Assembly: GCA_947179485.1 (NCBI GenBank)
Contig: OX359246.1
Span: forward strand, 744,001-808,000
DNA: 64,000 nt
Direction of reading: 5' to 3'
Origin: Allacma fusca
Lineage: Eukaryota; Arthropoda; Collembola; Symphypleona; Sminthuridae
Part shown: positions 1 to 64,000 of the stretch, one piece after another
Numbering within the stretch: the first letter of the stretch is position 1
Layout of the letters: every line of letters starts with the position of its first letter
Notes under the pieces: model-generated
Seen by the model: only the letters and a program-made list of their open reading frames with translations
What the model was told of the DNA's origin: nothing
Databases searched by the model: none
Translations under genes and position numbers: made by a program

Positions 1-667
1 AGGTTACAACTACTTCCCTTTGTGGATCAATTCCGAATGCAAAGAAAACATTTGAGTTGTTTATATTTACAAAAGGCGGGGAAAGTCAAGGGGAAATGAA
101 GTTAGATGTGCTCAACAAATTTTAAGAGCACCGGAGCCCCATTCCATCAAAAATGAAGATATCTTATGAGACGTAATGCGTTCTACTTTGAGCTTTAAGT
201 AAAACTCATTTTATATGGGGGAAAATTTGTGGGAGGAAAAAAAGTGCTTTGAGAGTCTATTGCATGGGGAATGCACTGTAATCTTCAAATCAGAGAAAGC
301 ATTAGTTCCTTTCAATGCTCACAAAAGACTGACGATGAAAAGGAGGAAAGGGAAAGGTGAAAGTTCATCTGGGAAGAAAATCCATAAAATTCTGCAACTC
401 TCGTAAAGAGAATGATCGCAAAATCCCATACTTTTTTTCATGTTAAGGTGCAAAATTTTCTAGATATTTCCCCGTTAAGAAGCAATGGATTATTTTTAAA
501 ATTTAATTAAAATTAAAATCATCAGAAAATCCTACAATCGGAGAATCTTTTTTATAAAAACACACTTAAAAATTAACATTTTTGGGTCTACAAAAGATTT
601 AAATAACATTCATTAAAATAATTATTAAAAAACAAATTTTTTCTGAAAAATTTGAGGGTAACCTTAC
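1..667. other. Non-coding, downstream of exon F
   Basis: AT-rich sequence with several homopolymer-rich stretches. On the minus strand this is the intron after exon F. No exon, acceptor cluster or repeat could be supported here. Confidence 0.5.
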
Positions 668-694
668 CTCATCAGGCGCTTCAAATTCCGTCAT
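668..694 (-). CDS. Probable alternative first exon F of the left paralog
   Basis: This nine-codon exon, MTEFEAPDE, runs from an ATG in the context GGAAAATG to the strong donor GAG|GTAAGG, phase 0. It lies on the expected strand, outward from exon E by 16.7 kb, and has the same architecture as the other first exons. No right-arm partner can be seen because that position would fall outside the window. It is short, so the call depends on the strong donor, the acidic coding-like content, the shared phase and the context. A GC-richer stretch immediately upstream on the minus strand (GAGCCGGAGGCGG) could be part of its promoter or leader. Confidence 0.55.
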
Positions 695-1387
695 TTTCCG
701 CCTCCGGCTCAAGCAAGAATTAAAACAAGCAAAAGCGGAAAAGTCCAGGAGGGAACGGCACACGTTAAAGAATAATAATTGCGCTTTCCCAACTTTATCG
801 CTCCATTTAAGCGACCGGGGAAAAATTTTCGATTCCTTTGCGTCACCAATTTTGAAAGAAATTTTCCTTCAAATTTTCAACACTTGAAAAAAATTCTATT
901 TAAGTGCGCTACTAAAATTTTCCACTTTGGAAAAAAAATCCCTTAAAGTGTGTTACTAAAATTTTGCCACAAAATAAATTTTCAAAAATGTTTTTTCGAA
1001 AATTGTCCACTTAAAATTTATTTAGATTATTATGGGTTTAAATTTTCCCGTAAATTTTGGTTAAAATTGTCACTTAATTTGTGGTGTTTGCAATTTTTGA
1101 GGAGAATTTATTGATTAAAGACTGACCCGCAAATTTGAAAGCCAGTACTAATAGGATTTGAGAGGTGAGAATTGTGTTTGTGTTGGGAGCGAGTGTGAAA
1201 ATAGGGGGAATTCATGTTAACTGGGAAGCTTTTAATGTTGGTGGTGTTTATGGGAGTGCTGGATGTATTATTCACAAGTGCTCTATTTATGAGGAAATTT
1301 GGAGAACTGCTCTTGCTCCTTCAGAATTGAGCATGGACTGGCGTGCAATTGAGGCCTTACCTATAGTTTTCCCAGCTGGGTCCTGTT

Positions 1388-1431
1388 TCTCTCTCTCTCT
1401 CTCGCTCTGTCTCTCTCTCTCTCTCTCTCTC
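1388..1431. repeat. (CT)n microsatellite
   Basis: About 44 bases of CT dinucleotides with two interruptions. Confidence 0.9.
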
Positions 1432-3195
1432 GGTTTAGAATGCCTATAAAATTTCCCTCTATACTTGTCTCATATGCACTGCAAGCCGATTAGACCCCTG
1501 TACGTTACATACATCCTGCTCTTCCACAAGGAGGGGACCCGAGCAGAAGAAGATGAGGAGAGTGCGAGAGAGAAGAGTGCACAGAGCCTTCCAACAGACG
1601 CTTCTTTTATTTCCAAATCTCTCTCTCTCTATCCCAGCACTTTTCCCAGCAGGCCTCCCCAACCACACGCAGTTATTTATAGCTCCAACTTTTCCTTCAA
1701 ACTTGGCGCTCTTTCCCGCTGGAAGCTCACCCTCCTCTCTCCTATGTCTTTACATAATTATTATGTAAATATAGCCTGTCACTCTGAGCAGTTCTCCCTT
1801 CCCAAAGGGTCCATAATTTTTCTCGCTCTATTTGAATAACATAGCATCAAATTCCATCCAAATCTATACAATTTTTATAAGATTTTATCAGAAGAAAATT
1901 ATATGGAGAAAGTATATACTCTCTAAAGGGGGTCCCATATAATCTCTGGAGAGATGACTCTTTGGAGAAAGTGTTTTTCCCCCAAGGAGTCCTTTACAAA
2001 CAAAGCCGACTGTATATGGAGAAAGTGCTCGTTGGGCGGTGAAAGCATTTTTTTACAAATGAGAGCAAAAATACTTCAAATCTGGAGTATTAAGCAGAGG
2101 ATAAATGCTTGGCGTTCAAGAACAACATTTTTAAGGGATCTCTTAGTATTTTGAAATTCTACAGGTGCAAGGAAGCTGTACATGTAAAGAGATCAAGTTC
2201 AGCTCCTGATATCTTCATACAGGCCACTCTTCTTATAAGTGACCATTATAAGAGGACTTTCTCCATAGGTGAAAATATAATTAACATTTTTACCACAATT
2301 CACATCTCCCTCCGAAATATAACTTCCAAGATCTGTTTTTCCTTCTTCCAGAGCTTTCCCTGTAAAAGAAAGTTCAGTCCCTTATGAGACTGTAATTGCA
2401 AAGGGAAGTTTCACTGTGAACACTTTCCCTTTATTTTCCCAACAAATCGATGAGGGTTTTCAGGAGAGTCGGATTGGATCCCAAGCGTTGGCATTGTCAA
2501 GGTCCTTGACTTTCTCCCAGGCTCGTGTTTACATCCCCACAAACGCTTTTAAGCCAATGCTCGAGCCATCTCTACTTTCTCCCACAAACTAAATCCTTCT
2601 CGATCGATTTTCTCCTCCAAATTTCTAACAGAGAGGGCGCTGGCTACAAAGTTTCTCTACTCGTGCTTTCTCTTTTTATTTTTCCCTCAAAAACTTTCTC
2701 CAGCCCAAATATCTACTTCTGGGAGATTCTTCCCTGGAAATCCACAGCTGTGTAAGGAACGATTACTACACTTCCAGGGTCCCTTATGAAGAGATTTTAC
2801 TGTGCCACAAGCCTTAAATTTATTACAATCTTGGAGATCCTCAGCATTTGCTATAGAGATTTATCGCTGGAAAGGAGCGTCCCTTTGGAACCAGTCCACT
2901 ATAAAAGGGTCCCACTCTCCAGAGAGTTTGGATGTCTTCAACGTAGATTCCATAAGAACTGCGTTATAGGGAAGAGTCAGGCGTGAAATTTGCTGGAGTC
3001 AACTTTCAGACGATTGCTGTTGGGAGATTTGAAAGATAAGAGAAAGATACATCGGAGAGAGGGGGGAGATGCGGGAGATAAATTTTGGTGGTGAAAGTTG
3101 AGCTTGACTTTTACAAGGTTGGGAATGGTGTGAATGATTCGGAGGAGCAAGGATTTTACGTGTTGAGAATAAAGTATGGGAACATCACTTGATAA

Positions 3196-3294
3196 GTTTT
3201 GACGCCAGGAGATCTCCTCAACCATGTTTTTCCACCCCGCTCCAATAATTTCCTCCGCCTCGTCCGGATCCTCCTCAATCATCCTTCCCTCCAT
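3196..3294 (-). CDS. Candidate acidic first exon in the left E-F intron
   Basis: The frame begins MEGRMIEEDPDEAEEIIGAG and continues WKNMVEEISWRQ. It is strongly acidic, like exons A and F, and lies on the gene's strand. Donors are only moderate: ATG|GTTGAG would be phase 0, and TCAA|GTGATG (just beyond this interval) phase 1. No partner can be checked because the right arm is not covered that far out. Low confidence. Confidence 0.3.
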
Positions 3295-3391
3295 TCCCAG
3301 ACGCTGGTCATTAACTCACACTCCTCCGTCTTTCCTTTTACAACGTTATTTCAGAAGCAGCCGAGCTTGAGTAAGAAGATCTGGACTTAAA

Positions 3392-3437
3392 TCATTCATT
3401 CATTCATTCATTCATTCATTCATTCATTCATTCATTC
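3392..3437. repeat. (CATT)n microsatellite
   Basis: About 11 uninterrupted copies of the tetranucleotide CATT. Confidence 0.95.
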
Positions 3438-5048
3438 TCTGCACAGAAAGGGAAAAGGACGCTACGATCCAAGACAAAGTTTGCAGGGAACAAATCAAAT
3501 CTTACACAGATAACACTAACATTGCAATTCATTTCATAATAAATCTAACAAAATCTTAACAATTCATTGCTCCTGCATTTACTGTCCAATGAGATGGAAA
3601 TAATTCAAATCCTGGAATAATTCTCGAATTTTTCCCGCCACTTAATAAGAGGTCTTCTGGAGTTTGAATCTGGTTTAGAACTGCGGCGTGAAAGAAGTGC
3701 TACAAGAGAACGCTAAAATCTCAGGGATTCCAATTGGGCGAGAAAAATTCTTAAGATTTTCTCTTTTGTTTTCTCACGTGAAGAAAGTAACTCTTTGGAA
3801 GTGCTCTTTGGGGGTCTCTAGTTATACAAGCAACGACCTTTGTAATGCCAGATGAAGAGGTCGGGCGTGATCAAAAAGCCATAAGAGCTTTTTAGACGCA
3901 GCCCTCCTAGCATTTTTCGATTCTCATGCAATCCAATCGTTCACATCAATATATTCAATTATTACAGTCTGCTCTTGTTGTCGTTGCCCTTTTTTGCCGA
4001 ATTTTTAATAAAATTTTAGGCATTTGTCCAAATAATTTTTTATGGAGACATTTTTGGACAAGGGACTGACTCCGGGATGGAAGAAATTGACAGGGATGAA
4101 TTTCTAGTGCATTCAAACAAAAAATGAGTGGGATGGTTTTTAGGGGCATTGTGAGAGAATTTGGGTTCGAGAGTAGGAATCTGTCGGCAGGGAAAATACT
4201 GGAAGAATGTATGGTCTGGGATATAGTGGGAGTTGACTGTAGGGAGAGGGCTGATTTTTATTGAGAGGAGAATCCCTTGAAGAGTGTGTTTTTGTGTGGG
4301 AAGGAAGGAACGGGTGAAAAAAATACTTGGCTTTAGCATATTTTGGCCCTTGCTGCATTGCACCATTTTTACATGCCACACGCTTCGGCCCTATTTTATT
4401 TCTTGTCCCACTCCATTCCTTTCCCCTTCTCAGCCACATCTGATGGTTCCTTAGTCACAGAGCAGTCCTCCCATATGTAATGCGCTCGCGACCTTCATCC
4501 AATTTATCCTGTCGATCAAATCTATGGGCTGTGGTCGGGACACAAATTTATTCAAATGTTAATGTCAACATGATTTTAGTCCTAAGTTTATATTTAGATG
4601 TGTAATAAATTCTGGTTTTGGAATTAGTAAGGGGTTTCCTTCAGTTTTTATGCATTTATGGTATTTAAAGAACATTCTTATTGGCCCAAATTATTTTTAT
4701 AACATTTAATGCGCCGAAGGTAAGGGACTTAATTGTACAAAAATTTTATGGAGATTTTTCAAAAACAGGATTTTCTCAGAACAAATGATTTTGAGCAAAT
4801 CAAGCGTAAATTACTTCAAGATTTTCCGAAAATTAGATGGTTTCAGGTACAATTTTGGACAGGGTGTGAAAATTTTGCAGGGAGAATTTAATCGAAAATG
4901 TCTTAAAACTTTTTGTAATGTCTGGAAAATTTTTTGGTAATTAGGGAAACAATTTTATGTAATAGATAAATTTGGTGGGATTTTTTGGTGTCCGCCGGAA
5001 ACATATGTAGTCATATTTTAGTGTTTTTTTTGGTTTCTAACGGAAAAA

Positions 5049-5165
5049 TTTGTTGAATTTTTTATTACAATTTGTTGAATTTTTGATTACAATTTGTTGA
5101 ATTTTTGATTACAATTTGTTGAATTTTTGATTACAATTTGTTCAATTTTTGATTACAGTTTGTTG
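5049..5165. repeat. 22-bp tandem repeat
   Basis: Five near-identical copies of a 22-base unit (TTTGTTGAATTTTTGATTAC plus AA). Confidence 0.9.
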
Positions 5166-5269
5166 TGAATTTCGGGGAAATTTATTGTAAATTTTTGGGG
5201 ATTATATTGTGAATTTGGGGGGAATTTACGTGAATATTTGGGGAAATTTGGTAATTCTTGGGCAAATGT

Positions 5270-5430
5270 GGTAATTATTGGGCAAATGAGGTAATTTTTG
5301 GAAAACTTTGTAATTTTTGAAAAATTTGGTAATTTTTGAAAAAATTTGGTAATTTTTGAAAAAATTTGGTAATTTTTGAAAAAATTTGGTAATTTTTGAA
5401 AAAATTTGGTAATTTTTGAAAAATTTTGTG
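5270..5430. repeat. 20-bp tandem repeat
   Basis: About eight copies of the 20-base unit AAAATTTGGTAATTTTTGAA. The central copies are identical, and the left edge degrades into GGTAATTATTGGGCAAAT-like variants. Confidence 0.9.
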
Positions 5431-8400
5431 TAATTTTTGGCAATTTTTGTGAAAATTTGGTATATTTTTTATGATTTATATTGTAATGTGTGAGCAGTGT
5501 TTCTGTATTTTGTTAAAATTTAGTGCAACTTTTCCCAGCTTTGTCATCCAGGTTTTCCGTGACGAATGCATTTGCTACATAAGGAAAGCCTTAAAGTAAA
5601 AAGAACTGTTGACAAAAATGTAGTCATTCAAAGGACCCATTTATCACAGGATTGTAATTCCATCTGCATTTCCGCTTCCTCAGCAAAATCCATTTCCAGC
5701 CTTTTAACCTCAACCCCAAAAAAATTCCCATTGACATTCATCCAGTCAATATTCTTCGAGGAATAAAAATTGGAGAAATACGTTTCGAAACGTAATTTGA
5801 CCTTAACAAATGTCGCCATTGAAACCCCCTCAAAAGAAGATTTATTATCCAGAATCCACTCAATAATCAAAGTCCTCATAAAAAGAAAAGTACAAAATCT
5901 CAACCTGCTCCAAAATCCCTTTATAAGCTACAGCTCATATATAATTCTAATTCCACTAACTCTGTAAATGCACAAACTCCAATCTCTGTATTGACTCTTT
6001 CCAGTGTCAAATCATGTTTTGCTCCTAGCCCCTCTCAAATTCCGGCCGTTATGGAGAGGTACTACAAAGTAACTACTACAAAGGCTGAAGCCATTTTGTC
6101 AACTCAGGGATATTTGAGGGTAGATTTTGGGACACGGTTGGGTCCATTTCCTCACGCCTCAATTAACTCTCATCAGACCCATCCTCCAATTTTCGAGGGT
6201 TTTTACTACTACACAGTACTGCATAGGACTATACAGTAGTGCCTCAATAAAACGTACCCTAAAAATAAAAATTTTATTCCTATATAGCTCTCCCTTTACA
6301 ATTCCTATAATCACTGGATTTCTTCTAGCCCCGTGCTTTAATATAGAAGTTAAAACAGGCCCTATCTCCCGAGCCCGTTACAAGTATTTTCCCCTTTAAA
6401 AATAGAATTTCCTCCTAAAATCCAGCCTTGAGTAAATTTGGGATTCCATTAGCGAAAATTCCTCTGGAATGATGGAACCACTGACAATGAGCTCTTTTGC
6501 GGTCTCGGGGCTTAGAATTCCCAGCGTCAACAGATTCCCCATCGACATCCTTTCCGAGATGAGCATTTCCTCTCTCAGGAATGACGTTCAACGCAGGGAT
6601 TTCTAATTCTTCCTCAAAAACTGGGATTCCAAAAAGGACACTCACAACATCTCATTTACAGTCTCATCTCTTCATCCACTCACCCCAGTCTGGACTAATC
6701 AACTCATATCCTCCACGATTTTTTTTTGCATCGGAAATTCACACACTTGTTCATCAAACACAGTTTTATTTATAAGGGAGTCGCTAGATCTTCCTTTCAC
6801 TGTACTTTCAATCCCCTATCGATTAAATCCTAACAAACTTTCCTGTTGTTTCAGGCCCTTAAAAAAACAGGTTTGCTTAGCCAAGTACGAAAACTAATTC
6901 CGATGCGGAAATTACATCGACAAGAGAAGTGGGAGAAAGTTTCCAGGGGAATCAGAAAACAAAATATATAAAAATGATGGGGAAAAAGAAACTTTTTACG
7001 GGAAATAATAAGTTTTTTTTGAGACGCGTGAACTTTGAAAGATCACGTCAAAAAATCAATCCAACTTTTCCACTTGATGGGAAAATACTCTCATCGGAAT
7101 TGATATAATAAGCCAATGGAAGAGAAGACAAACTTTCAACGAGGGAAGGTTCTGGGAAAATAATTTATTCCCATTCAATGAATGAATGAATTCACTCACA
7201 TAAATTTTCTGTGTAATTCACCCAGAATCCTGGGAGGGTCTTATAAAGGGAGTGCCCTGTAAGAAAAAGTTGAGAATTTTGAAGAACCTTTGGGAACCCA
7301 ACAATTTCCGATGAGAGCGATGCATGAAAAAAACAATGGCATATTTCCTAGGCCTCCAAGCACCACTACATATATACTAAAGTGGCTCAGGGAATTATAA
7401 CGGTCCCTTTTGAAAAATCCCTTGGAATTTTTCCGTCCCACATTTCTGGAATATTTCCCTGATTTTAGGATTTTACATGGGAAATGTTTGACTGTGATTC
7501 AAGAGAGGTGACGTTGAAGGAGTTCGGAGGAGGAGGTTCGACTGTACTTTTTAGGGCTTTCTTTTATGAGGATGAGATGCGTGTTTGGAATTAAAGAATC
7601 CCACTCGGATTTCCACAAGCATGTAATTGAGAGGATATCCAGAGATGAGAGGAATTGACAAAAGCATTCCTTTCTCTCAATCCAATTTTTTCCCTTTTCT
7701 CCCTCAAATCTTTTTTTTTCTTTCTATTCTTTTATTCAAGGAGCAATCCCTCAAGGACTCCTCCAACAAGGATGCATTCCAATGAGTGGGATCTCCGGCT
7801 TGATCTCCCACATTTTATTTGACAGGCCTCTTACATTTTACAACCAATTTTCTCCGGTTTTGCATTCCTCATGGAATGTGCGATTTTTTTGGTGGAATTG
7901 AATAAAATCCAAATTACTTATTTTCTTGTTAAAATTTAAGAAATTTTAACCAAATCTACCCCTTTGTCTTTGAGACACTGAATCACTTTCTACTAGCCCA
8001 GAGCCATTACCAAAAATCCCTTACCCTTAAAACATGAAAAATAAAAAGGACAAAAAAAACAAGCGCTGATCCTGAATATTAAAAATACTGGAATTGAGAG
8101 AATTCTGTGAGAAAATAAATACTGGATGAATTTTGGATAAAAGTGGGAAAGTAACGGGGAATGAAAGTAAAGGAAAGTAGACATCATTTCCGGTTTGAGA
8201 GTAAATTGCTTTCTCTCACGCCATACACCTGATTTACGTTCTAAGCCCGGGATGCTTTTCCAGCCATTTTTTATTACCACTTTTAGAAAATTTCAGTTCT
8301 ATTTTTAGTGTATTGTTTTTACGGTCAGGCCCTATTAAAAGTATGTATACTTTCACCTTCGACTTTCTCCCTTGTACGTTTTGCTTCCCGCCCGTAACAA

Positions 8401-9722
8401 GAATGTATGGACTGTATATGGTTCAAGAGATGTGATGGGGAAAATATTCGTGGGCTTGTTTCAAAGTAATTAGCCGAGAATTATTTGGGACTCAGAGTCC
8501 CTCACGCAAGGTCTTGGTTTAAATGCGACTTTTGAAGAGGACGTAAATGGAGGACCTTGTGTTTGTATTGTGGGCTGATTACGATCGTCCAAAGAACACA
8601 AGTCAATTTCCATGTTTCCCATACAACAATAACAACATTTCCGGGACTAATTCCCAAACCCTTTATTTCTCATGGTTTTTCCGAGCTTCTCGGCTTTTCT
8701 TGAAACCTTCGATTGTCCCTCAAAACCAGGTCCTGGATTTATCGCCCGCATCCACCCGTACCAGGGGATTTTACCATTGTCATTATATACATACATACAT
8801 ATATATAGCTGTTGTTTTTACACTTATATAAACCAGAGCCTCACCCTGATTTCAACACCAGGAACATTTCCCTTTCGTAGATTTTCATTGAGGAACAAAG
8901 CATTGACTTTTCTCTTGATTGACGAAATGTTGACTCGTTAAAAACAATGGGGGCCTTTATTTCAAATTACTTTCTCCCGGGTAACTTTCTCCTCCTTGTT
9001 TTTCTTTACAGCGCTCTTCTTACAGTTCCCTCTTGTTATAATGGATTCCTCTGTATATAATAAGTTAGGACTGAGACTTTATAAGGTATACTGAACTGAG
9101 CAATTTTATTAAAGTGAGAAAAATATTTTTGCCAATTAATATCATTACATTTTCTCTGTAAATATGTACGCCCAATGTATTACATATAGGAAGAGGGTCA
9201 GAGGTTATTTTCAGAGGGATTTTTGTATAAAGTTTACCCCCGTATTTTCCCAAAGGCTCTTTTATCTAAAGAAAACCATTATATAAGGGATATTTTTTGT
9301 ATTTAATATAAATTCTCTTAGCCCTGCGGGGTTAAGAGAAAATGCCATGGGGCTTAATGGAAGCTGACTTTCGTTCCGAGATGGAGTCCAAATGAATTGA
9401 GTATATATTCCCTTTGTAAGTGAAATCCCGTCCGTTAGGGTTTTCAGAGCTGTCATTAAAACTGATGGAGGCTTCCCAACCTTTCCAGGGAGAATGTCTT
9501 GGGAACATGCAACTTGTCAGTTCTCATTCCCTCCATTTACATCCCATTTCAAGGAACATGCCCTCCCAGCCCGGGTCTTTAGTGCTCTGTCAAAAAGATA
9601 ACAAAGTCTCGGGGTGTCATCTCCAAGCATTCTGGGTGTGTACAGTCGGAGCTCATCCGACGCTCCTCAATAAGTCCCGTATTGTATTTTATTTATATGT
9701 ATGGGCGTCGTAAAATAATTAT

Positions 9723-9745
9723 TTAAAAAAAAAAAAAAAAAAAAA
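9723..9745 (+). repeat. Poly(A) tract
   Basis: A run of about 22 A residues. It could be the tail of an old retroposed fragment on the plus strand, but no body is recognisable upstream. Confidence 0.5.
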
Positions 9746-10341
9746 TCTTCTAAGCAAATGAAACCTTACAAATTTATATCCCTTGTAAATGTATTTGTTA
9801 TGCACCTATACATAAGATTTTAACGTTGTAGGTATCTAAATTACTACGGATATGATCTTTATATAATTATTACATATTGAACTCCAATGAATCAGTGAAA
9901 GTCCGCAGATGCTATTGAGATGCTGCAGGAGAGAGGCATTTTACAGTATCTATTAATAGTATTAGAAATGGATGCTAATTTCATATTGAGACAAGGGGCT
10001 ATGGCTTTTAATCCACTTTCTTTTCCTTGCTCTTTTCTTCCCATTGACTAGGCCAGGCCTGGCTTTGGGGAGAGTTGAGTAATGGGAGTTGAATTGAGAC
10101 AAAGACGAGTGCATGATCCGGAAGAGAGAAGTCAACGGAAGGAATTCCCACGCCCCACATTTTTCCCATTCAATGACTTCACAGGGGAATTGAGAAGAAG
10201 GAGCACTCTTCGGGATTAGCAAGGCTTTTCTTTTATTTTCTTCATCCCGAAAGACTCCATCCCAGACTCTTTATAATTGGCTCCAGACGCTTCACTAATG
10301 AGACATCAAATTTATCACTCGGGATTATTCACACTCAAGAT

Positions 10342-10361
10342 CCTCTCTCTCTCTCTCTCTC
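10342..10361. repeat. (CT)n microsatellite
   Basis: About 10 CT dinucleotides. Confidence 0.9.
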
Positions 10362-13300
10362 AAAAGGAAAACATCAAGTGGAGTGAATACTATGCTTGGG
10401 CCACGACGTTTTCACAACACCCGACACTCCTTATTACTCCCAGTGTCTTGTAATGACAGTTTTAATTTCAAGTGTAATATTTCCATGGGGTCACATCTAT
10501 ATGTATATGCAGGCCCTTTTAATTTTAATTCCTATCCCCTAACAAGAGATCATATCGTATGCAGGGTTCTCTAATTAAATTTAAAATCATCCTTAATCAG
10601 ACGTCCCATTTAAATATCCAACATTTAAAGGGATTTGACAATGTTTTAATGCTCCATTGGACCAGAATTGGTTAAACAAAAATTGAGAAGGCGGGTGGGG
10701 AATAAATTTAGACAAATAAATTTGTAGGGTCAAGTTTGTCTTATGGGGTTACATTGGGAAAGGAATTAGCCTTAAAGACAAGGCTTTCCCAAAGGACTCT
10801 CCATAATTTACTTGCGGGGGGAAACATTCCGTGTGTGACGGAATAAATATATTTTTAAAGACATTCCCCGTCCACATTTCACATCTCCATCCCTTTTACA
10901 AATTTATTTCCCCAAGACAAATTTCTCATTTAGTGTCTATGCGGAAAGGTCAGAAAAAATGGAGGGGCTCACGTGAGCCTGGAAGGGTGAAAGTCACGGA
11001 AGTTCCTCCCGAAAAGGTAGTAAATCATTTGGGTGAAACAGTTCTGTCAAATGTTTAATGACCCTTGACCGGACGGGAAGTATTTCCCATTCTTTTATTT
11101 TTTCTCCTTTTTAACCCTAATTCCCTACCCTTTAGAAAAATCCGGACAATTTTCGAACCCCAAATTATTTTTAAATTTCAAAGGAATTCCAGTTTTTTTT
11201 TTGTTAATTTTCGTATTTTATAATTATGTCATCCTGAATTTTTATCCTGCCAAAAGCGAGCCTCTTAAAAATCCTCATTGGGAAATATTTTTGGATTAAT
11301 TTCTCCCTAGAGTTTTGTAAGCGGAGTGTAATAACTGCGTTACTTTCTCCAACTTTCTCCCTTTGAAATGTCGTAAATTCCTAAGGCTTGGGCCTATAAA
11401 CCAGGATTTAGATAAGCAATGATTAATGGCCAAGGACGGATTAGTCCTAGGGACAAGTTGAGCAGAGATTTGTCGTCCAAGAAAAATTCTGACGGGGGTT
11501 GTTACAACCGTGCTGCTCTGTATCTATACTAGAGAGGAGGGAAATGGGCCAGGAACTAAACCTCGTCCGTAAGAAAAATTATGGGAATATTGTGGGAAGG
11601 AAATTGATGGGGAAAGCTCAAGTACTAAATCATTTCAACCTCGGAGTTATTCCCACTAAATAAGGGATCGGCATGTGTAAATGGGGCTGTAAACACGATA
11701 GGTCTCACAGTGAGGTCTCCCTAAAAGGAATCCCCTCACAATCGAACACATTTTTATAAGTACGAAAATGTAATAAATTCAAAACTGATTATTTCTATAT
11801 CAGATAAGGTATAAATTTCAAGAGTGGAATTTTCTGAATTTTTTCAGGGGTGCCTATTTAAAGGGAGTGTACTGTTCTGTATAGGATAAAAAGACTATTG
11901 AGAAACCCATGCTTGAGGTTTAGTATGGGAAATCCTCAGACAATTCAACCTTTTAGCTTAACAAGGGCTCTTAAGCCCTTGTCATTTATTTTTCACGCAA
12001 CGTTTTCCTCATCGTCCACGGCCCGAAATCAAGTTCTGCATTTTTATACGAAAGAATCTCATTTTTTTAATGGGAGGGATAAAATTGTTTAAATACCCCT
12101 CAAAACCTTTCTTTTTCCATATTGGTCACATTTTTGTTTGTCCTGTTTAAAATTTCAGCCAGGCTTAGAATTATGGCTCAATTTCCCTCAAAACCCTTCC
12201 AAAGAGTCACAGTTGGGAAAGGCATTTGGATTTAGAAACGCTTGCCGTTATTTTGAGTACTGTTGAATTTAATGCTATGTATAGAGGAGGCCGAGCGTGC
12301 TTAAATCCCTGACTGGAGGCCTACAACGGATTACAAATGTTCCTTATCCTCATCCAACCAAAATGGCTAATCTTTTTCAATTCCTTTCTAAAATCAAGTA
12401 TACTTCCTAGAGTCAAATCTCATCCGAGAACAGATCCCCATTGAAGAAGTTAAATGAAAATTTTAAAGTACATTACTGTCGACTGCATGGGCGTTTTTTT
12501 GTTAGCTCTTCTGGAAAAATGTCCCTCACAAAAAACCAACCTCTGAACATCCAAAATATTTTTTAACTCTGGGGAAAAATTTTTTCTCTTAAGAGAAAGC
12601 ACGAGGAGTGAAAACATGAGTTTGAATACTGCCTTGGGTAAAATTAGAGGAAATAATGTAATCAATTTCCAAGGCTCTTACAAAAGGGAGCTGAGGATTA
12701 GGAATAAAAATAGGGGGACGCAAAATAGCTTCGAGAAATCCGGCGCTTGAAATATCTACTATTGGGAAAATAAGGGAATTAATAATTTGGACAGAAAGTG
12801 ACGCAGACGTTTCCACAGTGATAAATCTCACCCCAGGAACAAAATTATAATCCGGTGGAGGAAATACTCCGAAAAGTGTCATCTCTTCTGAGAGCTCTAT
12901 TCGTAGTTAAATGAAAATATATCAAAATGAGGGGAAACTCTTCCTCAAAGTTAAATCCTTTTTTTTTAAACAAATATTTTAAAATAAGCCCAAAAAAACT
13001 GGAGATTTGTGATACTTTTAAGAAATTGCCACCCTAATTATTTTGTTACTCGTGCGTCAGGCAGTGCACCTTTCAAGTCAAAACTGTGCGTTTATTTTGA
13101 GTACGCAATTTTCAGGAATGGAGAAAGTTTTGTTAGAGGAGAATGTCCCTGATAATGGGAGTCCACTGTGGAGAAACCTCTCCTGGGACTTTCTCTTTTT
13201 AAACCTGAACATGAACTCGGACATTTTGTTATGTTCCCTTAGCTCCGTCCAGGTCTCATTGTTTTTTCAGATGGGAAGGATCGATAGGAATTATTTGGGG

Positions 13301-13577
13301 ATGGTTTCCCACCGCACATCTTCCCACGTGTCAACTCACTCCAGGCGGACATCAATTTTTAAGCCCAACAGACCACAAACCATCCTGAAGGTAGCGTTTG
13401 CTTTTCTCGCTTCCTCTTTTCCCTCGTCATTATCATTATTTATTCGCAGCCCCGGAATAAATTCGTAGGAACATAATGAATACTCAAATAGAACTGTGAG
13501 GTCACTAGTCACTACACGCGTTTATTTTACTTTACTTTTAATTTTCTTGGAACAATGTGTAGTCGTCATGACAGGCA

Positions 13578-14130
13578 CAAAGCCATTTCGCGCGCAACGT
13601 TAAACAAAGTGCGCAAAATTATACAAAACGCGCAACATTATACAAAACGCGCAGCAACGTTAAACAAAGTGTGAAACGTTAAACAAAGCGCGCAAAGTTA
13701 AACAAAGCGTGAAACGTTAATCAAAGCGCGCAAAGTTAAACAAAGCGCGCAACGTTAATTAAAGCGTGCAACGTTAAACAAATCGCGTAATGTTACACAA
13801 AGCGCGCAAAATTAGGCAAAACGCTCAAAGTTAAACAAAGCGTGAAACGTTAAACAAAGCAGGCAACGTTAAACAAAGCTGGCAACGTTAAACAAAGCTG
13901 GCAACGTTAAACAAAGCGGGCAACGTTAAACAAAGCGGGCAACGTTAAACAAAGCTGGCAACGTTAAACAAAGCGGGCAACGTTAAACAAAGCGCGCAAC
14001 GCTAAACAAAGCGCGCAACGTTAAACAAAGCGCGCAACGCTAAACAAAGCGCGCAACGTTAAACAAAGCGCGCAAAGTTTAACAAAGCGCGCAACGGTAA
14101 ACGAAGCCCGCAACATTGAAAAAAGCGTGT
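13578..14130. repeat. 19-bp minisatellite array
   Basis: About 28 copies of a 19-base unit of consensus AACGTTAAACAAAGCGCGC. The last four bases alternate among GCGC, GGGC, TGGC and GTGA. The centre of the array is the most regular and the edges decay. Each unit carries the AACGTT palindrome and often a GCGCGC step, which is unusual in this AT-rich context. Confidence 0.95.
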
Positions 14131-15944
14131 AAAAGTTTGTTGAGCTCGCATCATTGGACGAAGCGTAAATAAAAATCGGTGCGAATCAACACTAAACACC
14201 GTCTATTTGAATGGCCCTGGTTTCAAGAAATCCGGAAATAGCTCGAGGGACAAAACTCTTGCAAAAAAAGAAATAAAGAGAGTTGCATTAGAAAGTTTAG
14301 TTGTTGTGTGATTTGGGAAATAAAGTGGAGAATAGTCCTTAATAAATGTCACTTGACTCAGCCCTTTGAAAAGTTGAGCGGAGAAAGTTGGCGTAGTTCA
14401 AAGCGTCCACTTATCTTTGACGTTTAGGAAGTTCCGAGGGAAAGTTACTCAACTTGTCATTATTAATGTCAACTTCACCCTCGGAACAGTCCACGTCCCC
14501 TATTACTCCTGTATTATTTCCCTCATTACAACTTCCATTAATCCTTTACTTTCCCACATTCATTTCCTATCCATTTTTTATTAAAATTATTACAAAATCT
14601 TTTCCCTTATTAAAAAAATAATTTGAGGGTAAAATTTTGATTTGGGGATGGTTGTATAGGAAGAACCCACTGTATGCGTAATAGTAATTGAGAAGTTTTT
14701 GCAGACAAGACAGGAGAGGAGAAATGTATTGGGGTTATTGCCAAGCTTGGGCCTATATGCTTGAGCATTTTGTTTGCGTAGACGGGATATTTGGGAGCTA
14801 TGATTAACGACGTCTGTTGCGTTCCAATGGTTGCTTTCACTCTGAATAAATCCCGTTTCCCCAAAGCCTTGCTCATCCTTTCAAAAGGAATCCGAGCCTC
14901 CGCTCCTTTGCCACAGGGAATTAAGGAGCTTCGGTTGTAACGTCCAGGGTTCCTAATGCGGCTACCCCATTTATGTAGAACAACCACATATTAAAAATTC
15001 ATACCATGAAAAAAATTTCAAGGGTGGTAGAATTTAGGCAAACATGTGACGCCGGACTGGAAATTTTGGGGTTTTAAGGGAGCCATTATAACAAGGTTCG
15101 ACAGTGAAAAAGGAACAGGAGTTTTCTATTCTCCAGGATGTCATCCCCCATTTACTCTTCCTTTCCCTTCAGATCTCCACTTTCTCCTAGTTTTGGCTCC
15201 TTCTCAAGTACAGTTCACCCTCAATACACTAACTAGAATTTTCAAGTCTAGAGTTTTCCCTTCTTGTGATAAAATAACTATTGCTTTAAATTAAAAGATT
15301 TAGAGTCCAGAGAAACTTTTTGTGTAAAAATTGAAAATGTTCAAATTTGAGTAATGTACGGATTCAGTCAAGCTTTTTTATCCCCAATGACAGAAAAAAA
15401 AATTAATTTGCGTCAAATACTTGTGGGCAAATTTAGTTTAGTTTTTTGCGCCGCTGGGAGGAAATTATTTCAGAGAAGTCGTACAAGAGAAAGTCGTTAT
15501 AAAATGTGTGAACTGTATTTTTCTGGTTTGGTTCCGGGATAGTTGCGGCCTTTTTGTGAAGGGAGGGGGATTTTTATTGGGAAAATCCTTCCCTTGAAAT
15601 AAGGCTTGGACTTGTTTGTGTTCCCACCTTTTTCTCTCCCTATTTTTTCCATCCGATAATTTCAGTTGGAATGTAACGAGGAGAGCCAGGAATCTGAGTT
15701 TTTTTGGGGGAAAAATATAATGGAGGAGTAAATTGAAAAGTGAACTGATTGGGCGTGTCTTCATGCTCTGGTTATCTCCCGTACGTTTTCTTCACATAGA
15801 GTCCTAATCCTTACTTGGACTACCTCCGGAGATGCAATATAAAACCCGGGCTCTCATGAATCTTTCGGCATTAGTCATACGATGCTTTACATGTAATTAT
15901 TTACGGGAAGTCTGCAAAAATATTTCCCTTCAAAATCTTTGAAT
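14131..15944. other. Non-coding part of the left E-F intron
   Basis: No gene was seen. One end of a terminal-repeat element (CATTATAACAAGGTTCGACAG) lies near 15082-15103. A 125-residue minus frame (14610-14987) has no recognisable domain. Confidence 0.45.
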
Positions 15945-16215
15945 ATCTTTTTAGAGGAAAATTCCAACATTTTGGGGAGAAATTCCAACATTTTGGGGGA
16001 AAATTCTAACAATTTGGGGGAAGATTCTAACATTTTGGGGGGAAATTCTAACAATTTGGGGGAAAATTCTAACAATTGGGGGGAAATTGCAACAACTTGG
16101 GGGGGAAATTGTAACATTGTGGGGGGGAAATTGTAACATTGTGGGGGGAAAATTGTTACATTGTGGGAGAAAATTGTAACAATTTCGTGGCAAATTTCTA
16201 ACATTTTGGGGAAAA
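15945..16215. repeat. 20-21-bp G-rich tandem array
   Basis: About 13 copies of a unit close to GAAATTCTAACATTTTGGGG with runs of 4-7 G. It opens frames on both strands that encode only Asn/Leu/Gly or Phe/Pro repeats, so those frames are not genes. The regular G-runs could fold as G-quadruplexes on the plus strand (inference). Confidence 0.9.
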
Positions 16216-16289
16216 TTTTAACATTTTGAAGAAACGGGCAGGGAAATTTTGCGGAAATAGTTGAAATTTGAAGAAGCGTTTTTTAAGTG

Positions 16290-16515
16290 CTTCCAAAAAT
16301 ACAAAAATTATAAAAAATAAAAACCCACTAAAATTATAAAATTTGCAAAAATCTTCAAAATTAAAAAAAAACCCAAAAACTATAAAATTTGTAAACATTT
16401 TCAAAATTAAAAAAACCAAAAAAACTATAAAATTTGTAAAATTAAAAAAACCCAAAAACTATAAAATTTGTAAAAATCTTAAAAATTAAAAAAAAACCCA
16501 AAAACTATAAAATTT
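16290..16515. repeat. A-rich tandem repeat, about 45-55 bp unit
   Basis: Four to five imperfect copies of a block containing AACTATAAAATTTGTAAA, then AATCTTCAAAATT, then an A run and CCC. Confidence 0.8.
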
Positions 16516-17363
16516 TTGAAAAGCACTCATAATTATAAAAAATCATAAGCAAAATACCATGCGCCATGAAATATCTTTTCGTTGATATTTTATAAACATT
16601 TGAACTTTCCCCATCAAATATGTAAATCTCAGCAAATGTTGCATTGCGTTTGAAGTTGAAATTAGTTGACCATAAAGGATTGTGCAAACAAAACTTGATT
16701 CAACCTTGATGGGAGTCCGTTTCCACAGCCCATAATTTAATATTTATGGAAGCGGAAATGTTCCCATTTGCACAGCATTTGCAGACACGGATTGCGAAAG
16801 CTACTGTAACGGTCAAAAACTTGGCCAGGTACCTCAATTCCGTACTTGGGGATGCTTTCGAGCATTACACAAAATAAATATTTGCATTGCAAGGAGATTG
16901 GAAATTTCAGACTTCAAAACAAACGTCCTTTAAATTTTGCCCATCCCAAATGTTTTTAATTTCCTTTTCATACGCTCAATTACTTCCTACTTTTCATTTC
17001 ACTATTCTCCAAACACACATTTGCATCTTCTGCAAGCGTTTTTGTGCTATATATCTGTGCTTTTACTAAACCATAAAAAATTACCAGTGTAACGCATATA
17101 CCTGGTTTCAATTTTAACCCATTTCTCCGACATTTTTTCGTATACTAAATACATATTCAGGTGAAAACATTGTCCGATTTTAAAACAATTTTATTATGAA
17201 TTTTTACAAACAATTCGGGCTTCTAAAAAATTCTGTAATGTTTCCTAGAATTTTTACAAAATCAATTCAAAACGCCCCTTAAAAAATAGTAACAAATTTT
17301 AGACAAAAATTCACGCCCTTAAAATTTTTACCCAAATTGCCCCAAATATGAAAAAAATCTTAC
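16516..17363. other. Intron immediately downstream of exon E
   Basis: AT-rich sequence following the GTAAGA donor of exon E. No coding evidence. Confidence 0.5.
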
Positions 17364-17426
17364 GTCATCCTTGTCCTTTTTCTTCCCAAGTCCTCCGCCC
17401 CCTCCAGTGCTCACAGAAGCGTTCAT
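17364..17426 (-). CDS. Alternative first exon E of the left paralog
   Basis: This 21-codon exon encodes MNASVST, a run of five glycines, and a charged tail (LGKKKDKDD) ending at the donor GAC|GTAAGA, phase 0. The partner on the right (60842-60907) has the same start, a seven-glycine run and a similar tail ending KDD|GTAAG. The DNA leader TTTTGAAAA before the ATG is also shared. A second possible donor, TCT|GTGAGC, lies after codon 4 (MNAS) and is also phase 0. The right copy has an even better donor at the same place, so a 4-codon version of this exon is possible. Family not recognised. Confidence 0.75.
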
Positions 17427-20400
17427 ATTTTCAAAATTTTACAACAACATTTTCCCCCCACTCAAATTTTAAAACCCCCAAAAATATTTACCCAATTCCC
17501 ATAAAGTGACTCGTTAACGTCCGAACTTGAACTGACACTCCAAAACCGGGCTTCCCCTCAAAAATTGTTTACAACATGCTCCTCACGAACGGAAAACTTG
17601 GACTGCTTTGCATCAGCCCTTTCCCGAAACGCGAGGAATTCTCAACTGACCAAAAAAGTTCCCGCAGACTCTGCAGCGCATTTTAATCCGGAGTCTTCCA
17701 ACGGGTAAAACTCCAGCAGCTCCGCAGACCAACTCTTTTACTTCCCGAACTTTCCCAAATCCAATCGCATCCCACAACACCCTTCCGATTCCCAAACACG
17801 AAGGAAAATCCGAAAGGCCGTTAAAAACAAGTTCTATTCTACAACACCCCATTTACACTTCTAGGAAATAGCGTTTTGGAATCAACAGCTGACCAGAAAT
17901 TAATATCCTCAAATGCATCCCAATGAATTTCAATGACAGAGGAATTCCTGTGGTGATGTAAAAGAAGCCTTCAAATCCACCTATTAAGGAAATTCACTTC
18001 AAAATTCTCCCCTAAAACTGTCCAACAGGAAGCTCTTGAAATCCTCACAAGCTGTCTGCCAATTGTCTGAATTGAGTTGAAGCAAACAGTAAAAAATGTG
18101 AGGAAATGAAACTAAGCCAAATTTAACAGGGGTGAAAATCTAAGTTTGATAAGTGTGCATTAAAAAACCTTTGGATTTATTAGAACGAGGAGGGCGTGCC
18201 AAAAACTTTCCTAAAATTTATTACTTCCCTCAGAAAAGATACAGAGAGGAGAAATTGAGAGGAAAGAATGTTCAATTTAATCCCTTTCCTGGACAAATTC
18301 CCAGAACAATTTTCTCAAATATTGCAACTTTGCAAAAACCCCTATAGAATCAAATTGGCTCTGCAACATAAAAACGTTTCCCAGTAAATATGCACTTTTT
18401 GCAGACAGCCCTTTAAAAAAATGTTAAAATAAATTTTCATTATTTTTAAGGTTTCAGCCCCTAAAATGTTTTCCAGAAGATTGCACAAATTCGAAATATT
18501 CGCAAAATTTTATCTCTAGGAAAAAAACACAAGTTGATTAAAATCCCAAATAATTGGGTTTAAGTTAAAACTCGTATTGTCAAGTAATTGGGGAAATTTT
18601 CATATTTAATGAGCCCGCCCATTAAAAATTTCCCTAATTTTCTGTAGTTTCAAAACTTTTCTCCATGAATTATTTTTTTATTATTGAAGGCTACCCGAAT
18701 GGAAAATCTCAACGGTAATCTTCATCATTTAAAGTTTTAGGGGGAATTTTAAGGACAAAAGTTGGCCGTAAATAACGAGAAAATGAATGCTCCCTTGGTA
18801 GTAAAAGCCACATTATTTTCTTAAATTGGAAAACAAATCGCCAATTTAGGGGGGGGGAAAGTTGAGAGAAAGTAAACAGGAAAATATGTTTTCATGGGAA
18901 TTGCAAAAATTAAAGCCCACAGTGTGAAATTCCATTCCGTTTTAAGCGCCATCTATTTTAACGGAGTTGAAAGTTGTAACCACATTTTTTTCCGAGAGAG
19001 TGAGCGCCGGATTCATTTTTCTTTTTGTAAATGTGCGAAACAGTTTTGCTTTCTCAGAATGCTCTCTGACTCACAATCAGCCCAATATGTCAGAATACAA
19101 TTTTCGGGAATTTTGTATAAAATACGTATACATCATGTGCATCGGTCACTACTTCCCTTTATTTTTCTTGTAATGTTTTACGAGTTTTACTTTGCAAGTT
19201 CGGCTTTAGAAAATATAAAGCCAAGATTGGAACCGACATATTTTCAGAGAGGGACAAATCATGTACTACAAATAGTGCGCCGTAATTTGATATAAGGACA
19301 AATCCATGCAAAATGAGTTACGGAACGTGAGGTAAAAGCGAAGATAAAAATATTATTTATATACTTCCCAAATGTCAACTTTTGTGCAGTTAAATCTCGT
19401 TATAACGGCCGTCCGTGCCGGAAATTTTATTTGAAGTCACCAGACAGTCCGTTATAACAAAACTTGTTTTTTTTTGTCTGTAGACTGCGGTGAAATTGAA
19501 ATTGGAGCGTGGCCAGGTACATTTGATTTTACGACCCCATTACTAATAACATTCCCAAGATTTCCCTCAGCATTTTCTTATGGGGCATGCAAAATTCAGT
19601 AGAAAAATGTATTCCCCACTTATTCACTTAAGTTTTTCCCAATTTCCGACTTTTTTACATTTCCCGTATTTGACAGGAGTGAACAAATCACGAAATTTTC
19701 CTTGGCACGCAAATTTACCACTTTGGCGCTTTCCTGGGGGGGGGGATAAATGAAGTAAAAAAAAATTATTTTGTAAAAAGGGATCTGCTGAAAGGAGAGT
19801 GGACTGTATAGAATATTAACGTTGTGGAGTATGTGCTTTTAAATCCATGGAGAATTTGGCCTTTGGTCCTGACAACTGTTGATTTGGTGGGATTTATTTG
19901 GGAGTGTGGAAGGGAGGAAAGATATAATTTACAAAGGGAGTGCTATAACTTTCAGTCTTTCTTTTCTTTCCCTGTTATCAGCGTCATTCCGAGAGTCCTT
20001 GGCGAGTGGAAGGGAAGTTAAGTTGAGACAGGAAAAGGAATTCAGGAATGGTCAGAGCGAGGGATTAGCCAAGCAAGACCATTTCCTTGAACAGGAGTCC
20101 AGTCAGAGAGCTCATACAATTCTAAGAACATTCCTCCACATTGTCCTTACAAATCTCACCCTACACAGTCCACACAGCACAGTATCTATACACAAGGCTC
20201 ATCAACATTTACAACTCTTCCTTTGCAATCTTAAATGTCAGACCTTTCCAGAGAAAATAAAGTGTCTCCAATCCACCTCAGATGCACTCGGACTGCCAAG
20301 CACAGTTTATACAGTCCACTCTATACTTAACGGAAGTTCTCATATTTCACTCGTGTTTCTATGAAAAGCATACGGAGCTTTTAAAACTTCCTATACATAT

Positions 20401-20439
20401 CCTTATTTAAAAATGTACACAAATGCAGTGATGTGTGTA
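17427..20439. other. Region upstream of exon E, left D-E intron
   Basis: The first 500 bases upstream of exon E are GC-richer than average and may be its promoter. A minus frame at 17613-17852 lies there but has no homologous partner upstream of E'. Further out the DNA is non-coding and includes one short terminal-repeat element at 19385-19482. Confidence 0.4.
19385..19482. mobile_element. Short inverted-repeat element (MITE-like)
   Basis: It starts GCAGTTAAATCTCGTTATAA and, read from the other strand, the far end contains GTTTTGTTATAACGGACTGTC after TACAGAC. The shared GTTATAACGG block is inverted at the two ends about 100 bases apart. Confidence 0.5.
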
Positions 20440-21450
20440 AGAGAGAGATGAAGACAATTGCGAATGAGAAGGTCAGTCAAAAGGTCGTTATTACGAGAAG
20501 GTGGATGCAGAGAGAAGGTCAACGAGAAAGTTGTTTTAAGGAAAACGTCAATGAGATCGTCAGTGTAATGAAAAGGTCAACTAGAAGGTCATAGTGAGGA
20601 AGAGGTCAATCAGAGGATCGTTGCAAGTACAAGGTCAATGAGAAGGTCGTTGTTAGGAAAATATCGATGAGAAGGTCGTTGTAAGGAAAATATCGATGAG
20701 AAGGTCGTTGTAAGGAAACGTTCAACGAGAAACATGTTGTTGGTAAAATTTAATTAAGGTCATTGTGAGGAGAAGGTCAATCAGAAGGTCGTCATTACGA
20801 GAAGGTGTTTGTTGGGAGAAGGTCGATGTTAAGGTCAACGAGAAAGTCGTTGTAAAGAGCATGTCAGCGAGAAGGTCATTGTACGAAGAATGTCATTATT
20901 ATGAGAAGGTCAATGAAAAGATTTATGCAACGAGAAGGTCAATGAGAAGGTCAATGCAGCGAGGAGGTCAACCGTAAGGACAACAACACAGTCGTTGTAA
21001 GGATAAGGTCATTAAGAGGTGCGTTGTACGGAGCAGGTCAACCAGTAGGTCGTTTTAAGGGTTAGGTCAACTATAGATGGCCGTTGTAAGAAAAAGGTCA
21101 ACCACGAGGTCGTTGTAACGGAAAGGTCAACCAGAAGGTAGCTGTAAGGGAAAGGTCAACCAGAAGGTCACTGTAAGGTAAATGTCAACCAGAAGGTCGT
21201 TTTAAGGGTGAGGTCAACTAGATGGTCGTTGTAAGAAAAGGGTCAACCAGAAGGTCCCTGTAAGGGAAAGGTCAACCAGAAGGTCATCGTAAGGCAAAGG
21301 TCAACCAGAAGGTCACTGTAAGGTAAATGTCAACCAGAAGGTCACTGCAAGGTTCAAGGTCAACCAGAAGGTCACTGTAAGGTAAATGTCAACCAGAAGG
21401 TCACCGCAAGGTTCAAGGTCAACCAGAAGGTCACTGTAAGGAAAAGGCCA
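20440..21450. repeat. 29-30-bp minisatellite array
   Basis: Roughly 33 copies of a unit such as GTCAACCAGAAGGTCACTGT plus AAGGTAAAT. Copies at the right end (21.1-21.45 kb) are nearly identical while the left end is degenerate, which suggests growth at one edge. It lies in the left D-E intron. Confidence 0.95.
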
Positions 21451-23929
21451 ACTATACGGTCGAGAGATATAAGGGAAATATCAACTTAAAGAGCGTCCTT
21501 ACAATGAGCTCACAATCAGCGAGAAACTGGATACAACGAAGATTTCGCCAAAACAAGAGATCCGCAACAACGAGAATTGCCTTACAGTTCCATGACATTC
21601 GTTTCAAGAATTTCCAGTCCAGAATCATTTGCAATCCCGACAATCAAATATGACGTATCCCCCAATAAAAATGCGAACGTCAAAAGTGAGCCCCGCCATT
21701 TGTTCCCCCCCGAACTTCCGCCCAGCGCCGTAATTACAAGAAAAGATGGGGGAATTGGGGCAGAGAATGTAAACAAGATAAGAAGGGATTATTTATCCCT
21801 TTGTCTATTTATCCCATGTTCCCGGAGCTTTATTAGGAGACGGAGGAGGCGGGAATGGGAAAGAGACGGAGTCCATTTGCATCAGATTAACCCAACTCTC
21901 AACACAGCACACTCCGCTCATAAATAAACCAAGCCTTGAATTTTAAATAGCCCGCCATTACATTTACATTTTTACGACCGTCCTCCTCCTCCACCCTCCC
22001 AAATAAACACACGCGAGCAGGGGATTAGCACGCAACAGGGAGCTCTTCCTCATAACGTCCGTCCACTTTATAACCACCCCCCCCCCCACATCAGCCCCAT
22101 CCCAAGCGCCGTTACATCCCACACCCACACTGCACCTCCACCCCAATATCATCCAACCGAAATTCCCATCCAAACCAATTCTTTCCCATGACGAAGCCTC
22201 CCCAATAAAAATCCCTCACTGTAAAAATATTACACTTGGGCATTTTCCAACACACCAAAGATTTACAATCTCCATGTAAAAAATCCTTATCAAATTTTAT
22301 GATTTTCTCAATCCAGAAAATTTATGAAAGTCTCCGTAATTATCCCTCAAATATGATTTCAGATACAAATACAGTCTACCCTCTTTATCCGGGTGCTCTA
22401 CATTTTTTTAACCCTTTCATTCCGATGTACTGCACAGGAAAAAATATTTTTTGTTCTTCATGATGCATGACGTCATTTATAGAGAAGAGCCCTTATAAAG
22501 CAAGCTCACTGCAATTAAATTCTAGAGAGCGCGGGAAAGAGACTAATCCCTTGTAATGAGATTGGAAGTGATCGAATCGAAATGAAAGGAAGGATTTCCT
22601 TCAAACCATTTCGAGCGGAAACTTATACGTAAGCTTTGGAAAAAGAAACGATGCAAGTGAAATCCAATGATTTCCCAAATCCGAAACGTGAAGGATAAGA
22701 AGGGGTCCCAGACCCATTTTAATCTTCTGGTCTTTCAAAAATTAAATACAGTCCTTCTTTTTTATTCCGGCTGGAAATAATTGCTTGCAAAAAATTTGTA
22801 ACAGAAAATATTTGGAAAAAATCTGGATATGGTTTTTTGCATCGATGCAAAAAAATGTTTTTGCAATCGAGAAAACATATCGTAAGAGGTTGTAATGGTA
22901 AAAATGATGGAGACAACGAGTGGATTTTTATTATGGAGGAGATTCACGAGTTGTGGCAAGCCAAAAAAGTTCCCACAAAAAGATGATTTAAAATGATTTG
23001 CCTAAAATTTGAATGGTTTTGAGGAAGCTGCGGATTTTTTGCTTGAGAGACATATTGGGCGGAGGGAGTTATGAGCTCATGAACTTCAAGCTTCCTTCTT
23101 GCTCCATCGTAAATGGAGCAAGAGGGAACGGCTCTCTCAAATATGGGGAAATGACTCTCGTAAATTCTTCCCAAGTCCCTTTTTAACATTCCTTTGAACT
23201 TCCCGCCAACATTTTCAGTTTCCCCGGAGGAGAACTTCTGTAAGAAAAACACCTCATGAAAATAATGTCTTCGCAGTTGAGAAACTTTCCCAGAGTTTCG
23301 CCTTCTGCTCGTCAGTCATGTCCTGGTCGGAAGGGAGCATTTCATACAGTCTGGGCTGGTTAGAACGGCGCCCTATTTTCAAAAATCTTGCAGTAATACT
23401 TACGGGTGAAAAGTGAATTTTTTGGGTTAACAATGTTAAAAACTAGGATTTTTATGCGGAGTTTTTTTTGGGGGGGGGGTCTCGAAGGGTACAGTTCTAT
23501 TGAGAATGTTTTGTATGTAATGGGGCTTATAGCTGACCATCGGACGTTTTTGTAGGAGCGTAGGCTTTTTTTATGCGGCTATGTTGAGGTTTTGCGGAGG
23601 AAATTTGAGGAAACGAATTGATACTGGGATTAATTGGGAAAACGCTATCAGCCTTGGATTTTTATCGAGGAAAATCCAAGGCTTGCCAGCTCTGAATCGT
23701 TTCATTCCAGATCACTTGGCTCGATTCTCTGGAACTTCTCTGTATTATTTCCTATTCTGGTTTTAACTTTAGGGTGAAAATACAAATTTTGCACAAAAAA
23801 ATGTCTACTGGACAATTTTATGGGCAAATTTTTTTTACATTAAAAATATTTCAAAATCTGGAATTTTGCGTCCTAAATTTTTTAAAGCAATAATGTAATC
23901 AAAAAAATTACCAATTTAAGCAAACCTTT
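21451..23929. other. Left D-E intron, non-coding
   Basis: The 21.6-22.2 kb part is GC-richer and contains ATTTGCAT (POU octamer type) and several C runs. It might be regulatory, but no conserved partner was found. No gene was seen in the rest. Confidence 0.4.
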
Positions 23930-24890
23930 CTAAAAATTTTACCAAAACAGTTTCAGAACCTATTTTTAGCGGAACTATTTTAACCCTAAATATTTTTGAT
24001 ACAAATATTTTCACCCCCATTATTTTTGACCCAACTATTTTCGTTCTCGAATATTTTTGAATCAAATGTTTTCACCCAAAGTACTCTGGACAGTAAATTT
24101 TTCATTTTTGGGCAAATGTTTTGACCTCAAAATATTTTTGGCCCAAATTTTTACATTTGTGACCCGAATGCAGTCATTTTAAATACTGTTGACCAAAATG
24201 TATCATTTTTGCCCTAAATATTTTCACTTTAAAGTAATGTTGAATCAACATTTTCCATTTTTACCCTTAATATTTTCAATTCCAAATATTTTTGACTAAA
24301 AGTTTTACATTTGTGACCCGAATGCAGTCATTTTAAATACTGTTGACCAAAATGTATCATTTTTGCCCTAAATATTTTCACTTTAAAGTAATGTTGAATC
24401 AACATTTTCCATTTTTACCCTAAATATTTTCAATTCCAAATATTTTTGACTAAAAGTTTTACATTTGTGACCCGAATGCAGTCATTTTAAATACTGTTGA
24501 CCAAAATGTATCATTTTTGCCCTAAATATTTTCACTTTAAAGTAATGTTGAATCAACATTTTCCATTTTTACCCTAAATATTTTCAATTCCAAATATTTT
24601 TGACTAAAAGTTTTACATTTGTGACCCGAATGCAGTCATTTTAAATACTGTTGACCAAAATGTATCATTTTTGCCCTAAATATTTTCACTTTAAAGTAAT
24701 GTTGAATCAACATTTTCCATTTTTACCCTAAATATTTTCAATTCCAAATATTTTTGACTAAAAGTTTTACATTTGTGACCCAAATACACACAATAAATAG
24801 CTTTGTCCGAAAATTTTACGCTTTTGCCCTAAACGTTTTCACTCGGAAGTAATTTTGACTCAAATGTTTTCAGCCCAAATTTTGCAACCC
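23930..24890. repeat. Higher-order tandem repeat with 154-bp period
   Basis: Landmarks GACCCGAATG recur at 24161, 24315, 24469 and 24623, and a variant at 24777. That gives four almost identical 154-base copies. The flanks and the inside of each copy consist of older, degenerate blocks of about 30 bases of the type AAATATTTTTGACCAAAATT. The long unit therefore arose by amplifying a group of old short units. It ends about 0.5 kb upstream of the P450 start. Confidence 0.95.
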
Positions 24891-25399
24891 AAACTGAAAA
24901 TCCATGCATCCGTTGATCATCTGCGGAGCTGTAATTGAATAGTTAGAGGTTAATTGTCCTATGCCCGTAAATATTTTATGAGAAAATTAGTACAACCGTT
25001 TTGCATTGCGCCAATGGAACCTTAAAACGTGACAATCCTCACATACCCCGGCAACGCCTCAGATCATGCGGTGCTCAAGACCTCTCCTCACCCAGCATAT
25101 ATTTTACACGTGTGTCCGCTTTACTAAGTGAAGCACGTCCATAAGAAAGGACGGAGCCATACGATTGTTGATGCTAGAAGCACGAACTGACGTTTATGGA
25201 AAACACAAGCCTTCCAATTCAATAAAATTTATCTCCCAGAAAATATTTTAATGGGGAAAACGTATTAGGAAATATTTAGTGCCTCAACAAACCCTGCAGA
25301 AAATATTTTCTCTAAATGTTTTCCACGTCAGCTTATACCTTAATGGTACTGGCATGTTAAATTTTGCTCCAAAAAAAGTGGTACCCCCATTTTCCCACA
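24891..25399 (+). promoter_or_regulatory. P450 upstream region
   Basis: About 500 bases between the 154-bp repeat array and the P450 ATG. It must hold the P450 promoter. No specific TATA/initiator pair can be called with confidence, although CATATATTTT occurs near 25097. Confidence 0.3.
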
Positions 25400-26875
25400 A
25401 TGCTGACATTAATTTTGTCAGTAATATTAATTGTACTGGGCTTAAGTTTTTTCAGTTCCAGGACGACCAGATCAAAAAGACCCAAAATTCCACCTGGGCC
25501 CATGGGCTTGCCAATATTGGGTTATTTACCATTCCTGGGGCAAACGCCCGCTATAAAATTGGCGGAACTCTCGAAAAAATACGGGGATCTTTTCACTTTA
25601 AAAATGGGTCACCAATTAGTGCTTTTTGTGAATGATGTGGAAAATATGAAGGAGATGGGTAGGATGGATAATTTTCTCGGACGGATCCAACTGGACATTA
25701 TGAAAGATTACCGACAATTTTGCGGCCTAAGTTATCTAGAAAAGGAGGGCTGGACGGAGTGGCGTCGTTTTACACTGAAAACCCTCAAAAAAGTGGGCCT
25801 TGGCCAGATATCCATGGAAAATTTGATCCTCGCCCAAGTCCAGGAATTCTGCAATTTTTTAAGTTCCCATCAAAATTGCCCCTTATATTTGCAAGAGTCG
25901 ATAGAAATTGCAACGTTGAATTCCCTCTGGTGCATTTTAACGGGTGAAAAATATGAACTGGATGATCCAGAAAAAAAGGAAATTTTGAAAACAATTACGG
26001 CCGGGATCACCGACCAGAACTTAATTGGCATTGTGGTTTTTTTGCCGTGGTTGGGGAAAATTTTCCCGAAAATGACAGGTTGGGCAAAGGCGGTAAAATG
26101 TTTGGAGAGCCCCATTCAAATGGCAAAAAACATTGTTGAAAAACACAAGGTCAAATATTCCCAAGGCTACGAAACCGATTTCATCGATTTGGCTCTCACC
26201 AAAATTTACGCCACTACAGATCCCAATTCGCATTTTTACCAGGAATTGGGCACCAAACATTTACTGTACACAATCCTGGATTTATTTTTTACGGGCTCGG
26301 ACGCTGTAAGTGCCACTCTGGGATGGGCGTTTTTGCTAGTGGCGACGTATCCCGAAATTCAGAGGAAAATTCAGACGGAGATTGACGATGTCATCGGAAA
26401 TTTTATCTTGCCCGCGATTCAAGACCGGGGGAAAATGATTTACACGGAGGCGTTTATGATGGAGGTCCAAAGGTTGTGTCCGATCAGTCCTCTAGGAATT
26501 ATGCACTCTTCCCTTGAGGATGTGGAATATCGAGGGTTTTTCATCCCGAAACGAACTGCGATTCTGTGGAACTACCATAATGTCCATCACGATGTGGGAT
26601 ATTGGGGGGATCCAGATACCTTCAGACCGGAGAGGTTTATTAATGCGGATGGAAGTTTAAGGAAAGATGATCATCTCATCCCATTTTTCACGGGGAAAAG
26701 AAGCTGTCCTGGAGAATCCCTGGCGATGAACGAATATTTTTTGTTCCTCGTCGGAGTTTTACAGAAATTTCGGGTGGAGTTGGCAGATCCGCATTTGAAA
26801 ACAGACTATTTGCCACGCTCGGCTTTTATTGTTCGACCCCCTTGCATTAATTTGAGGGTAGTGGGTAGAAATTAA
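25400..26875 (+). CDS. Intronless cytochrome P450, CYP2-clan-like microsomal monooxygenase
   Basis: A complete 491-residue P450 in one exon. It has an N-terminal membrane anchor (residues 1-19) followed by a basic stop-transfer and the proline-rich hinge PPGP (31-34). Other landmarks are the C-helix W-x-x-x-R (W118-R122), an I-helix (about 290-312), the K-helix E-x-x-R (E355-R358), PERF (410-413) and the haem loop F-x-x-G-x-R-x-C-x-G with Cys436. The length and the PPGP hinge fit microsomal family members, which oxidise lipophilic substrates with electrons from P450 reductase. The exact substrate cannot be told. The I-helix reads TGSDAV, so the usual Thr after the acidic residue is Ala302. 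The frame extends 12 codons upstream without ATG, and the first ATG (25400) gives the anchor, so I chose it. The gene lies antisense inside the left D-E intron. Being intronless, it may be a retrocopy or have lost its introns. Confidence 0.95.
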   Translation: MLTLILSVILIVLGLSFFSSRTTRSKRPKIPPGPMGLPILGYLPFLGQTPAIKLAELSKKYGDLFTLKMGHQLVLFVNDVENMKEMGRMDNFLGRIQLDIMKDYRQFCGLSYLEKEGWTEWRRFTLKTLKKVGLGQISMENLILAQVQEFCNFLSSHQNCPLYLQESIEIATLNSLWCILTGEKYELDDPEKKEILKTITAGITDQNLIGIVVFLPWLGKIFPKMTGWAKAVKCLESPIQMAKNIVEKHKVKYSQGYETDFIDLALTKIYATTDPNSHFYQELGTKHLLYTILDLFFTGSDAVSATLGWAFLLVATYPEIQRKIQTEIDDVIGNFILPAIQDRGKMIYTEAFMMEVQRLCPISPLGIMHSSLEDVEYRGFFIPKRTAILWNYHNVHHDVGYWGDPDTFRPERFINADGSLRKDDHLIPFFTGKRSCPGESLAMNEYFLFLVGVLQKFRVELADPHLKTDYLPRSAFIVRPPCINLRVVGRN

Positions 26876-26879
26876 TAAA
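26874..26879 (+). terminator. Poly(A) signal of the P450 gene
   Basis: AATAAA overlaps the P450 stop codon. A second AATAAA lies at 26998-27003. Either could direct 3' end formation, and the second leaves a more usual 3' UTR. Confidence 0.5.
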
Positions 26880-27312
26880 ATTTAAGGACTTTCGAAATTT
26901 CGATGACTTAACTGTTAAAAAGCACAATGTCTCAAAAATCCTGCAATTCTCAAAAACACCGCAATTCTCAAAAATGTGTTAGAACCAAATTAAAGTCAAT
27001 AAATTTTATACAAATGTAACAAAATACAAACCGCCTGCGCATATCTGCACAATCGTTTTACAAATACGATGCAATCGATGCAATATACTAGTCACGCTAT
27101 TCCGGATTTTGCAACTATTATTTTCCTTACGAAATATGACCAGCATTTGTGTTTCCACTACTTAAGAGGCGCCATGTTGGAAAAAGTGCCAGGAAGAGCG
27201 TTGGGCTCGATTCATAATTTTAATTTACCAGCATCGCTCAATTTTCCGATGCAATAAGATATTTTCGAACTGCATCATTAAAGTATGAAAATATATGTAC
27301 GCATCTCCTCAC
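26880..27312. other. Between the P450 3' end and the exon D donor
   Basis: Convergent interval of about 430 bases with no gene. It contains the second P450 AATAAA (26998) and AAAACACCGCAATTCTC-type short duplications near 26.94 kb. Confidence 0.5.
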
Positions 27313-27420
27313 CCGAATGAACTTGGCGGTTTTCTCATCCTGGATGCTGTCTTGTCTCCGATGCAGTCGTGTGCTTCGTTTCGCGGAAGCCGCAGCTCCG
27401 GCTGTGGGTCGTTGACTCAT
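27313..27420 (-). CDS. Alternative first exon D of the left paralog
   Basis: This 36-codon exon starts MSQR and ends KFIR at the donor CGG|GTGAGG, phase 0. From about residue 15 the sequence STRLHRRQDSIQDEKTAKF is identical in the partner exon at 52333-52440. Only the Ala/Gly/Ser-rich residues 5-13 differ. An in-frame TAA lies four codons upstream of the ATG, so this is a real start. The peptide is strongly basic and contains an R-R-Q-D-S site of the type used by basophilic kinases (inference). The conserved leader AGTGACATCGGA directly precedes the ATG. Family not recognised. Confidence 0.88.
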
Positions 27421-27475
27421 TCCGATGTCACTTTACTCCCTCAATCCGCTCAAACATTTTAACCGAAACAATGTC
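27421..27475 (-). promoter_or_regulatory. Conserved leader and core promoter region of exon D
   Basis: AGTGACATCGGA directly precedes the ATG and is identical in both arms. Weaker similarity (CGGTT ... TGAGCGG) continues for about 50 bases further upstream. A stop codon in frame (TAA) lies inside it. Confidence 0.5.
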
Positions 27476-30310
27476 CGCCCCAAAAAAATCCCTCACTCTG
27501 AATTTTTTCACTCTTAGTCATCACAATTTTATTTCAATCACACTCTAAAATCAAATTTCGCCAGGAATTTTTCGAAATTTTATACTTCACTGAATTAAAA
27601 AACCCAAATTTCTTTTTGTTAGAAAAATGTGAAAACTGTATCTGTCTTGTTTTAGTAATGACTTTATTTTCGTACAACAAATGTGCCTGTTTCGGAAGCC
27701 TATCTCGGGAATTACGTTTTGCATCGGAAACGTTTTTTCGATTAAAGATGCAATTTTTCATTAAATCGACCAAACACGATGGACGATTAAATTTTCTTAA
27801 ACAATATTTTATACGAAACTTGCCTCAAATATTTTAGCGCCAATAGAAACGCCTGTCTTTTAAAGGGTCTCTTACAGGAGGAGCAGACTGTATGAGAATG
27901 AGCATCTCCATTTCGGGTTACAATGGATTAATCAAGTGAAGCTGAATTTGACTCATAATTTGACGCCCCTGTCTCCGCATGGGAGCTCATCCTGAGGGTA
28001 ATTAAATCCGTAGCCAAATTGTTATTTGTCCCGCGGAGTCACGCAATCATTTTCCACGAGGGCCGAGTCGTCCTATCCCTCCCAAATAAATTCCTATCAG
28101 AAAACTGAACCTCGTGTCATATAATCCCAAATCCCCTTCCCAACTCTCATTCCTCATGGCATTTTTATTTTGCCTAGGTGAGCCATTCCTCGAAATTTTC
28201 CGCCCCATCGCGTTCCCCTTCCACAGCAAAAATTTACAAGCAAGATTTACAACCACAAGGTACAAATGACAAGTCTAATTATTATTGGGCAAAACCCAAT
28301 TGCGTTTTCACCTCTCAAACATCCTTCTACAACATTTACATAAAAGTCACTTGTCCCACTTGTGACATATCCTAAAAACATTGTTTTTCAAATGTGTGCA
28401 AAAATTTTGAAAAATGCTAAAATATTTGCACAAAATTTGCACAAATTTTTACCTTAAAATTTGCAAATTTGGGGGGTAAAATGTTTTATGCAAAACATTT
28501 GCACCATTGGGAAAAAAATTTAGAGCAAAATTTTATTTTAAAGTGAGAATGTGTTTTATGAAGCAAAAAAATTAACATTGTGGGAATACGGTTTTGCGCA
28601 AATATGGTGTTTATATTGAGAGAATCCTATTGGAAAGGGTATTTTTGCATCATGAGTTCAGACTGGCTGGTCCTCAAAATTGGTCGTATTTAGAGAAGCC
28701 AAACGGGAATTCATTGTTTCACATTTTAGATATCCATCCCGTTTTTGGCCGCTCAGCCCAATTGTTTTTCCATCAATTTCTATGCACAACCAGCGTTTCC
28801 TTCTATTTCTCACGAGGACCCCGCTCAGACCCGCTGGGAAAATGAGAACACTGGGAATGAAATAGGAAAACCCTTTTGTTTTGCCAAAATATCTTGACTC
28901 AATCAACTCAGGGAATGAAAATCAATTGAATAAACCTTTTTTGCTCCGGGGAAAAAGCAACTGACTCTGATTCGAGGGGAAAAGGGTCAGACAACCAGTC
29001 AAATTTATTTTATTTTCCCTAGATCCTGCTCCCATCTTCCCATTGGCTGAGTCCAATTTCCTCAATAAAAATCCCCTGAAAATTTATTATTCCCGCCATT
29101 ATCCAATCTCTCCAAATTCCAAAATTTTCTGTGACCAGTTTGCCCAGATTGAGGTAAATGTTTGAAAACAATTCACCTCAAGGGTTTTATACGGTTTAAA
29201 GAAAAAAGTTGCAAAATATTTGGGCAAATTTTGCGGGTAGAAAATTATTGACTTAAATTATTTCCACTCAAGCTTCCAATTGATCCCTTATGATAAAATA
29301 TACATTTTAAAACATTCCACTCTGCGTCATTCCTGGTTGCTCCCTGTTTTAAATATAGGAAAATTGACTCTGCTTTTGTATCTCCTGGGTCTGGGAATTG
29401 TCTGGGCTTGAGAGGGTTTGAAAGTACACAATCCCTGTCATGGACCCATGTAGAAGCAAATTTTCTTCATTGGGGCAAATAACGAAGGAAAATTTCATTT
29501 CTCAATTTTTCCCCTTAAAACCACATTGTTTTTAAACCCCGAAAATTGTGTACACTCAGCAGCACCCTTTTAGCAAATTTTCCACTGTATTTTGTAAACC
29601 ATCCCTTTTGCACTCCAGGTTTTTAGGTGGGTTAATGTTTCTGAGGCGCTTTTATCTCCCCCGAATTATGCAAAGTGGGGTTAAGAGCTAAAAAGTGGAA
29701 TGTGAAAATGCAATGAATTTATTCGACTCGAAGGTGAATTGACCTTGGAACTTTGTCGATCTAAAGTCGGGACTCGTTATAAGGGCTGTAAAATATAATC
29801 CTGAAATAAGTTTCTGCAAATTTACGGGGAAAAAGTTGTTTCCCAAAATTTTAACGGTTTTTAAAAATGGGGTTTAAAAAAAATGCTATAAGGTTCGCTC
29901 GCGCAGAGATGCGACTGTGCTTTAAATACAGCTCTTGCTCTGAGTTCCGCAATGGGATCCATTCGCCCTGGAAATAATTTTTTTCTTTTTTCCCACCTTA
30001 ATAATTACGGGTGGAAAATTTTCTGTCCCAAAAATTACACCATTTTCCCGATAAAACTTTTAACCCATATTTTCACAAGTGCTTTTAAATTTATGGGCCC
30101 ATTATACAACGGAACTTTGCTTCCACAGCACCACTTCCCACACCAAAAAAATATTTACGGTGCATTTTGAAGATAAAAAAGTTTCACTGTATCCATCAGT
30201 CCCGTTTTGTGAAGACGCAATTTTTAATGGACTTGTGGTAACGGAAGAAAATTTCCTCCGTAAATTTATATCTAGTCGAGAATTGACTGAGAAAAAAATC
30301 ACCTGGGAAA

Positions 30311-30443
30311 TGTGGCGCATTAATGGAACCAGGGTACCCTTGTTATAACGGCCCTTTATAAAAGTGTAAATGCTAACGCAATATATAACTAACGCATTTT
30401 CGCGTTCTGCCAAGGAAGGGCCGTTGTAACGAAGTTCCATTTT
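30311..30443. mobile_element. Short inverted-repeat element (MITE-like)
   Basis: The left end has AATGGAACC ... CTTGTTATAACGGCCCTT. The right end read on the other strand is AATGGAACTTCGTTACAACG followed by GCCCTT. The terminal repeats match over about 25 bases with one insertion. The interior of about 70 bases has no coding capacity. Confidence 0.6.
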
Positions 30444-30557
30444 ATACTCATGTCCTGACAAAGACTCATAACCATTTAGCATCTAAGAGGAGCAAAGATT
30501 ATTTTGTGGAAGGTAGAATCCACTCGGAATTTTCCCATCTTATTTCCTCCTAATTTA

Positions 30558-30714
30558 TAGAGTCGACTCTCCTTATAACGGTCTCAGGGGCTGGGGTGGG
30601 ATTTATAGTTGTTTTATGGAATTTTGAGTATAGAAGTAAGATTTTGAATTTTAGGAAAAGGTTACGTGGGAAAAGGGGTTGTAGTAGGGGCCGTTGTAAG
30701 GAGACCCGACTGTA
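30558..30714. mobile_element. Short inverted-repeat element (MITE-like)
   Basis: The left end AGAGTCGACTCTCCTTATAA and the reverse-complemented right end ACAGTCGGGTCTCCTTACAA both run into CGG(T/C)C. About 21 of 25 positions match, and both ends are bordered by TA. This is the best preserved element of the family in the window. Confidence 0.65.
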
Positions 30715-31127
30715 TCCTTACACTGGAGGCTTAATGTGGTTTGAGAAAATTGCTGATAAGTGTCATTCCCCCTCACCATTGCTCAAGGTCCATTAGGAGG
30801 AATTATTATTGTGGAAGAGAAATAAAGGGAAATTGGGGGAAAGGAGGGACGAGGGAGCGTAAGGTTTCTTGACGGGAACATGACAGTCCATTTTGTCCTC
30901 GCAAATACTCAAGCACAACTCCGGGATAAAGATAAAACAGAAGCTTTCCCATATGTGCACGTGTCACACAATAAGAGTGAAAACTCCTCGCTTTCTTCTC
31001 ACTACACTCGAACAATCTGTTCATCTAAAAGACACACTCTTCTCCTTGTATTCCTTCCATTTTACCAGGGATTCCATCCGTCATGGATACAGTTAATTCT
31101 CTTTAGTAAGGACACCGGTAGGATAAA

Positions 31128-31480
31128 AGGTTCGGTGCAAACCGATGCAAAACGATAGAATCGTCATGCAATCCGGTGCAAAACATGTAATCGTCATGCA
31201 ATCAGATGCAAAACGATGTAATCGTCATGCAATCCGATGCAAAACGGTATAATCATCGTGCAATCCGATGCAAAACATGTAATCGTCATTTAATCCGATG
31301 CAAAACGATGCAGTCGTTATGCAATCCGATGCAAAACGAAAGAATTGTCTTGTAATCCTATGCAAAACGAAAGAATCGTCTTGCAATCCGACGCAAAACG
31401 ATAGAATCGTCTTGCAATCCGACGCAAAACGATAGAATCGTCATGCAAGCAGGTGCAAAACGATGTAATCGTGTTGTAAT
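31128..31480. repeat. 31-bp minisatellite array
   Basis: About 11-12 copies of a 31-base unit built from AAAACGATGTAATCGTCATG and CAATCCGATGC. Units contain near-palindromic pairs (CGATGCA/TGCATCG-like). Related words recur once at 50138-50168 (GATGCATCGGTTCGCATCGG). Confidence 0.95.
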
Positions 31481-32777
31481 GGCGATGCATACCCGAAATA
31501 CATGATTTAAGCAATGAAAACACTGTCTCTAGCTTCCTTAAAATAGAAATCCTGAAGTCTGAGTTTGTACCTTTCTAGATAATTAAGCGCAGATATTCGG
31601 GTTTTAAAAATGTCCTAGAATTAAAATAAAATTCCCAAGGGCTAAAAAATTTGAGGATACAAATTGTACAAATTTTCTGCAAATTCTAAATTTAAACCGT
31701 GGTTGCCGATTGTCCGGGATTATTTTCGAAATTCAGACATGAGACACAGTGACTGAGGATTTGATGCACGTCACTATTTACTTAGCGAGGCATTCGCTCT
31801 CCAGAAGAGGGGAAGCTTTGAAATCAACACGTTTTTTTCCGACTCCAGAAGTTGATATTGGAGCTGAGCATCTCCGAAAGACTCACTCCACGGAGATAGA
31901 CATGTATATTTGGTGTAATGGAGCTGGCTCAGGTTTACCCTGACATTCCCGTCCTTTTCAATTAACCAATTGCTACTTTTAAATTGCTTCTGGCCAAGGG
32001 CTTAGTATTTCCCTTCAACAAAAACTTTCTTCAACTTTCACTTTCACTTCCAAACTTTCCCCAGTTCTTCATTCAGTACAAACGGGGGAAAACAATAAGG
32101 ATTTGTCTCCCACTAATTTCCGTAATTAAATGGATCCTTCATATCGGGATAACACTTTTTTAATGGGGAAATCTTATAGGAACATTTCACCATAGAAAGC
32201 AACAATTCCCTTAGAAATTATTTCCTGGGTTTGTTTTCACACAATTTTCAAAAGGGACGTTTTGCGTTACTTTTTTAGACAAAAAATTCACGTTCGATGC
32301 CATCAAAAGTTAATTTTTTAATGGGGAAATTTTTACTTCAAAATTTGATTAAACTACAGGTTTTTGTCGAAACGTTTTTATGGCCCAAATTTGTTTTGCA
32401 ACGAAGTTCACAATTGAAAACCGTTTTGCAAGGAGATGTCTTGCACACAATTTTTAGTAAATTTCAGGTAAAAATATGGTCTCACCCGTAAAAAATTATG
32501 GGCTGTAAAATTTGAGCGAAAAAAAATTTTTTTTCGGGTGAGAGAAAATACAAGTAAAAAATTATAAAGGGTGTGATGTTTTATTATTTACAACGGTAAT
32601 TTTTCAGCCATGAGATCCGCTCCAGGGAGAAAAGTGGTGCTTTTTGAGGGCTGACCTCTCGCACGAGTGGGAAATTCCGTGGCTATTGCGAACTGCCTGG
32701 GTTTCGGAGACTTGTGAGGATGAGAGATGTATGGCTTTGAGGGAAATTGCCCTCCGTGTCGTTTCGTAGTTTCATCC

Positions 32778-32798
32778 GTGTGTGTGTGTGTGTGTGTA
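32778..32798. repeat. (GT)n microsatellite
   Basis: About ten GT dinucleotides. Confidence 0.9.
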
Positions 32799-34382
32799 TG
32801 TTTTCCATGTCTCAGGCGGAATTTTGTGGCGCAGACTCTTTATTCCCTCAATAGAAAATAAAATCTCACTTCCACAAAATTCCTGTCCTTATCCCTCTCA
32901 CTCTCTCTCATTCCACTCCCTGAGTCACTCCGAGACTCTCATTCCCATTGCTGGCGTAATTATGGACGGAATTTGTTTCTGACAGGATGTGGTGTAGAGA
33001 GGGAGTGAAGAGACTCCTTCCACACCTTTTCATTGCTTAACATTTCCCCTGCATCATCTTCATGTCAACATGCCAAGAACAGCTCTCCCAAGAAATATTA
33101 TCTCAGCATTGTCATTCAGCCAAATCCTGGTATTTTCAACCCTGGTGCTGTCTCTTGTCTAAATATATGTACAGTGGACACTTCCTGTCCCCACAACCCC
33201 ATCACAAAATTTTCCCTAAAAAAATTTTTTCCGCCCAAAACCCCTTAAACTTTTCAACTTCAAAAATTTTTCGCAAAGAATAATCCCCAAAAATTCTAAC
33301 CCCCTTCTTAAAAACTTTACTCGTCAAAATACAACCCCAAATATTTTTCTCGTCCCAATTCCATTCTTTGGATATTTTTTTTACGCCTGCTATTTATTTT
33401 TCCTTTACATTATATGGAAAATCCCCGAAAGATATTTCAACATCCCTTTGAAACATCATGAAACATTTCATCATTTTCATATTTTCTCATATTTGGAATC
33501 CGCCCTGAAGAATTTCCTACATAATGGGGGCTAATTCCCGGGAGGAATCAACACTCTCAAAAATTTGTCAAACAAGGGCTAATTGCGGGATTTTTTTTTT
33601 TGACATTTCTGGGAGAAATCCGTGACATCCTTTATTTTTTTCCCACATCCTTCAGGATTCCGTGTGTACGTACAAGGGTATAGGGAAATCATTCTCGGGA
33701 GAAAATGAAGGGAAAATGAGGGACAGGAAACGATGAACAATACGGAGGAGAAATGAGAACTGATGTGAGGCATTCAGAGGAGACAAAAGCACTGATGAAA
33801 ATCTTCCCCCATTCTGAGAGCTCTCCTTTGACTTAAGGTCTGGAATTGCATCCGTGGTTCCTTTCTGAAAAGAGAAAATTATTGAGGAGGAAGGATAGAA
33901 AGGAAATGAACAAGTTCTGGAGGAAGTCAGGACTGACGTCACAAAAAAAAATTTTTCTTGACACAATGACACAGTCCAGAGCTCACAATTTGTCCCAGCC
34001 TAGACAAGCTATAGAAAGAGGGCAACATGAGACGCAATTCTTTTCTTCCCATCCTTGTTTAGCATGTTTTGTCACTATACTTTCTCTAACTTTTTTCCGA
34101 TGCAAAAATAAAAAAACATCCGCCAGACCAGATACACTTGGTTTTGAGGGCAATATTTTTTTTAAACATCCACATAAAATCTACTTACAAAAGCTGCATT
34201 GAATCTAATAACGTTACAATTCCTGGATCTGAAGCCTATTTGTGAAAGGAGGAATGTTCGGTATTTGGTACAATTACCCATAATTTCGGAACGCAGCCCT
34301 ACTGCGCCTTCCCTGTAATTAATCATTTACATCATTCATTTAGGATCCATGTCAATTATGATCTTCTGCAGGGAACTGTCTA

Positions 34383-34490
34383 TACAGTAAAACATCTCCG
34401 TAAAAAAGTTCGAATCCACAACGAAGAACGCTCAACCATGGTAGTTTTATATTACTTGCGAGGGGTCCGTTATAAACTTGGTCTACTGTA
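34383..34490. mobile_element. Short inverted-repeat element (MITE-like)
   Basis: Begins TACAGTAAAACATCTCCGTA. Its far end reverse-complements to TACAGTAGACCAAGTTTATA followed by ACGGACCCC. Terminal similarity is clear over the first 12 bases and weaker inside. Confidence 0.45.
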
Positions 34491-36041
34491 CTCATTACGA
34501 CTCACCCTCATGTGAAATTCCATTTGTGAATGGGCTCTTTGAGCAATCTATTCCTGAGTTCGTTACTTTTCTAAAATAATTATTCATTTTTTTGATCGCC
34601 AACCCTCAAAAACTTTGAAACAGCGGGGACGCGCCAGGGTTTTGAAATCAACTAGGCCGTTATAACGAATCACGACTGTATCCAAAAACAAATAAAATTT
34701 TGATTGCACCCCTCAGGAAAAATGTTTTTAGGGCACAAATTTTGTGGAAAAAGGGTAAGATGACATGCATTTTGAGCATTTGGTGTTTTCTCCAGTCAAG
34801 TTTTACAACAACAAGTGTGGACTGTACGTGAACTGGGAAAGCTGGAGGACATTTGCCAACTGATGTCACTTGAGTTTAGGAAAGTTGGTTTTATAGTCCT
34901 CATACGGAGAGGTTGACATTTTGCGAGGGGATTTGTGTTGCACTTGAAAAACCCGAGACTTTAAGTTTCCATTTCGCTAATTGATTCCCAACTTGTGGCT
35001 CTAAATCTCCCTTCGGCCTCACAGGGAATGCTCCCAATTACACTTAACACATTTTTCCTAATGTAGTGTCTCAGTCTTTCGTTATACATTTAATCATTTC
35101 AAGTCTGTTTCCGACGTCGGGCAGAGGCACAGTCCAGAGCAGATTGTCTTTTCCAATGAGGGGAAGTGAGAAGTTGGAATCCCGTGGTTTCCTTTGCCAA
35201 GTCTGGATTTTATCTCTAATCAACTTAACACGACCCAACAGCTTTCACCTTTCTTTCTCACTTTCACCCCAAAGACCTCCATGCAGTTCTTCTCTGACAC
35301 TTCCTCAACAAACTTACTTTCTCCGATGCATTTTCTCTCTTGTGTCTTCGGAAGGGATACAGATGACTTGTTCGATGTAAAAGAGAGAAAGGGTAAAGCA
35401 CAGAGTTGAAGACATGGAAGATGTTCGGAATATCGACAGTCGTATAATTTGCCCATTATAGTTTGGGCCCCGTGGAGCTTCATATGTTTTATGGTTGTTT
35501 TACGTGCATCAAAACAATCCCATAAAATCTCAACAGCTTTATTTCGACTTCATATCCCCCTGTAATAACCTTCCCGGGCTCTTAAATATTGCCAATAAAA
35601 AACCCCTCCTCAAGATGCGGAATACGGGGAAAGTCAAGAGAGGACAATGTGGCGTAATTGAGGGAATCAGTTTTCCTCTATGGAGCGCCAGATGGGACAG
35701 TAAATTTTATTTACGGGGAAATTTTTCCCTCAAAATGGCCCAATGATATTGTTTCCAATTTAAGGATAAAATATTCAAAAGTCGTTAAATAATAAACCTC
35801 GCGGGATGGATGAATCTGCGCATCGGAATGAAAATTTATGTGAGATTGGGATTTCGAACCAGTGTATGAACCCCTTTGAAAATTGGAAATCTCGAGATAT
35901 CTTGACCAATATCGAAGGTCAGTCCAGATGTTATGTCATATTTTAACCAATCTTCCTTTTTTTGTCTGTCTATATTTTGAAAATGTCGATATTTGGGATT
36001 TTTACGGTTGCTCCATAAAAGAGCTATAAGTATATGAATGT

Positions 36042-36092
36042 AAGGCCCTCACCCGAGTTCTGGGTTCGAATCCCGGCAAGGACAATTTTACT
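36042..36092 (+). other. tRNA-like 3' half (SINE-type B box)
   Basis: Contains CTGGGTTCGAATCCCGG, a T-arm with a 5-bp stem (one G-T pair) and a perfect B box (GGTTCGAATCC). The acceptor strand has no matching 5' partner, so it is not an intact tRNA. It resembles the segment at 41410-41480, which suggests a shared tRNA-derived SINE head. Confidence 0.45.
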
Positions 36093-36341
36093 GATTTACG
36101 ACCTTTCCTTTTTGAAGACAGAAAAATACAGTCATGGAGTTGGCCCATCTAGCGAGAGCTGAATGCATTTTCTGCAATTTTTTCAAACATCTCAAACCGA
36201 TCCAATCTCTGGAGAGAAGTAAACAAAGACGAGCATCGACTTTAATTACTCGTTAAGAGAGAATGTGGATCTCCCGGAATGGTCTCCAGTAACCCTTGAC
36301 TGTGCACAAAAGGAGAAAATGTTTCGAAGGCTCCTTCAGAC

Positions 36342-36460
36342 GATAATTGTGGACAAGGGAGAAAGAAGGCGTTAATTGGACGAGGCGGGGGCTCAAATCA
36401 TGGGAAGAAATCAAGGCCAGGAAATAAATCTCAACCGTAATTGACGTCAACGTCCAAATT
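36342..36460. promoter_or_regulatory. Conserved non-coding block in the left C-D intron
   Basis: The core GCGTTAATTGGACGAGGCGG is flanked by GATAATTG, GAAATAAATCTC and CGTCAACGTCC in order. The same blocks in the same order occur at 49903-50027 in the right C'-D' intron. The spacing between blocks differs by non-multiples of three, so it is not coding. The TTAATTG core suggests homeodomain binding (inference). Both copies lie on the plus strand, although the two genes run in opposite directions. Confidence 0.5.
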
Positions 36461-37662
36461 TTATCTCGGGAAAGATAAATCCCAAAAACTACACGCCACA
36501 CAAGGCAGAAAATGAACCAGACCAGGGCCAATGAGTGGGCGCCCCAGGAAAATAAATTGCATCGCGTACAACCTCCCTATACCGACCCTGCATCGGTTCG
36601 AAATTTCGAATCAAAATAAGCAAGCGTTTTTTTTACCAGGTATGAATTTCGATATAAAAAACATATTTTCGAGGCGGAATCTTTGTATTATTTGAAAGGC
36701 AAAGATTCTTTGTTAGGAGGTCCGTTGTAGCGAGGTTGGAGGTTGAAATTGACTGTAATGAGTATATATTCCTCGGAACACAATTGAGATCTCAGCTTTC
36801 TCTCATCATGTAATTATTGCCATTTTTAATGGAATTTCCGTTCCTTATCTGCCCCTAATTACAATCCTATTAGTAGAAGATAGGACTGCATCCCGTCACT
36901 TGGGAACAATTTATTTACAGTGTGCTCTCACTATTAGGGCACCCTTGCAAGAAATTCAACTTCAATGGAATTTTTATTGACTCTGGAAAAGTAGACCGTT
37001 CAGTGAAAATATTTTTTCTTATATGGAGGTCCCTTATAGCAAGCTGTGACTTTGAGCACACTGCTGCTTTTAGTGGTTTAATCTTTGCTTCGTAGATTTA
37101 AAAGCTTTTGGAAATATGAAAAAAAATGTGTTGGATCATTTGAGTATTTTCCCACACCAATAACACTTTGTTACTTTCTTATTTTCCCTCACACTTCATT
37201 TTCATGAAATATTACGGCGCCATGGGAATCTTTCCCACAATAATTTTTTGACACATTTTCTTCATTAAATTTTCTCCCGGGTGGACCTAATGGCCTTTTA
37301 ATCTTCCCATTTTCCATAATGACTACACACACACATGAAATATTGGGACACATTTTCCATTTTTTTACCAGTCCCTGTTGAATTAGATCCCCATTTTTAT
37401 AAACCCAGTTTGATTTTCCCAAAATCATGAAGTTCTTCGACCTGAAAATCTGGAACAATTTTTAAATTTCGGTAAGGTTCGCTCCAGAAAAATGTTTTTC
37501 TGGCCAGAAACCCCAATGAATATTTTTCCCTGGTTTTGCCCATAACCATAAATATACGGTGGATTCAAAATTCGCAAAATGTTTTCCAAAATTTACCCGC
37601 AATTTTTCTGCAAAACTGTAGAAATCCTTGGTTGAGAACATTGGTATAGAAAATTTGCTTAC
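36461..37662. other. Left C-D intron next to exon C
   Basis: Non-coding. It has a terminal-repeat element end near 36.72-36.76 kb (GTCCGTTGTAGCGAGGTTGG ... ACTGTA) and the intron start after the exon C donor. Confidence 0.45.
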
Positions 37663-37761
37663 CCTGGTAGTGCCCAAAAGGAGCGCGTCCATTTCCCCCT
37701 CTGCTGCAACATTGCCAGCTCGCGTGGTCACTTTGCAGCTTCCCGCGTCGTACATTGCCAT
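37663..37761 (-). CDS. Alternative first exon C of the left paralog
   Basis: This 33-codon exon begins with MAMYDAGSCK and ends in EGEMDALLLGTTR at the strong donor AGG|GTAAGC, phase 0. Its partner at 49503-49601 on the other strand has the same length, and both flanking motifs are identical. The middle (about residues 11-21) varies but stays in frame. Upstream homology continues on DNA (CATTCAAAT...TTCCCG) but is offset by a single-base indel, so it is non-coding leader and the ATG is the true start. The start context GCCATGG is strong. No signal peptide or transmembrane segment is seen. The protein family is unknown to me. Confidence 0.85.
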
Positions 37762-37802
37762 GGCGTCGGCCCTGGTACCAGAGTCGCGGGAATATTTGAA
37801 TG
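37762..37802 (-). promoter_or_regulatory. Conserved 5' leader of exon C
   Basis: This stretch upstream of the exon C ATG aligns with 49461-49502 on the right (CATTCAAAT, then TTCCCG, then GCCG(A/T)CGC next to the ATG). Indels put it out of frame with the coding exon, so it behaves as an untranslated leader or core promoter. Confidence 0.5.
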
Positions 37803-38041
37803 TCACACTTTAAAATATGGAAACTTTTCGAATCCTCTGGATTCCCCAAGAGAAACAGTAAATACTTTCACTTGAGATCAAAATTTGCGAATTCAAGGCG
37901 CGAATTTCAAATAAAAGCGCGCACGTTTTCAAAATTTAACTGAATTAATGTATTTTTGGCCTGGAACTTTGAGTAAGGAGAGGCGCAACAATTCCGGTTG
38001 AGGGATAGAGCGGAGAGGCTGGAGTGGATTGACTGGGAGGG

Positions 38042-38062
38042 AATTCCCTCACTGTCCCTCTC
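38042..38062 (-). promoter_or_regulatory. Promoter-proximal element upstream of exon C, left copy
   Basis: On the minus strand this reads GAGAGGGACAGTGAGGGAA followed by TT. It is identical over 21 bases to 49184-49204 on the plus strand. It lies 0.28 kb upstream of the exon C ATG, against 0.30 kb on the right. The sequence is purine-rich and GAGA-like, so some similarity could reflect low complexity, but the position and exact match argue for a shared promoter element. Confidence 0.5.
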
Positions 38063-39185
38063 CCTCACTCTCTGCTCACTCTCTTGACACTAGAGTTTGA
38101 TTTTTCACGGAACGGATTTTTTGAGGAAGGCTTGTTTAGACACTCCGCACCTTGGGACGCTTATTTAAGCATTAACGAGATTTGAGAGGATTTAGCTTAG
38201 CTTTTCTTATCCTCCCTTTTCTCTCTCTCTCTCTCTCCCCTGTAAACCCACTCTCATCCTTATGCTCTGTCCAGGACTGAAATGAGAAATTGTCTCTCTC
38301 TCTCTTGGACTTGACTGTCTCAGGATGGAGGAACGAATCTCCTCATTTCACATCTCGCTAACCCAACAAATGACGCTTTCCATCCTCATAGTCTCCAATT
38401 ACTTTCCCTTACGGCCTATACCCAGCCCAGCTATTATCCTTGGAGTTACGTCTCGACCTTTTTACAACAGACTCAACAGTCCGGCTCCTTCAATTTTAAC
38501 CCCAATCTCAAATTTTTACAGTAAATCCTCCTTCTCCCACAACCCTTTTTTTACAGGTGCTCGGAATATCTCTTGCCCGGAATTTGAATGAGAATTGATG
38601 GTGTAATTTGAGGAAGTGGAGTGAACTCAAGGGAACGCTCTTTATTGGAAAAGTTTCAGAGTCCTGGGAAAAGTTTCAAGGAGGAACAGGTGGGTGGTGA
38701 GGAAAGGAAGCCTTCCCAAATATCTCCCATCAATAAACATAGTAGACTCTCTTAACAACAGGTCTTGAGCCTCTCCACCAAAGAAAAAAGTTGCTTTTAA
38801 ATCAAATCTAAAATTCCCATTCCAGCTTTGAAGAAACAGATTGAGAAAATAAAAGATAAAAAAAATTACAAGGAAATGGGAATGATCTAAAAGCCTTGTG
38901 GAACTCTAAATGTGCGGAACTACAAGGGAATTATCACCCAAGTAAAATTTTATTGTCCGGAGTTGAATCCCTCGTGTAAATTAGGATGGGATTCAACTGT
39001 TGATTTAAGTTCAAGAAAATTATTCCCTGTGCACCAAAAAGATTATGTCTACAGGGGATTTTGGTTACAGTATCACCTCTGGGAGACATACAATTTTGGT
39101 GGGAAATTTGAAATTTTTGGGTCAAAATTTTGGTGATATTCTGATATTTAGAGTTTGTAATCAGAGGCTGTGTGAGAACTTTCAC

Positions 39186-39560
39186 CGGGAGAAAGTCCTT
39201 TGGAGAAAGTCCTTTGGAGAAAATCCTTTAGAGACAGTCCTTTGGAGAAAGTCCTCTGGAGAAAGTCCTTTGGAGAAAGTCCTTTGGAGAAAGTCCTTTG
39301 GAGAAAGTCCTTTGGAGAAAGTCCTTTGGAGAAAGTCCTTTGTAGAAAGTCCTTTGGAGAAAGTCCTCTGCAGAACGTCCTCTGGAGAAAGTCCTTTGGA
39401 GAAAGTCCTTTGGAGAAAGTCCTTTGGAGAAAGTCCTTTGGAAAAAGTCCTTTGGAGAAAGTCCTTTGGAAAAAGTCCTTTGGAAATAGTCCTTTGGAGA
39501 AAGTCCTTTGGAAAAAGTCCTTTGGAGAAAGTCCTTTGGAGAAAGTCCTTTGGAAAAGGG
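39186..39560. repeat. 15-bp minisatellite array
   Basis: About 25 copies of the 15-base unit CTTTGGAGAAAGTCC with few substitutions. Because the period is a multiple of three, long frames open on both strands (up to about 235 codons). They encode only the 5-residue periodic repeats W-R-K-S-F-G-E-S-P-L-E-K-V-L type and K-D-F-L-Q-R-T-F-S type. These are repeat artefacts rather than genes. Confidence 0.95.
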
Positions 39561-41409
39561 AGACGGGGACAGGGAGGGCGGACTGTGTGCTTTTGTAACC
39601 TCCGATTTGCGACAGAGAAGAAAAGGAAAGAGCTTAGAGTTTTGAGGCGGGAAGTGGTAAATGAAAGGATTATTGGAGGAGGAAATGGTTTCAACGTGGA
39701 ACATGAAGCTTTTGCAGGCTTAGTATTTGTTATTGCTAAATTCCGTTTGTAGCTCCGGGATTTGATACTCCGCCTGAATCTAATGCTTCCAATGAACCTT
39801 CCCCTCAAAAACTTTATTAAATCTTCATCCACATCCCTTCCTCTTCCCTTCTCTTCCTAACCGTATAGCTTATATGTACATAGGATCTAAGCGACCTGGG
39901 AAGGGATACAGTTCAACCTCTTTATCCCAATAGCCCGTCTGCAATTTTTTTTCAAAATTCCCTGCAATTTTTCAGCCCCCTCAATATGGTTTTTAAAACA
40001 AATTTCTCCAACCACAATGTCTAACATAATTTTTTATGAACGCCACATTCATTCAACCAGAACATTAAAATTAGAGCCAAGACTGGGAAAGAGACTTTCT
40101 TTAGAATGGATCTCAAAAATCACAGGAGACTGTTATAAAAAGCTCGGACAGCAACCAGACCTTTCTCCAACCAGAAAATATGCAAATGCCTATTAATCAA
40201 CCTATTAATATTTTAAACGTAAAAGAGCTTAGGAATAAGCCGCTGGAGCTTAGGCTCTTTCATGTATACAGAATTATTACTCGCGCGTTCCACATCCCCA
40301 TTTTAATTTTCCAATTCCAGGAATCACATTCGGGGAAATTTGAACGGAAAATTTATTTGAATGAAATTCATGGAAAAATATGGGTCCTAAGAACGCTATA
40401 TCTGCTTACTATTAGAGTCTAAGCCCGCTTTGACTGGACACTTGTTGAATGCTTTTGAATCGAACAATTACTCCCGCTTCTACACCAGGCCTTGCTGAGT
40501 AGACAATTTTCACTGGTAAATTTTTTGCGCCATTTTCGATCTTGCAGAAAAAATATCCGATTTTTAATATTTTCTGCCCCAACGATAAGGGTGAGAAACG
40601 TTTTCAAAGATTTACAAAATTCCCTATTTGTCACAATTTCTGTCGGTATTGTTATATTCCAGGATTTAAAGAATTCACAAATGTTGACAAAAATTTGAAA
40701 GAAATTTCAGGAGGGAATTTCACACTTGAATTGGACTGATGTCTAATTTACACTTTGACAAGGGGCTGTCCTTCCCCATAATTTCTGGCCTTGTTTACAA
40801 AACATATTGTTTTGGGTAAATTACAGGCATTTTTAACCTTAGTTTCCGCTTTGTTGTCTTTAAAATTTTAAGGGAAAATTTTAGCCCTTAATTGGTAAAA
40901 ACTTTAAAATTACACTTTTATAGTAAATTATAGTCGGGCGAAGGAATTTTTCCTACTCCCGCTCCACGGAAAGAATTTTATGTTTACCACTTTTAGGGAA
41001 AGCCCGTATATTTTGAACCAGGAAGAAATACGGTTGGTGGGATGTGTTGAGAAAGTTTAGAAGGAAAGAAGGAGCTCTGGAGTATGAGGTGAGTGAAAGT
41101 AAACTGGCGGTGAATCAACTCAAATAGGTTTAGGACGCAAGTCAAAATAAAAAATCCTTAGACGATAGTCCACATCCAAACTGACTCTCATCTTTCCCAT
41201 TTTGTCAAAGGAATCCAATGGAGATAAATCCTTTTGAACAGTTTCGCCGCCAAACGGCCTAAAACGTCCGGCCCTCTAAAAATTTCCAAAGGAAACACAG
41301 CCCAATCGAAATCAGTTGATAAAAACTTATTTTGCAGTAAATTCCATATTTTTGTGGGGTCATTTACAACCATTCATTATAATAATTATTTTCCAGAATT
41401 TTATTCGTC

Positions 41410-41480
41410 ACCTTTAGCGTAAGGGCTAACGTGTCCACCAACTCGCCTGAGTCTCGGGTTCAAATCCCCGTGGGGTCTAA
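41410..41480 (+). other. tRNA-like segment with A- and B-box words (SINE-type)
   Basis: Contains TTAGCGTAAGGGCTAACGTG (A-box/D-arm like) and, about 35 bases on, CGGGTTCAAATCCCCG (B box/T-arm). No anticodon stem forms and the acceptor ends do not pair, so this is a tRNA-derived repeat or pseudo-tRNA. Its 3' part aligns with 36055-36085. Confidence 0.45.
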
Positions 41481-42694
41481 TACGGATCCAACATTTTTAT
41501 AAAGAGTGAACTTATTCTGCAGGGATTTTTTCCCTCTGAGATTTTTCCCATCCTTGACCGTTTAAGTTATAAAATTTTGGCGCCCCACAAAAAACTGGTC
41601 TGATTATTCTATTCTTTACCGGGGAGCAATTTTAATGGAATTAATTTTGTAAAGGGCTGAATCTGCCAATACACAAGTCATTACGAGGCCCAAGAGCTAT
41701 TAATGTGCTTGTTCTTGCAAAGCCCGTAATAAAGGTAAAGTTACACGCACAGTACTTAGGACTGTGTGTGTGTAGTTGAGAATTATCTTTGGGAATCGAA
41801 ACCTTTTGGAGACTTTCCAGCCCCGTTAAAAGACTTGACGAGTTTTGAATGTAGCCCAATATCACAAGTGCATTACTATAAGCTCATTGCGAGCTAAATA
41901 GAGTGTGAGGGGGACAATTCTCAAAGGTTTTATATGTGTCATTCAATGGGACTCTTTTCTCTCAAAATTTGAGCCAACATTTTATCTCCAACATCGGACA
42001 CAATAAATTTTAAATTGTTTTCCAACAGTACAGAACGCAGTCAAAAATCAAGTGCCAACAGATGCGCGCATCAGGTGTATAAATGTCTCATTTATATCGA
42101 GCCATGTGTATACATATGTATATCCTTGTCTTGAGACGTGTCAAAATCTGCACCAAAATATTTCATCAGTCACCTCCAAACATGGACCTTTACATTTCCA
42201 TCAGCGTTTAAAATCAGTTGCGTAAAAATTTTGAAGAACAATATAAAAATTATTTGAAATATTTGAAGCCTTAACCCTTAATTTCCCAACCCAATTCTTA
42301 TGCTATTTCATTAAAATGCCAATAAAATGCCCAAATACTAATGAAAATTTTATACAAATTATTATTGCAAACAGGGCTAAAGGGAAAAAGTATTTAACCT
42401 GGCGTATTAAAAATACAATTTTTTTAAAACATAAATTTACAAAACACTTTGCACTAGATATACCATGGACAAATTGGCTTTTAAATAAAAAACATTAGCA
42501 AATTTTTTTTAAAGGAACGAAACTGCCAGAGGAGAATTATGGCAGGGAAATCCGCCCACCTGCCCCTAATTTCATCCAGACAAATATGCGGAGTAAACTA
42601 CTTGGAACTTATGCGGGATGTAATTGGAATGACACATGAATGATACATGGTGTTTATATGGGGATGATTATAAAATTTGAGTGTATGTACATAC

Positions 42695-42763
42695 CTCGTT
42701 CTGCTCCTCGTTCCCATCCGAGTCCTCATACGCCCGGTAATAGCCTTCCTCTTGGGCTGCCAT
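42695..42763 (-). CDS. Alternative first exon A of the left (minus-strand) paralog
   Basis: This 23-codon exon opens with ATG and ends in phase 0 at the donor GAG|GTATGT. It encodes a very acidic peptide containing YYRAYEDS near the middle and EEQNE at the donor. The same motifs at the same positions occur in the 23-codon exon at 44770-44838 on the other strand, with about 15 of 23 residues identical. Equal length, equal phase and conservation across two divergent copies are the evidence for coding. It is the innermost exon of the left arm and starts about 2 kb from its partner, so the pair forms the head-to-head core of the locus. The protein family is not recognised. The peptide is probably a cytosolic N-terminal extension, because no signal peptide or membrane segment is visible. 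The downstream common exon must lie left of this window. Confidence 0.8.
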
Positions 42764-43444
42764 AATTCCACCCCAGCTCCAGATGGCCCTCCAAAATTCC
42801 GTACTTAAAAAGGCACTTCACACATCACTTTCAAAACTGAACACGGGTGAAGTCCCTTGAAATAAATTTGAACCACTCAAATTTAAGGGCTTCTTAACAA
42901 ACATGATTCTTTACGAGGCACAATAACCTTTAGACGAATCTTGAGAAAAACATTTTCTTAATTCTCAAAATTTGGGAAATTGATAAATTGTTGAAATTTT
43001 CCCAAAGAATTATATTCTCAATAAAACGCCAAACTATTTTTAAAAATGTTTTGCAAAATTTTGATAAATTTCCAAGAAATTCCAGGCAAAAGCCCGAAAA
43101 ACGTTTTTTTTAACTTTGCACCTGATTTATTAAAATTTGCAAAAACAAATCCCAAAATATGGGCTAATTGGTGAAAATTTCTGGTAAATTGAAATTTTGA
43201 AGCCGCGGGAAATTTTAATGGAAATTTACAGCCCCAAAATAAGGGCTGCAAATGAGTATTGTGACAGTAAATTTAGAGCTCCTGGTTTAAAATGTCCGGG
43301 ACGCCTTTAAATTTGCGGTAAGTGCTGAGAGCCTCAAACCTTTGTATTAATAATTCATGGGAAAAGGGAAGGACGGGAGTGACAACGTGAGGAAGGGAAA
43401 AGCAAGACGGGAATAAGGCCAGTGGTAGAGGAGAATAAGATGAG

Positions 43445-43468
43445 GCAGACGTCACATTTTTTGACTCG
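43445..43468 (-). promoter_or_regulatory. CRE-like conserved element, left copy
   Basis: Read on the minus strand, the element is CGAGTCAAAAAATGTGACGTCTGC with one extra A relative to the right copy at 44094-44116. The core GACGTC is the centre of a cAMP-response/bZIP site. It lies about 0.68 kb upstream of the ATG of exon A, the same distance as the right copy from A'. Confidence 0.6.
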
Positions 43469-44093
43469 GTCCGTTTTCTCAGCAGGTACACAACTCATCC
43501 TCTTGTTTTTCCAAAGCGTCAGGCTTCGAATTTTTTCCTCCTTCGCGTAACTCTCCGCAATCATCCCTGGCCTAATCATTGCTTACATAAGGGCTATTAG
43601 CTTCCAATGTTCAAGTTTTTACAGTCACATCCCCCTATTACGGAGCTCTCAACAAAATTTAAAATTCTTTGAATTTTTCCTTCAATTTGTTTCTGTATTT
43701 ACACGACGACATACTGTTTTAAAAAATTTTGTTAGAGAACGCTCTCCGGAGGAATTTTCAACCAGGGCAGTAGAACCTCTGCATTTACGAGACGCAAATG
43801 TTCATACAAAATCCGCATGTGCTTAGACCCCATTAGTTATGCAATATTTGCATTAAAAAAAACCCGTTGACAAAACATTTACAACAAATTTCCCCCGCAA
43901 GTGACACTCTTTGAAAAAGGGTTTGAGAGAGGGAAAATGAAGTATAAAATGCGGGGTATGCGAGCATCCATCAGAATCTTCCCTATCTGTAAATGTGCAG
44001 AGAGTAAAAAGAATTGCGGAGTGTATAGGGAGAAATTTTTTTCTGTGGCTGAGAAAAATCAAAAGCGTTGAGAAATTGTCCTTGCGGAGGCAA

Positions 44094-44116
44094 CGAGTCA
44101 AAAATGTGACGTCTGC
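44094..44116 (+). promoter_or_regulatory. CRE-like conserved element, right copy
   Basis: This is the mirror partner of 43445-43468. It matches over 23 positions with one gap and carries the same TGTGACGTCTGC core. It lies about 0.67 kb upstream of the A' ATG. A bZIP/CREB-type factor is the obvious candidate binder (inference). Confidence 0.6.
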
Positions 44117-44769
44117 GGCAGCCCAATATAATTCCCATGTGCTCACACACAGCTACATATGCTTTCAGGGTTGGATAAAATTCCATGACCTTAAATCCTA
44201 AACATTTAATTTCGAATTTAAAAAATATCAAAAAATTATGAATACCTTAAATGTTTCAAAAATTGTCTAAAAATTTTGTCAAAACATGTTTGTTTTGTAT
44301 ACAAAAATGTGTTTTTGCGTAATTTTGCACGCAAAGGCCAGGAATAAAAAAAGGGGATTTGGGTTAAAATTTGCACTTTGTAGCTGAAATAGGGTGGGAA
44401 ATTTTTTTTTACCGATAAATTTGACAATTTGGGCGGAATTTCCTGGAATGTTTATTTAAAGAGGTGAATTGCAAATTTGCCCAACCCTTGTTGGATCCTA
44501 TGCCACGCCAGATCTGAGAAAGTTGTTGTTATTGCAAAAACATTTTTCACTCCCGGTTTCCCCTCCTCAGCAATTATGAGTTGAGGTTTTCAGCACCTCC
44601 CGTTTCCTAAATCCCGCATATGTTCTGACTAATCTCGGATTTCTCATGCTTTGCAAGAGTGGTGTCAAGAAATGCCAAGTGCAGTTTCTAATTGGATCCA
44701 TTTTCGTGTGCATCATCCTTGAGGTCCTCCGTCGTCCACCTGTCTCTCTCTCCAAGAACAACAACAACC

Positions 44770-44838
44770 ATGTCATCCACGGACGAGGAATATTACAGAG
44801 CTTACGAGGACTCGGAGGTGGATGAGGAGCAAAACGAG
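44770..44838 (+). CDS. Alternative first exon A' of the right (plus-strand) paralog
   Basis: This 23-codon exon starts in an excellent arthropod-style start context (ACAACAACCATG) and ends in phase 0 at GAG|GTAGAG. It encodes an acidic, tyrosine-containing peptide (MSSTDEE, then YYRAYEDS, ending EEQNE). It pairs with the exon at 42695-42763 on the opposite strand in length, phase and about 15 of 23 residues. The donor has GTAGAG rather than GTAAGT, so it is weaker than the other donors in the array. The frame stays open past the donor, but the homology to the left copy stops exactly at the GT, which supports splicing there. Family and function are not recognised. Transcription runs outward to the right. 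Confidence 0.8.
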
Positions 44839-47273
44839 GTAGAGTCAAATCTTTATTTATTTTCTCCCCCGCCCCTTTCCCTCCCCGCCCTCCCCTAACA
44901 TTTTTTCCATTTTCCCCAGTAAAATTTTACTCACCCCTAAATTTCCGCTCAAATTCCACTTTCCCCGTCACGGTCCGGACAAGCCAGTCGCCTTAATGGC
45001 ACCGGAATGACTATTTGCTTATCTTGAGCCCTTAATTTCCCGGGCTTTTCATTTATTATGCGCTGAAAGAAATTAGTGTCAAATTATAATTACCGCCATT
45101 TATCAACCCATTTTATGGTTCACAAATATGCATACAAGTATTTCTACTCCGCAGTCAAACCTCGTTTTATTGGGTTTCTGACCCGGAATGTGGCGCATTC
45201 AAAATTTACCATCCCAAACATCAGGCGCAACATATGAGGGCAAATTTTTATTCACAGGATTTCCGTTAGAAAAGAGGGCAGGCTTTGTGACATAATTTTA
45301 ACAGAAAACATTGCCTTTGAATTTGAGCCTGAAACAAAATTTTACGAAAACCCCCTTAAATTTTCTCAATTTTGAAAACATTTCTGAGGTATGCAATCAG
45401 AAAGTATGTTTTCATGTCAATTTTGCAATGTGCAATAATTGTGATAATTTTGCTGGAAATTCAGGGTCATCAGCGTCAAAATTTGTGAAACAATTGGAAG
45501 AAATTGAGGGAAATGTTTCGAAAATTTGTTCCTTTTTAAAGGCGTTTTACTGTAAAATTGTCTCTACTCCCGCAAACCAAATATGCGTCATTTGGGGAGA
45601 AAAGAAACAGAAAACACTTAAACTTGGGTGTACTTTCCTTGAACCGTACTAAATTCCCTGCCGCCTGTAAACCCTAAATTATGCAAATTTGTATAAAAAG
45701 CGTCTCTGTTTCCTTCCACTTCAAATGCACTTGCAATTTTCAAGCCGGCTGTTCAGGGAGACTCAAAAGTGAGTGTGTAAAGTACAGAGTATAGTTTCAT
45801 CCCGAGGACTAAACCTCATTTGCCAACTCAGCACATTTCCCTAAGTGAAAAAAATTTCCAAGCCCAATATCCAAGTTATAAATAAATTGAAGACAGTTGT
45901 CACCATTTGTTTTGCTATTTTTGTATAGAGCACTTCAAAATGTTATCGCGTCCGATGGTCCAGATTAAATATTTTCCTGACAAAAAAAAACAACTAACTG
46001 CAATTTTTACATACCTATTCCTACATCTGCCCCAAACGTGCAACAAATTTTACTATGCGCATATGTATGTTCGGGAACCTGTACTCAAATTTTCCACAGT
46101 AATAAGCTGCACACACCTAAAATTGTCACATTGGGATAGTTTTTAAAGAGCGTCAACGCTTTCAAAGCTCCTGGACCCCCTCCAAAAATTTACTAACCTT
46201 TGTAATTCCTATGGAAAAACAGATATGCGTGTAGAAATTGGCTTGTAAAATTTTTACAGTGGGACCTTTCTACACAATACGGGGTTCCCAAGATGAAATT
46301 TTTACTGTTAAAAGTTCCCGCCCGAATTTGAGGGGTAACATTTTAAGGGTAACATTTTTACGCCGATCAAATTTTGTATGGAAACAAATTTGAGGGGTGG
46401 TTTCTGGGTCAAAATTTAAGGGGAAGTGGTTGTTTCAGGTGGCGCCGGGTTAAAGCGGCTCGACGTTAAGGAATAAGAGCATTGTATCCACAGTGCTACT
46501 AAAATGCTTATGAGTCCCATTATGACTTGTGCCTATAGGGAATGCCCCTATTGAAAAAAAAACTGTGTATTTGTGCATGCGGGCCCAAATGATATTTTTG
46601 GATTTTGTATCAGCCCGTTTTCTTCAATGACGATGCTTTTATTAAAATCCTTCCCAACCACGCACTTGTTTGTCCCATTACGATTTCATTACGGCACTTT
46701 CTTCTTCTCCTTCTGTTTTATCCCAACCGACGAATGGGAGTCAGTCCTCAAACTAAATTTTTCCGATTTTTGCCCCGAAATTTCATAAAATTCGGCGGGA
46801 GAAAAATCCAACGTTTTTTTCTCCAAATCTGTTTTTTGTGCCCAAAATTTGACCCGTAAATCAATCGATATTTGTTCCAAGAAAAAATTACGCCTGGTAC
46901 TGGGCTGTCAAATTTTTATACGCCCTTATTAATTACTCTGGAAATAAATCCTATATTGCGTTTTCATGGGAAATTTATAACCCATTTTCGTTCAATTTTC
47001 AAAAACGGTTTCTAAAAACATTTCGAACAAAATTTTTTAAACAAATTTTATTCCACAAGTTAAGAAATCTAGAGAAAAAGTCAAGCCCAGTTGATTATCT
47101 GGTCGTGGAATGTGTCATTTGTGTTGTGTTGTGCATTTTCTCAAGAAAATGTTTTTATAGTGTCTTTGGGGATTTTTAAAATTTGTGCGGTCAAATGGTA
47201 AATACTTTAAGCGGACCTACCTTTGAGAAAATTGAGTTCAGTTTCAGCAAAAAAAACTTGACAAGTGGTTGGG
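44839..47273. other. Right A'-B' intron
   Basis: AT-rich non-coding sequence. It includes a pyrimidine- and G-C-run-rich stretch just after the donor. No repeats of note and no gene. Confidence 0.45.
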
Positions 47274-47369
47274 ATGCACGCGAGCATTAAGAGAGTTGAT
47301 AAGAATGAGTGGCGAGCACCGGCAGATGACACGGTTCAAGTTGTCAATCCCAAGTCCAAGGATGTCAAG
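47274..47369 (+). CDS. Alternative first exon B' of the right paralog, no left partner found
   Basis: This 32-codon exon opens at ATG with an in-frame TGA five codons upstream and ends in phase 0 at AAG|GTAATC. The peptide is charged and hydrophilic and includes KRVDKNEWRAPADDTVQVV. It ends in a lysine-rich stretch (NPKSKDVK). It lies between A' and C' on the same strand and has the same architecture as its neighbours, namely ATG start, about 30 codons, phase-0 donor and no signal peptide. No counterpart was seen on the minus strand between 37.8 and 42.7 kb, so the exon may have been gained on the right or lost on the left. Without a paralog, the coding call rests on codon-like composition, the donor and the context. 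Confidence 0.6.
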
Positions 47370-49183
47370 GTAATCTTTCCCATCTTTTCCATTCATCTTC
47401 CCTTCGGAATGCATATTTTCCGGGCAGATGTCCAAAACAATTTGAATTTTTCCCCTGTAATCCCAATCTGAATGCTTTATGTATGCATGTACATGCATTT
47501 GGGTGAATCTCTGGGAGAAATTGGACACTGCTCAGTCATTTACTTCAAATATTTGGACGACTTTCAAAAATCCGGTATAGTTTATATATCTTCAAAGGAT
47601 TTATGCGCGGAAGAACAATACGGTTTGCAAACATTGGGTGGGAAATTCAAAATTTTAAAGATAAAACTAAAATTTCTGAAAAAGTTTCCCGAATTTAAGG
47701 GCTAAAGTTATAATCCTTAAATATTTTACATGGTTTTGAAAATTTAAGCCTTCATGCAAATACGGTTCAAAAAAATTCAAATTTTTAAATTGAGCGAAAT
47801 CTCGGATACATCGATGCGCGTCAATTCTGGTCGTAATGTTTTCAAAATTGGGAAACATTTTATCTAAATGGTTTAAAAACCATTAAAATTTCAAAATTTT
47901 TTTGAATTAAAATTTTAAAAGAAAAAATGTGAAATACATATTTTTGAAAAACAAAATTTATTTTTGTTAGCGGTCATGGTATTGGTACAGCTAAAAAAAT
48001 CCCTTTGTAAGAGCGCCTTTATAGAGAGAGATCTAGCTTCATGGGAATTTCCTCCACAAAAGTGGTTTTCCATTGAAAACCCCTCTAAAATTTGGAGGAT
48101 TCCAGCGAGAGCCCATGAATTCGTTTGGATATGGATGTGACCGCAGCCCTCTCCTCTGGAAATCCAATCTCAATTAGTCAAGCCATTCTCTTTCCCCATT
48201 GAATTTTACATTAGCGAGACAGGGAAAGCACAGGGAAGAGGTCCCCTCTTCGCAAATGATTTTCACCCGAAACCCCGTCCAGGTACAGCACTCCGACTTT
48301 TGCGTCAAATATCCTTCCCCGGAGCGAAACCGCTATTTAAATTGACACAGAGGCTTCTTGAAAGACAGTCAGTCATTGGCCTTGTCAATTTGCATTCTGA
48401 ATAGCATTTCCCCGAAAACCTCTTTATAGCGGCCCCCTTTAAAAAAATCCATATTTTAAAGGTAAGCTCCACTAAATTTCCCCCAAAAAAATAAACAAAT
48501 TTCAAAAAATGCCGAAAAATAGCAAAACCTCGATACAGCGGCGTTTTTGTCCTTGGTAAATGTATATAGCTTTAGGGGCAGGGAAATTAAAATTTTATTG
48601 CAAAATTTCTTTGAAAATGGAAACAATGCCGCATAGAGATTTCATTGCATCTGGGAGAATTTCATTCATTCAATATTCAACAAGTGGTCATTCAAGGGAA
48701 CGTCTAGCTTCCGACAATTCCGTATCCCTCTCTGGCAATTTTTATGCCCATGTTAACAAATGCAAGCCCAAAATTCGAATTTTCCCAAGAGATTGCCCCA
48801 AAGTGAGTGCTAGAGATAGGAGTCACTCCGGAGTGCTTTCACTCATAAAGATACACTCGAAAACTTCCAGGGAATAGAGTCGAACCTCTTTATAGGGACT
48901 TGGGCAAACATTGGGTTAATTGTAGGGAATTTCTAGAGCGCCGCTGTAACAAGGATCCGATCTTCGGCCCCTAGTCCGAAGTCCTATCAAAGGATCCGTT
49001 ACATGGAAGGTCTACTATGTCACAGGAAGGTGAAGAGCTTATTCGGATGACAGAGGGAAAAATAACAGGATGAGGTCTTCATTTGTTAAAGCATATATTT
49101 ATAGGGACATCTGAAATGAGGAGAGCCGTTCCTCTAATCTTAAGTGAAAAGAGAGCTCTGACGGAGAGCGAGAGGACGATGGA
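47370..49183. other. Right B'-C' intron and exon C' promoter region
   Basis: Non-coding. It contains one short inverted-repeat element (48875-48963), with the inner word CGATACAGCGGCG near 48.53 kb possibly marking an older one. The 105-residue frame at 48560-48877 has no domain. Confidence 0.45.
48875..48963. mobile_element. Short inverted-repeat element (MITE-like)
   Basis: Starts TAGAGTCGAACCTCTTTATA. The far end reverse-complements to GATCGGATCCTTGTTACAGC. The shared TCG(A/G)(A/T)CCT core and spacing fit the family, but the inner parts differ. Confidence 0.4.
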
Positions 49184-49204
49184 GAGAGGGACAGTGAGGG
49201 AATT
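49184..49204 (+). promoter_or_regulatory. Promoter-proximal element upstream of exon C', right copy
   Basis: This is the 21-base identical mirror partner of 38042-38062. It sits in a CT/GA-rich tract that is partly self-complementary (AGTGAGGGA ... TCCCTCACT). Confidence 0.5.
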
Positions 49205-49460
49205 TTCCTCTCACTTCCCTCACTCTTCACTCTCTGCTCTGTCCCTGCACATCTGCTTAAACCCATTGGAAGTTCCTCTTTCAAAAGTCCCGCCAATTCA
49301 AACAGTTTTTACAATTTTTTTGAAACGAGCGCGTTTTTTAAAAATCCCGCCAAATTTGAACTTAACTTTGTTCTCCGTGGGAAGTTTCTCAGCGCCTCAC
49401 ATTTTCGCGCGTTTGAAGGCCTCGCAGTGTGTGGGAAGTGGGAACCAAGATTTCAGACCG

Positions 49461-49502
49461 CATTCAAATTTTTCCCGGCCAATTATCCCTAGCGCCGTCG
49501 CT
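49461..49502 (+). promoter_or_regulatory. Conserved 5' leader of exon C'
   Basis: Right-arm partner of 37762-37802, with the shared blocks CATTCAAAT, TTCCCG and GCCG(T/A)CGC directly before the ATG. Confidence 0.5.
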
Positions 49503-49601
49503 ATGGCAATGTACGACGCGGGGAGTTGCAAATTGACCCCGCGAGCCGGCGCTGCTGGACCGGAGGGTGAAATGGACGCCCTTCTTTTGGGGACTACCTG
49601 G
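49503..49601 (+). CDS. Alternative first exon C' of the right paralog
   Basis: This 33-codon exon reads MAMYDAGSCK at its start and EGEMDALLLGTT just before the donor TGG|GTAAGC (phase 0). About 25 of 33 residues match the left exon C, including 10 identical residues at the start and 12 near the end. The variable centre is rich in Pro, Gly and Ala. The open frame extends upstream of the ATG, but the leader homology with the left copy is out of frame there, so translation should start at this ATG (GCTATGG context). It probably supplies one of several interchangeable N-termini for a protein whose body lies right of the window. Confidence 0.85.
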
Positions 49602-49902
49602 GTAAGCAAATTTTTGTAACGTGAAGCGCGTCAGAAGTTAATTTTCCAATTTTTTGTGAAAGCGCGGGAAAATTTGAAAACGTGAATTTACAAATTTTAG
49701 TAGGTTTTTTTGTAGGGAAATTTTTTGCAAGGATTCTATAGGCTGGGGGCTATAGCGAGAGTACACTGTATCCGATGCCTTGAGGTGTGACTCGTCGAGA
49801 GTAAATTAAGAGGAAAGGGCATAAGTTTTAATTGCTCCGTAAGACAATATGCTAGCAGGGCCTGGAGTGAGTGGGAACGGCAGAAATGGTGTGGGTCGGG
49901 GA

Positions 49903-50027
49903 TGATAATTGGGCCTGAGGAGACAGGAGGCGTTAATTGGACGAGGCGGGAAGAAGAGGGTAAATTTGTGGAAGAGGCAACGTCTGGAAATAAATCTCGG
50001 ACTTAATTCCCGTCAACGTCCCAAAAC
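49903..50027. promoter_or_regulatory. Conserved non-coding block in the right C'-D' intron
   Basis: Same-orientation partner of 36342-36460, with the core GCGTTAATTGGACGAGGCGG plus three further shared blocks. It lies 0.3 kb downstream of the C' donor. It is a candidate enhancer or a copy of a dispersed repeat. Confidence 0.5.
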
Positions 50028-50029
50028 TA

Positions 50030-50054
50030 TCCTCTCTTTCTCTCTCTCTCTCTC
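50030..50054. repeat. (CT)n microsatellite
   Basis: About 25 bases of CT dinucleotides with one TT interruption. Confidence 0.85.
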
Positions 50055-50426
50055 GAAACCTTCCACGCGCCTTATGCATACACAAATCAAATGGAGTCCA
50101 AAAAACAAGAGGGCGGCTACAGTCTACAGTCCAGCCTCGATGCATCGGTTCGCATCGGCCTGCATCGCCAACCTTTTAAAATCCCTTCTGACTACCAAAA
50201 TACAACACATTTTGATAAACTCCAAGATTTTTGCTCATTTTGCTCCGATACACTAACGTCCCACTGTAGGGTTTTCCAATAGCGTTAAATTTGATCCCGA
50301 GCTTGTTCCATGTAATGAGTTGTGACTTTTCCAAAGGGCTTTTAAATGAAAGTTGTTTTTCATGTTCCTCAAATTAATCCCATTGTTTTCCTTCTCTTGC
50401 AATTTTCTTCAAGGAGACTTCCCAGG

Positions 50427-50611
50427 TACAGGTCCCCTCTCGCTATAACGGATAGCCTTCTTCCTCAAAAATTTTTGCAAATTTTTTTAAAAATTTGAAA
50501 ACATTTTCTGAGATCTTCAAAATTGGATTGTTTTCCACAAATTCGCGGAAGTTTTTTTCAAAAAATCCGGGAATTTCCGGGTCGCGGCTGTTATATCGAG
50601 ATCCCCTTGTA
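50427..50611. mobile_element. Short inverted-repeat element (MITE-like)
   Basis: The left end is TACAGGTCCCCTCTCGCTAT and the reverse-complemented right end is TACAAGGGGATCTCGATATA, both continuing AAC(G/A)G. The terminal repeats align over about 25 bases. The interior of about 130 bases is non-coding. Confidence 0.6.
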
Positions 50612-52277
50612 GGAGCGAAACTACTTTCTCCCATGTCTTTGAACTGAAAGCCAACTGTCACGACGGAGTGCATCTCAGGGACGCAATCAAAGGTGAAGTG
50701 GTTGTTTAGTTTTTGGAGGAAACTCTCGGAAAGAATTCTCTTGTTCTCAAAGATCTGCTGGGATAATTCTAAGAGAGAGTCTGTTATATCCAGGTTTTAC
50801 TGTTAGTTCCACCTGAAATGTTTTTACTACACTGAAGATCCAATAAAGGAAAGTGGAGTACTTTACCCTTGAGCTTTTATCTGTATGGTTTGTAGATTAC
50901 GGCCTTTTTGTCTTATATGGACCAGTTGGGTCTGGATACAGTCAACCCTTGCTATAACGACCCTTTGCGTGTATATTTGTATTCGGACCATTTCCGCTTT
51001 CACTAGTCGCTTCGTTAGAGAGCCTCCGAGGAGACCTCTCTCATTTGCATTCTTAAATAGTCCGAAAAAAATAACTCTGCTTGGGACACACTCAATGACA
51101 AACAAAAAGCGGGGCTGGAGGTGAATTTTAAATACAAAGTTTACAGTGGACATTTATTAGCAAGGCTGTATTTTTATAGTTTGCACGTTTTGTGTATATA
51201 TGTAGAACGTTGGGATGACTTGATCTCATTTGGTTTGAGAGAGGAAAAAATTTATTGTGTTTTGACAAGGGATGCCGTAATGATTTGGACGGAGGCCCAT
51301 CCACTGCAATGCTAATGTTAGGGCTGAAAGACTCAAAGTGAGGAATGAGTAGAAGCGAGAGATTCAGAAGGAACAAAATTATACGAAGGTTTTTTTTCTC
51401 TCTTGTGTCTTCTGGAGGAAGGAGTTTGCGCGGGAAATTCCGCAGAAAATACGATGAGCTTTGGGAATTTTCCCTCAAACACACATTTCCCCACAAGTCT
51501 CTCAACCATTAGGGAGGCTCGGAGGAGCAATGCAATTTTTCACTTGTGGCTCCATTTATCAAAGAAACATCATTTTCTCGGATCATATTCTGACGTCTGA
51601 CAATTTCCACAAAAATATTATCAATTGAGGATCTTTAAAATTTTTAGTGAATTTTTAAAAGAATTTTGAAAACAATTTACTACTAAAGTTAAATTATGTG
51701 AAATTTTTAATCGGCTGAGAAAAAAAATTAAATTGATAATTTTGCTTTGAGTCAAAATTTTACAAGAGAAATTTTTACCCATTTTTTGGAATTATCCTGG
51801 AAACAAATTTTTTAATTTGGAAATATGTGCGAAAAAATATTTTTTCACATCGAAATTGAAATATTGTGACCAATTTTGTTGGTTTGTGAAATATTAACTT
51901 TTATTTAAATTTATACTGAAAATTGTGCGTTATGATGAGGTTTTGCTTCATCGAAAAAACAGACGTTTTTGGAAGTGGTTTTTAGGGTGAAATTTTATTG
52001 CGAGCTTGAGTAAACAAAAGTGAAGGAAAGAAGCGGGGCAAAGTGAAATTAGGTGGTTTTACAGTACATTGTGGTTAGTGATGCAACCCTATGGAATAGT
52101 AGTTGTTGCAGACTGTCATACAAAATTTCTATTGTGTGTAAGCGTAAAAAATGTGAATTTAGGGGTTCAAGTGAGGAATTGAATACAACTTCGATGCAAA
52201 CTATTATAAAAGATTTGGCAAATTTTGAAAAAAAGGGTGGTGTTTTAAATTGTGTGTGAGAAAATTTGTGGAGTGGA

Positions 52278-52332
52278 AAATCGGTTTGCATTGAAATGAG
52301 CGGGTGATTCGGAAAAATGAAGTGACATCGGA
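52278..52332 (+). promoter_or_regulatory. Conserved leader and core promoter region of exon D'
   Basis: Right-arm partner of 27421-27475, with AGTGACATCGGA next to the ATG, TGAGCGG further upstream, and an in-frame TGA. Confidence 0.5.
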
Positions 52333-52440
52333 ATGAGTCAGAGGCAAAAGGCCGGTGCGGCTTCTTCTGGGAAACGAAGCACGCGATTGCATCGGCGACA
52401 GGACAGTATTCAGGATGAGAAAACCGCTAAATTTATTCGG
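52333..52440 (+). CDS. Alternative first exon D' of the right paralog
   Basis: This 36-codon exon begins MSQRQKAGAA and ends KFIR at CGG|GTGAGA, phase 0. It is the best conserved pair in the window: 22 consecutive residues from about position 15 are identical to the left exon D, while synonymous positions differ. That pattern is what purifying selection on a coding exon gives. An in-frame TGA lies just before the conserved leader AGTGACATCGGA, so the ATG is the start. It is a basic N-terminal segment with a possible kinase site (RRQDS). It is only 2.7 kb from C', compared with 10.2 kb between C and D on the left. Confidence 0.88.
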
Positions 52441-52789
52441 GTGAGAATTGTATTTATAATTAGTCATTAAGCTCGATGGAGAAGAACCCATGTGGGGTTT
52501 CGGCCACTTTGGCCCGAGTAATTGGCCAAGTTGACCTGGCGGCCATTTTTGAAGTTAAGTGGCGGCTTGTTGGCCAATTTTGACAACTACCCACTTGTAG
52601 GTAAAAACATTTTAGGGAATAGTAGCTATAAGTATATTGCTACAAACAGTTTTGCCCGCCTATAAGTTTGGCCACATTTTTAGCTTGACTTGTGTAGACT
52701 GGCGAAAATATTTGTTTCCTTTCAAGCCACTGTCAAAGTTTGGCCGAGTTAAGATATCTGACCAAAATCAAGGCAAACATTTAAAAATC

Positions 52790-53330
52790 ATCCGAGATTT
52801 CGACTCGACATGGAAGTTGGCCGAAATTGACGTTCGACGTAGATATTTGGCCACTTTTTAACGCTATGTGGTTGTTTAATTTTATCACTCGGCACAGGAG
52901 GTTGATCAATGTTTTGATTCGGCGTTGGATGTTGGCCGTAATTTCCACTCGTTACAGAAAGTTGGCTGAAATTTTCACTCGACATGGGAAGTTAGACATA
53001 TTTTCCACTCGGCCTGGATAATTGGCTAAAATGTTGACTATGCATACGAGGTTAGCCAAAAATTTGATTGAGCATATGAAATTGTCTGAAATTAAGACTT
53101 GGCGTAGGAATTTGGCCGAAATTTTGACGATGCACAAGATGTTGGCCAAAACTTCGACTCGGCATTGAAAGTTGGTCAAAGGTTTGACACTTCATAGGAA
53201 GTTGGCCGAAAATTTGACTAGGTATAAAATGTTGACTAAAATTTCGACTCGTCACAGAAAGCTGGCCGTAAATTTGGTTCGGCCACTAAAGTTGGCCAAA
53301 TGTTTTGCCAGATACAATGATCTGGTCAAA
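52790..53330. repeat. Degenerate 30-32-bp tandem array
   Basis: About 17 diverged copies of a unit such as GTTGGCCAAAACTTCGACTC followed by GGCATTGAAA. It begins 0.35 kb downstream of exon D'. It is older-looking than the left-arm 30-bp array in the equivalent D-E intron, and the two units are not obviously related beyond length and GGCC/GGTC words. Confidence 0.85.
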
Positions 53331-56300
53331 AATGAATACAACACGCCTGACGGTACCCAACGTTTACTATGCTAAAACTGGATCTTCCCAGAACTACCTA
53401 CAATTTTCGCCATTCATACGAAAACGTCGTCGTCCTTCCAAATGTTTCTAATTTGCCCCACGAATAATTACCCAACTCTTAAGGTCTTAATATTTGCCAG
53501 TTTGAGAAAAACTGGTCACTGGAAGCATTGTCTACACTTCCAAGACCCTAAAAGAATCTTCTCTTAATTCTGCAAAAACGCTTTTCACACAGTTCCGCAT
53601 TAACCAGAGTCGACTGTACACAAATATTACCCTCCCAACATGGCTATTTCACTATACACTAAAAACATCCTCCTTACCTGAAAAGTGTCTTTTGAACAAG
53701 TTCCAGACACACGGCTCCTTTGCAAGATCCGTAATAGCCAATTCTGACTGTCTCTACACACACGATTCTCATAAGGTCTCTATGCTCACGTGCTCCCTGA
53801 GCAGTTTATGACCACAGTACAAACAATTACCAGCTCTGACACAAGCAATAACCTCCTTTGCTCCATTATTCAAAGGATCCTTCTTACTCTAAGTCTAATT
53901 TCTTAAAATTCCCAAGGCGGGGACGCTCGTCCATGTCACACTGTACTTGCACTGCAGTAACAGACCCATGGATTTGCTCTGCTAATGAAACTGCAGACAA
54001 GGTCCGTTAAGGGGACGAGTCCCTAAATTAATTAATGGGGATTTTATCACCCAACAAATCCATCCAGAGTCAAAAAGAGCAGCTGCCCTACAATTTTCAT
54101 ACAAAATCTATCCCAACACAACCAGGGTCTACTCTACACCAAAATGTCCCTCTTCCCCCAACGAGTCTCTAAATTTAACCCTAAATTATGTCAAATACAT
54201 ATAACAAGTCCCAATTTTCCTCCTGAAAATCCAATTGCTGTTATAACGAGACCCCACTGTTATTCTAAGCGTTTTTTTCCTCTCAAAATAATTTTCTCAC
54301 ACTGCATAAATTTCTGACTTATTTTTACGCTTTGCTCGTGGAAATTATTCCAAGGGAAAGAGGTAAAAAATTCTCTGAGAATAGGAACTACATATGGCGG
54401 GCTGTTTGAAAATTTCAACACATTTTTAATTTACGACAGGGATGTTTGTTTAATCCCACGTAAATAATTCTGTCTGCTTATCATCCTTAGCTCTAGCGCC
54501 GTCTTTTTTTTAGGAACACAGTTTACTCTTCAAAAAAAAAATTGAGTCCAAGGAGTAAATAATTCTTTCAATTTATTTATTTTCCTGATATTTCACTGCT
54601 TTCTCAAGGCAAGGATTTTGTGGGGAAATTTTCTCAAATTAGTCTTTGGGATAACCAACTTTGGATTTTTTTTTCTGTGGGGTGTGCGAGAGAAAAATGT
54701 TTTTGTGTCTGAGTGAGAATTGATGGGAAAAGTTGACAAGAAATGCAGTCAAGCATTTGGGGCCGGAAGAAAACAAAAAAATCAACAATAACTCAACTCT
54801 GCTGTCACATCAGTTTTTTCCTGATCCTATATCATTGGTCCTCTCAGTAAAAATATTTTTTTTATTATGCAGGAGAGTATTTTTGTATACCCGTATATTT
54901 GACAAAAAAAAATTTAAGGGTAGTGCTCAAAAATAAATCAAAGAAATTTGAAGGGGTAATTTTGAAAAAAAAATTTTTTGGGCAATATTGAAGATAAAGA
55001 AAAAGAGGTTGAAATGAAATTAAAAATTGGGGAGAAAGTTGTGTAAAATTTTTGGGATTGTAGGGAAATGTTTGAGATAGGGGATTTGAATGACAGGAGA
55101 GAAGTTATGCTAACGAGGGACATTGTGCGTGGGAACAAAACAGGAATGACTACATTTTCTTTTTGCTATCTCTCTGGAAGTTTGTTTTCTTGGGAATTAC
55201 CGTCTCAATTTTCATGCTCATAGTCAAGGTTTGGTGTAACTCTTCCGAAGAGCTTTTTAACAAGTTGTGAGATGTCTGCCAACCATTCTGGTCACTCTGA
55301 GAAACTTCTTCCCAAAGCTCGGATCCTCAACTTTCCCCTAACTTTCCAATACAGGGGGTTCTCTGTGGAGGAGCATCTCTGGATTTTAAAACCTTTCAAA
55401 AATTAGCTATCATTTGGGTTACAATTGTGGGGGATATTTTTTTCCGTCGCTGTTTCCGATGTGGGGTGAATTTTGCATTTCCTTACATTTTTACATATTT
55501 GCAATTTTTATCCTATGGTTTTCCCGTACATTTTGACACTGTCTGGCCGACAGAAGTGATCAATCCCTTTGCCCAAAAAATGTAGAATTTGACCTCATTT
55601 CCAACCTTTAGCCTATCTCAGTGTGGATCTCAAATTTTTCAACCGGATTTTCCTACAAATTTTTCTTCTAATTTTTAAATGTTTCCCCAAAATTTTGAAT
55701 TTGCAAATTTTTAAATATACACAGATATTCTCAAATTTTTTAATTAATTTTAAATTCAATATGAAAATTTGTCAATATTTGTGCAAATTATCCACTTTTC
55801 AATTTTTACCTAAATTTCAAAGTCAATAATTTAAACATCATTGGCTAAATTTTGATATTTATAGCAAAATATTCCTTTCTTTACTAAATTTTTCAATTGA
55901 CCTCTTTATTTCCAAGTTTCTGTTTAAGTTAAAAATTGTTACCATAATTTTCAAGTTTAGATGTAAATTTTAGGATAAATTTAGATTTTTTTGGCCAGAT
56001 GATCTAACTTTTACCAAAATTTTCTACTTTCATCAAAGTTTTCAAAAATCTGTCCAAATTTGTACTTTAATTTTTTACTTCAAATTTTCAATTGTTTACC
56101 GAGATTCTCTTGTTTTTACCTAAATGTGAAATTTTTTGCCCTAAATTTCATTTTGTATCCCTGCTTTTTAGTTTTTCAAAACAATTTGTACAGGTTTTAT
56201 TACAATTTCAAGTTTTTAACTAAATTTTGTCATACACACAAAAGTTGCAAAATTTGCTCCCTGAATTAAAAAATTTTGCCACAATTTTTCACCAGATTTT

Positions 56301-57470
56301 AAAATGTCAACCCTGATCTTCAAGACGCTGTCAAAATCTCGCGATTTGACAATTGCACAAAAAGTTTACATTTTTAACTGAATATTCGCACTGTTGGTTG
56401 TCTCAATTTAAATTTAACTTTTTTTAAGTATTTATGCCGCAAATTTTCGTTGACGTTTGCTCAATTTTATTGAAAGTCGCTCCAAGGTTTAAACTATTTA
56501 ACCCAAATTTGTTCTTCTACTTGGAAAAAATTTGTCAAAGTTTTGCAAAATATTTTCAGCACAGTTCCCAGAATTTGCCCCAACTTCCGTGAAATTTCCT
56601 CTGCTGGGCGTGCATGAAATTTGGCTTCAATTCATTTCTACGTAGCGTAATTTTAAAATGGGCACCTAACTAAGGGTCTACCACACGAGGGTACCACTGT
56701 ATACACAGGGTACTGTTAAACTCCCGCAAATTTTCACTCATTTAGTTCCCATAATAAGACTAGCCTTTTAGTAGCCATGTAGCCCTGTTTTTACATGGTA
56801 AGTAAATGGAGCGAAAATTCAAGATAAAACTTTCACTCAAACTTCCTTCCTTTTCTTTTCCTCTCCCATTTTTCTTTATCTTTTTTCAAAAAGGAAAGCA
56901 CAACCGTAACTTTTCCCCCTTTACGAACAATACGACGCCTAATGTCCAACCTCCCTACAATGACCCCCTAATCAGCCGAGAATTCTACCCCGATATTTAT
57001 CTTTATGCCTCGCTGAGCCCTTACAATATAAAAAAAACAAAATAAAACTCTTTACAACGCCACCCACAAACATTTACTCCTCAAAATCTAAAAACATTTT
57101 TTTTCGAAATGCTCCAAAACCTTATCCTGCAAATACCTTCCACATTTAAAATGCAAGCTTCCGTTACACTCAGAATTTACTTCCCCCAAAATATAATATT
57201 GTGTGAAGAAAATATACGGGAGCCAAACCCACGATTCCCGCTAAACCCTCAGCAACTTTTCCGGACGGGTTTAAATTCTGACATGTAAATTTATTTGCTT
57301 ACCCAAAATAAATACAGTACCCTCTCGCTCAGCGTTACAACCTCCGTTCAAAATTTCAAAATTCCCGCAAATTTCCCCCTTTTGAGAAAATGATTTTTTT
57401 TAATACAAAAACCCGGGGCACAACGTATAAATTTTAAAAACCGAATTTCTGGTCACTTTTACGGGCGCCA
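53331..57470. other. Right D'-E' intron, part 1
   Basis: AT-rich non-coding sequence. A very T-rich, low-complexity tract (55.4-56.5 kb) opens Phe/Leu-rich chance frames. Element ends are seen at 54239-54262 (GCTGTTATAACGAGACCCCA) and about 57314 (TACAGTACCCTCTCGCTCAG). Confidence 0.45.
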
Positions 57471-57668
57471 TCATAGCGTGAGCCTCCTGTAGAGATGCTC
57501 ACCGCCTCCAATGAGTCTTCCTCCGGCCCTGATCTCCCGCTGGTCATCCGGAGTTTGCAAATGCTCAAAAGTAAATATTTTACTAGACGTCTTTGACTTT
57601 CTCCGGCTTTCTCCTCCAAAAATTTCCCATATCTCTTCCCTCAGAGAGTCCAAAAGACCTAAATGCAT
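57471..57668 (-). CDS. Candidate small ORF, 65 residues, antisense in the D'-E' intron
   Basis: The frame begins MHLGLLDSLREEIWEIFGG and later reads FTFEHLQTPDDQREIRAGG before ending RRLTL and a stop. Its composition is balanced and charged, unlike the Phe/Lys/Asn-rich chance frames around it. The locus is ambiguous. A GTGAGC donor at 57502-57497 could end a 15-codon phase-0 exon in another minus frame (ATG at 57547). On the plus strand, a frame starting at 57496 (MLTASNESSSGPDLP) reaches a GTAAAT donor in phase 1. I cannot say which, if any, is used. Function unknown. Confidence 0.3.
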   Translation of the reverse strand: MHLGLLDSLREEIWEIFGGESRRKSKTSSKIFTFEHLQTPDDQREIRAGGRLIGGGEHLYRRLTL

Positions 57669-59507
57669 TTCCTTCTCAAAGTAAAAATCTCTGTATAAAA
57701 TTCCCTTACAATCCAAACCGTCTCAAAATTTACAAAAAATAATGCACCTGAAACATTTTGCGTTCCAACAAAAAAAAAGTTAAATTTGGACCCTTTTACT
57801 TTTCCCGAGAAAATATTTGTAACATTTTCCCTCTCTTGACCAGGAACAGGGTTCTGGGAGAAAAAGAAGGAATTGCCAAAAGCGGGACTGGCTCTGACAG
57901 TTTATCTTCGGATGTGGCTTCAAATTTACACCCGCGACAAGCCTTACACAGTGCAGTGCCAGGTACAGGGGGATATCTCTATAGCGTCTGCTCTCCGAGG
58001 ATTTCCCGAAATTTCCGATGCGAAATTTCCCATCGTGCGGAAACTAATCCTTTGACAGGGAGTTCTGGAGCAAAAGCCATCCTGTCATAAGGATGCTTGA
58101 CTGTTCACATGCGAAACTCTACATTTAAAAGATGGGGCAGAGAAGCTTGGACAGAGATCAAAGGCGAGGTGAATGACCCGCATCGGCTAATTGTTCGAAA
58201 AGGAGCGGAGCGAAATAATGAGGACGGGAAGGGAATGTAATTTTTAGGAGGTGAGAGTGAGAGGGAAAAAGAGAGAGAGAGAGAGTTCGTAAATGTAATT
58301 CTTTCAAGGAACAGCCTCTAACTGAATTACAGGTGTTGGCATTAAATTTCATGTCGAATCTCAACTCCGCTCTTCATCAATATTCAGTGAACGAATTTTC
58401 GTTCCATACCATTAGCCTAGCTCTGAAGGAAAAAGCTGTTTTTTTCCGCAAAATATTTAAGGAAAAGAGCCCCTTTCTCCTCCTACGTCGATAGAACTTC
58501 TGGTGTATGCATTTACATGGAACGCTACTATTACAATATTGAATACGCATCAAATAAATAGGACAATAATAAATTGGAAAATATTTAAGTGAATTGTGCA
58601 ATTTCCAGGGAGGAAATAACCCCTTTTTTTCAAAGTCTGGGAAAATTTAGGAACCTCTGTTCTGGAAAATCTGAGGGTTTTTACTGACTAGGTGATAAAA
58701 AATCGCGAATGTGTGTATACCTGGCCATGGTCCAATTCCAACTGAGTCTAGTCTACCCGAGTGACGGTTCCTTTTATAAATGACTTCTTCGTCCCTCTTT
58801 ATCTTCCCTAACTCAGTCCTAGTATTAAAAATCCGTGGGGTTTACAGTCAGACTTCGCTACAAAAGCCCCTTTCATTTTTTTGGCTCCCACAAAAAATTG
58901 ACGCAAATTGAAAATGACGGCGGAAGGAGAGTCTGAGCATATGCAAGGATTCTGTTCTATTGTAGGAAATGTAGTGTCTTGGAGGGGTCCGGCATAGCCA
59001 GGTTTAAATTTGATCCAATTTTCCCTGTCGGTCTTTTTATTAGCAATTTGGCGCTCGTAATAACTCTTTATTTGAGCCTGGTGGGGAGAAAATGAAAATA
59101 AATTCTGGAAGAAAATTTTTGACATTTGTTCATTCCGGGCAGAGTAAATTTTTTTATAACGTTCCATTGATACAATTTTCTTTAGAGCATAACTCAAACT
59201 GAGTGTATGTAATTATAGTTCCATAATACGAAAAAAGAGACTTGCTCTGAATTTAAAAATTGCTGGCAATCGGTACATTTAATTCCCAGCGCCATCTTCT
59301 GTGCAGAATTCACACTGTTTATGGGAAAAGCCTGAAGCTTGCATTCCTTTCCAGTAGAGCTTCTGCAGTCCTGGTTTCAAATCTTGAGCATCTTGAAGGA
59401 TTAAACAAATAAAAAACGAATTTATTTTTAGCGGACTGTAAGTGGGTGAAAGATAAATATGTATTATAAGGAACGTACATTTTTATTCGAAGAAATCTTA
59501 ACCTGGA
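57669..59507. other. Right D'-E' intron, part 2
   Basis: Non-coding. It has a GA run (58269-58285) and one inverted-repeat element (58843-59005). No exon was recognised. Confidence 0.45.
58843..59005. mobile_element. Short inverted-repeat element (MITE-like)
   Basis: Starts TACAGTCAGACTTCGCTACA, and its far end reverse-complements to AAACCTGGCTATGCCGGACC followed by CCTCC. The ends share CT(T/G)(C/G)GCTA and the following CCCCT spacing. A 129-residue minus frame spanning it is a chance frame. Confidence 0.45.
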
Positions 59508-59640
59508 ATGGCGGGCACAACTGCTGTAAAAATTAAGGAATTAAAACGTGACAAATTAAGGGCGGAACAATTTCTTGAATTGTGTTCCAAACCACATGGT
59601 TCAGCAGGAGTTGAATTATTTACAGGGTGTAAGGTTGGTT
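59508..59640 (+). CDS. Candidate extra first exon or small coding exon
   Basis: The reading frame begins MAGTTAVKIKELKRDKLRAE and continues through QFLELCSKPHGSAGVELFTGCK. It then meets a phase-0 donor AAG|GTTGGT, or an alternative phase-1 donor GGGT|GTAAGG slightly earlier. It lies on the strand and in the interval (D'-E') expected for another alternative first exon. The KIKELKRDKLRAEQFLEL segment is a plausible amphipathic helix. No left-arm partner was found between 17.4 and 27.3 kb, so it may be unpaired or spurious. Confidence 0.35.
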
Positions 59641-60841
59641 ATAGAGAAAGCGAACTTTCTCCATGGACTAGCGGCTCAAGTGGGGAAGACAATTCCCTGA
59701 AGAATTTCCCTCGAGTCAGTTGGCACGTTTTCGTTAATCTAATGAAGGCACTTACTTTCTCCAGTGTGTAGAGTGGGGCTTCCTTAAAACGAATACTTTA
59801 TATTGACTCCTTTTATTTTCCAATATACAAAACTCAATTACAGAATATTCAGCTGGAATGAAACATTTCTATGTATTTTGGAGAAAACTCCTGACTATAT
59901 GCTCACAACAGTTGGAGGTAAGGAAGAACAGAGCTGTGTAGCACGTATGTATGTAAATGCTAAAAAAACCTTAGATCCTGCTCATGGATAATTTCCGAAT
60001 TGAGCCCCATACAAATATTTTGTCAAAGAAAATCCTAAGCGATACTCCTTTGAAATTTAAGATTCCCAATAGATTGGAAAGACGTTAAGGAATTTTTGTA
60101 TTAACTCCCACCCTAAGGGCACATATCCCCTTCCACCAAAATTTGACACCATCAAAAATGTAGCTACACATATGCTTGGACATGCACTACGGAGAAAGTT
60201 GGATACAGAGACGGAGCTCGGGCAGACTTGCAGTCAGGGTTTTATTATTAGGACTTTAGCTCAAGAGAAAAGGGAACAGTCCTGGAGTCGGGTTTGGACC
60301 TCCAAGCGTGCACAATGTCCCGTTTGGCGCTCTTAAAAATTAGCTTCAAACCTCTACGGACTTAATCTCCAAGTTATTTTGTCAAACAGTGAATTATTTT
60401 CGCAGTGAAATTTATTTTTATTTTGGTGAAAGTCTTCAATTTTACTGAAATTCCGCTTTATTGGGATTTAAGAAAAGACAGGAAGTCAGAAAAAGCTGGC
60501 ACTGTATTATAGAAGGTGAATCCCTTTAAAGGATTTTTATTAGTGAAGGCTCGTTTTTTAAGGACAAGATTACATTCGTCATTAGTAGCAATTTCCACTG
60601 CATCAAGGTTAGCTCCAAGGAAGTTAAATGTCTCCAGTGAAAATCCACTTTCTCCAAGTGTACTTTCTCCAGTGAAAGTTTGTTTTCTCCAGTGAAAGTT
60701 GACTTTCCCCAGTGAAAGTTTATTTTCTCCATTTACAATTTCCTTAAAAATCCTAATTCCGGGAATAAATTTTAAATCCAAAAATGAACTGAATAAAATT
60801 TGTGTAAAAACCTCAAATCGTTCGTAAACCCCATCTTGAAA
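59641..60841. other. Right D'-E' intron, part 3 and exon E' promoter region
   Basis: Non-coding. It contains the 18-bp repeat cluster at 60640-60735 close upstream of exon E'. Confidence 0.45.
60640..60735. repeat. 18-bp imperfect tandem repeat
   Basis: Five copies of a unit near TTTTCTCCAGTGAAAGTT. The word ACTTTCTCC is the complement of the core of the 15-bp array at 39186-39560 and of scattered GGAGAAAGT words elsewhere. It lies about 110-200 bases upstream of exon E'. Confidence 0.75.
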
Positions 60842-60907
60842 AATGAACGCCTCAGTAAGTACAGGGGGTGGGGGTGGGGGTGGAATGGGGAGGAAGCATA
60901 AGGATGA
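60842..60907 (+). CDS. Alternative first exon E' of the right paralog
   Basis: This 22-codon exon encodes MNASVST, then seven glycines written as a GGGGGT microsatellite, then MGRKHKDD, ending at GAC|GTAAGT, phase 0. It pairs with 17364-17426 on the left arm. The tail charge pattern is conserved but the glycine run differs by two codons, as expected for repeat slippage. An internal TCA|GTAAGT after codon 4 is a near-perfect donor and also phase 0, so two isoforms are possible. It is the outermost exon seen on the right arm. Downstream exons must lie beyond 64 kb. Confidence 0.75.
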
Positions 60908-61533
60908 CGTAAGTTCCCTTAATTCCCAAACCTTTTCATCAAATTCAAATAATCCAGGAGTGAAAGCTCATTATACACAGCCCCATTCATAGCCAGGTAA
61001 TGGTCATTTAACTGGATGCTCCCTCGAAGGGAAAGTTCCTAATTAAAAAACATTCCAGCAAAACAAATATTGGATCTTCAAAAACTTCAGCGACCCTTTC
61101 TATATCTACTTCTTCCATTATAATTCTTTCATCCTTCACAATCTCATATTCCAGAATCCAGTCGCCTCCCTTTTTAACGTCCATAAAAAACCGTACTCTT
61201 GACGATCCTCATAATATAAATTTTGGTCGAGTTCGCTTATATATAAAGGGTTGTTAGAGATAAAGTCCACTGTACCCAAAACCCTAATTGATATTCCATA
61301 GAAATATTGCAACAAAGTCCAAAATTACAGGAAATTTCCGTCAAGAAATACAACAAGCCCCATTTGTAACATGACAGGCACATGAGCGGTGAAAGCATAT
61401 AAAATTCAAGTGAAAGTCAAATCTAAGGAGAAAGTCAAACAAGAAGAAAAAGCCAGAGTACAAGTTGAGGTCGAAATATCATTTTGCTAAAGTAGGACGC
61501 TTTTGTCACGGACAGTCTTAAACATGTATGTAC

Positions 61534-61672
61534 ATACGTCCCTCTTTATGACGGCGCCCATAAAATCCCTTCCGCTCTAAATCCTAGGAGACGTTTCAAA
61601 AACGCGCTGATTCCACTAAGGGCTGAAAACAAGAGAATGCATTTTAGCCGTTATAACAAGGTCCGGCAGTAA
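61534..61672. mobile_element. Short inverted-repeat element (MITE-like)
   Basis: The left end reads TACGTCCCTCTTTATGACGG and the reverse-complemented right end TACTGCCGGACCTTGTTATA followed by ACGGC. Both show the TTAT(A/G)ACGGC core near the terminus. Confidence 0.45.
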
Positions 61673-62448
61673 TTTGAATAAGATGGTAAGAACCTCCTGC
61701 AGACAGACAAATAGGGACAGAGGAGTAATGACAGTGAAAGCAACTTTCTAAGGAAGTTGGTAAATGTCAGGGAAGTGAGTCTGCTCCGGGCAGAGTTAGA
61801 GCCCGCCATTAAATACAACTACTAAAAAAACAGACTCAGCACAATTTATTGAAAGCTCCTTCTTCCACTCATTTCACAAATCAAGGGCCGGCAGTGGAAC
61901 AAAACTTTCTCCGTTTTTTCCCAAGCACTTTCTCATGTCATATCTCCTCACCAGCGTCTGTACTCAATACTCCCAAGAAAAATGTTTTTATCAATTTTGT
62001 TCCTTACATATATATAATTACGTTAATTCGTTAGAACCCCTTTAGATAGTTTACTCTCTAGAAAGAACGCTTTTAAAAAATAGAATTTCGCTTTCCTGGT
62101 CGTCAATTTTCCCACGCTCAAGTCCAAGCAAATAAAAAATCACTGTCTATAACCACTGGGGTCCGTCAATAACAAAATAACGTTAGGAAAATATCTTTAT
62201 GAATCCAAACGTGATAACAATTTTCCCTGTAAATAATCTGGTTGTTTTCCAAAGGAGGATGCCCAAAAGGAAAGATCCCAGTGAAAGTATCAAATTGCCT
62301 CAATTTGGTCGTCTTCGCCTGTATAGGCTCCGTTCCCTTTGAATATGGACGAAGGAATTGCTTTGACAAATTCCTCCCTGGACAGACAATATGTCATCTT
62401 AGGGGTGGAGACGGAACCACTCAAATAGACAAATGACATGGTTGTACA

Positions 62449-62500
62449 TATGGATATATATGTACATACATACATAGATACAGATATACACGTAAATACC
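62449..62500. repeat. TACATA/GATA-rich simple repeat
   Basis: Imperfect TACA, TATA and GATA tetranucleotide units. Confidence 0.7.
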
Positions 62501-63249
62501 TATACAAAAATAGAATAGACAATCATACAAAGTCTGTCTCCTGTTTTCCTTTTCCTCTCTCCAAACATGATGAGCTTCTTTGGAAGGTTTGTTTCAATGT
62601 CAGGCGGGACTTTCGAAAATAACATTTCCCTTTATAACGCTTTATCTACGTTGCATTTATTTTGTTTGTTTTTTCAATCTTTTTTATATTTTCATTCGTT
62701 TGCCATTTTTATCCTGGGATTGTTTTGTGAAAATTTGGGAAAAATTTATAGGATATTTGAACAAGGCAAATTTCCCGGAATGTGCACAATTATTGTCGTT
62801 TTGGATGAGGAATGTGAAGATTCCAAGCATTATTGTTCCATAGCTGAAAGGCTTAAGTTGACTCTTGAGCACGAACTTTCTCCGTGCTTTCTCTCCTCGC
62901 GTGCCAATCTCCAGCCGTGCTTAGAAACACTCTTTAAAATACCAGTCCAGGACCAGGACCTCAAGTGTTTACAGACCTTTTTCATTCTCAACGCTCCTCC
63001 TTTATATTTAGTCCACAGATAAATCATCCCACGAGAGTCTGTACAGTGGACTCTGCATGTATTAAGATACACTCCTGGGAATTACCTTACAGAGTTGAGG
63101 GGTATGTTTTAACATTTTTGCACTGCATATGTATTTACATGGAGAAAGTACACACTCATTAATCCTCATAGCCGTCAGGCTCATGTCTGTAATTATGCTC
63201 GTGTCGGGTAGTATTAACAGCCCCGTGTCACTTAGACAAATGAACTGTG

Positions 63250-63380
63250 TACAGTGAAGTCTTCTTATGGACGGTCTTCTGTGGATTAGCTTCTTTTTCA
63301 ATTTGGGACAAGAGTTTGGGAAAGTGGGCTGTTTAGGATGGAGGACTGACTGTGCCGGAGCTGTAACAAGGGACCTGTCA
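63250..63380. mobile_element. Short inverted-repeat element (MITE-like), weak
   Basis: Begins TACAGTGAAGTCTTCTTATG. The far end reverse-complements to TGACAGGTCCCTTGTTACAG. The family spacing is kept but the match is poor. Confidence 0.35.
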
Positions 63381-64000
63381 CATCCACATAAAAGAAACAA
63401 ATTGCTGAGGAAGGATTTCCTGCGAATGGTGTGAATTAGGTTTTAATTAACTGGGAGAGCCGGAGCTGACTCTTTAATATAAAATGAATGGATGGGCTTG
63501 TTCCCGGAGGGATCCAAATCCTAAAATATCCCCACCCATTAATCCCTCAATTGTCACAAAATATCCCGGAGCAATTAATCTCCACGCTTTTAAAAATTTT
63601 CGGGAGGGAAAATTTTTTGTACCTACTTTTTATTAGAAACTTTTGAAATTCGCACTGACTTTATAGCAGGGGAAAAAAATTTCAAAGGGTGAAGGAAACG
63701 AATGGAAATGCGATAGAGTAAATTATAAGAGAAGCTTCTTTTGCTCATATAATTTCTAAGAGTTTTTTTTTAAATTTCAAAAGGCAAGTAGTTTTACAGT
63801 GTTTTGTTGAGGGGTGGGAGATAAAAACAAGGGACTTTGAATTAGGTGAAATAAAAAAAAGTGCTCCGCCAGACCTGTGTAATTTCCGCTTTGAATTCCT
63901 TAATTAGGTTTTCATTGCCTGGAGAAGAAAGAATTTGAGTTATTGTGAAGGAGCTTTGATGTGCAGGAGTGTGCTATGCGTTCCCATCCCGGGTACTACT

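Follow-up and report, generated by a model that had tools for sequence, protein, structure and literature searches.

In mammals, proteins of the DPP6/DPP10 type are auxiliary subunits of Kv4 potassium channels. They are encoded by separate genes, not by a head-to-head pair, and their N-terminal variants tune the A-type potassium current neuron by neuron. According to the excerpts of the papers drawn on here, DPP6 and DPP10 transcripts combine alternative first exons with common exons 2-26, and the resulting N-termini act differently on Kv4 (PMC3973911; PMC3366920). The two genes are paralogues that both carry alternative first exons, with exon 1a shared, and together they give rise to nine N-terminal variants (PMC3973911). 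An arthropod member of the family is also described: in the fly, the DPP10 orthologue binds Kv4.3 from rat and changes the channel's gating, and the same excerpt suggests that insects may possess only one such gene (PMC4873792).

A stretch of 64,000 nucleotides from the springtail Allacma fusca (the window) very likely lies between two divergent genes for dipeptidyl-peptidase-like proteins (DPLPs) of this type, each with six first exons that would lead into a common exon 2 and whose N-termini would tune Kv4/Shal channels. Genes of this kind are familiar from mammals; the mirrored pair with six ordered alternative starts appears to be new.

Paired short exons and their order

The original prediction, made from the window alone, held that four tiny ATG exons on the minus strand have plus-strand partners in the same outward order and in shared phase. 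A scan comparing minus-strand ATG-to-donor open stretches left of 43.9 kb with plus-strand ones right of 43.9 kb recovered exactly those four distinct pairs (A, B, C and D), all in phase 0; the other rows showed B and C again with a different start or frame. In the three control orientations, the other strand combinations, there were 0, 0 and 0 pairs. As a total, four proved too low: when 200 kb of flanking genome was added and stretches were compared up to the common exon, two more pairs (E and F) continued the same outward order, bringing the number to six, and the three control combinations again gave 0, 0 and 0.

Coordinates are window positions; negative values lie left of the window, and exons E, F and 2 of the right gene lie to its right. 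Exon A of the left gene (42695-42763, minus strand; MAAQEEGYYRAYEDSDGNEEQNE; donor GTATGT) shares 15 of 23 residues with that of the right gene (44770-44838, plus strand; MSSTDEEYYRAYEDSEVDEEQNE; weak donor GTAGAG), and the two starts stand head to head, 2,006 bp apart. Between the mirror copies, 26 of 33 residues are identical in exon B (37663-37761, minus, MAMYDAGSCKVTTRAGNVAAEGEMDALLLGTTR; 49503-49601, plus, from the pair scan) and 32 of 36 in exon C (27313-27420, minus, MSQRPTAGAAASAKRSTRLHRRQDSIQDEKTAKFIR; 52333-52440, plus, from the same scan). Exon D (17364-17426, minus, MNASVSTGGGGGLGKKKDKDD; 60843-60908, plus, MNASVSTGGGGGGGMGRKHKDD, also from the pair scan) consists of a MNASVST head, a glycine linker and a charged tail. 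Exons B, C and D each have a third copy on another contig, C1, and the head of exon D is the same in all three copies. Exon E reads MTEFEAPDE on the left (668-694, minus) and MTEFESPDE on the right (74067-74093, plus), and exon F, found in the extended scan, lies at -2216 to -2290 (minus) and 79843-79917 (plus). On a generic score, donors are weak at A right (1.3), D left (1.5) and F right (1.1).

The six pairs score 155, 128, 112, 82, 78 and 45; the best scores per residue shuffle (n=100) have a median of 24, a 95th percentile of 32 and a maximum of 41. Exon E is the lowest-scoring pair on peptide alone, yet its place fits the order and the DNA before it includes a conserved block. An identical order for six pairs has a chance of 1 in 720, and all six exons end in phase 0 in both genes. 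Exons A, B, C, E and F (126 codons; D was left out for its unequal length) have a pS of 0.61 and a pN of 0.093, and the gene body (775 codons) has a pS of 0.549 and a pN of 0.079; the first exons are under as much constraint as the gene body. Two further candidate first exons, 8998-8891/66700-66807 and -4090/80244, have broken frames and were set aside as noncoding blocks. Scanning the window for Rfam families and tRNAs gave no match.

Common exons, protein family and proposed channel function

The first-exon peptides alone gave no PDB, Pfam or text match for gene identity. A common exon had been predicted beyond each window edge, and exon 2 is present there, at -7591 (minus) and 81763 (plus), each time with a phase-0 start and a 3' splice site before it and with 13 further conserved blocks behind it. 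Since the phase is 0 both at the ends of the six first exons and at the start of exon 2, each of them can be joined to exon 2 in frame. Exon 2 opens with ELVAATPSQRNWKG, which matches a DPP6 segment, the acceptor lying just before the E in both copies, and its juxtamembrane/transmembrane segment ELVAATPSQRNWKGILIALLVI, starting with ELV, aligns to DPP6. In a joined query of 815 residues made from the common exons, residues 25-800 match DPP6 (E 1e-149; 7ukg, the best PDB match). The names among the best 60 of 73 PDB matches are DPP6, DPP10, DPP4, FAP and bacterial relatives, which by sequence indicates an S9B dipeptidyl-peptidase fold. For the ectodomain, bit scores are 471.5 for FAP, 464.3 for DPP10, up to 461.8 for DPP4 (an entry that includes some membrane region) and 449 for DPP6 1xfd. 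A small tree groups the two mirror copies and the C1 copy with DPP6 (0.94), on two exons only and with a long branch. All three copies lack both the catalytic Ser and the catalytic His of an active DPP4-like peptidase: the nucleophile motif reads WGRNYGG (Ser to Asn) and the His position is also Asn. The common exons are thus assigned, from their predicted protein, to the DPP6/DPP10-type DPLPs on account of the exon-2 segment and of the missing catalytic Ser and His, not of ectodomain closeness.

The product would cross the membrane once, with a short N-terminus in the cytoplasm and an inactive peptidase domain on the extracellular side. Each of the first exons A-F is most likely transcribed from its own promoter and would be spliced in phase 0 to common exon 2, which carries the transmembrane segment; promoter choice would alter the cytoplasmic N-terminus only. 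Such proteins are expected to bind Kv4, and their cell-specific N-termini most likely set the inactivation, recovery and conductance of Kv4/Shal A-type channels. With its head, linker and tail, exon D may act as a ball-and-chain pore blocker like DPP6a/DPP10a. The residue before exon 2 is acidic in A, D and E and basic in B, C and F, and these two groups of starts may differ in their effect on conductance. The Pfam Shal model had no match here, nor in control genomes, and a Kv4 pore stretch was used as the query instead; a single stretch encoded in the genome was strongly Kv4-like, at 83% across 63 residues, and 12 further matches reached 64% at most.

A bolder reading is rather doubtful: that exon D is the arthropod counterpart of the DPP6a/DPP10a ball, that at least 16 N-termini, from the two mirror genes and the third copy together, serve what looks like a single Kv4 pore gene and that junction charge is a conductance switch. 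It leaves the origin of exon D as either common descent or convergence; if true, the alternative-first-exon toolkit of Kv4 helpers would be as old as bilaterians or would have evolved twice. In the excerpts concerned, the mammalian DPP6a/DPP10a blocker has the N-terminal motif MNQTA (PMC3366920; PMC9409431), which is absent from exon D. Cys-13 is absent as well, there being no Cys in exon D, and in mammals this residue is described as required for redox control and not for the block itself (PMC3968176). The terminal Trp of right exon B breaks the acidic/basic charge pattern.

It is quite unlikely that these proteins are instead secreted or membrane peptidase regulators and not Kv4 subunits. 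By ectodomain they stand no nearer to DPP6 than to FAP and DPP4, Kv4 binding is predicted here from sequence, and the fly orthologue is described as still having peptidase activity (PMC4873792). However, the part that resembles DPP6 is the transmembrane and juxtamembrane segment, which according to the excerpted source carries Kv4 binding in mammals (PMC9409431), and the catalytic Ser and His have been lost.

Duplication history and conserved noncoding blocks

The locus had been interpreted as an ancient inverted duplication of one gene with many promoters, its noncoding DNA otherwise unalignable. The pairs, their order and the common exons support the duplication, but the noncoding DNA is not wholly unalignable, as relaxed blastn of the left against the right gene aligns blocks near first exons (35 rows, 29 mirror-oriented and 6 not, some of them low-complexity repeats). 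A 17-nt CRE/ATF-like element, AAAAATGTGACGTCTGC, lies upstream of exon A in both genes, 682 bp from its start in the left one (43445-43461, minus) and 654 bp from it in the right one (44100-44116, plus). These are its only two exact matches in the 393-Mb genome, where the reversed element, searched as a control, has 0. Conserved blocks upstream of exon B, putatively promoter sequence (37762-38083, minus; 49164-49502, plus), align with exon B included at 64% over 549 columns (38083-37567 against 49164-49698). Those directly upstream of exon C (27421-27505, minus; 52247-52332, plus) align at 73% with exon C included (27505-27308 against 52247-52445). In the C1 copy, the upstream blocks of B and C show no alignment beyond the exon edges. 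Noncoding blocks before exon E (1285-1714, minus; partner 72772-73327) contain TATAAATA (at 1681) and, at 1360, a donor-like site, GTAAGG; since a phase-0 TAG precedes this site in both copies, they would serve as 5' leader at most.

The mirror copies have diverged by about 1 at synonymous sites. By synonymous as well as replacement distance, the C1 copy is further from them than they are from one another, and support for the mirror-pair node in a two-exon protein tree is low (0.37). On C1, exons B, C, D and F precede exon 2 in the same order on one strand; exon A has no match there at E 10 or less, and exon E has none in the 36 kb read. Of the six first exons, the third copy keeps four or more, the full six being established for the mirror pair only. 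As these four are in order there, most of the series predates the inversion. An earlier duplication would already have placed the third copy on another chromosome when an inverted duplication copied the whole first-exon array, yielding two mirror genes. In exon 2, synonymous differences between the mirror copies number 13 in 53.8 sites, against 278 in 476.2 elsewhere (Fisher 2e-6). The value is also low against C1 (29.5/53.5 versus 91.5/124.3 elsewhere, p 0.023, and p 0.062 with the right copy). Constraint therefore accounts for part of it, and gene conversion may contribute as well.

That the mirror arrangement comes from a dispersed gene of which two copies landed here independently is very unlikely. 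Further family copies do lie on contigs C1, C8 and C9, and the orientation of one conserved block (36339-36465/49901-50031) does not fit a simple inverted duplication. A larger inverted duplication was considered from mirrored matches at -44 kb, +135 kb and +145 kb, but their translations look by eye like retroelement reverse transcriptases, so these matches do not extend the duplication. Against this, the genes are adjacent and head to head, the 17-nt element is mirrored upstream of both exons A, and the C1 copy is the more distant one.

The small exons have the appearance of first exons: their conservation is bound to the ATG, and stops in frame come before it. Over the seven codons ahead of the ATG, matches are limited to 9 of 42 residues, 5 of these 9 at exon C, and on the intron side identity is near random from position +7 (47 of 144 bases). 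Within 59 codons of the start, A, C, D and F are preceded by an in-frame stop in both copies, B and E in the left copy only. That the exons are internal, spliced in series into one long N-terminal region with one promoter per gene at A, is hardly credible: their lengths, all multiples of three, and their phase would permit chaining in principle, but each opens with a conserved ATG where coding conservation ends, stops precede both copies of four of them, B, C and E have conserved upstream blocks of their own, and the mammalian homologues are described as using alternative first exons joined to exon 2 (PMC3973911).

Comparison with described systems

If an arthropod shares the mammalian plan with more variants in mirror arrays, the importance of the different N-termini could be read from a natural experiment, in which each persists in two or three copies with scrambled introns. 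Besides the left gene, five genes in this genome have the same exon-2 type; two of them, on C1 at 73.44 Mb and on C8 at 1.78 Mb, keep WGWSYGG at the nucleophile and one has WGWGYGG; at two of these loci, exon 2 and the catalytic exon were matched by their position. One lineage therefore holds copies that are dead through two different substitutions (Asn, Gly) beside copies with an intact nucleophile motif, and the turn from peptidase to channel subunit would be comparable within one genome.

Like mammalian DPP6 and DPP10, the springtail genes have a conserved ELV..QRNWKG junction and have lost the catalytic Ser, which is replaced by Asn in the mirror copies and the C1 copy and by Asp or Gly in the mammalian proteins. 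As in the mammalian genes, at least in the excerpted account, alternative first exons would place variable cytoplasmic N-termini on a common exon 2, and paralogues retain such exons (PMC3973911). The series had been called rare in being kept by both copies; its order is indeed kept in both, while the mammalian paralogues soften the claim of rarity. The springtail differs in having six first exons per mirror gene and at least four in the third copy, and none of its first-exon peptides is recognisably the same as a mammalian one. The fly DPP10 orthologue is likewise an arthropod DPLP with a Kv4-binding type of membrane segment; unlike the springtail mirror copies, it is described as retaining the catalytic Ser and peptidase activity, and the single gene suggested for insects stands against the five further genes counted here (PMC4873792). 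KChIP genes offer a parallel from outside the family: they too encode Kv4 auxiliary proteins with variable N-termini on a common core, produced from several transcription starts as far as the excerpt describes them (PMC3973911), although KChIPs, unlike the springtail DPLPs, are unrelated EF-hand proteins.

Paired first exons of the mirror genes

The two divergent genes, the left on the minus strand and the right on the plus strand, stand head to head, and the original prediction held that four small ATG exons of the first have partners in the second in the same outward order. When ATG-to-donor stretches on one strand were compared with those on the other, exactly four pairs were recovered, all in phase 0. 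The window occupies C8:744001-808000 in the 393-Mb assembly, and extending the scan by 100 kb on each side of it gave six pairs in all: A, B, C and D, then E (694-668, left, minus strand, with 74067-74093, right, plus strand) and F (-2216..-2290, left, minus, with 79843-79917, right, plus), where negative coordinates lie left of the window and those above 64000 to its right. Three control orientations yielded no pair within the window, and none again after the flanks were added. Pair scores range from 45 to 155 against a highest shuffle-control score of 41, and 102 of 126 residues over A, B, C, E and F are identical between left and right. The structure is real and well kept, and the first reading of it was correct.

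The region holds other features. An intronless open frame of 503 codons (25364-26875, plus strand) carries an entire cytochrome P450 domain (PF00067, E 4.4e-89) inside the first-exon region of the left gene, on the strand opposite to that gene. The A-B intron of the left gene contains a tandem array (39188-39558; 14-bp unit, 26.6 copies, 93% match) in which several overlapping frames stay open by chance. Outside the window, on both sides of the pair, translations at -44035, 135921 and 145333 resemble retroelement reverse transcriptases by eye.

Gene identity and a third copy

Translated comparison of the two flanks revealed mirrored common exons at -7.6 to -16.5 kb and 81.8 to 88.9 kb, and their joined translation matches DPP6 (E 1e-149). 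Exon 2, the common exon downstream of all first exons, starts in phase 0 reading ELVAATPSQRNWKG, aligns with DPP6 at its start (a 14-residue stretch) and encodes the membrane segment. The catalytic Ser is replaced by Asn in WGRNYGG, and the catalytic His is also Asn; at the Ser position, mammalian DPP6 has Asp and mammalian DPP10 has Gly (PMC4873792). Ectodomain similarity by itself gives DPP6 no advantage over FAP, DPP10 or DPP4, so assignment to the DPP6/DPP10 type of dipeptidyl-peptidase-like protein (DPLP) rests on the membrane segment and the lost catalytic residues.

Exon 2 finds six places in the genome and the catalytic exon seven. WGRNYGG occurs in three copies, namely both mirror genes and a third on contig C1 (C1:74.17-74.24 Mb). 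An intact Ser (WGWSYGG) is found at C1:73.48 Mb (C1:73479613), C8:1.79 Mb (C8:1785183) and C9:31.63 Mb, and Gly at the nucleophile (YGWGYGG) at C8:37.81 Mb (C8:37808653). These paralogues with Gly or an intact Ser imply that, provided a single loss underlies the three Asn copies, the genome has lost the nucleophile two or more times. In the C1 copy, B, C, D and F keep their order, all on one strand, ahead of exon 2. Genome-wide queries with C, B and F each find the mirror copies and the C1 copy and nothing further; that with exon A finds the two mirror copies only, and exon E was not found within the 36 kb of C1 examined.

Age, constraint and noncoding elements

Between the mirror copies, dS is 0.99 and dN 0.084 in the common exons (775 codons), and 1.26 and 0.099 in first exons A, B, C, E and F (126 codons). 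Over exons common to all three copies, dS is 1.06 for the mirror pair and 2.98 and 1.94, near saturation, against C1. This places the mirror copies nearer to one another than to C1, so the inverted duplication is younger than the split between the C1 and C8 copies; a small tree supports the three-copy clade (0.94) and, weakly, the mirror pair inside it (0.37). The array itself predates both events, at any rate as far as B, C, D and F are concerned.

Exon 2 (-7591..-7803 and 81763..81975) shows 13 of 53.8 synonymous sites changed between the mirror copies versus 278 of 476.2 in the other exons (Fisher 2e-6), and its synonymous changes are low against the C1 copy too (p 0.023 and 0.062). This may reflect either gene conversion or constraint from splicing.

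Conservation of the first exons begins at the ATG. Upstream blocks of B, C and E can be aligned between the mirror copies, and for B and C alignment with the C1 copy hardly passes the exon edges. AAAAATGTGACGTCTGC lies 682 bp (left) and 654 bp (right) upstream of the exon A starts, with no other exact match in a genome search. Near E, both copies carry TATAAATA and a donor-like GTAAGG site; each has an in-phase (phase 0) TAG directly before that site, so it could mark at most a noncoding leader. A noncoding block of ~130 bp (36339-36465 and 49901-50031; 72% identical) lies a short way past exon B in both genes, in opposite orientations relative to them. Another lies between F and exon 2 (-4196..-4135, 80258-80348 and C1:74188928-74188989), with 73% identity left to right over 94 columns and 79% left to C1 over 62; no right-C1 alignment is among the matches listed.

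Proposed function of the N-termini

In mammals, where DPP6 and DPP10 are auxiliary subunits of Kv4, alternative promoters equip a shared core with differing N-termini, and the effect on Kv4 depends on the variant; the MNQTA of DPP6a and DPP10a blocks the pore, and membrane-adjacent acidic residues raise conductance (PMC3366920, PMC3973911, PMC9409431). In the genome, a single encoded pore stretch strongly resembles Kv4 (83% over 63 residues). The last residue of the first exon is acidic in A, D and E, basic in C and F, and Arg, Arg and Trp in B. Exon D begins with MNASVST, identical in three copies, and continues into a glycine linker of varying length; such a head on a variable linker would suit a tethered blocker. 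Unlike the mammalian DPP6a/DPP10a blocker, exon D has neither MNQTA nor Cys-13. The open-access literature searched yielded this mammalian work and work on the fly but nothing on alternative first exons in an arthropod DPLP; this is weak evidence of absence, as the search covered few subscription papers. By analogy, the six N-termini are proposed to fit the mammalian DPP6/DPP10 plan, and the mirror genes are of an already known type, arranged in what appears to be a new way.
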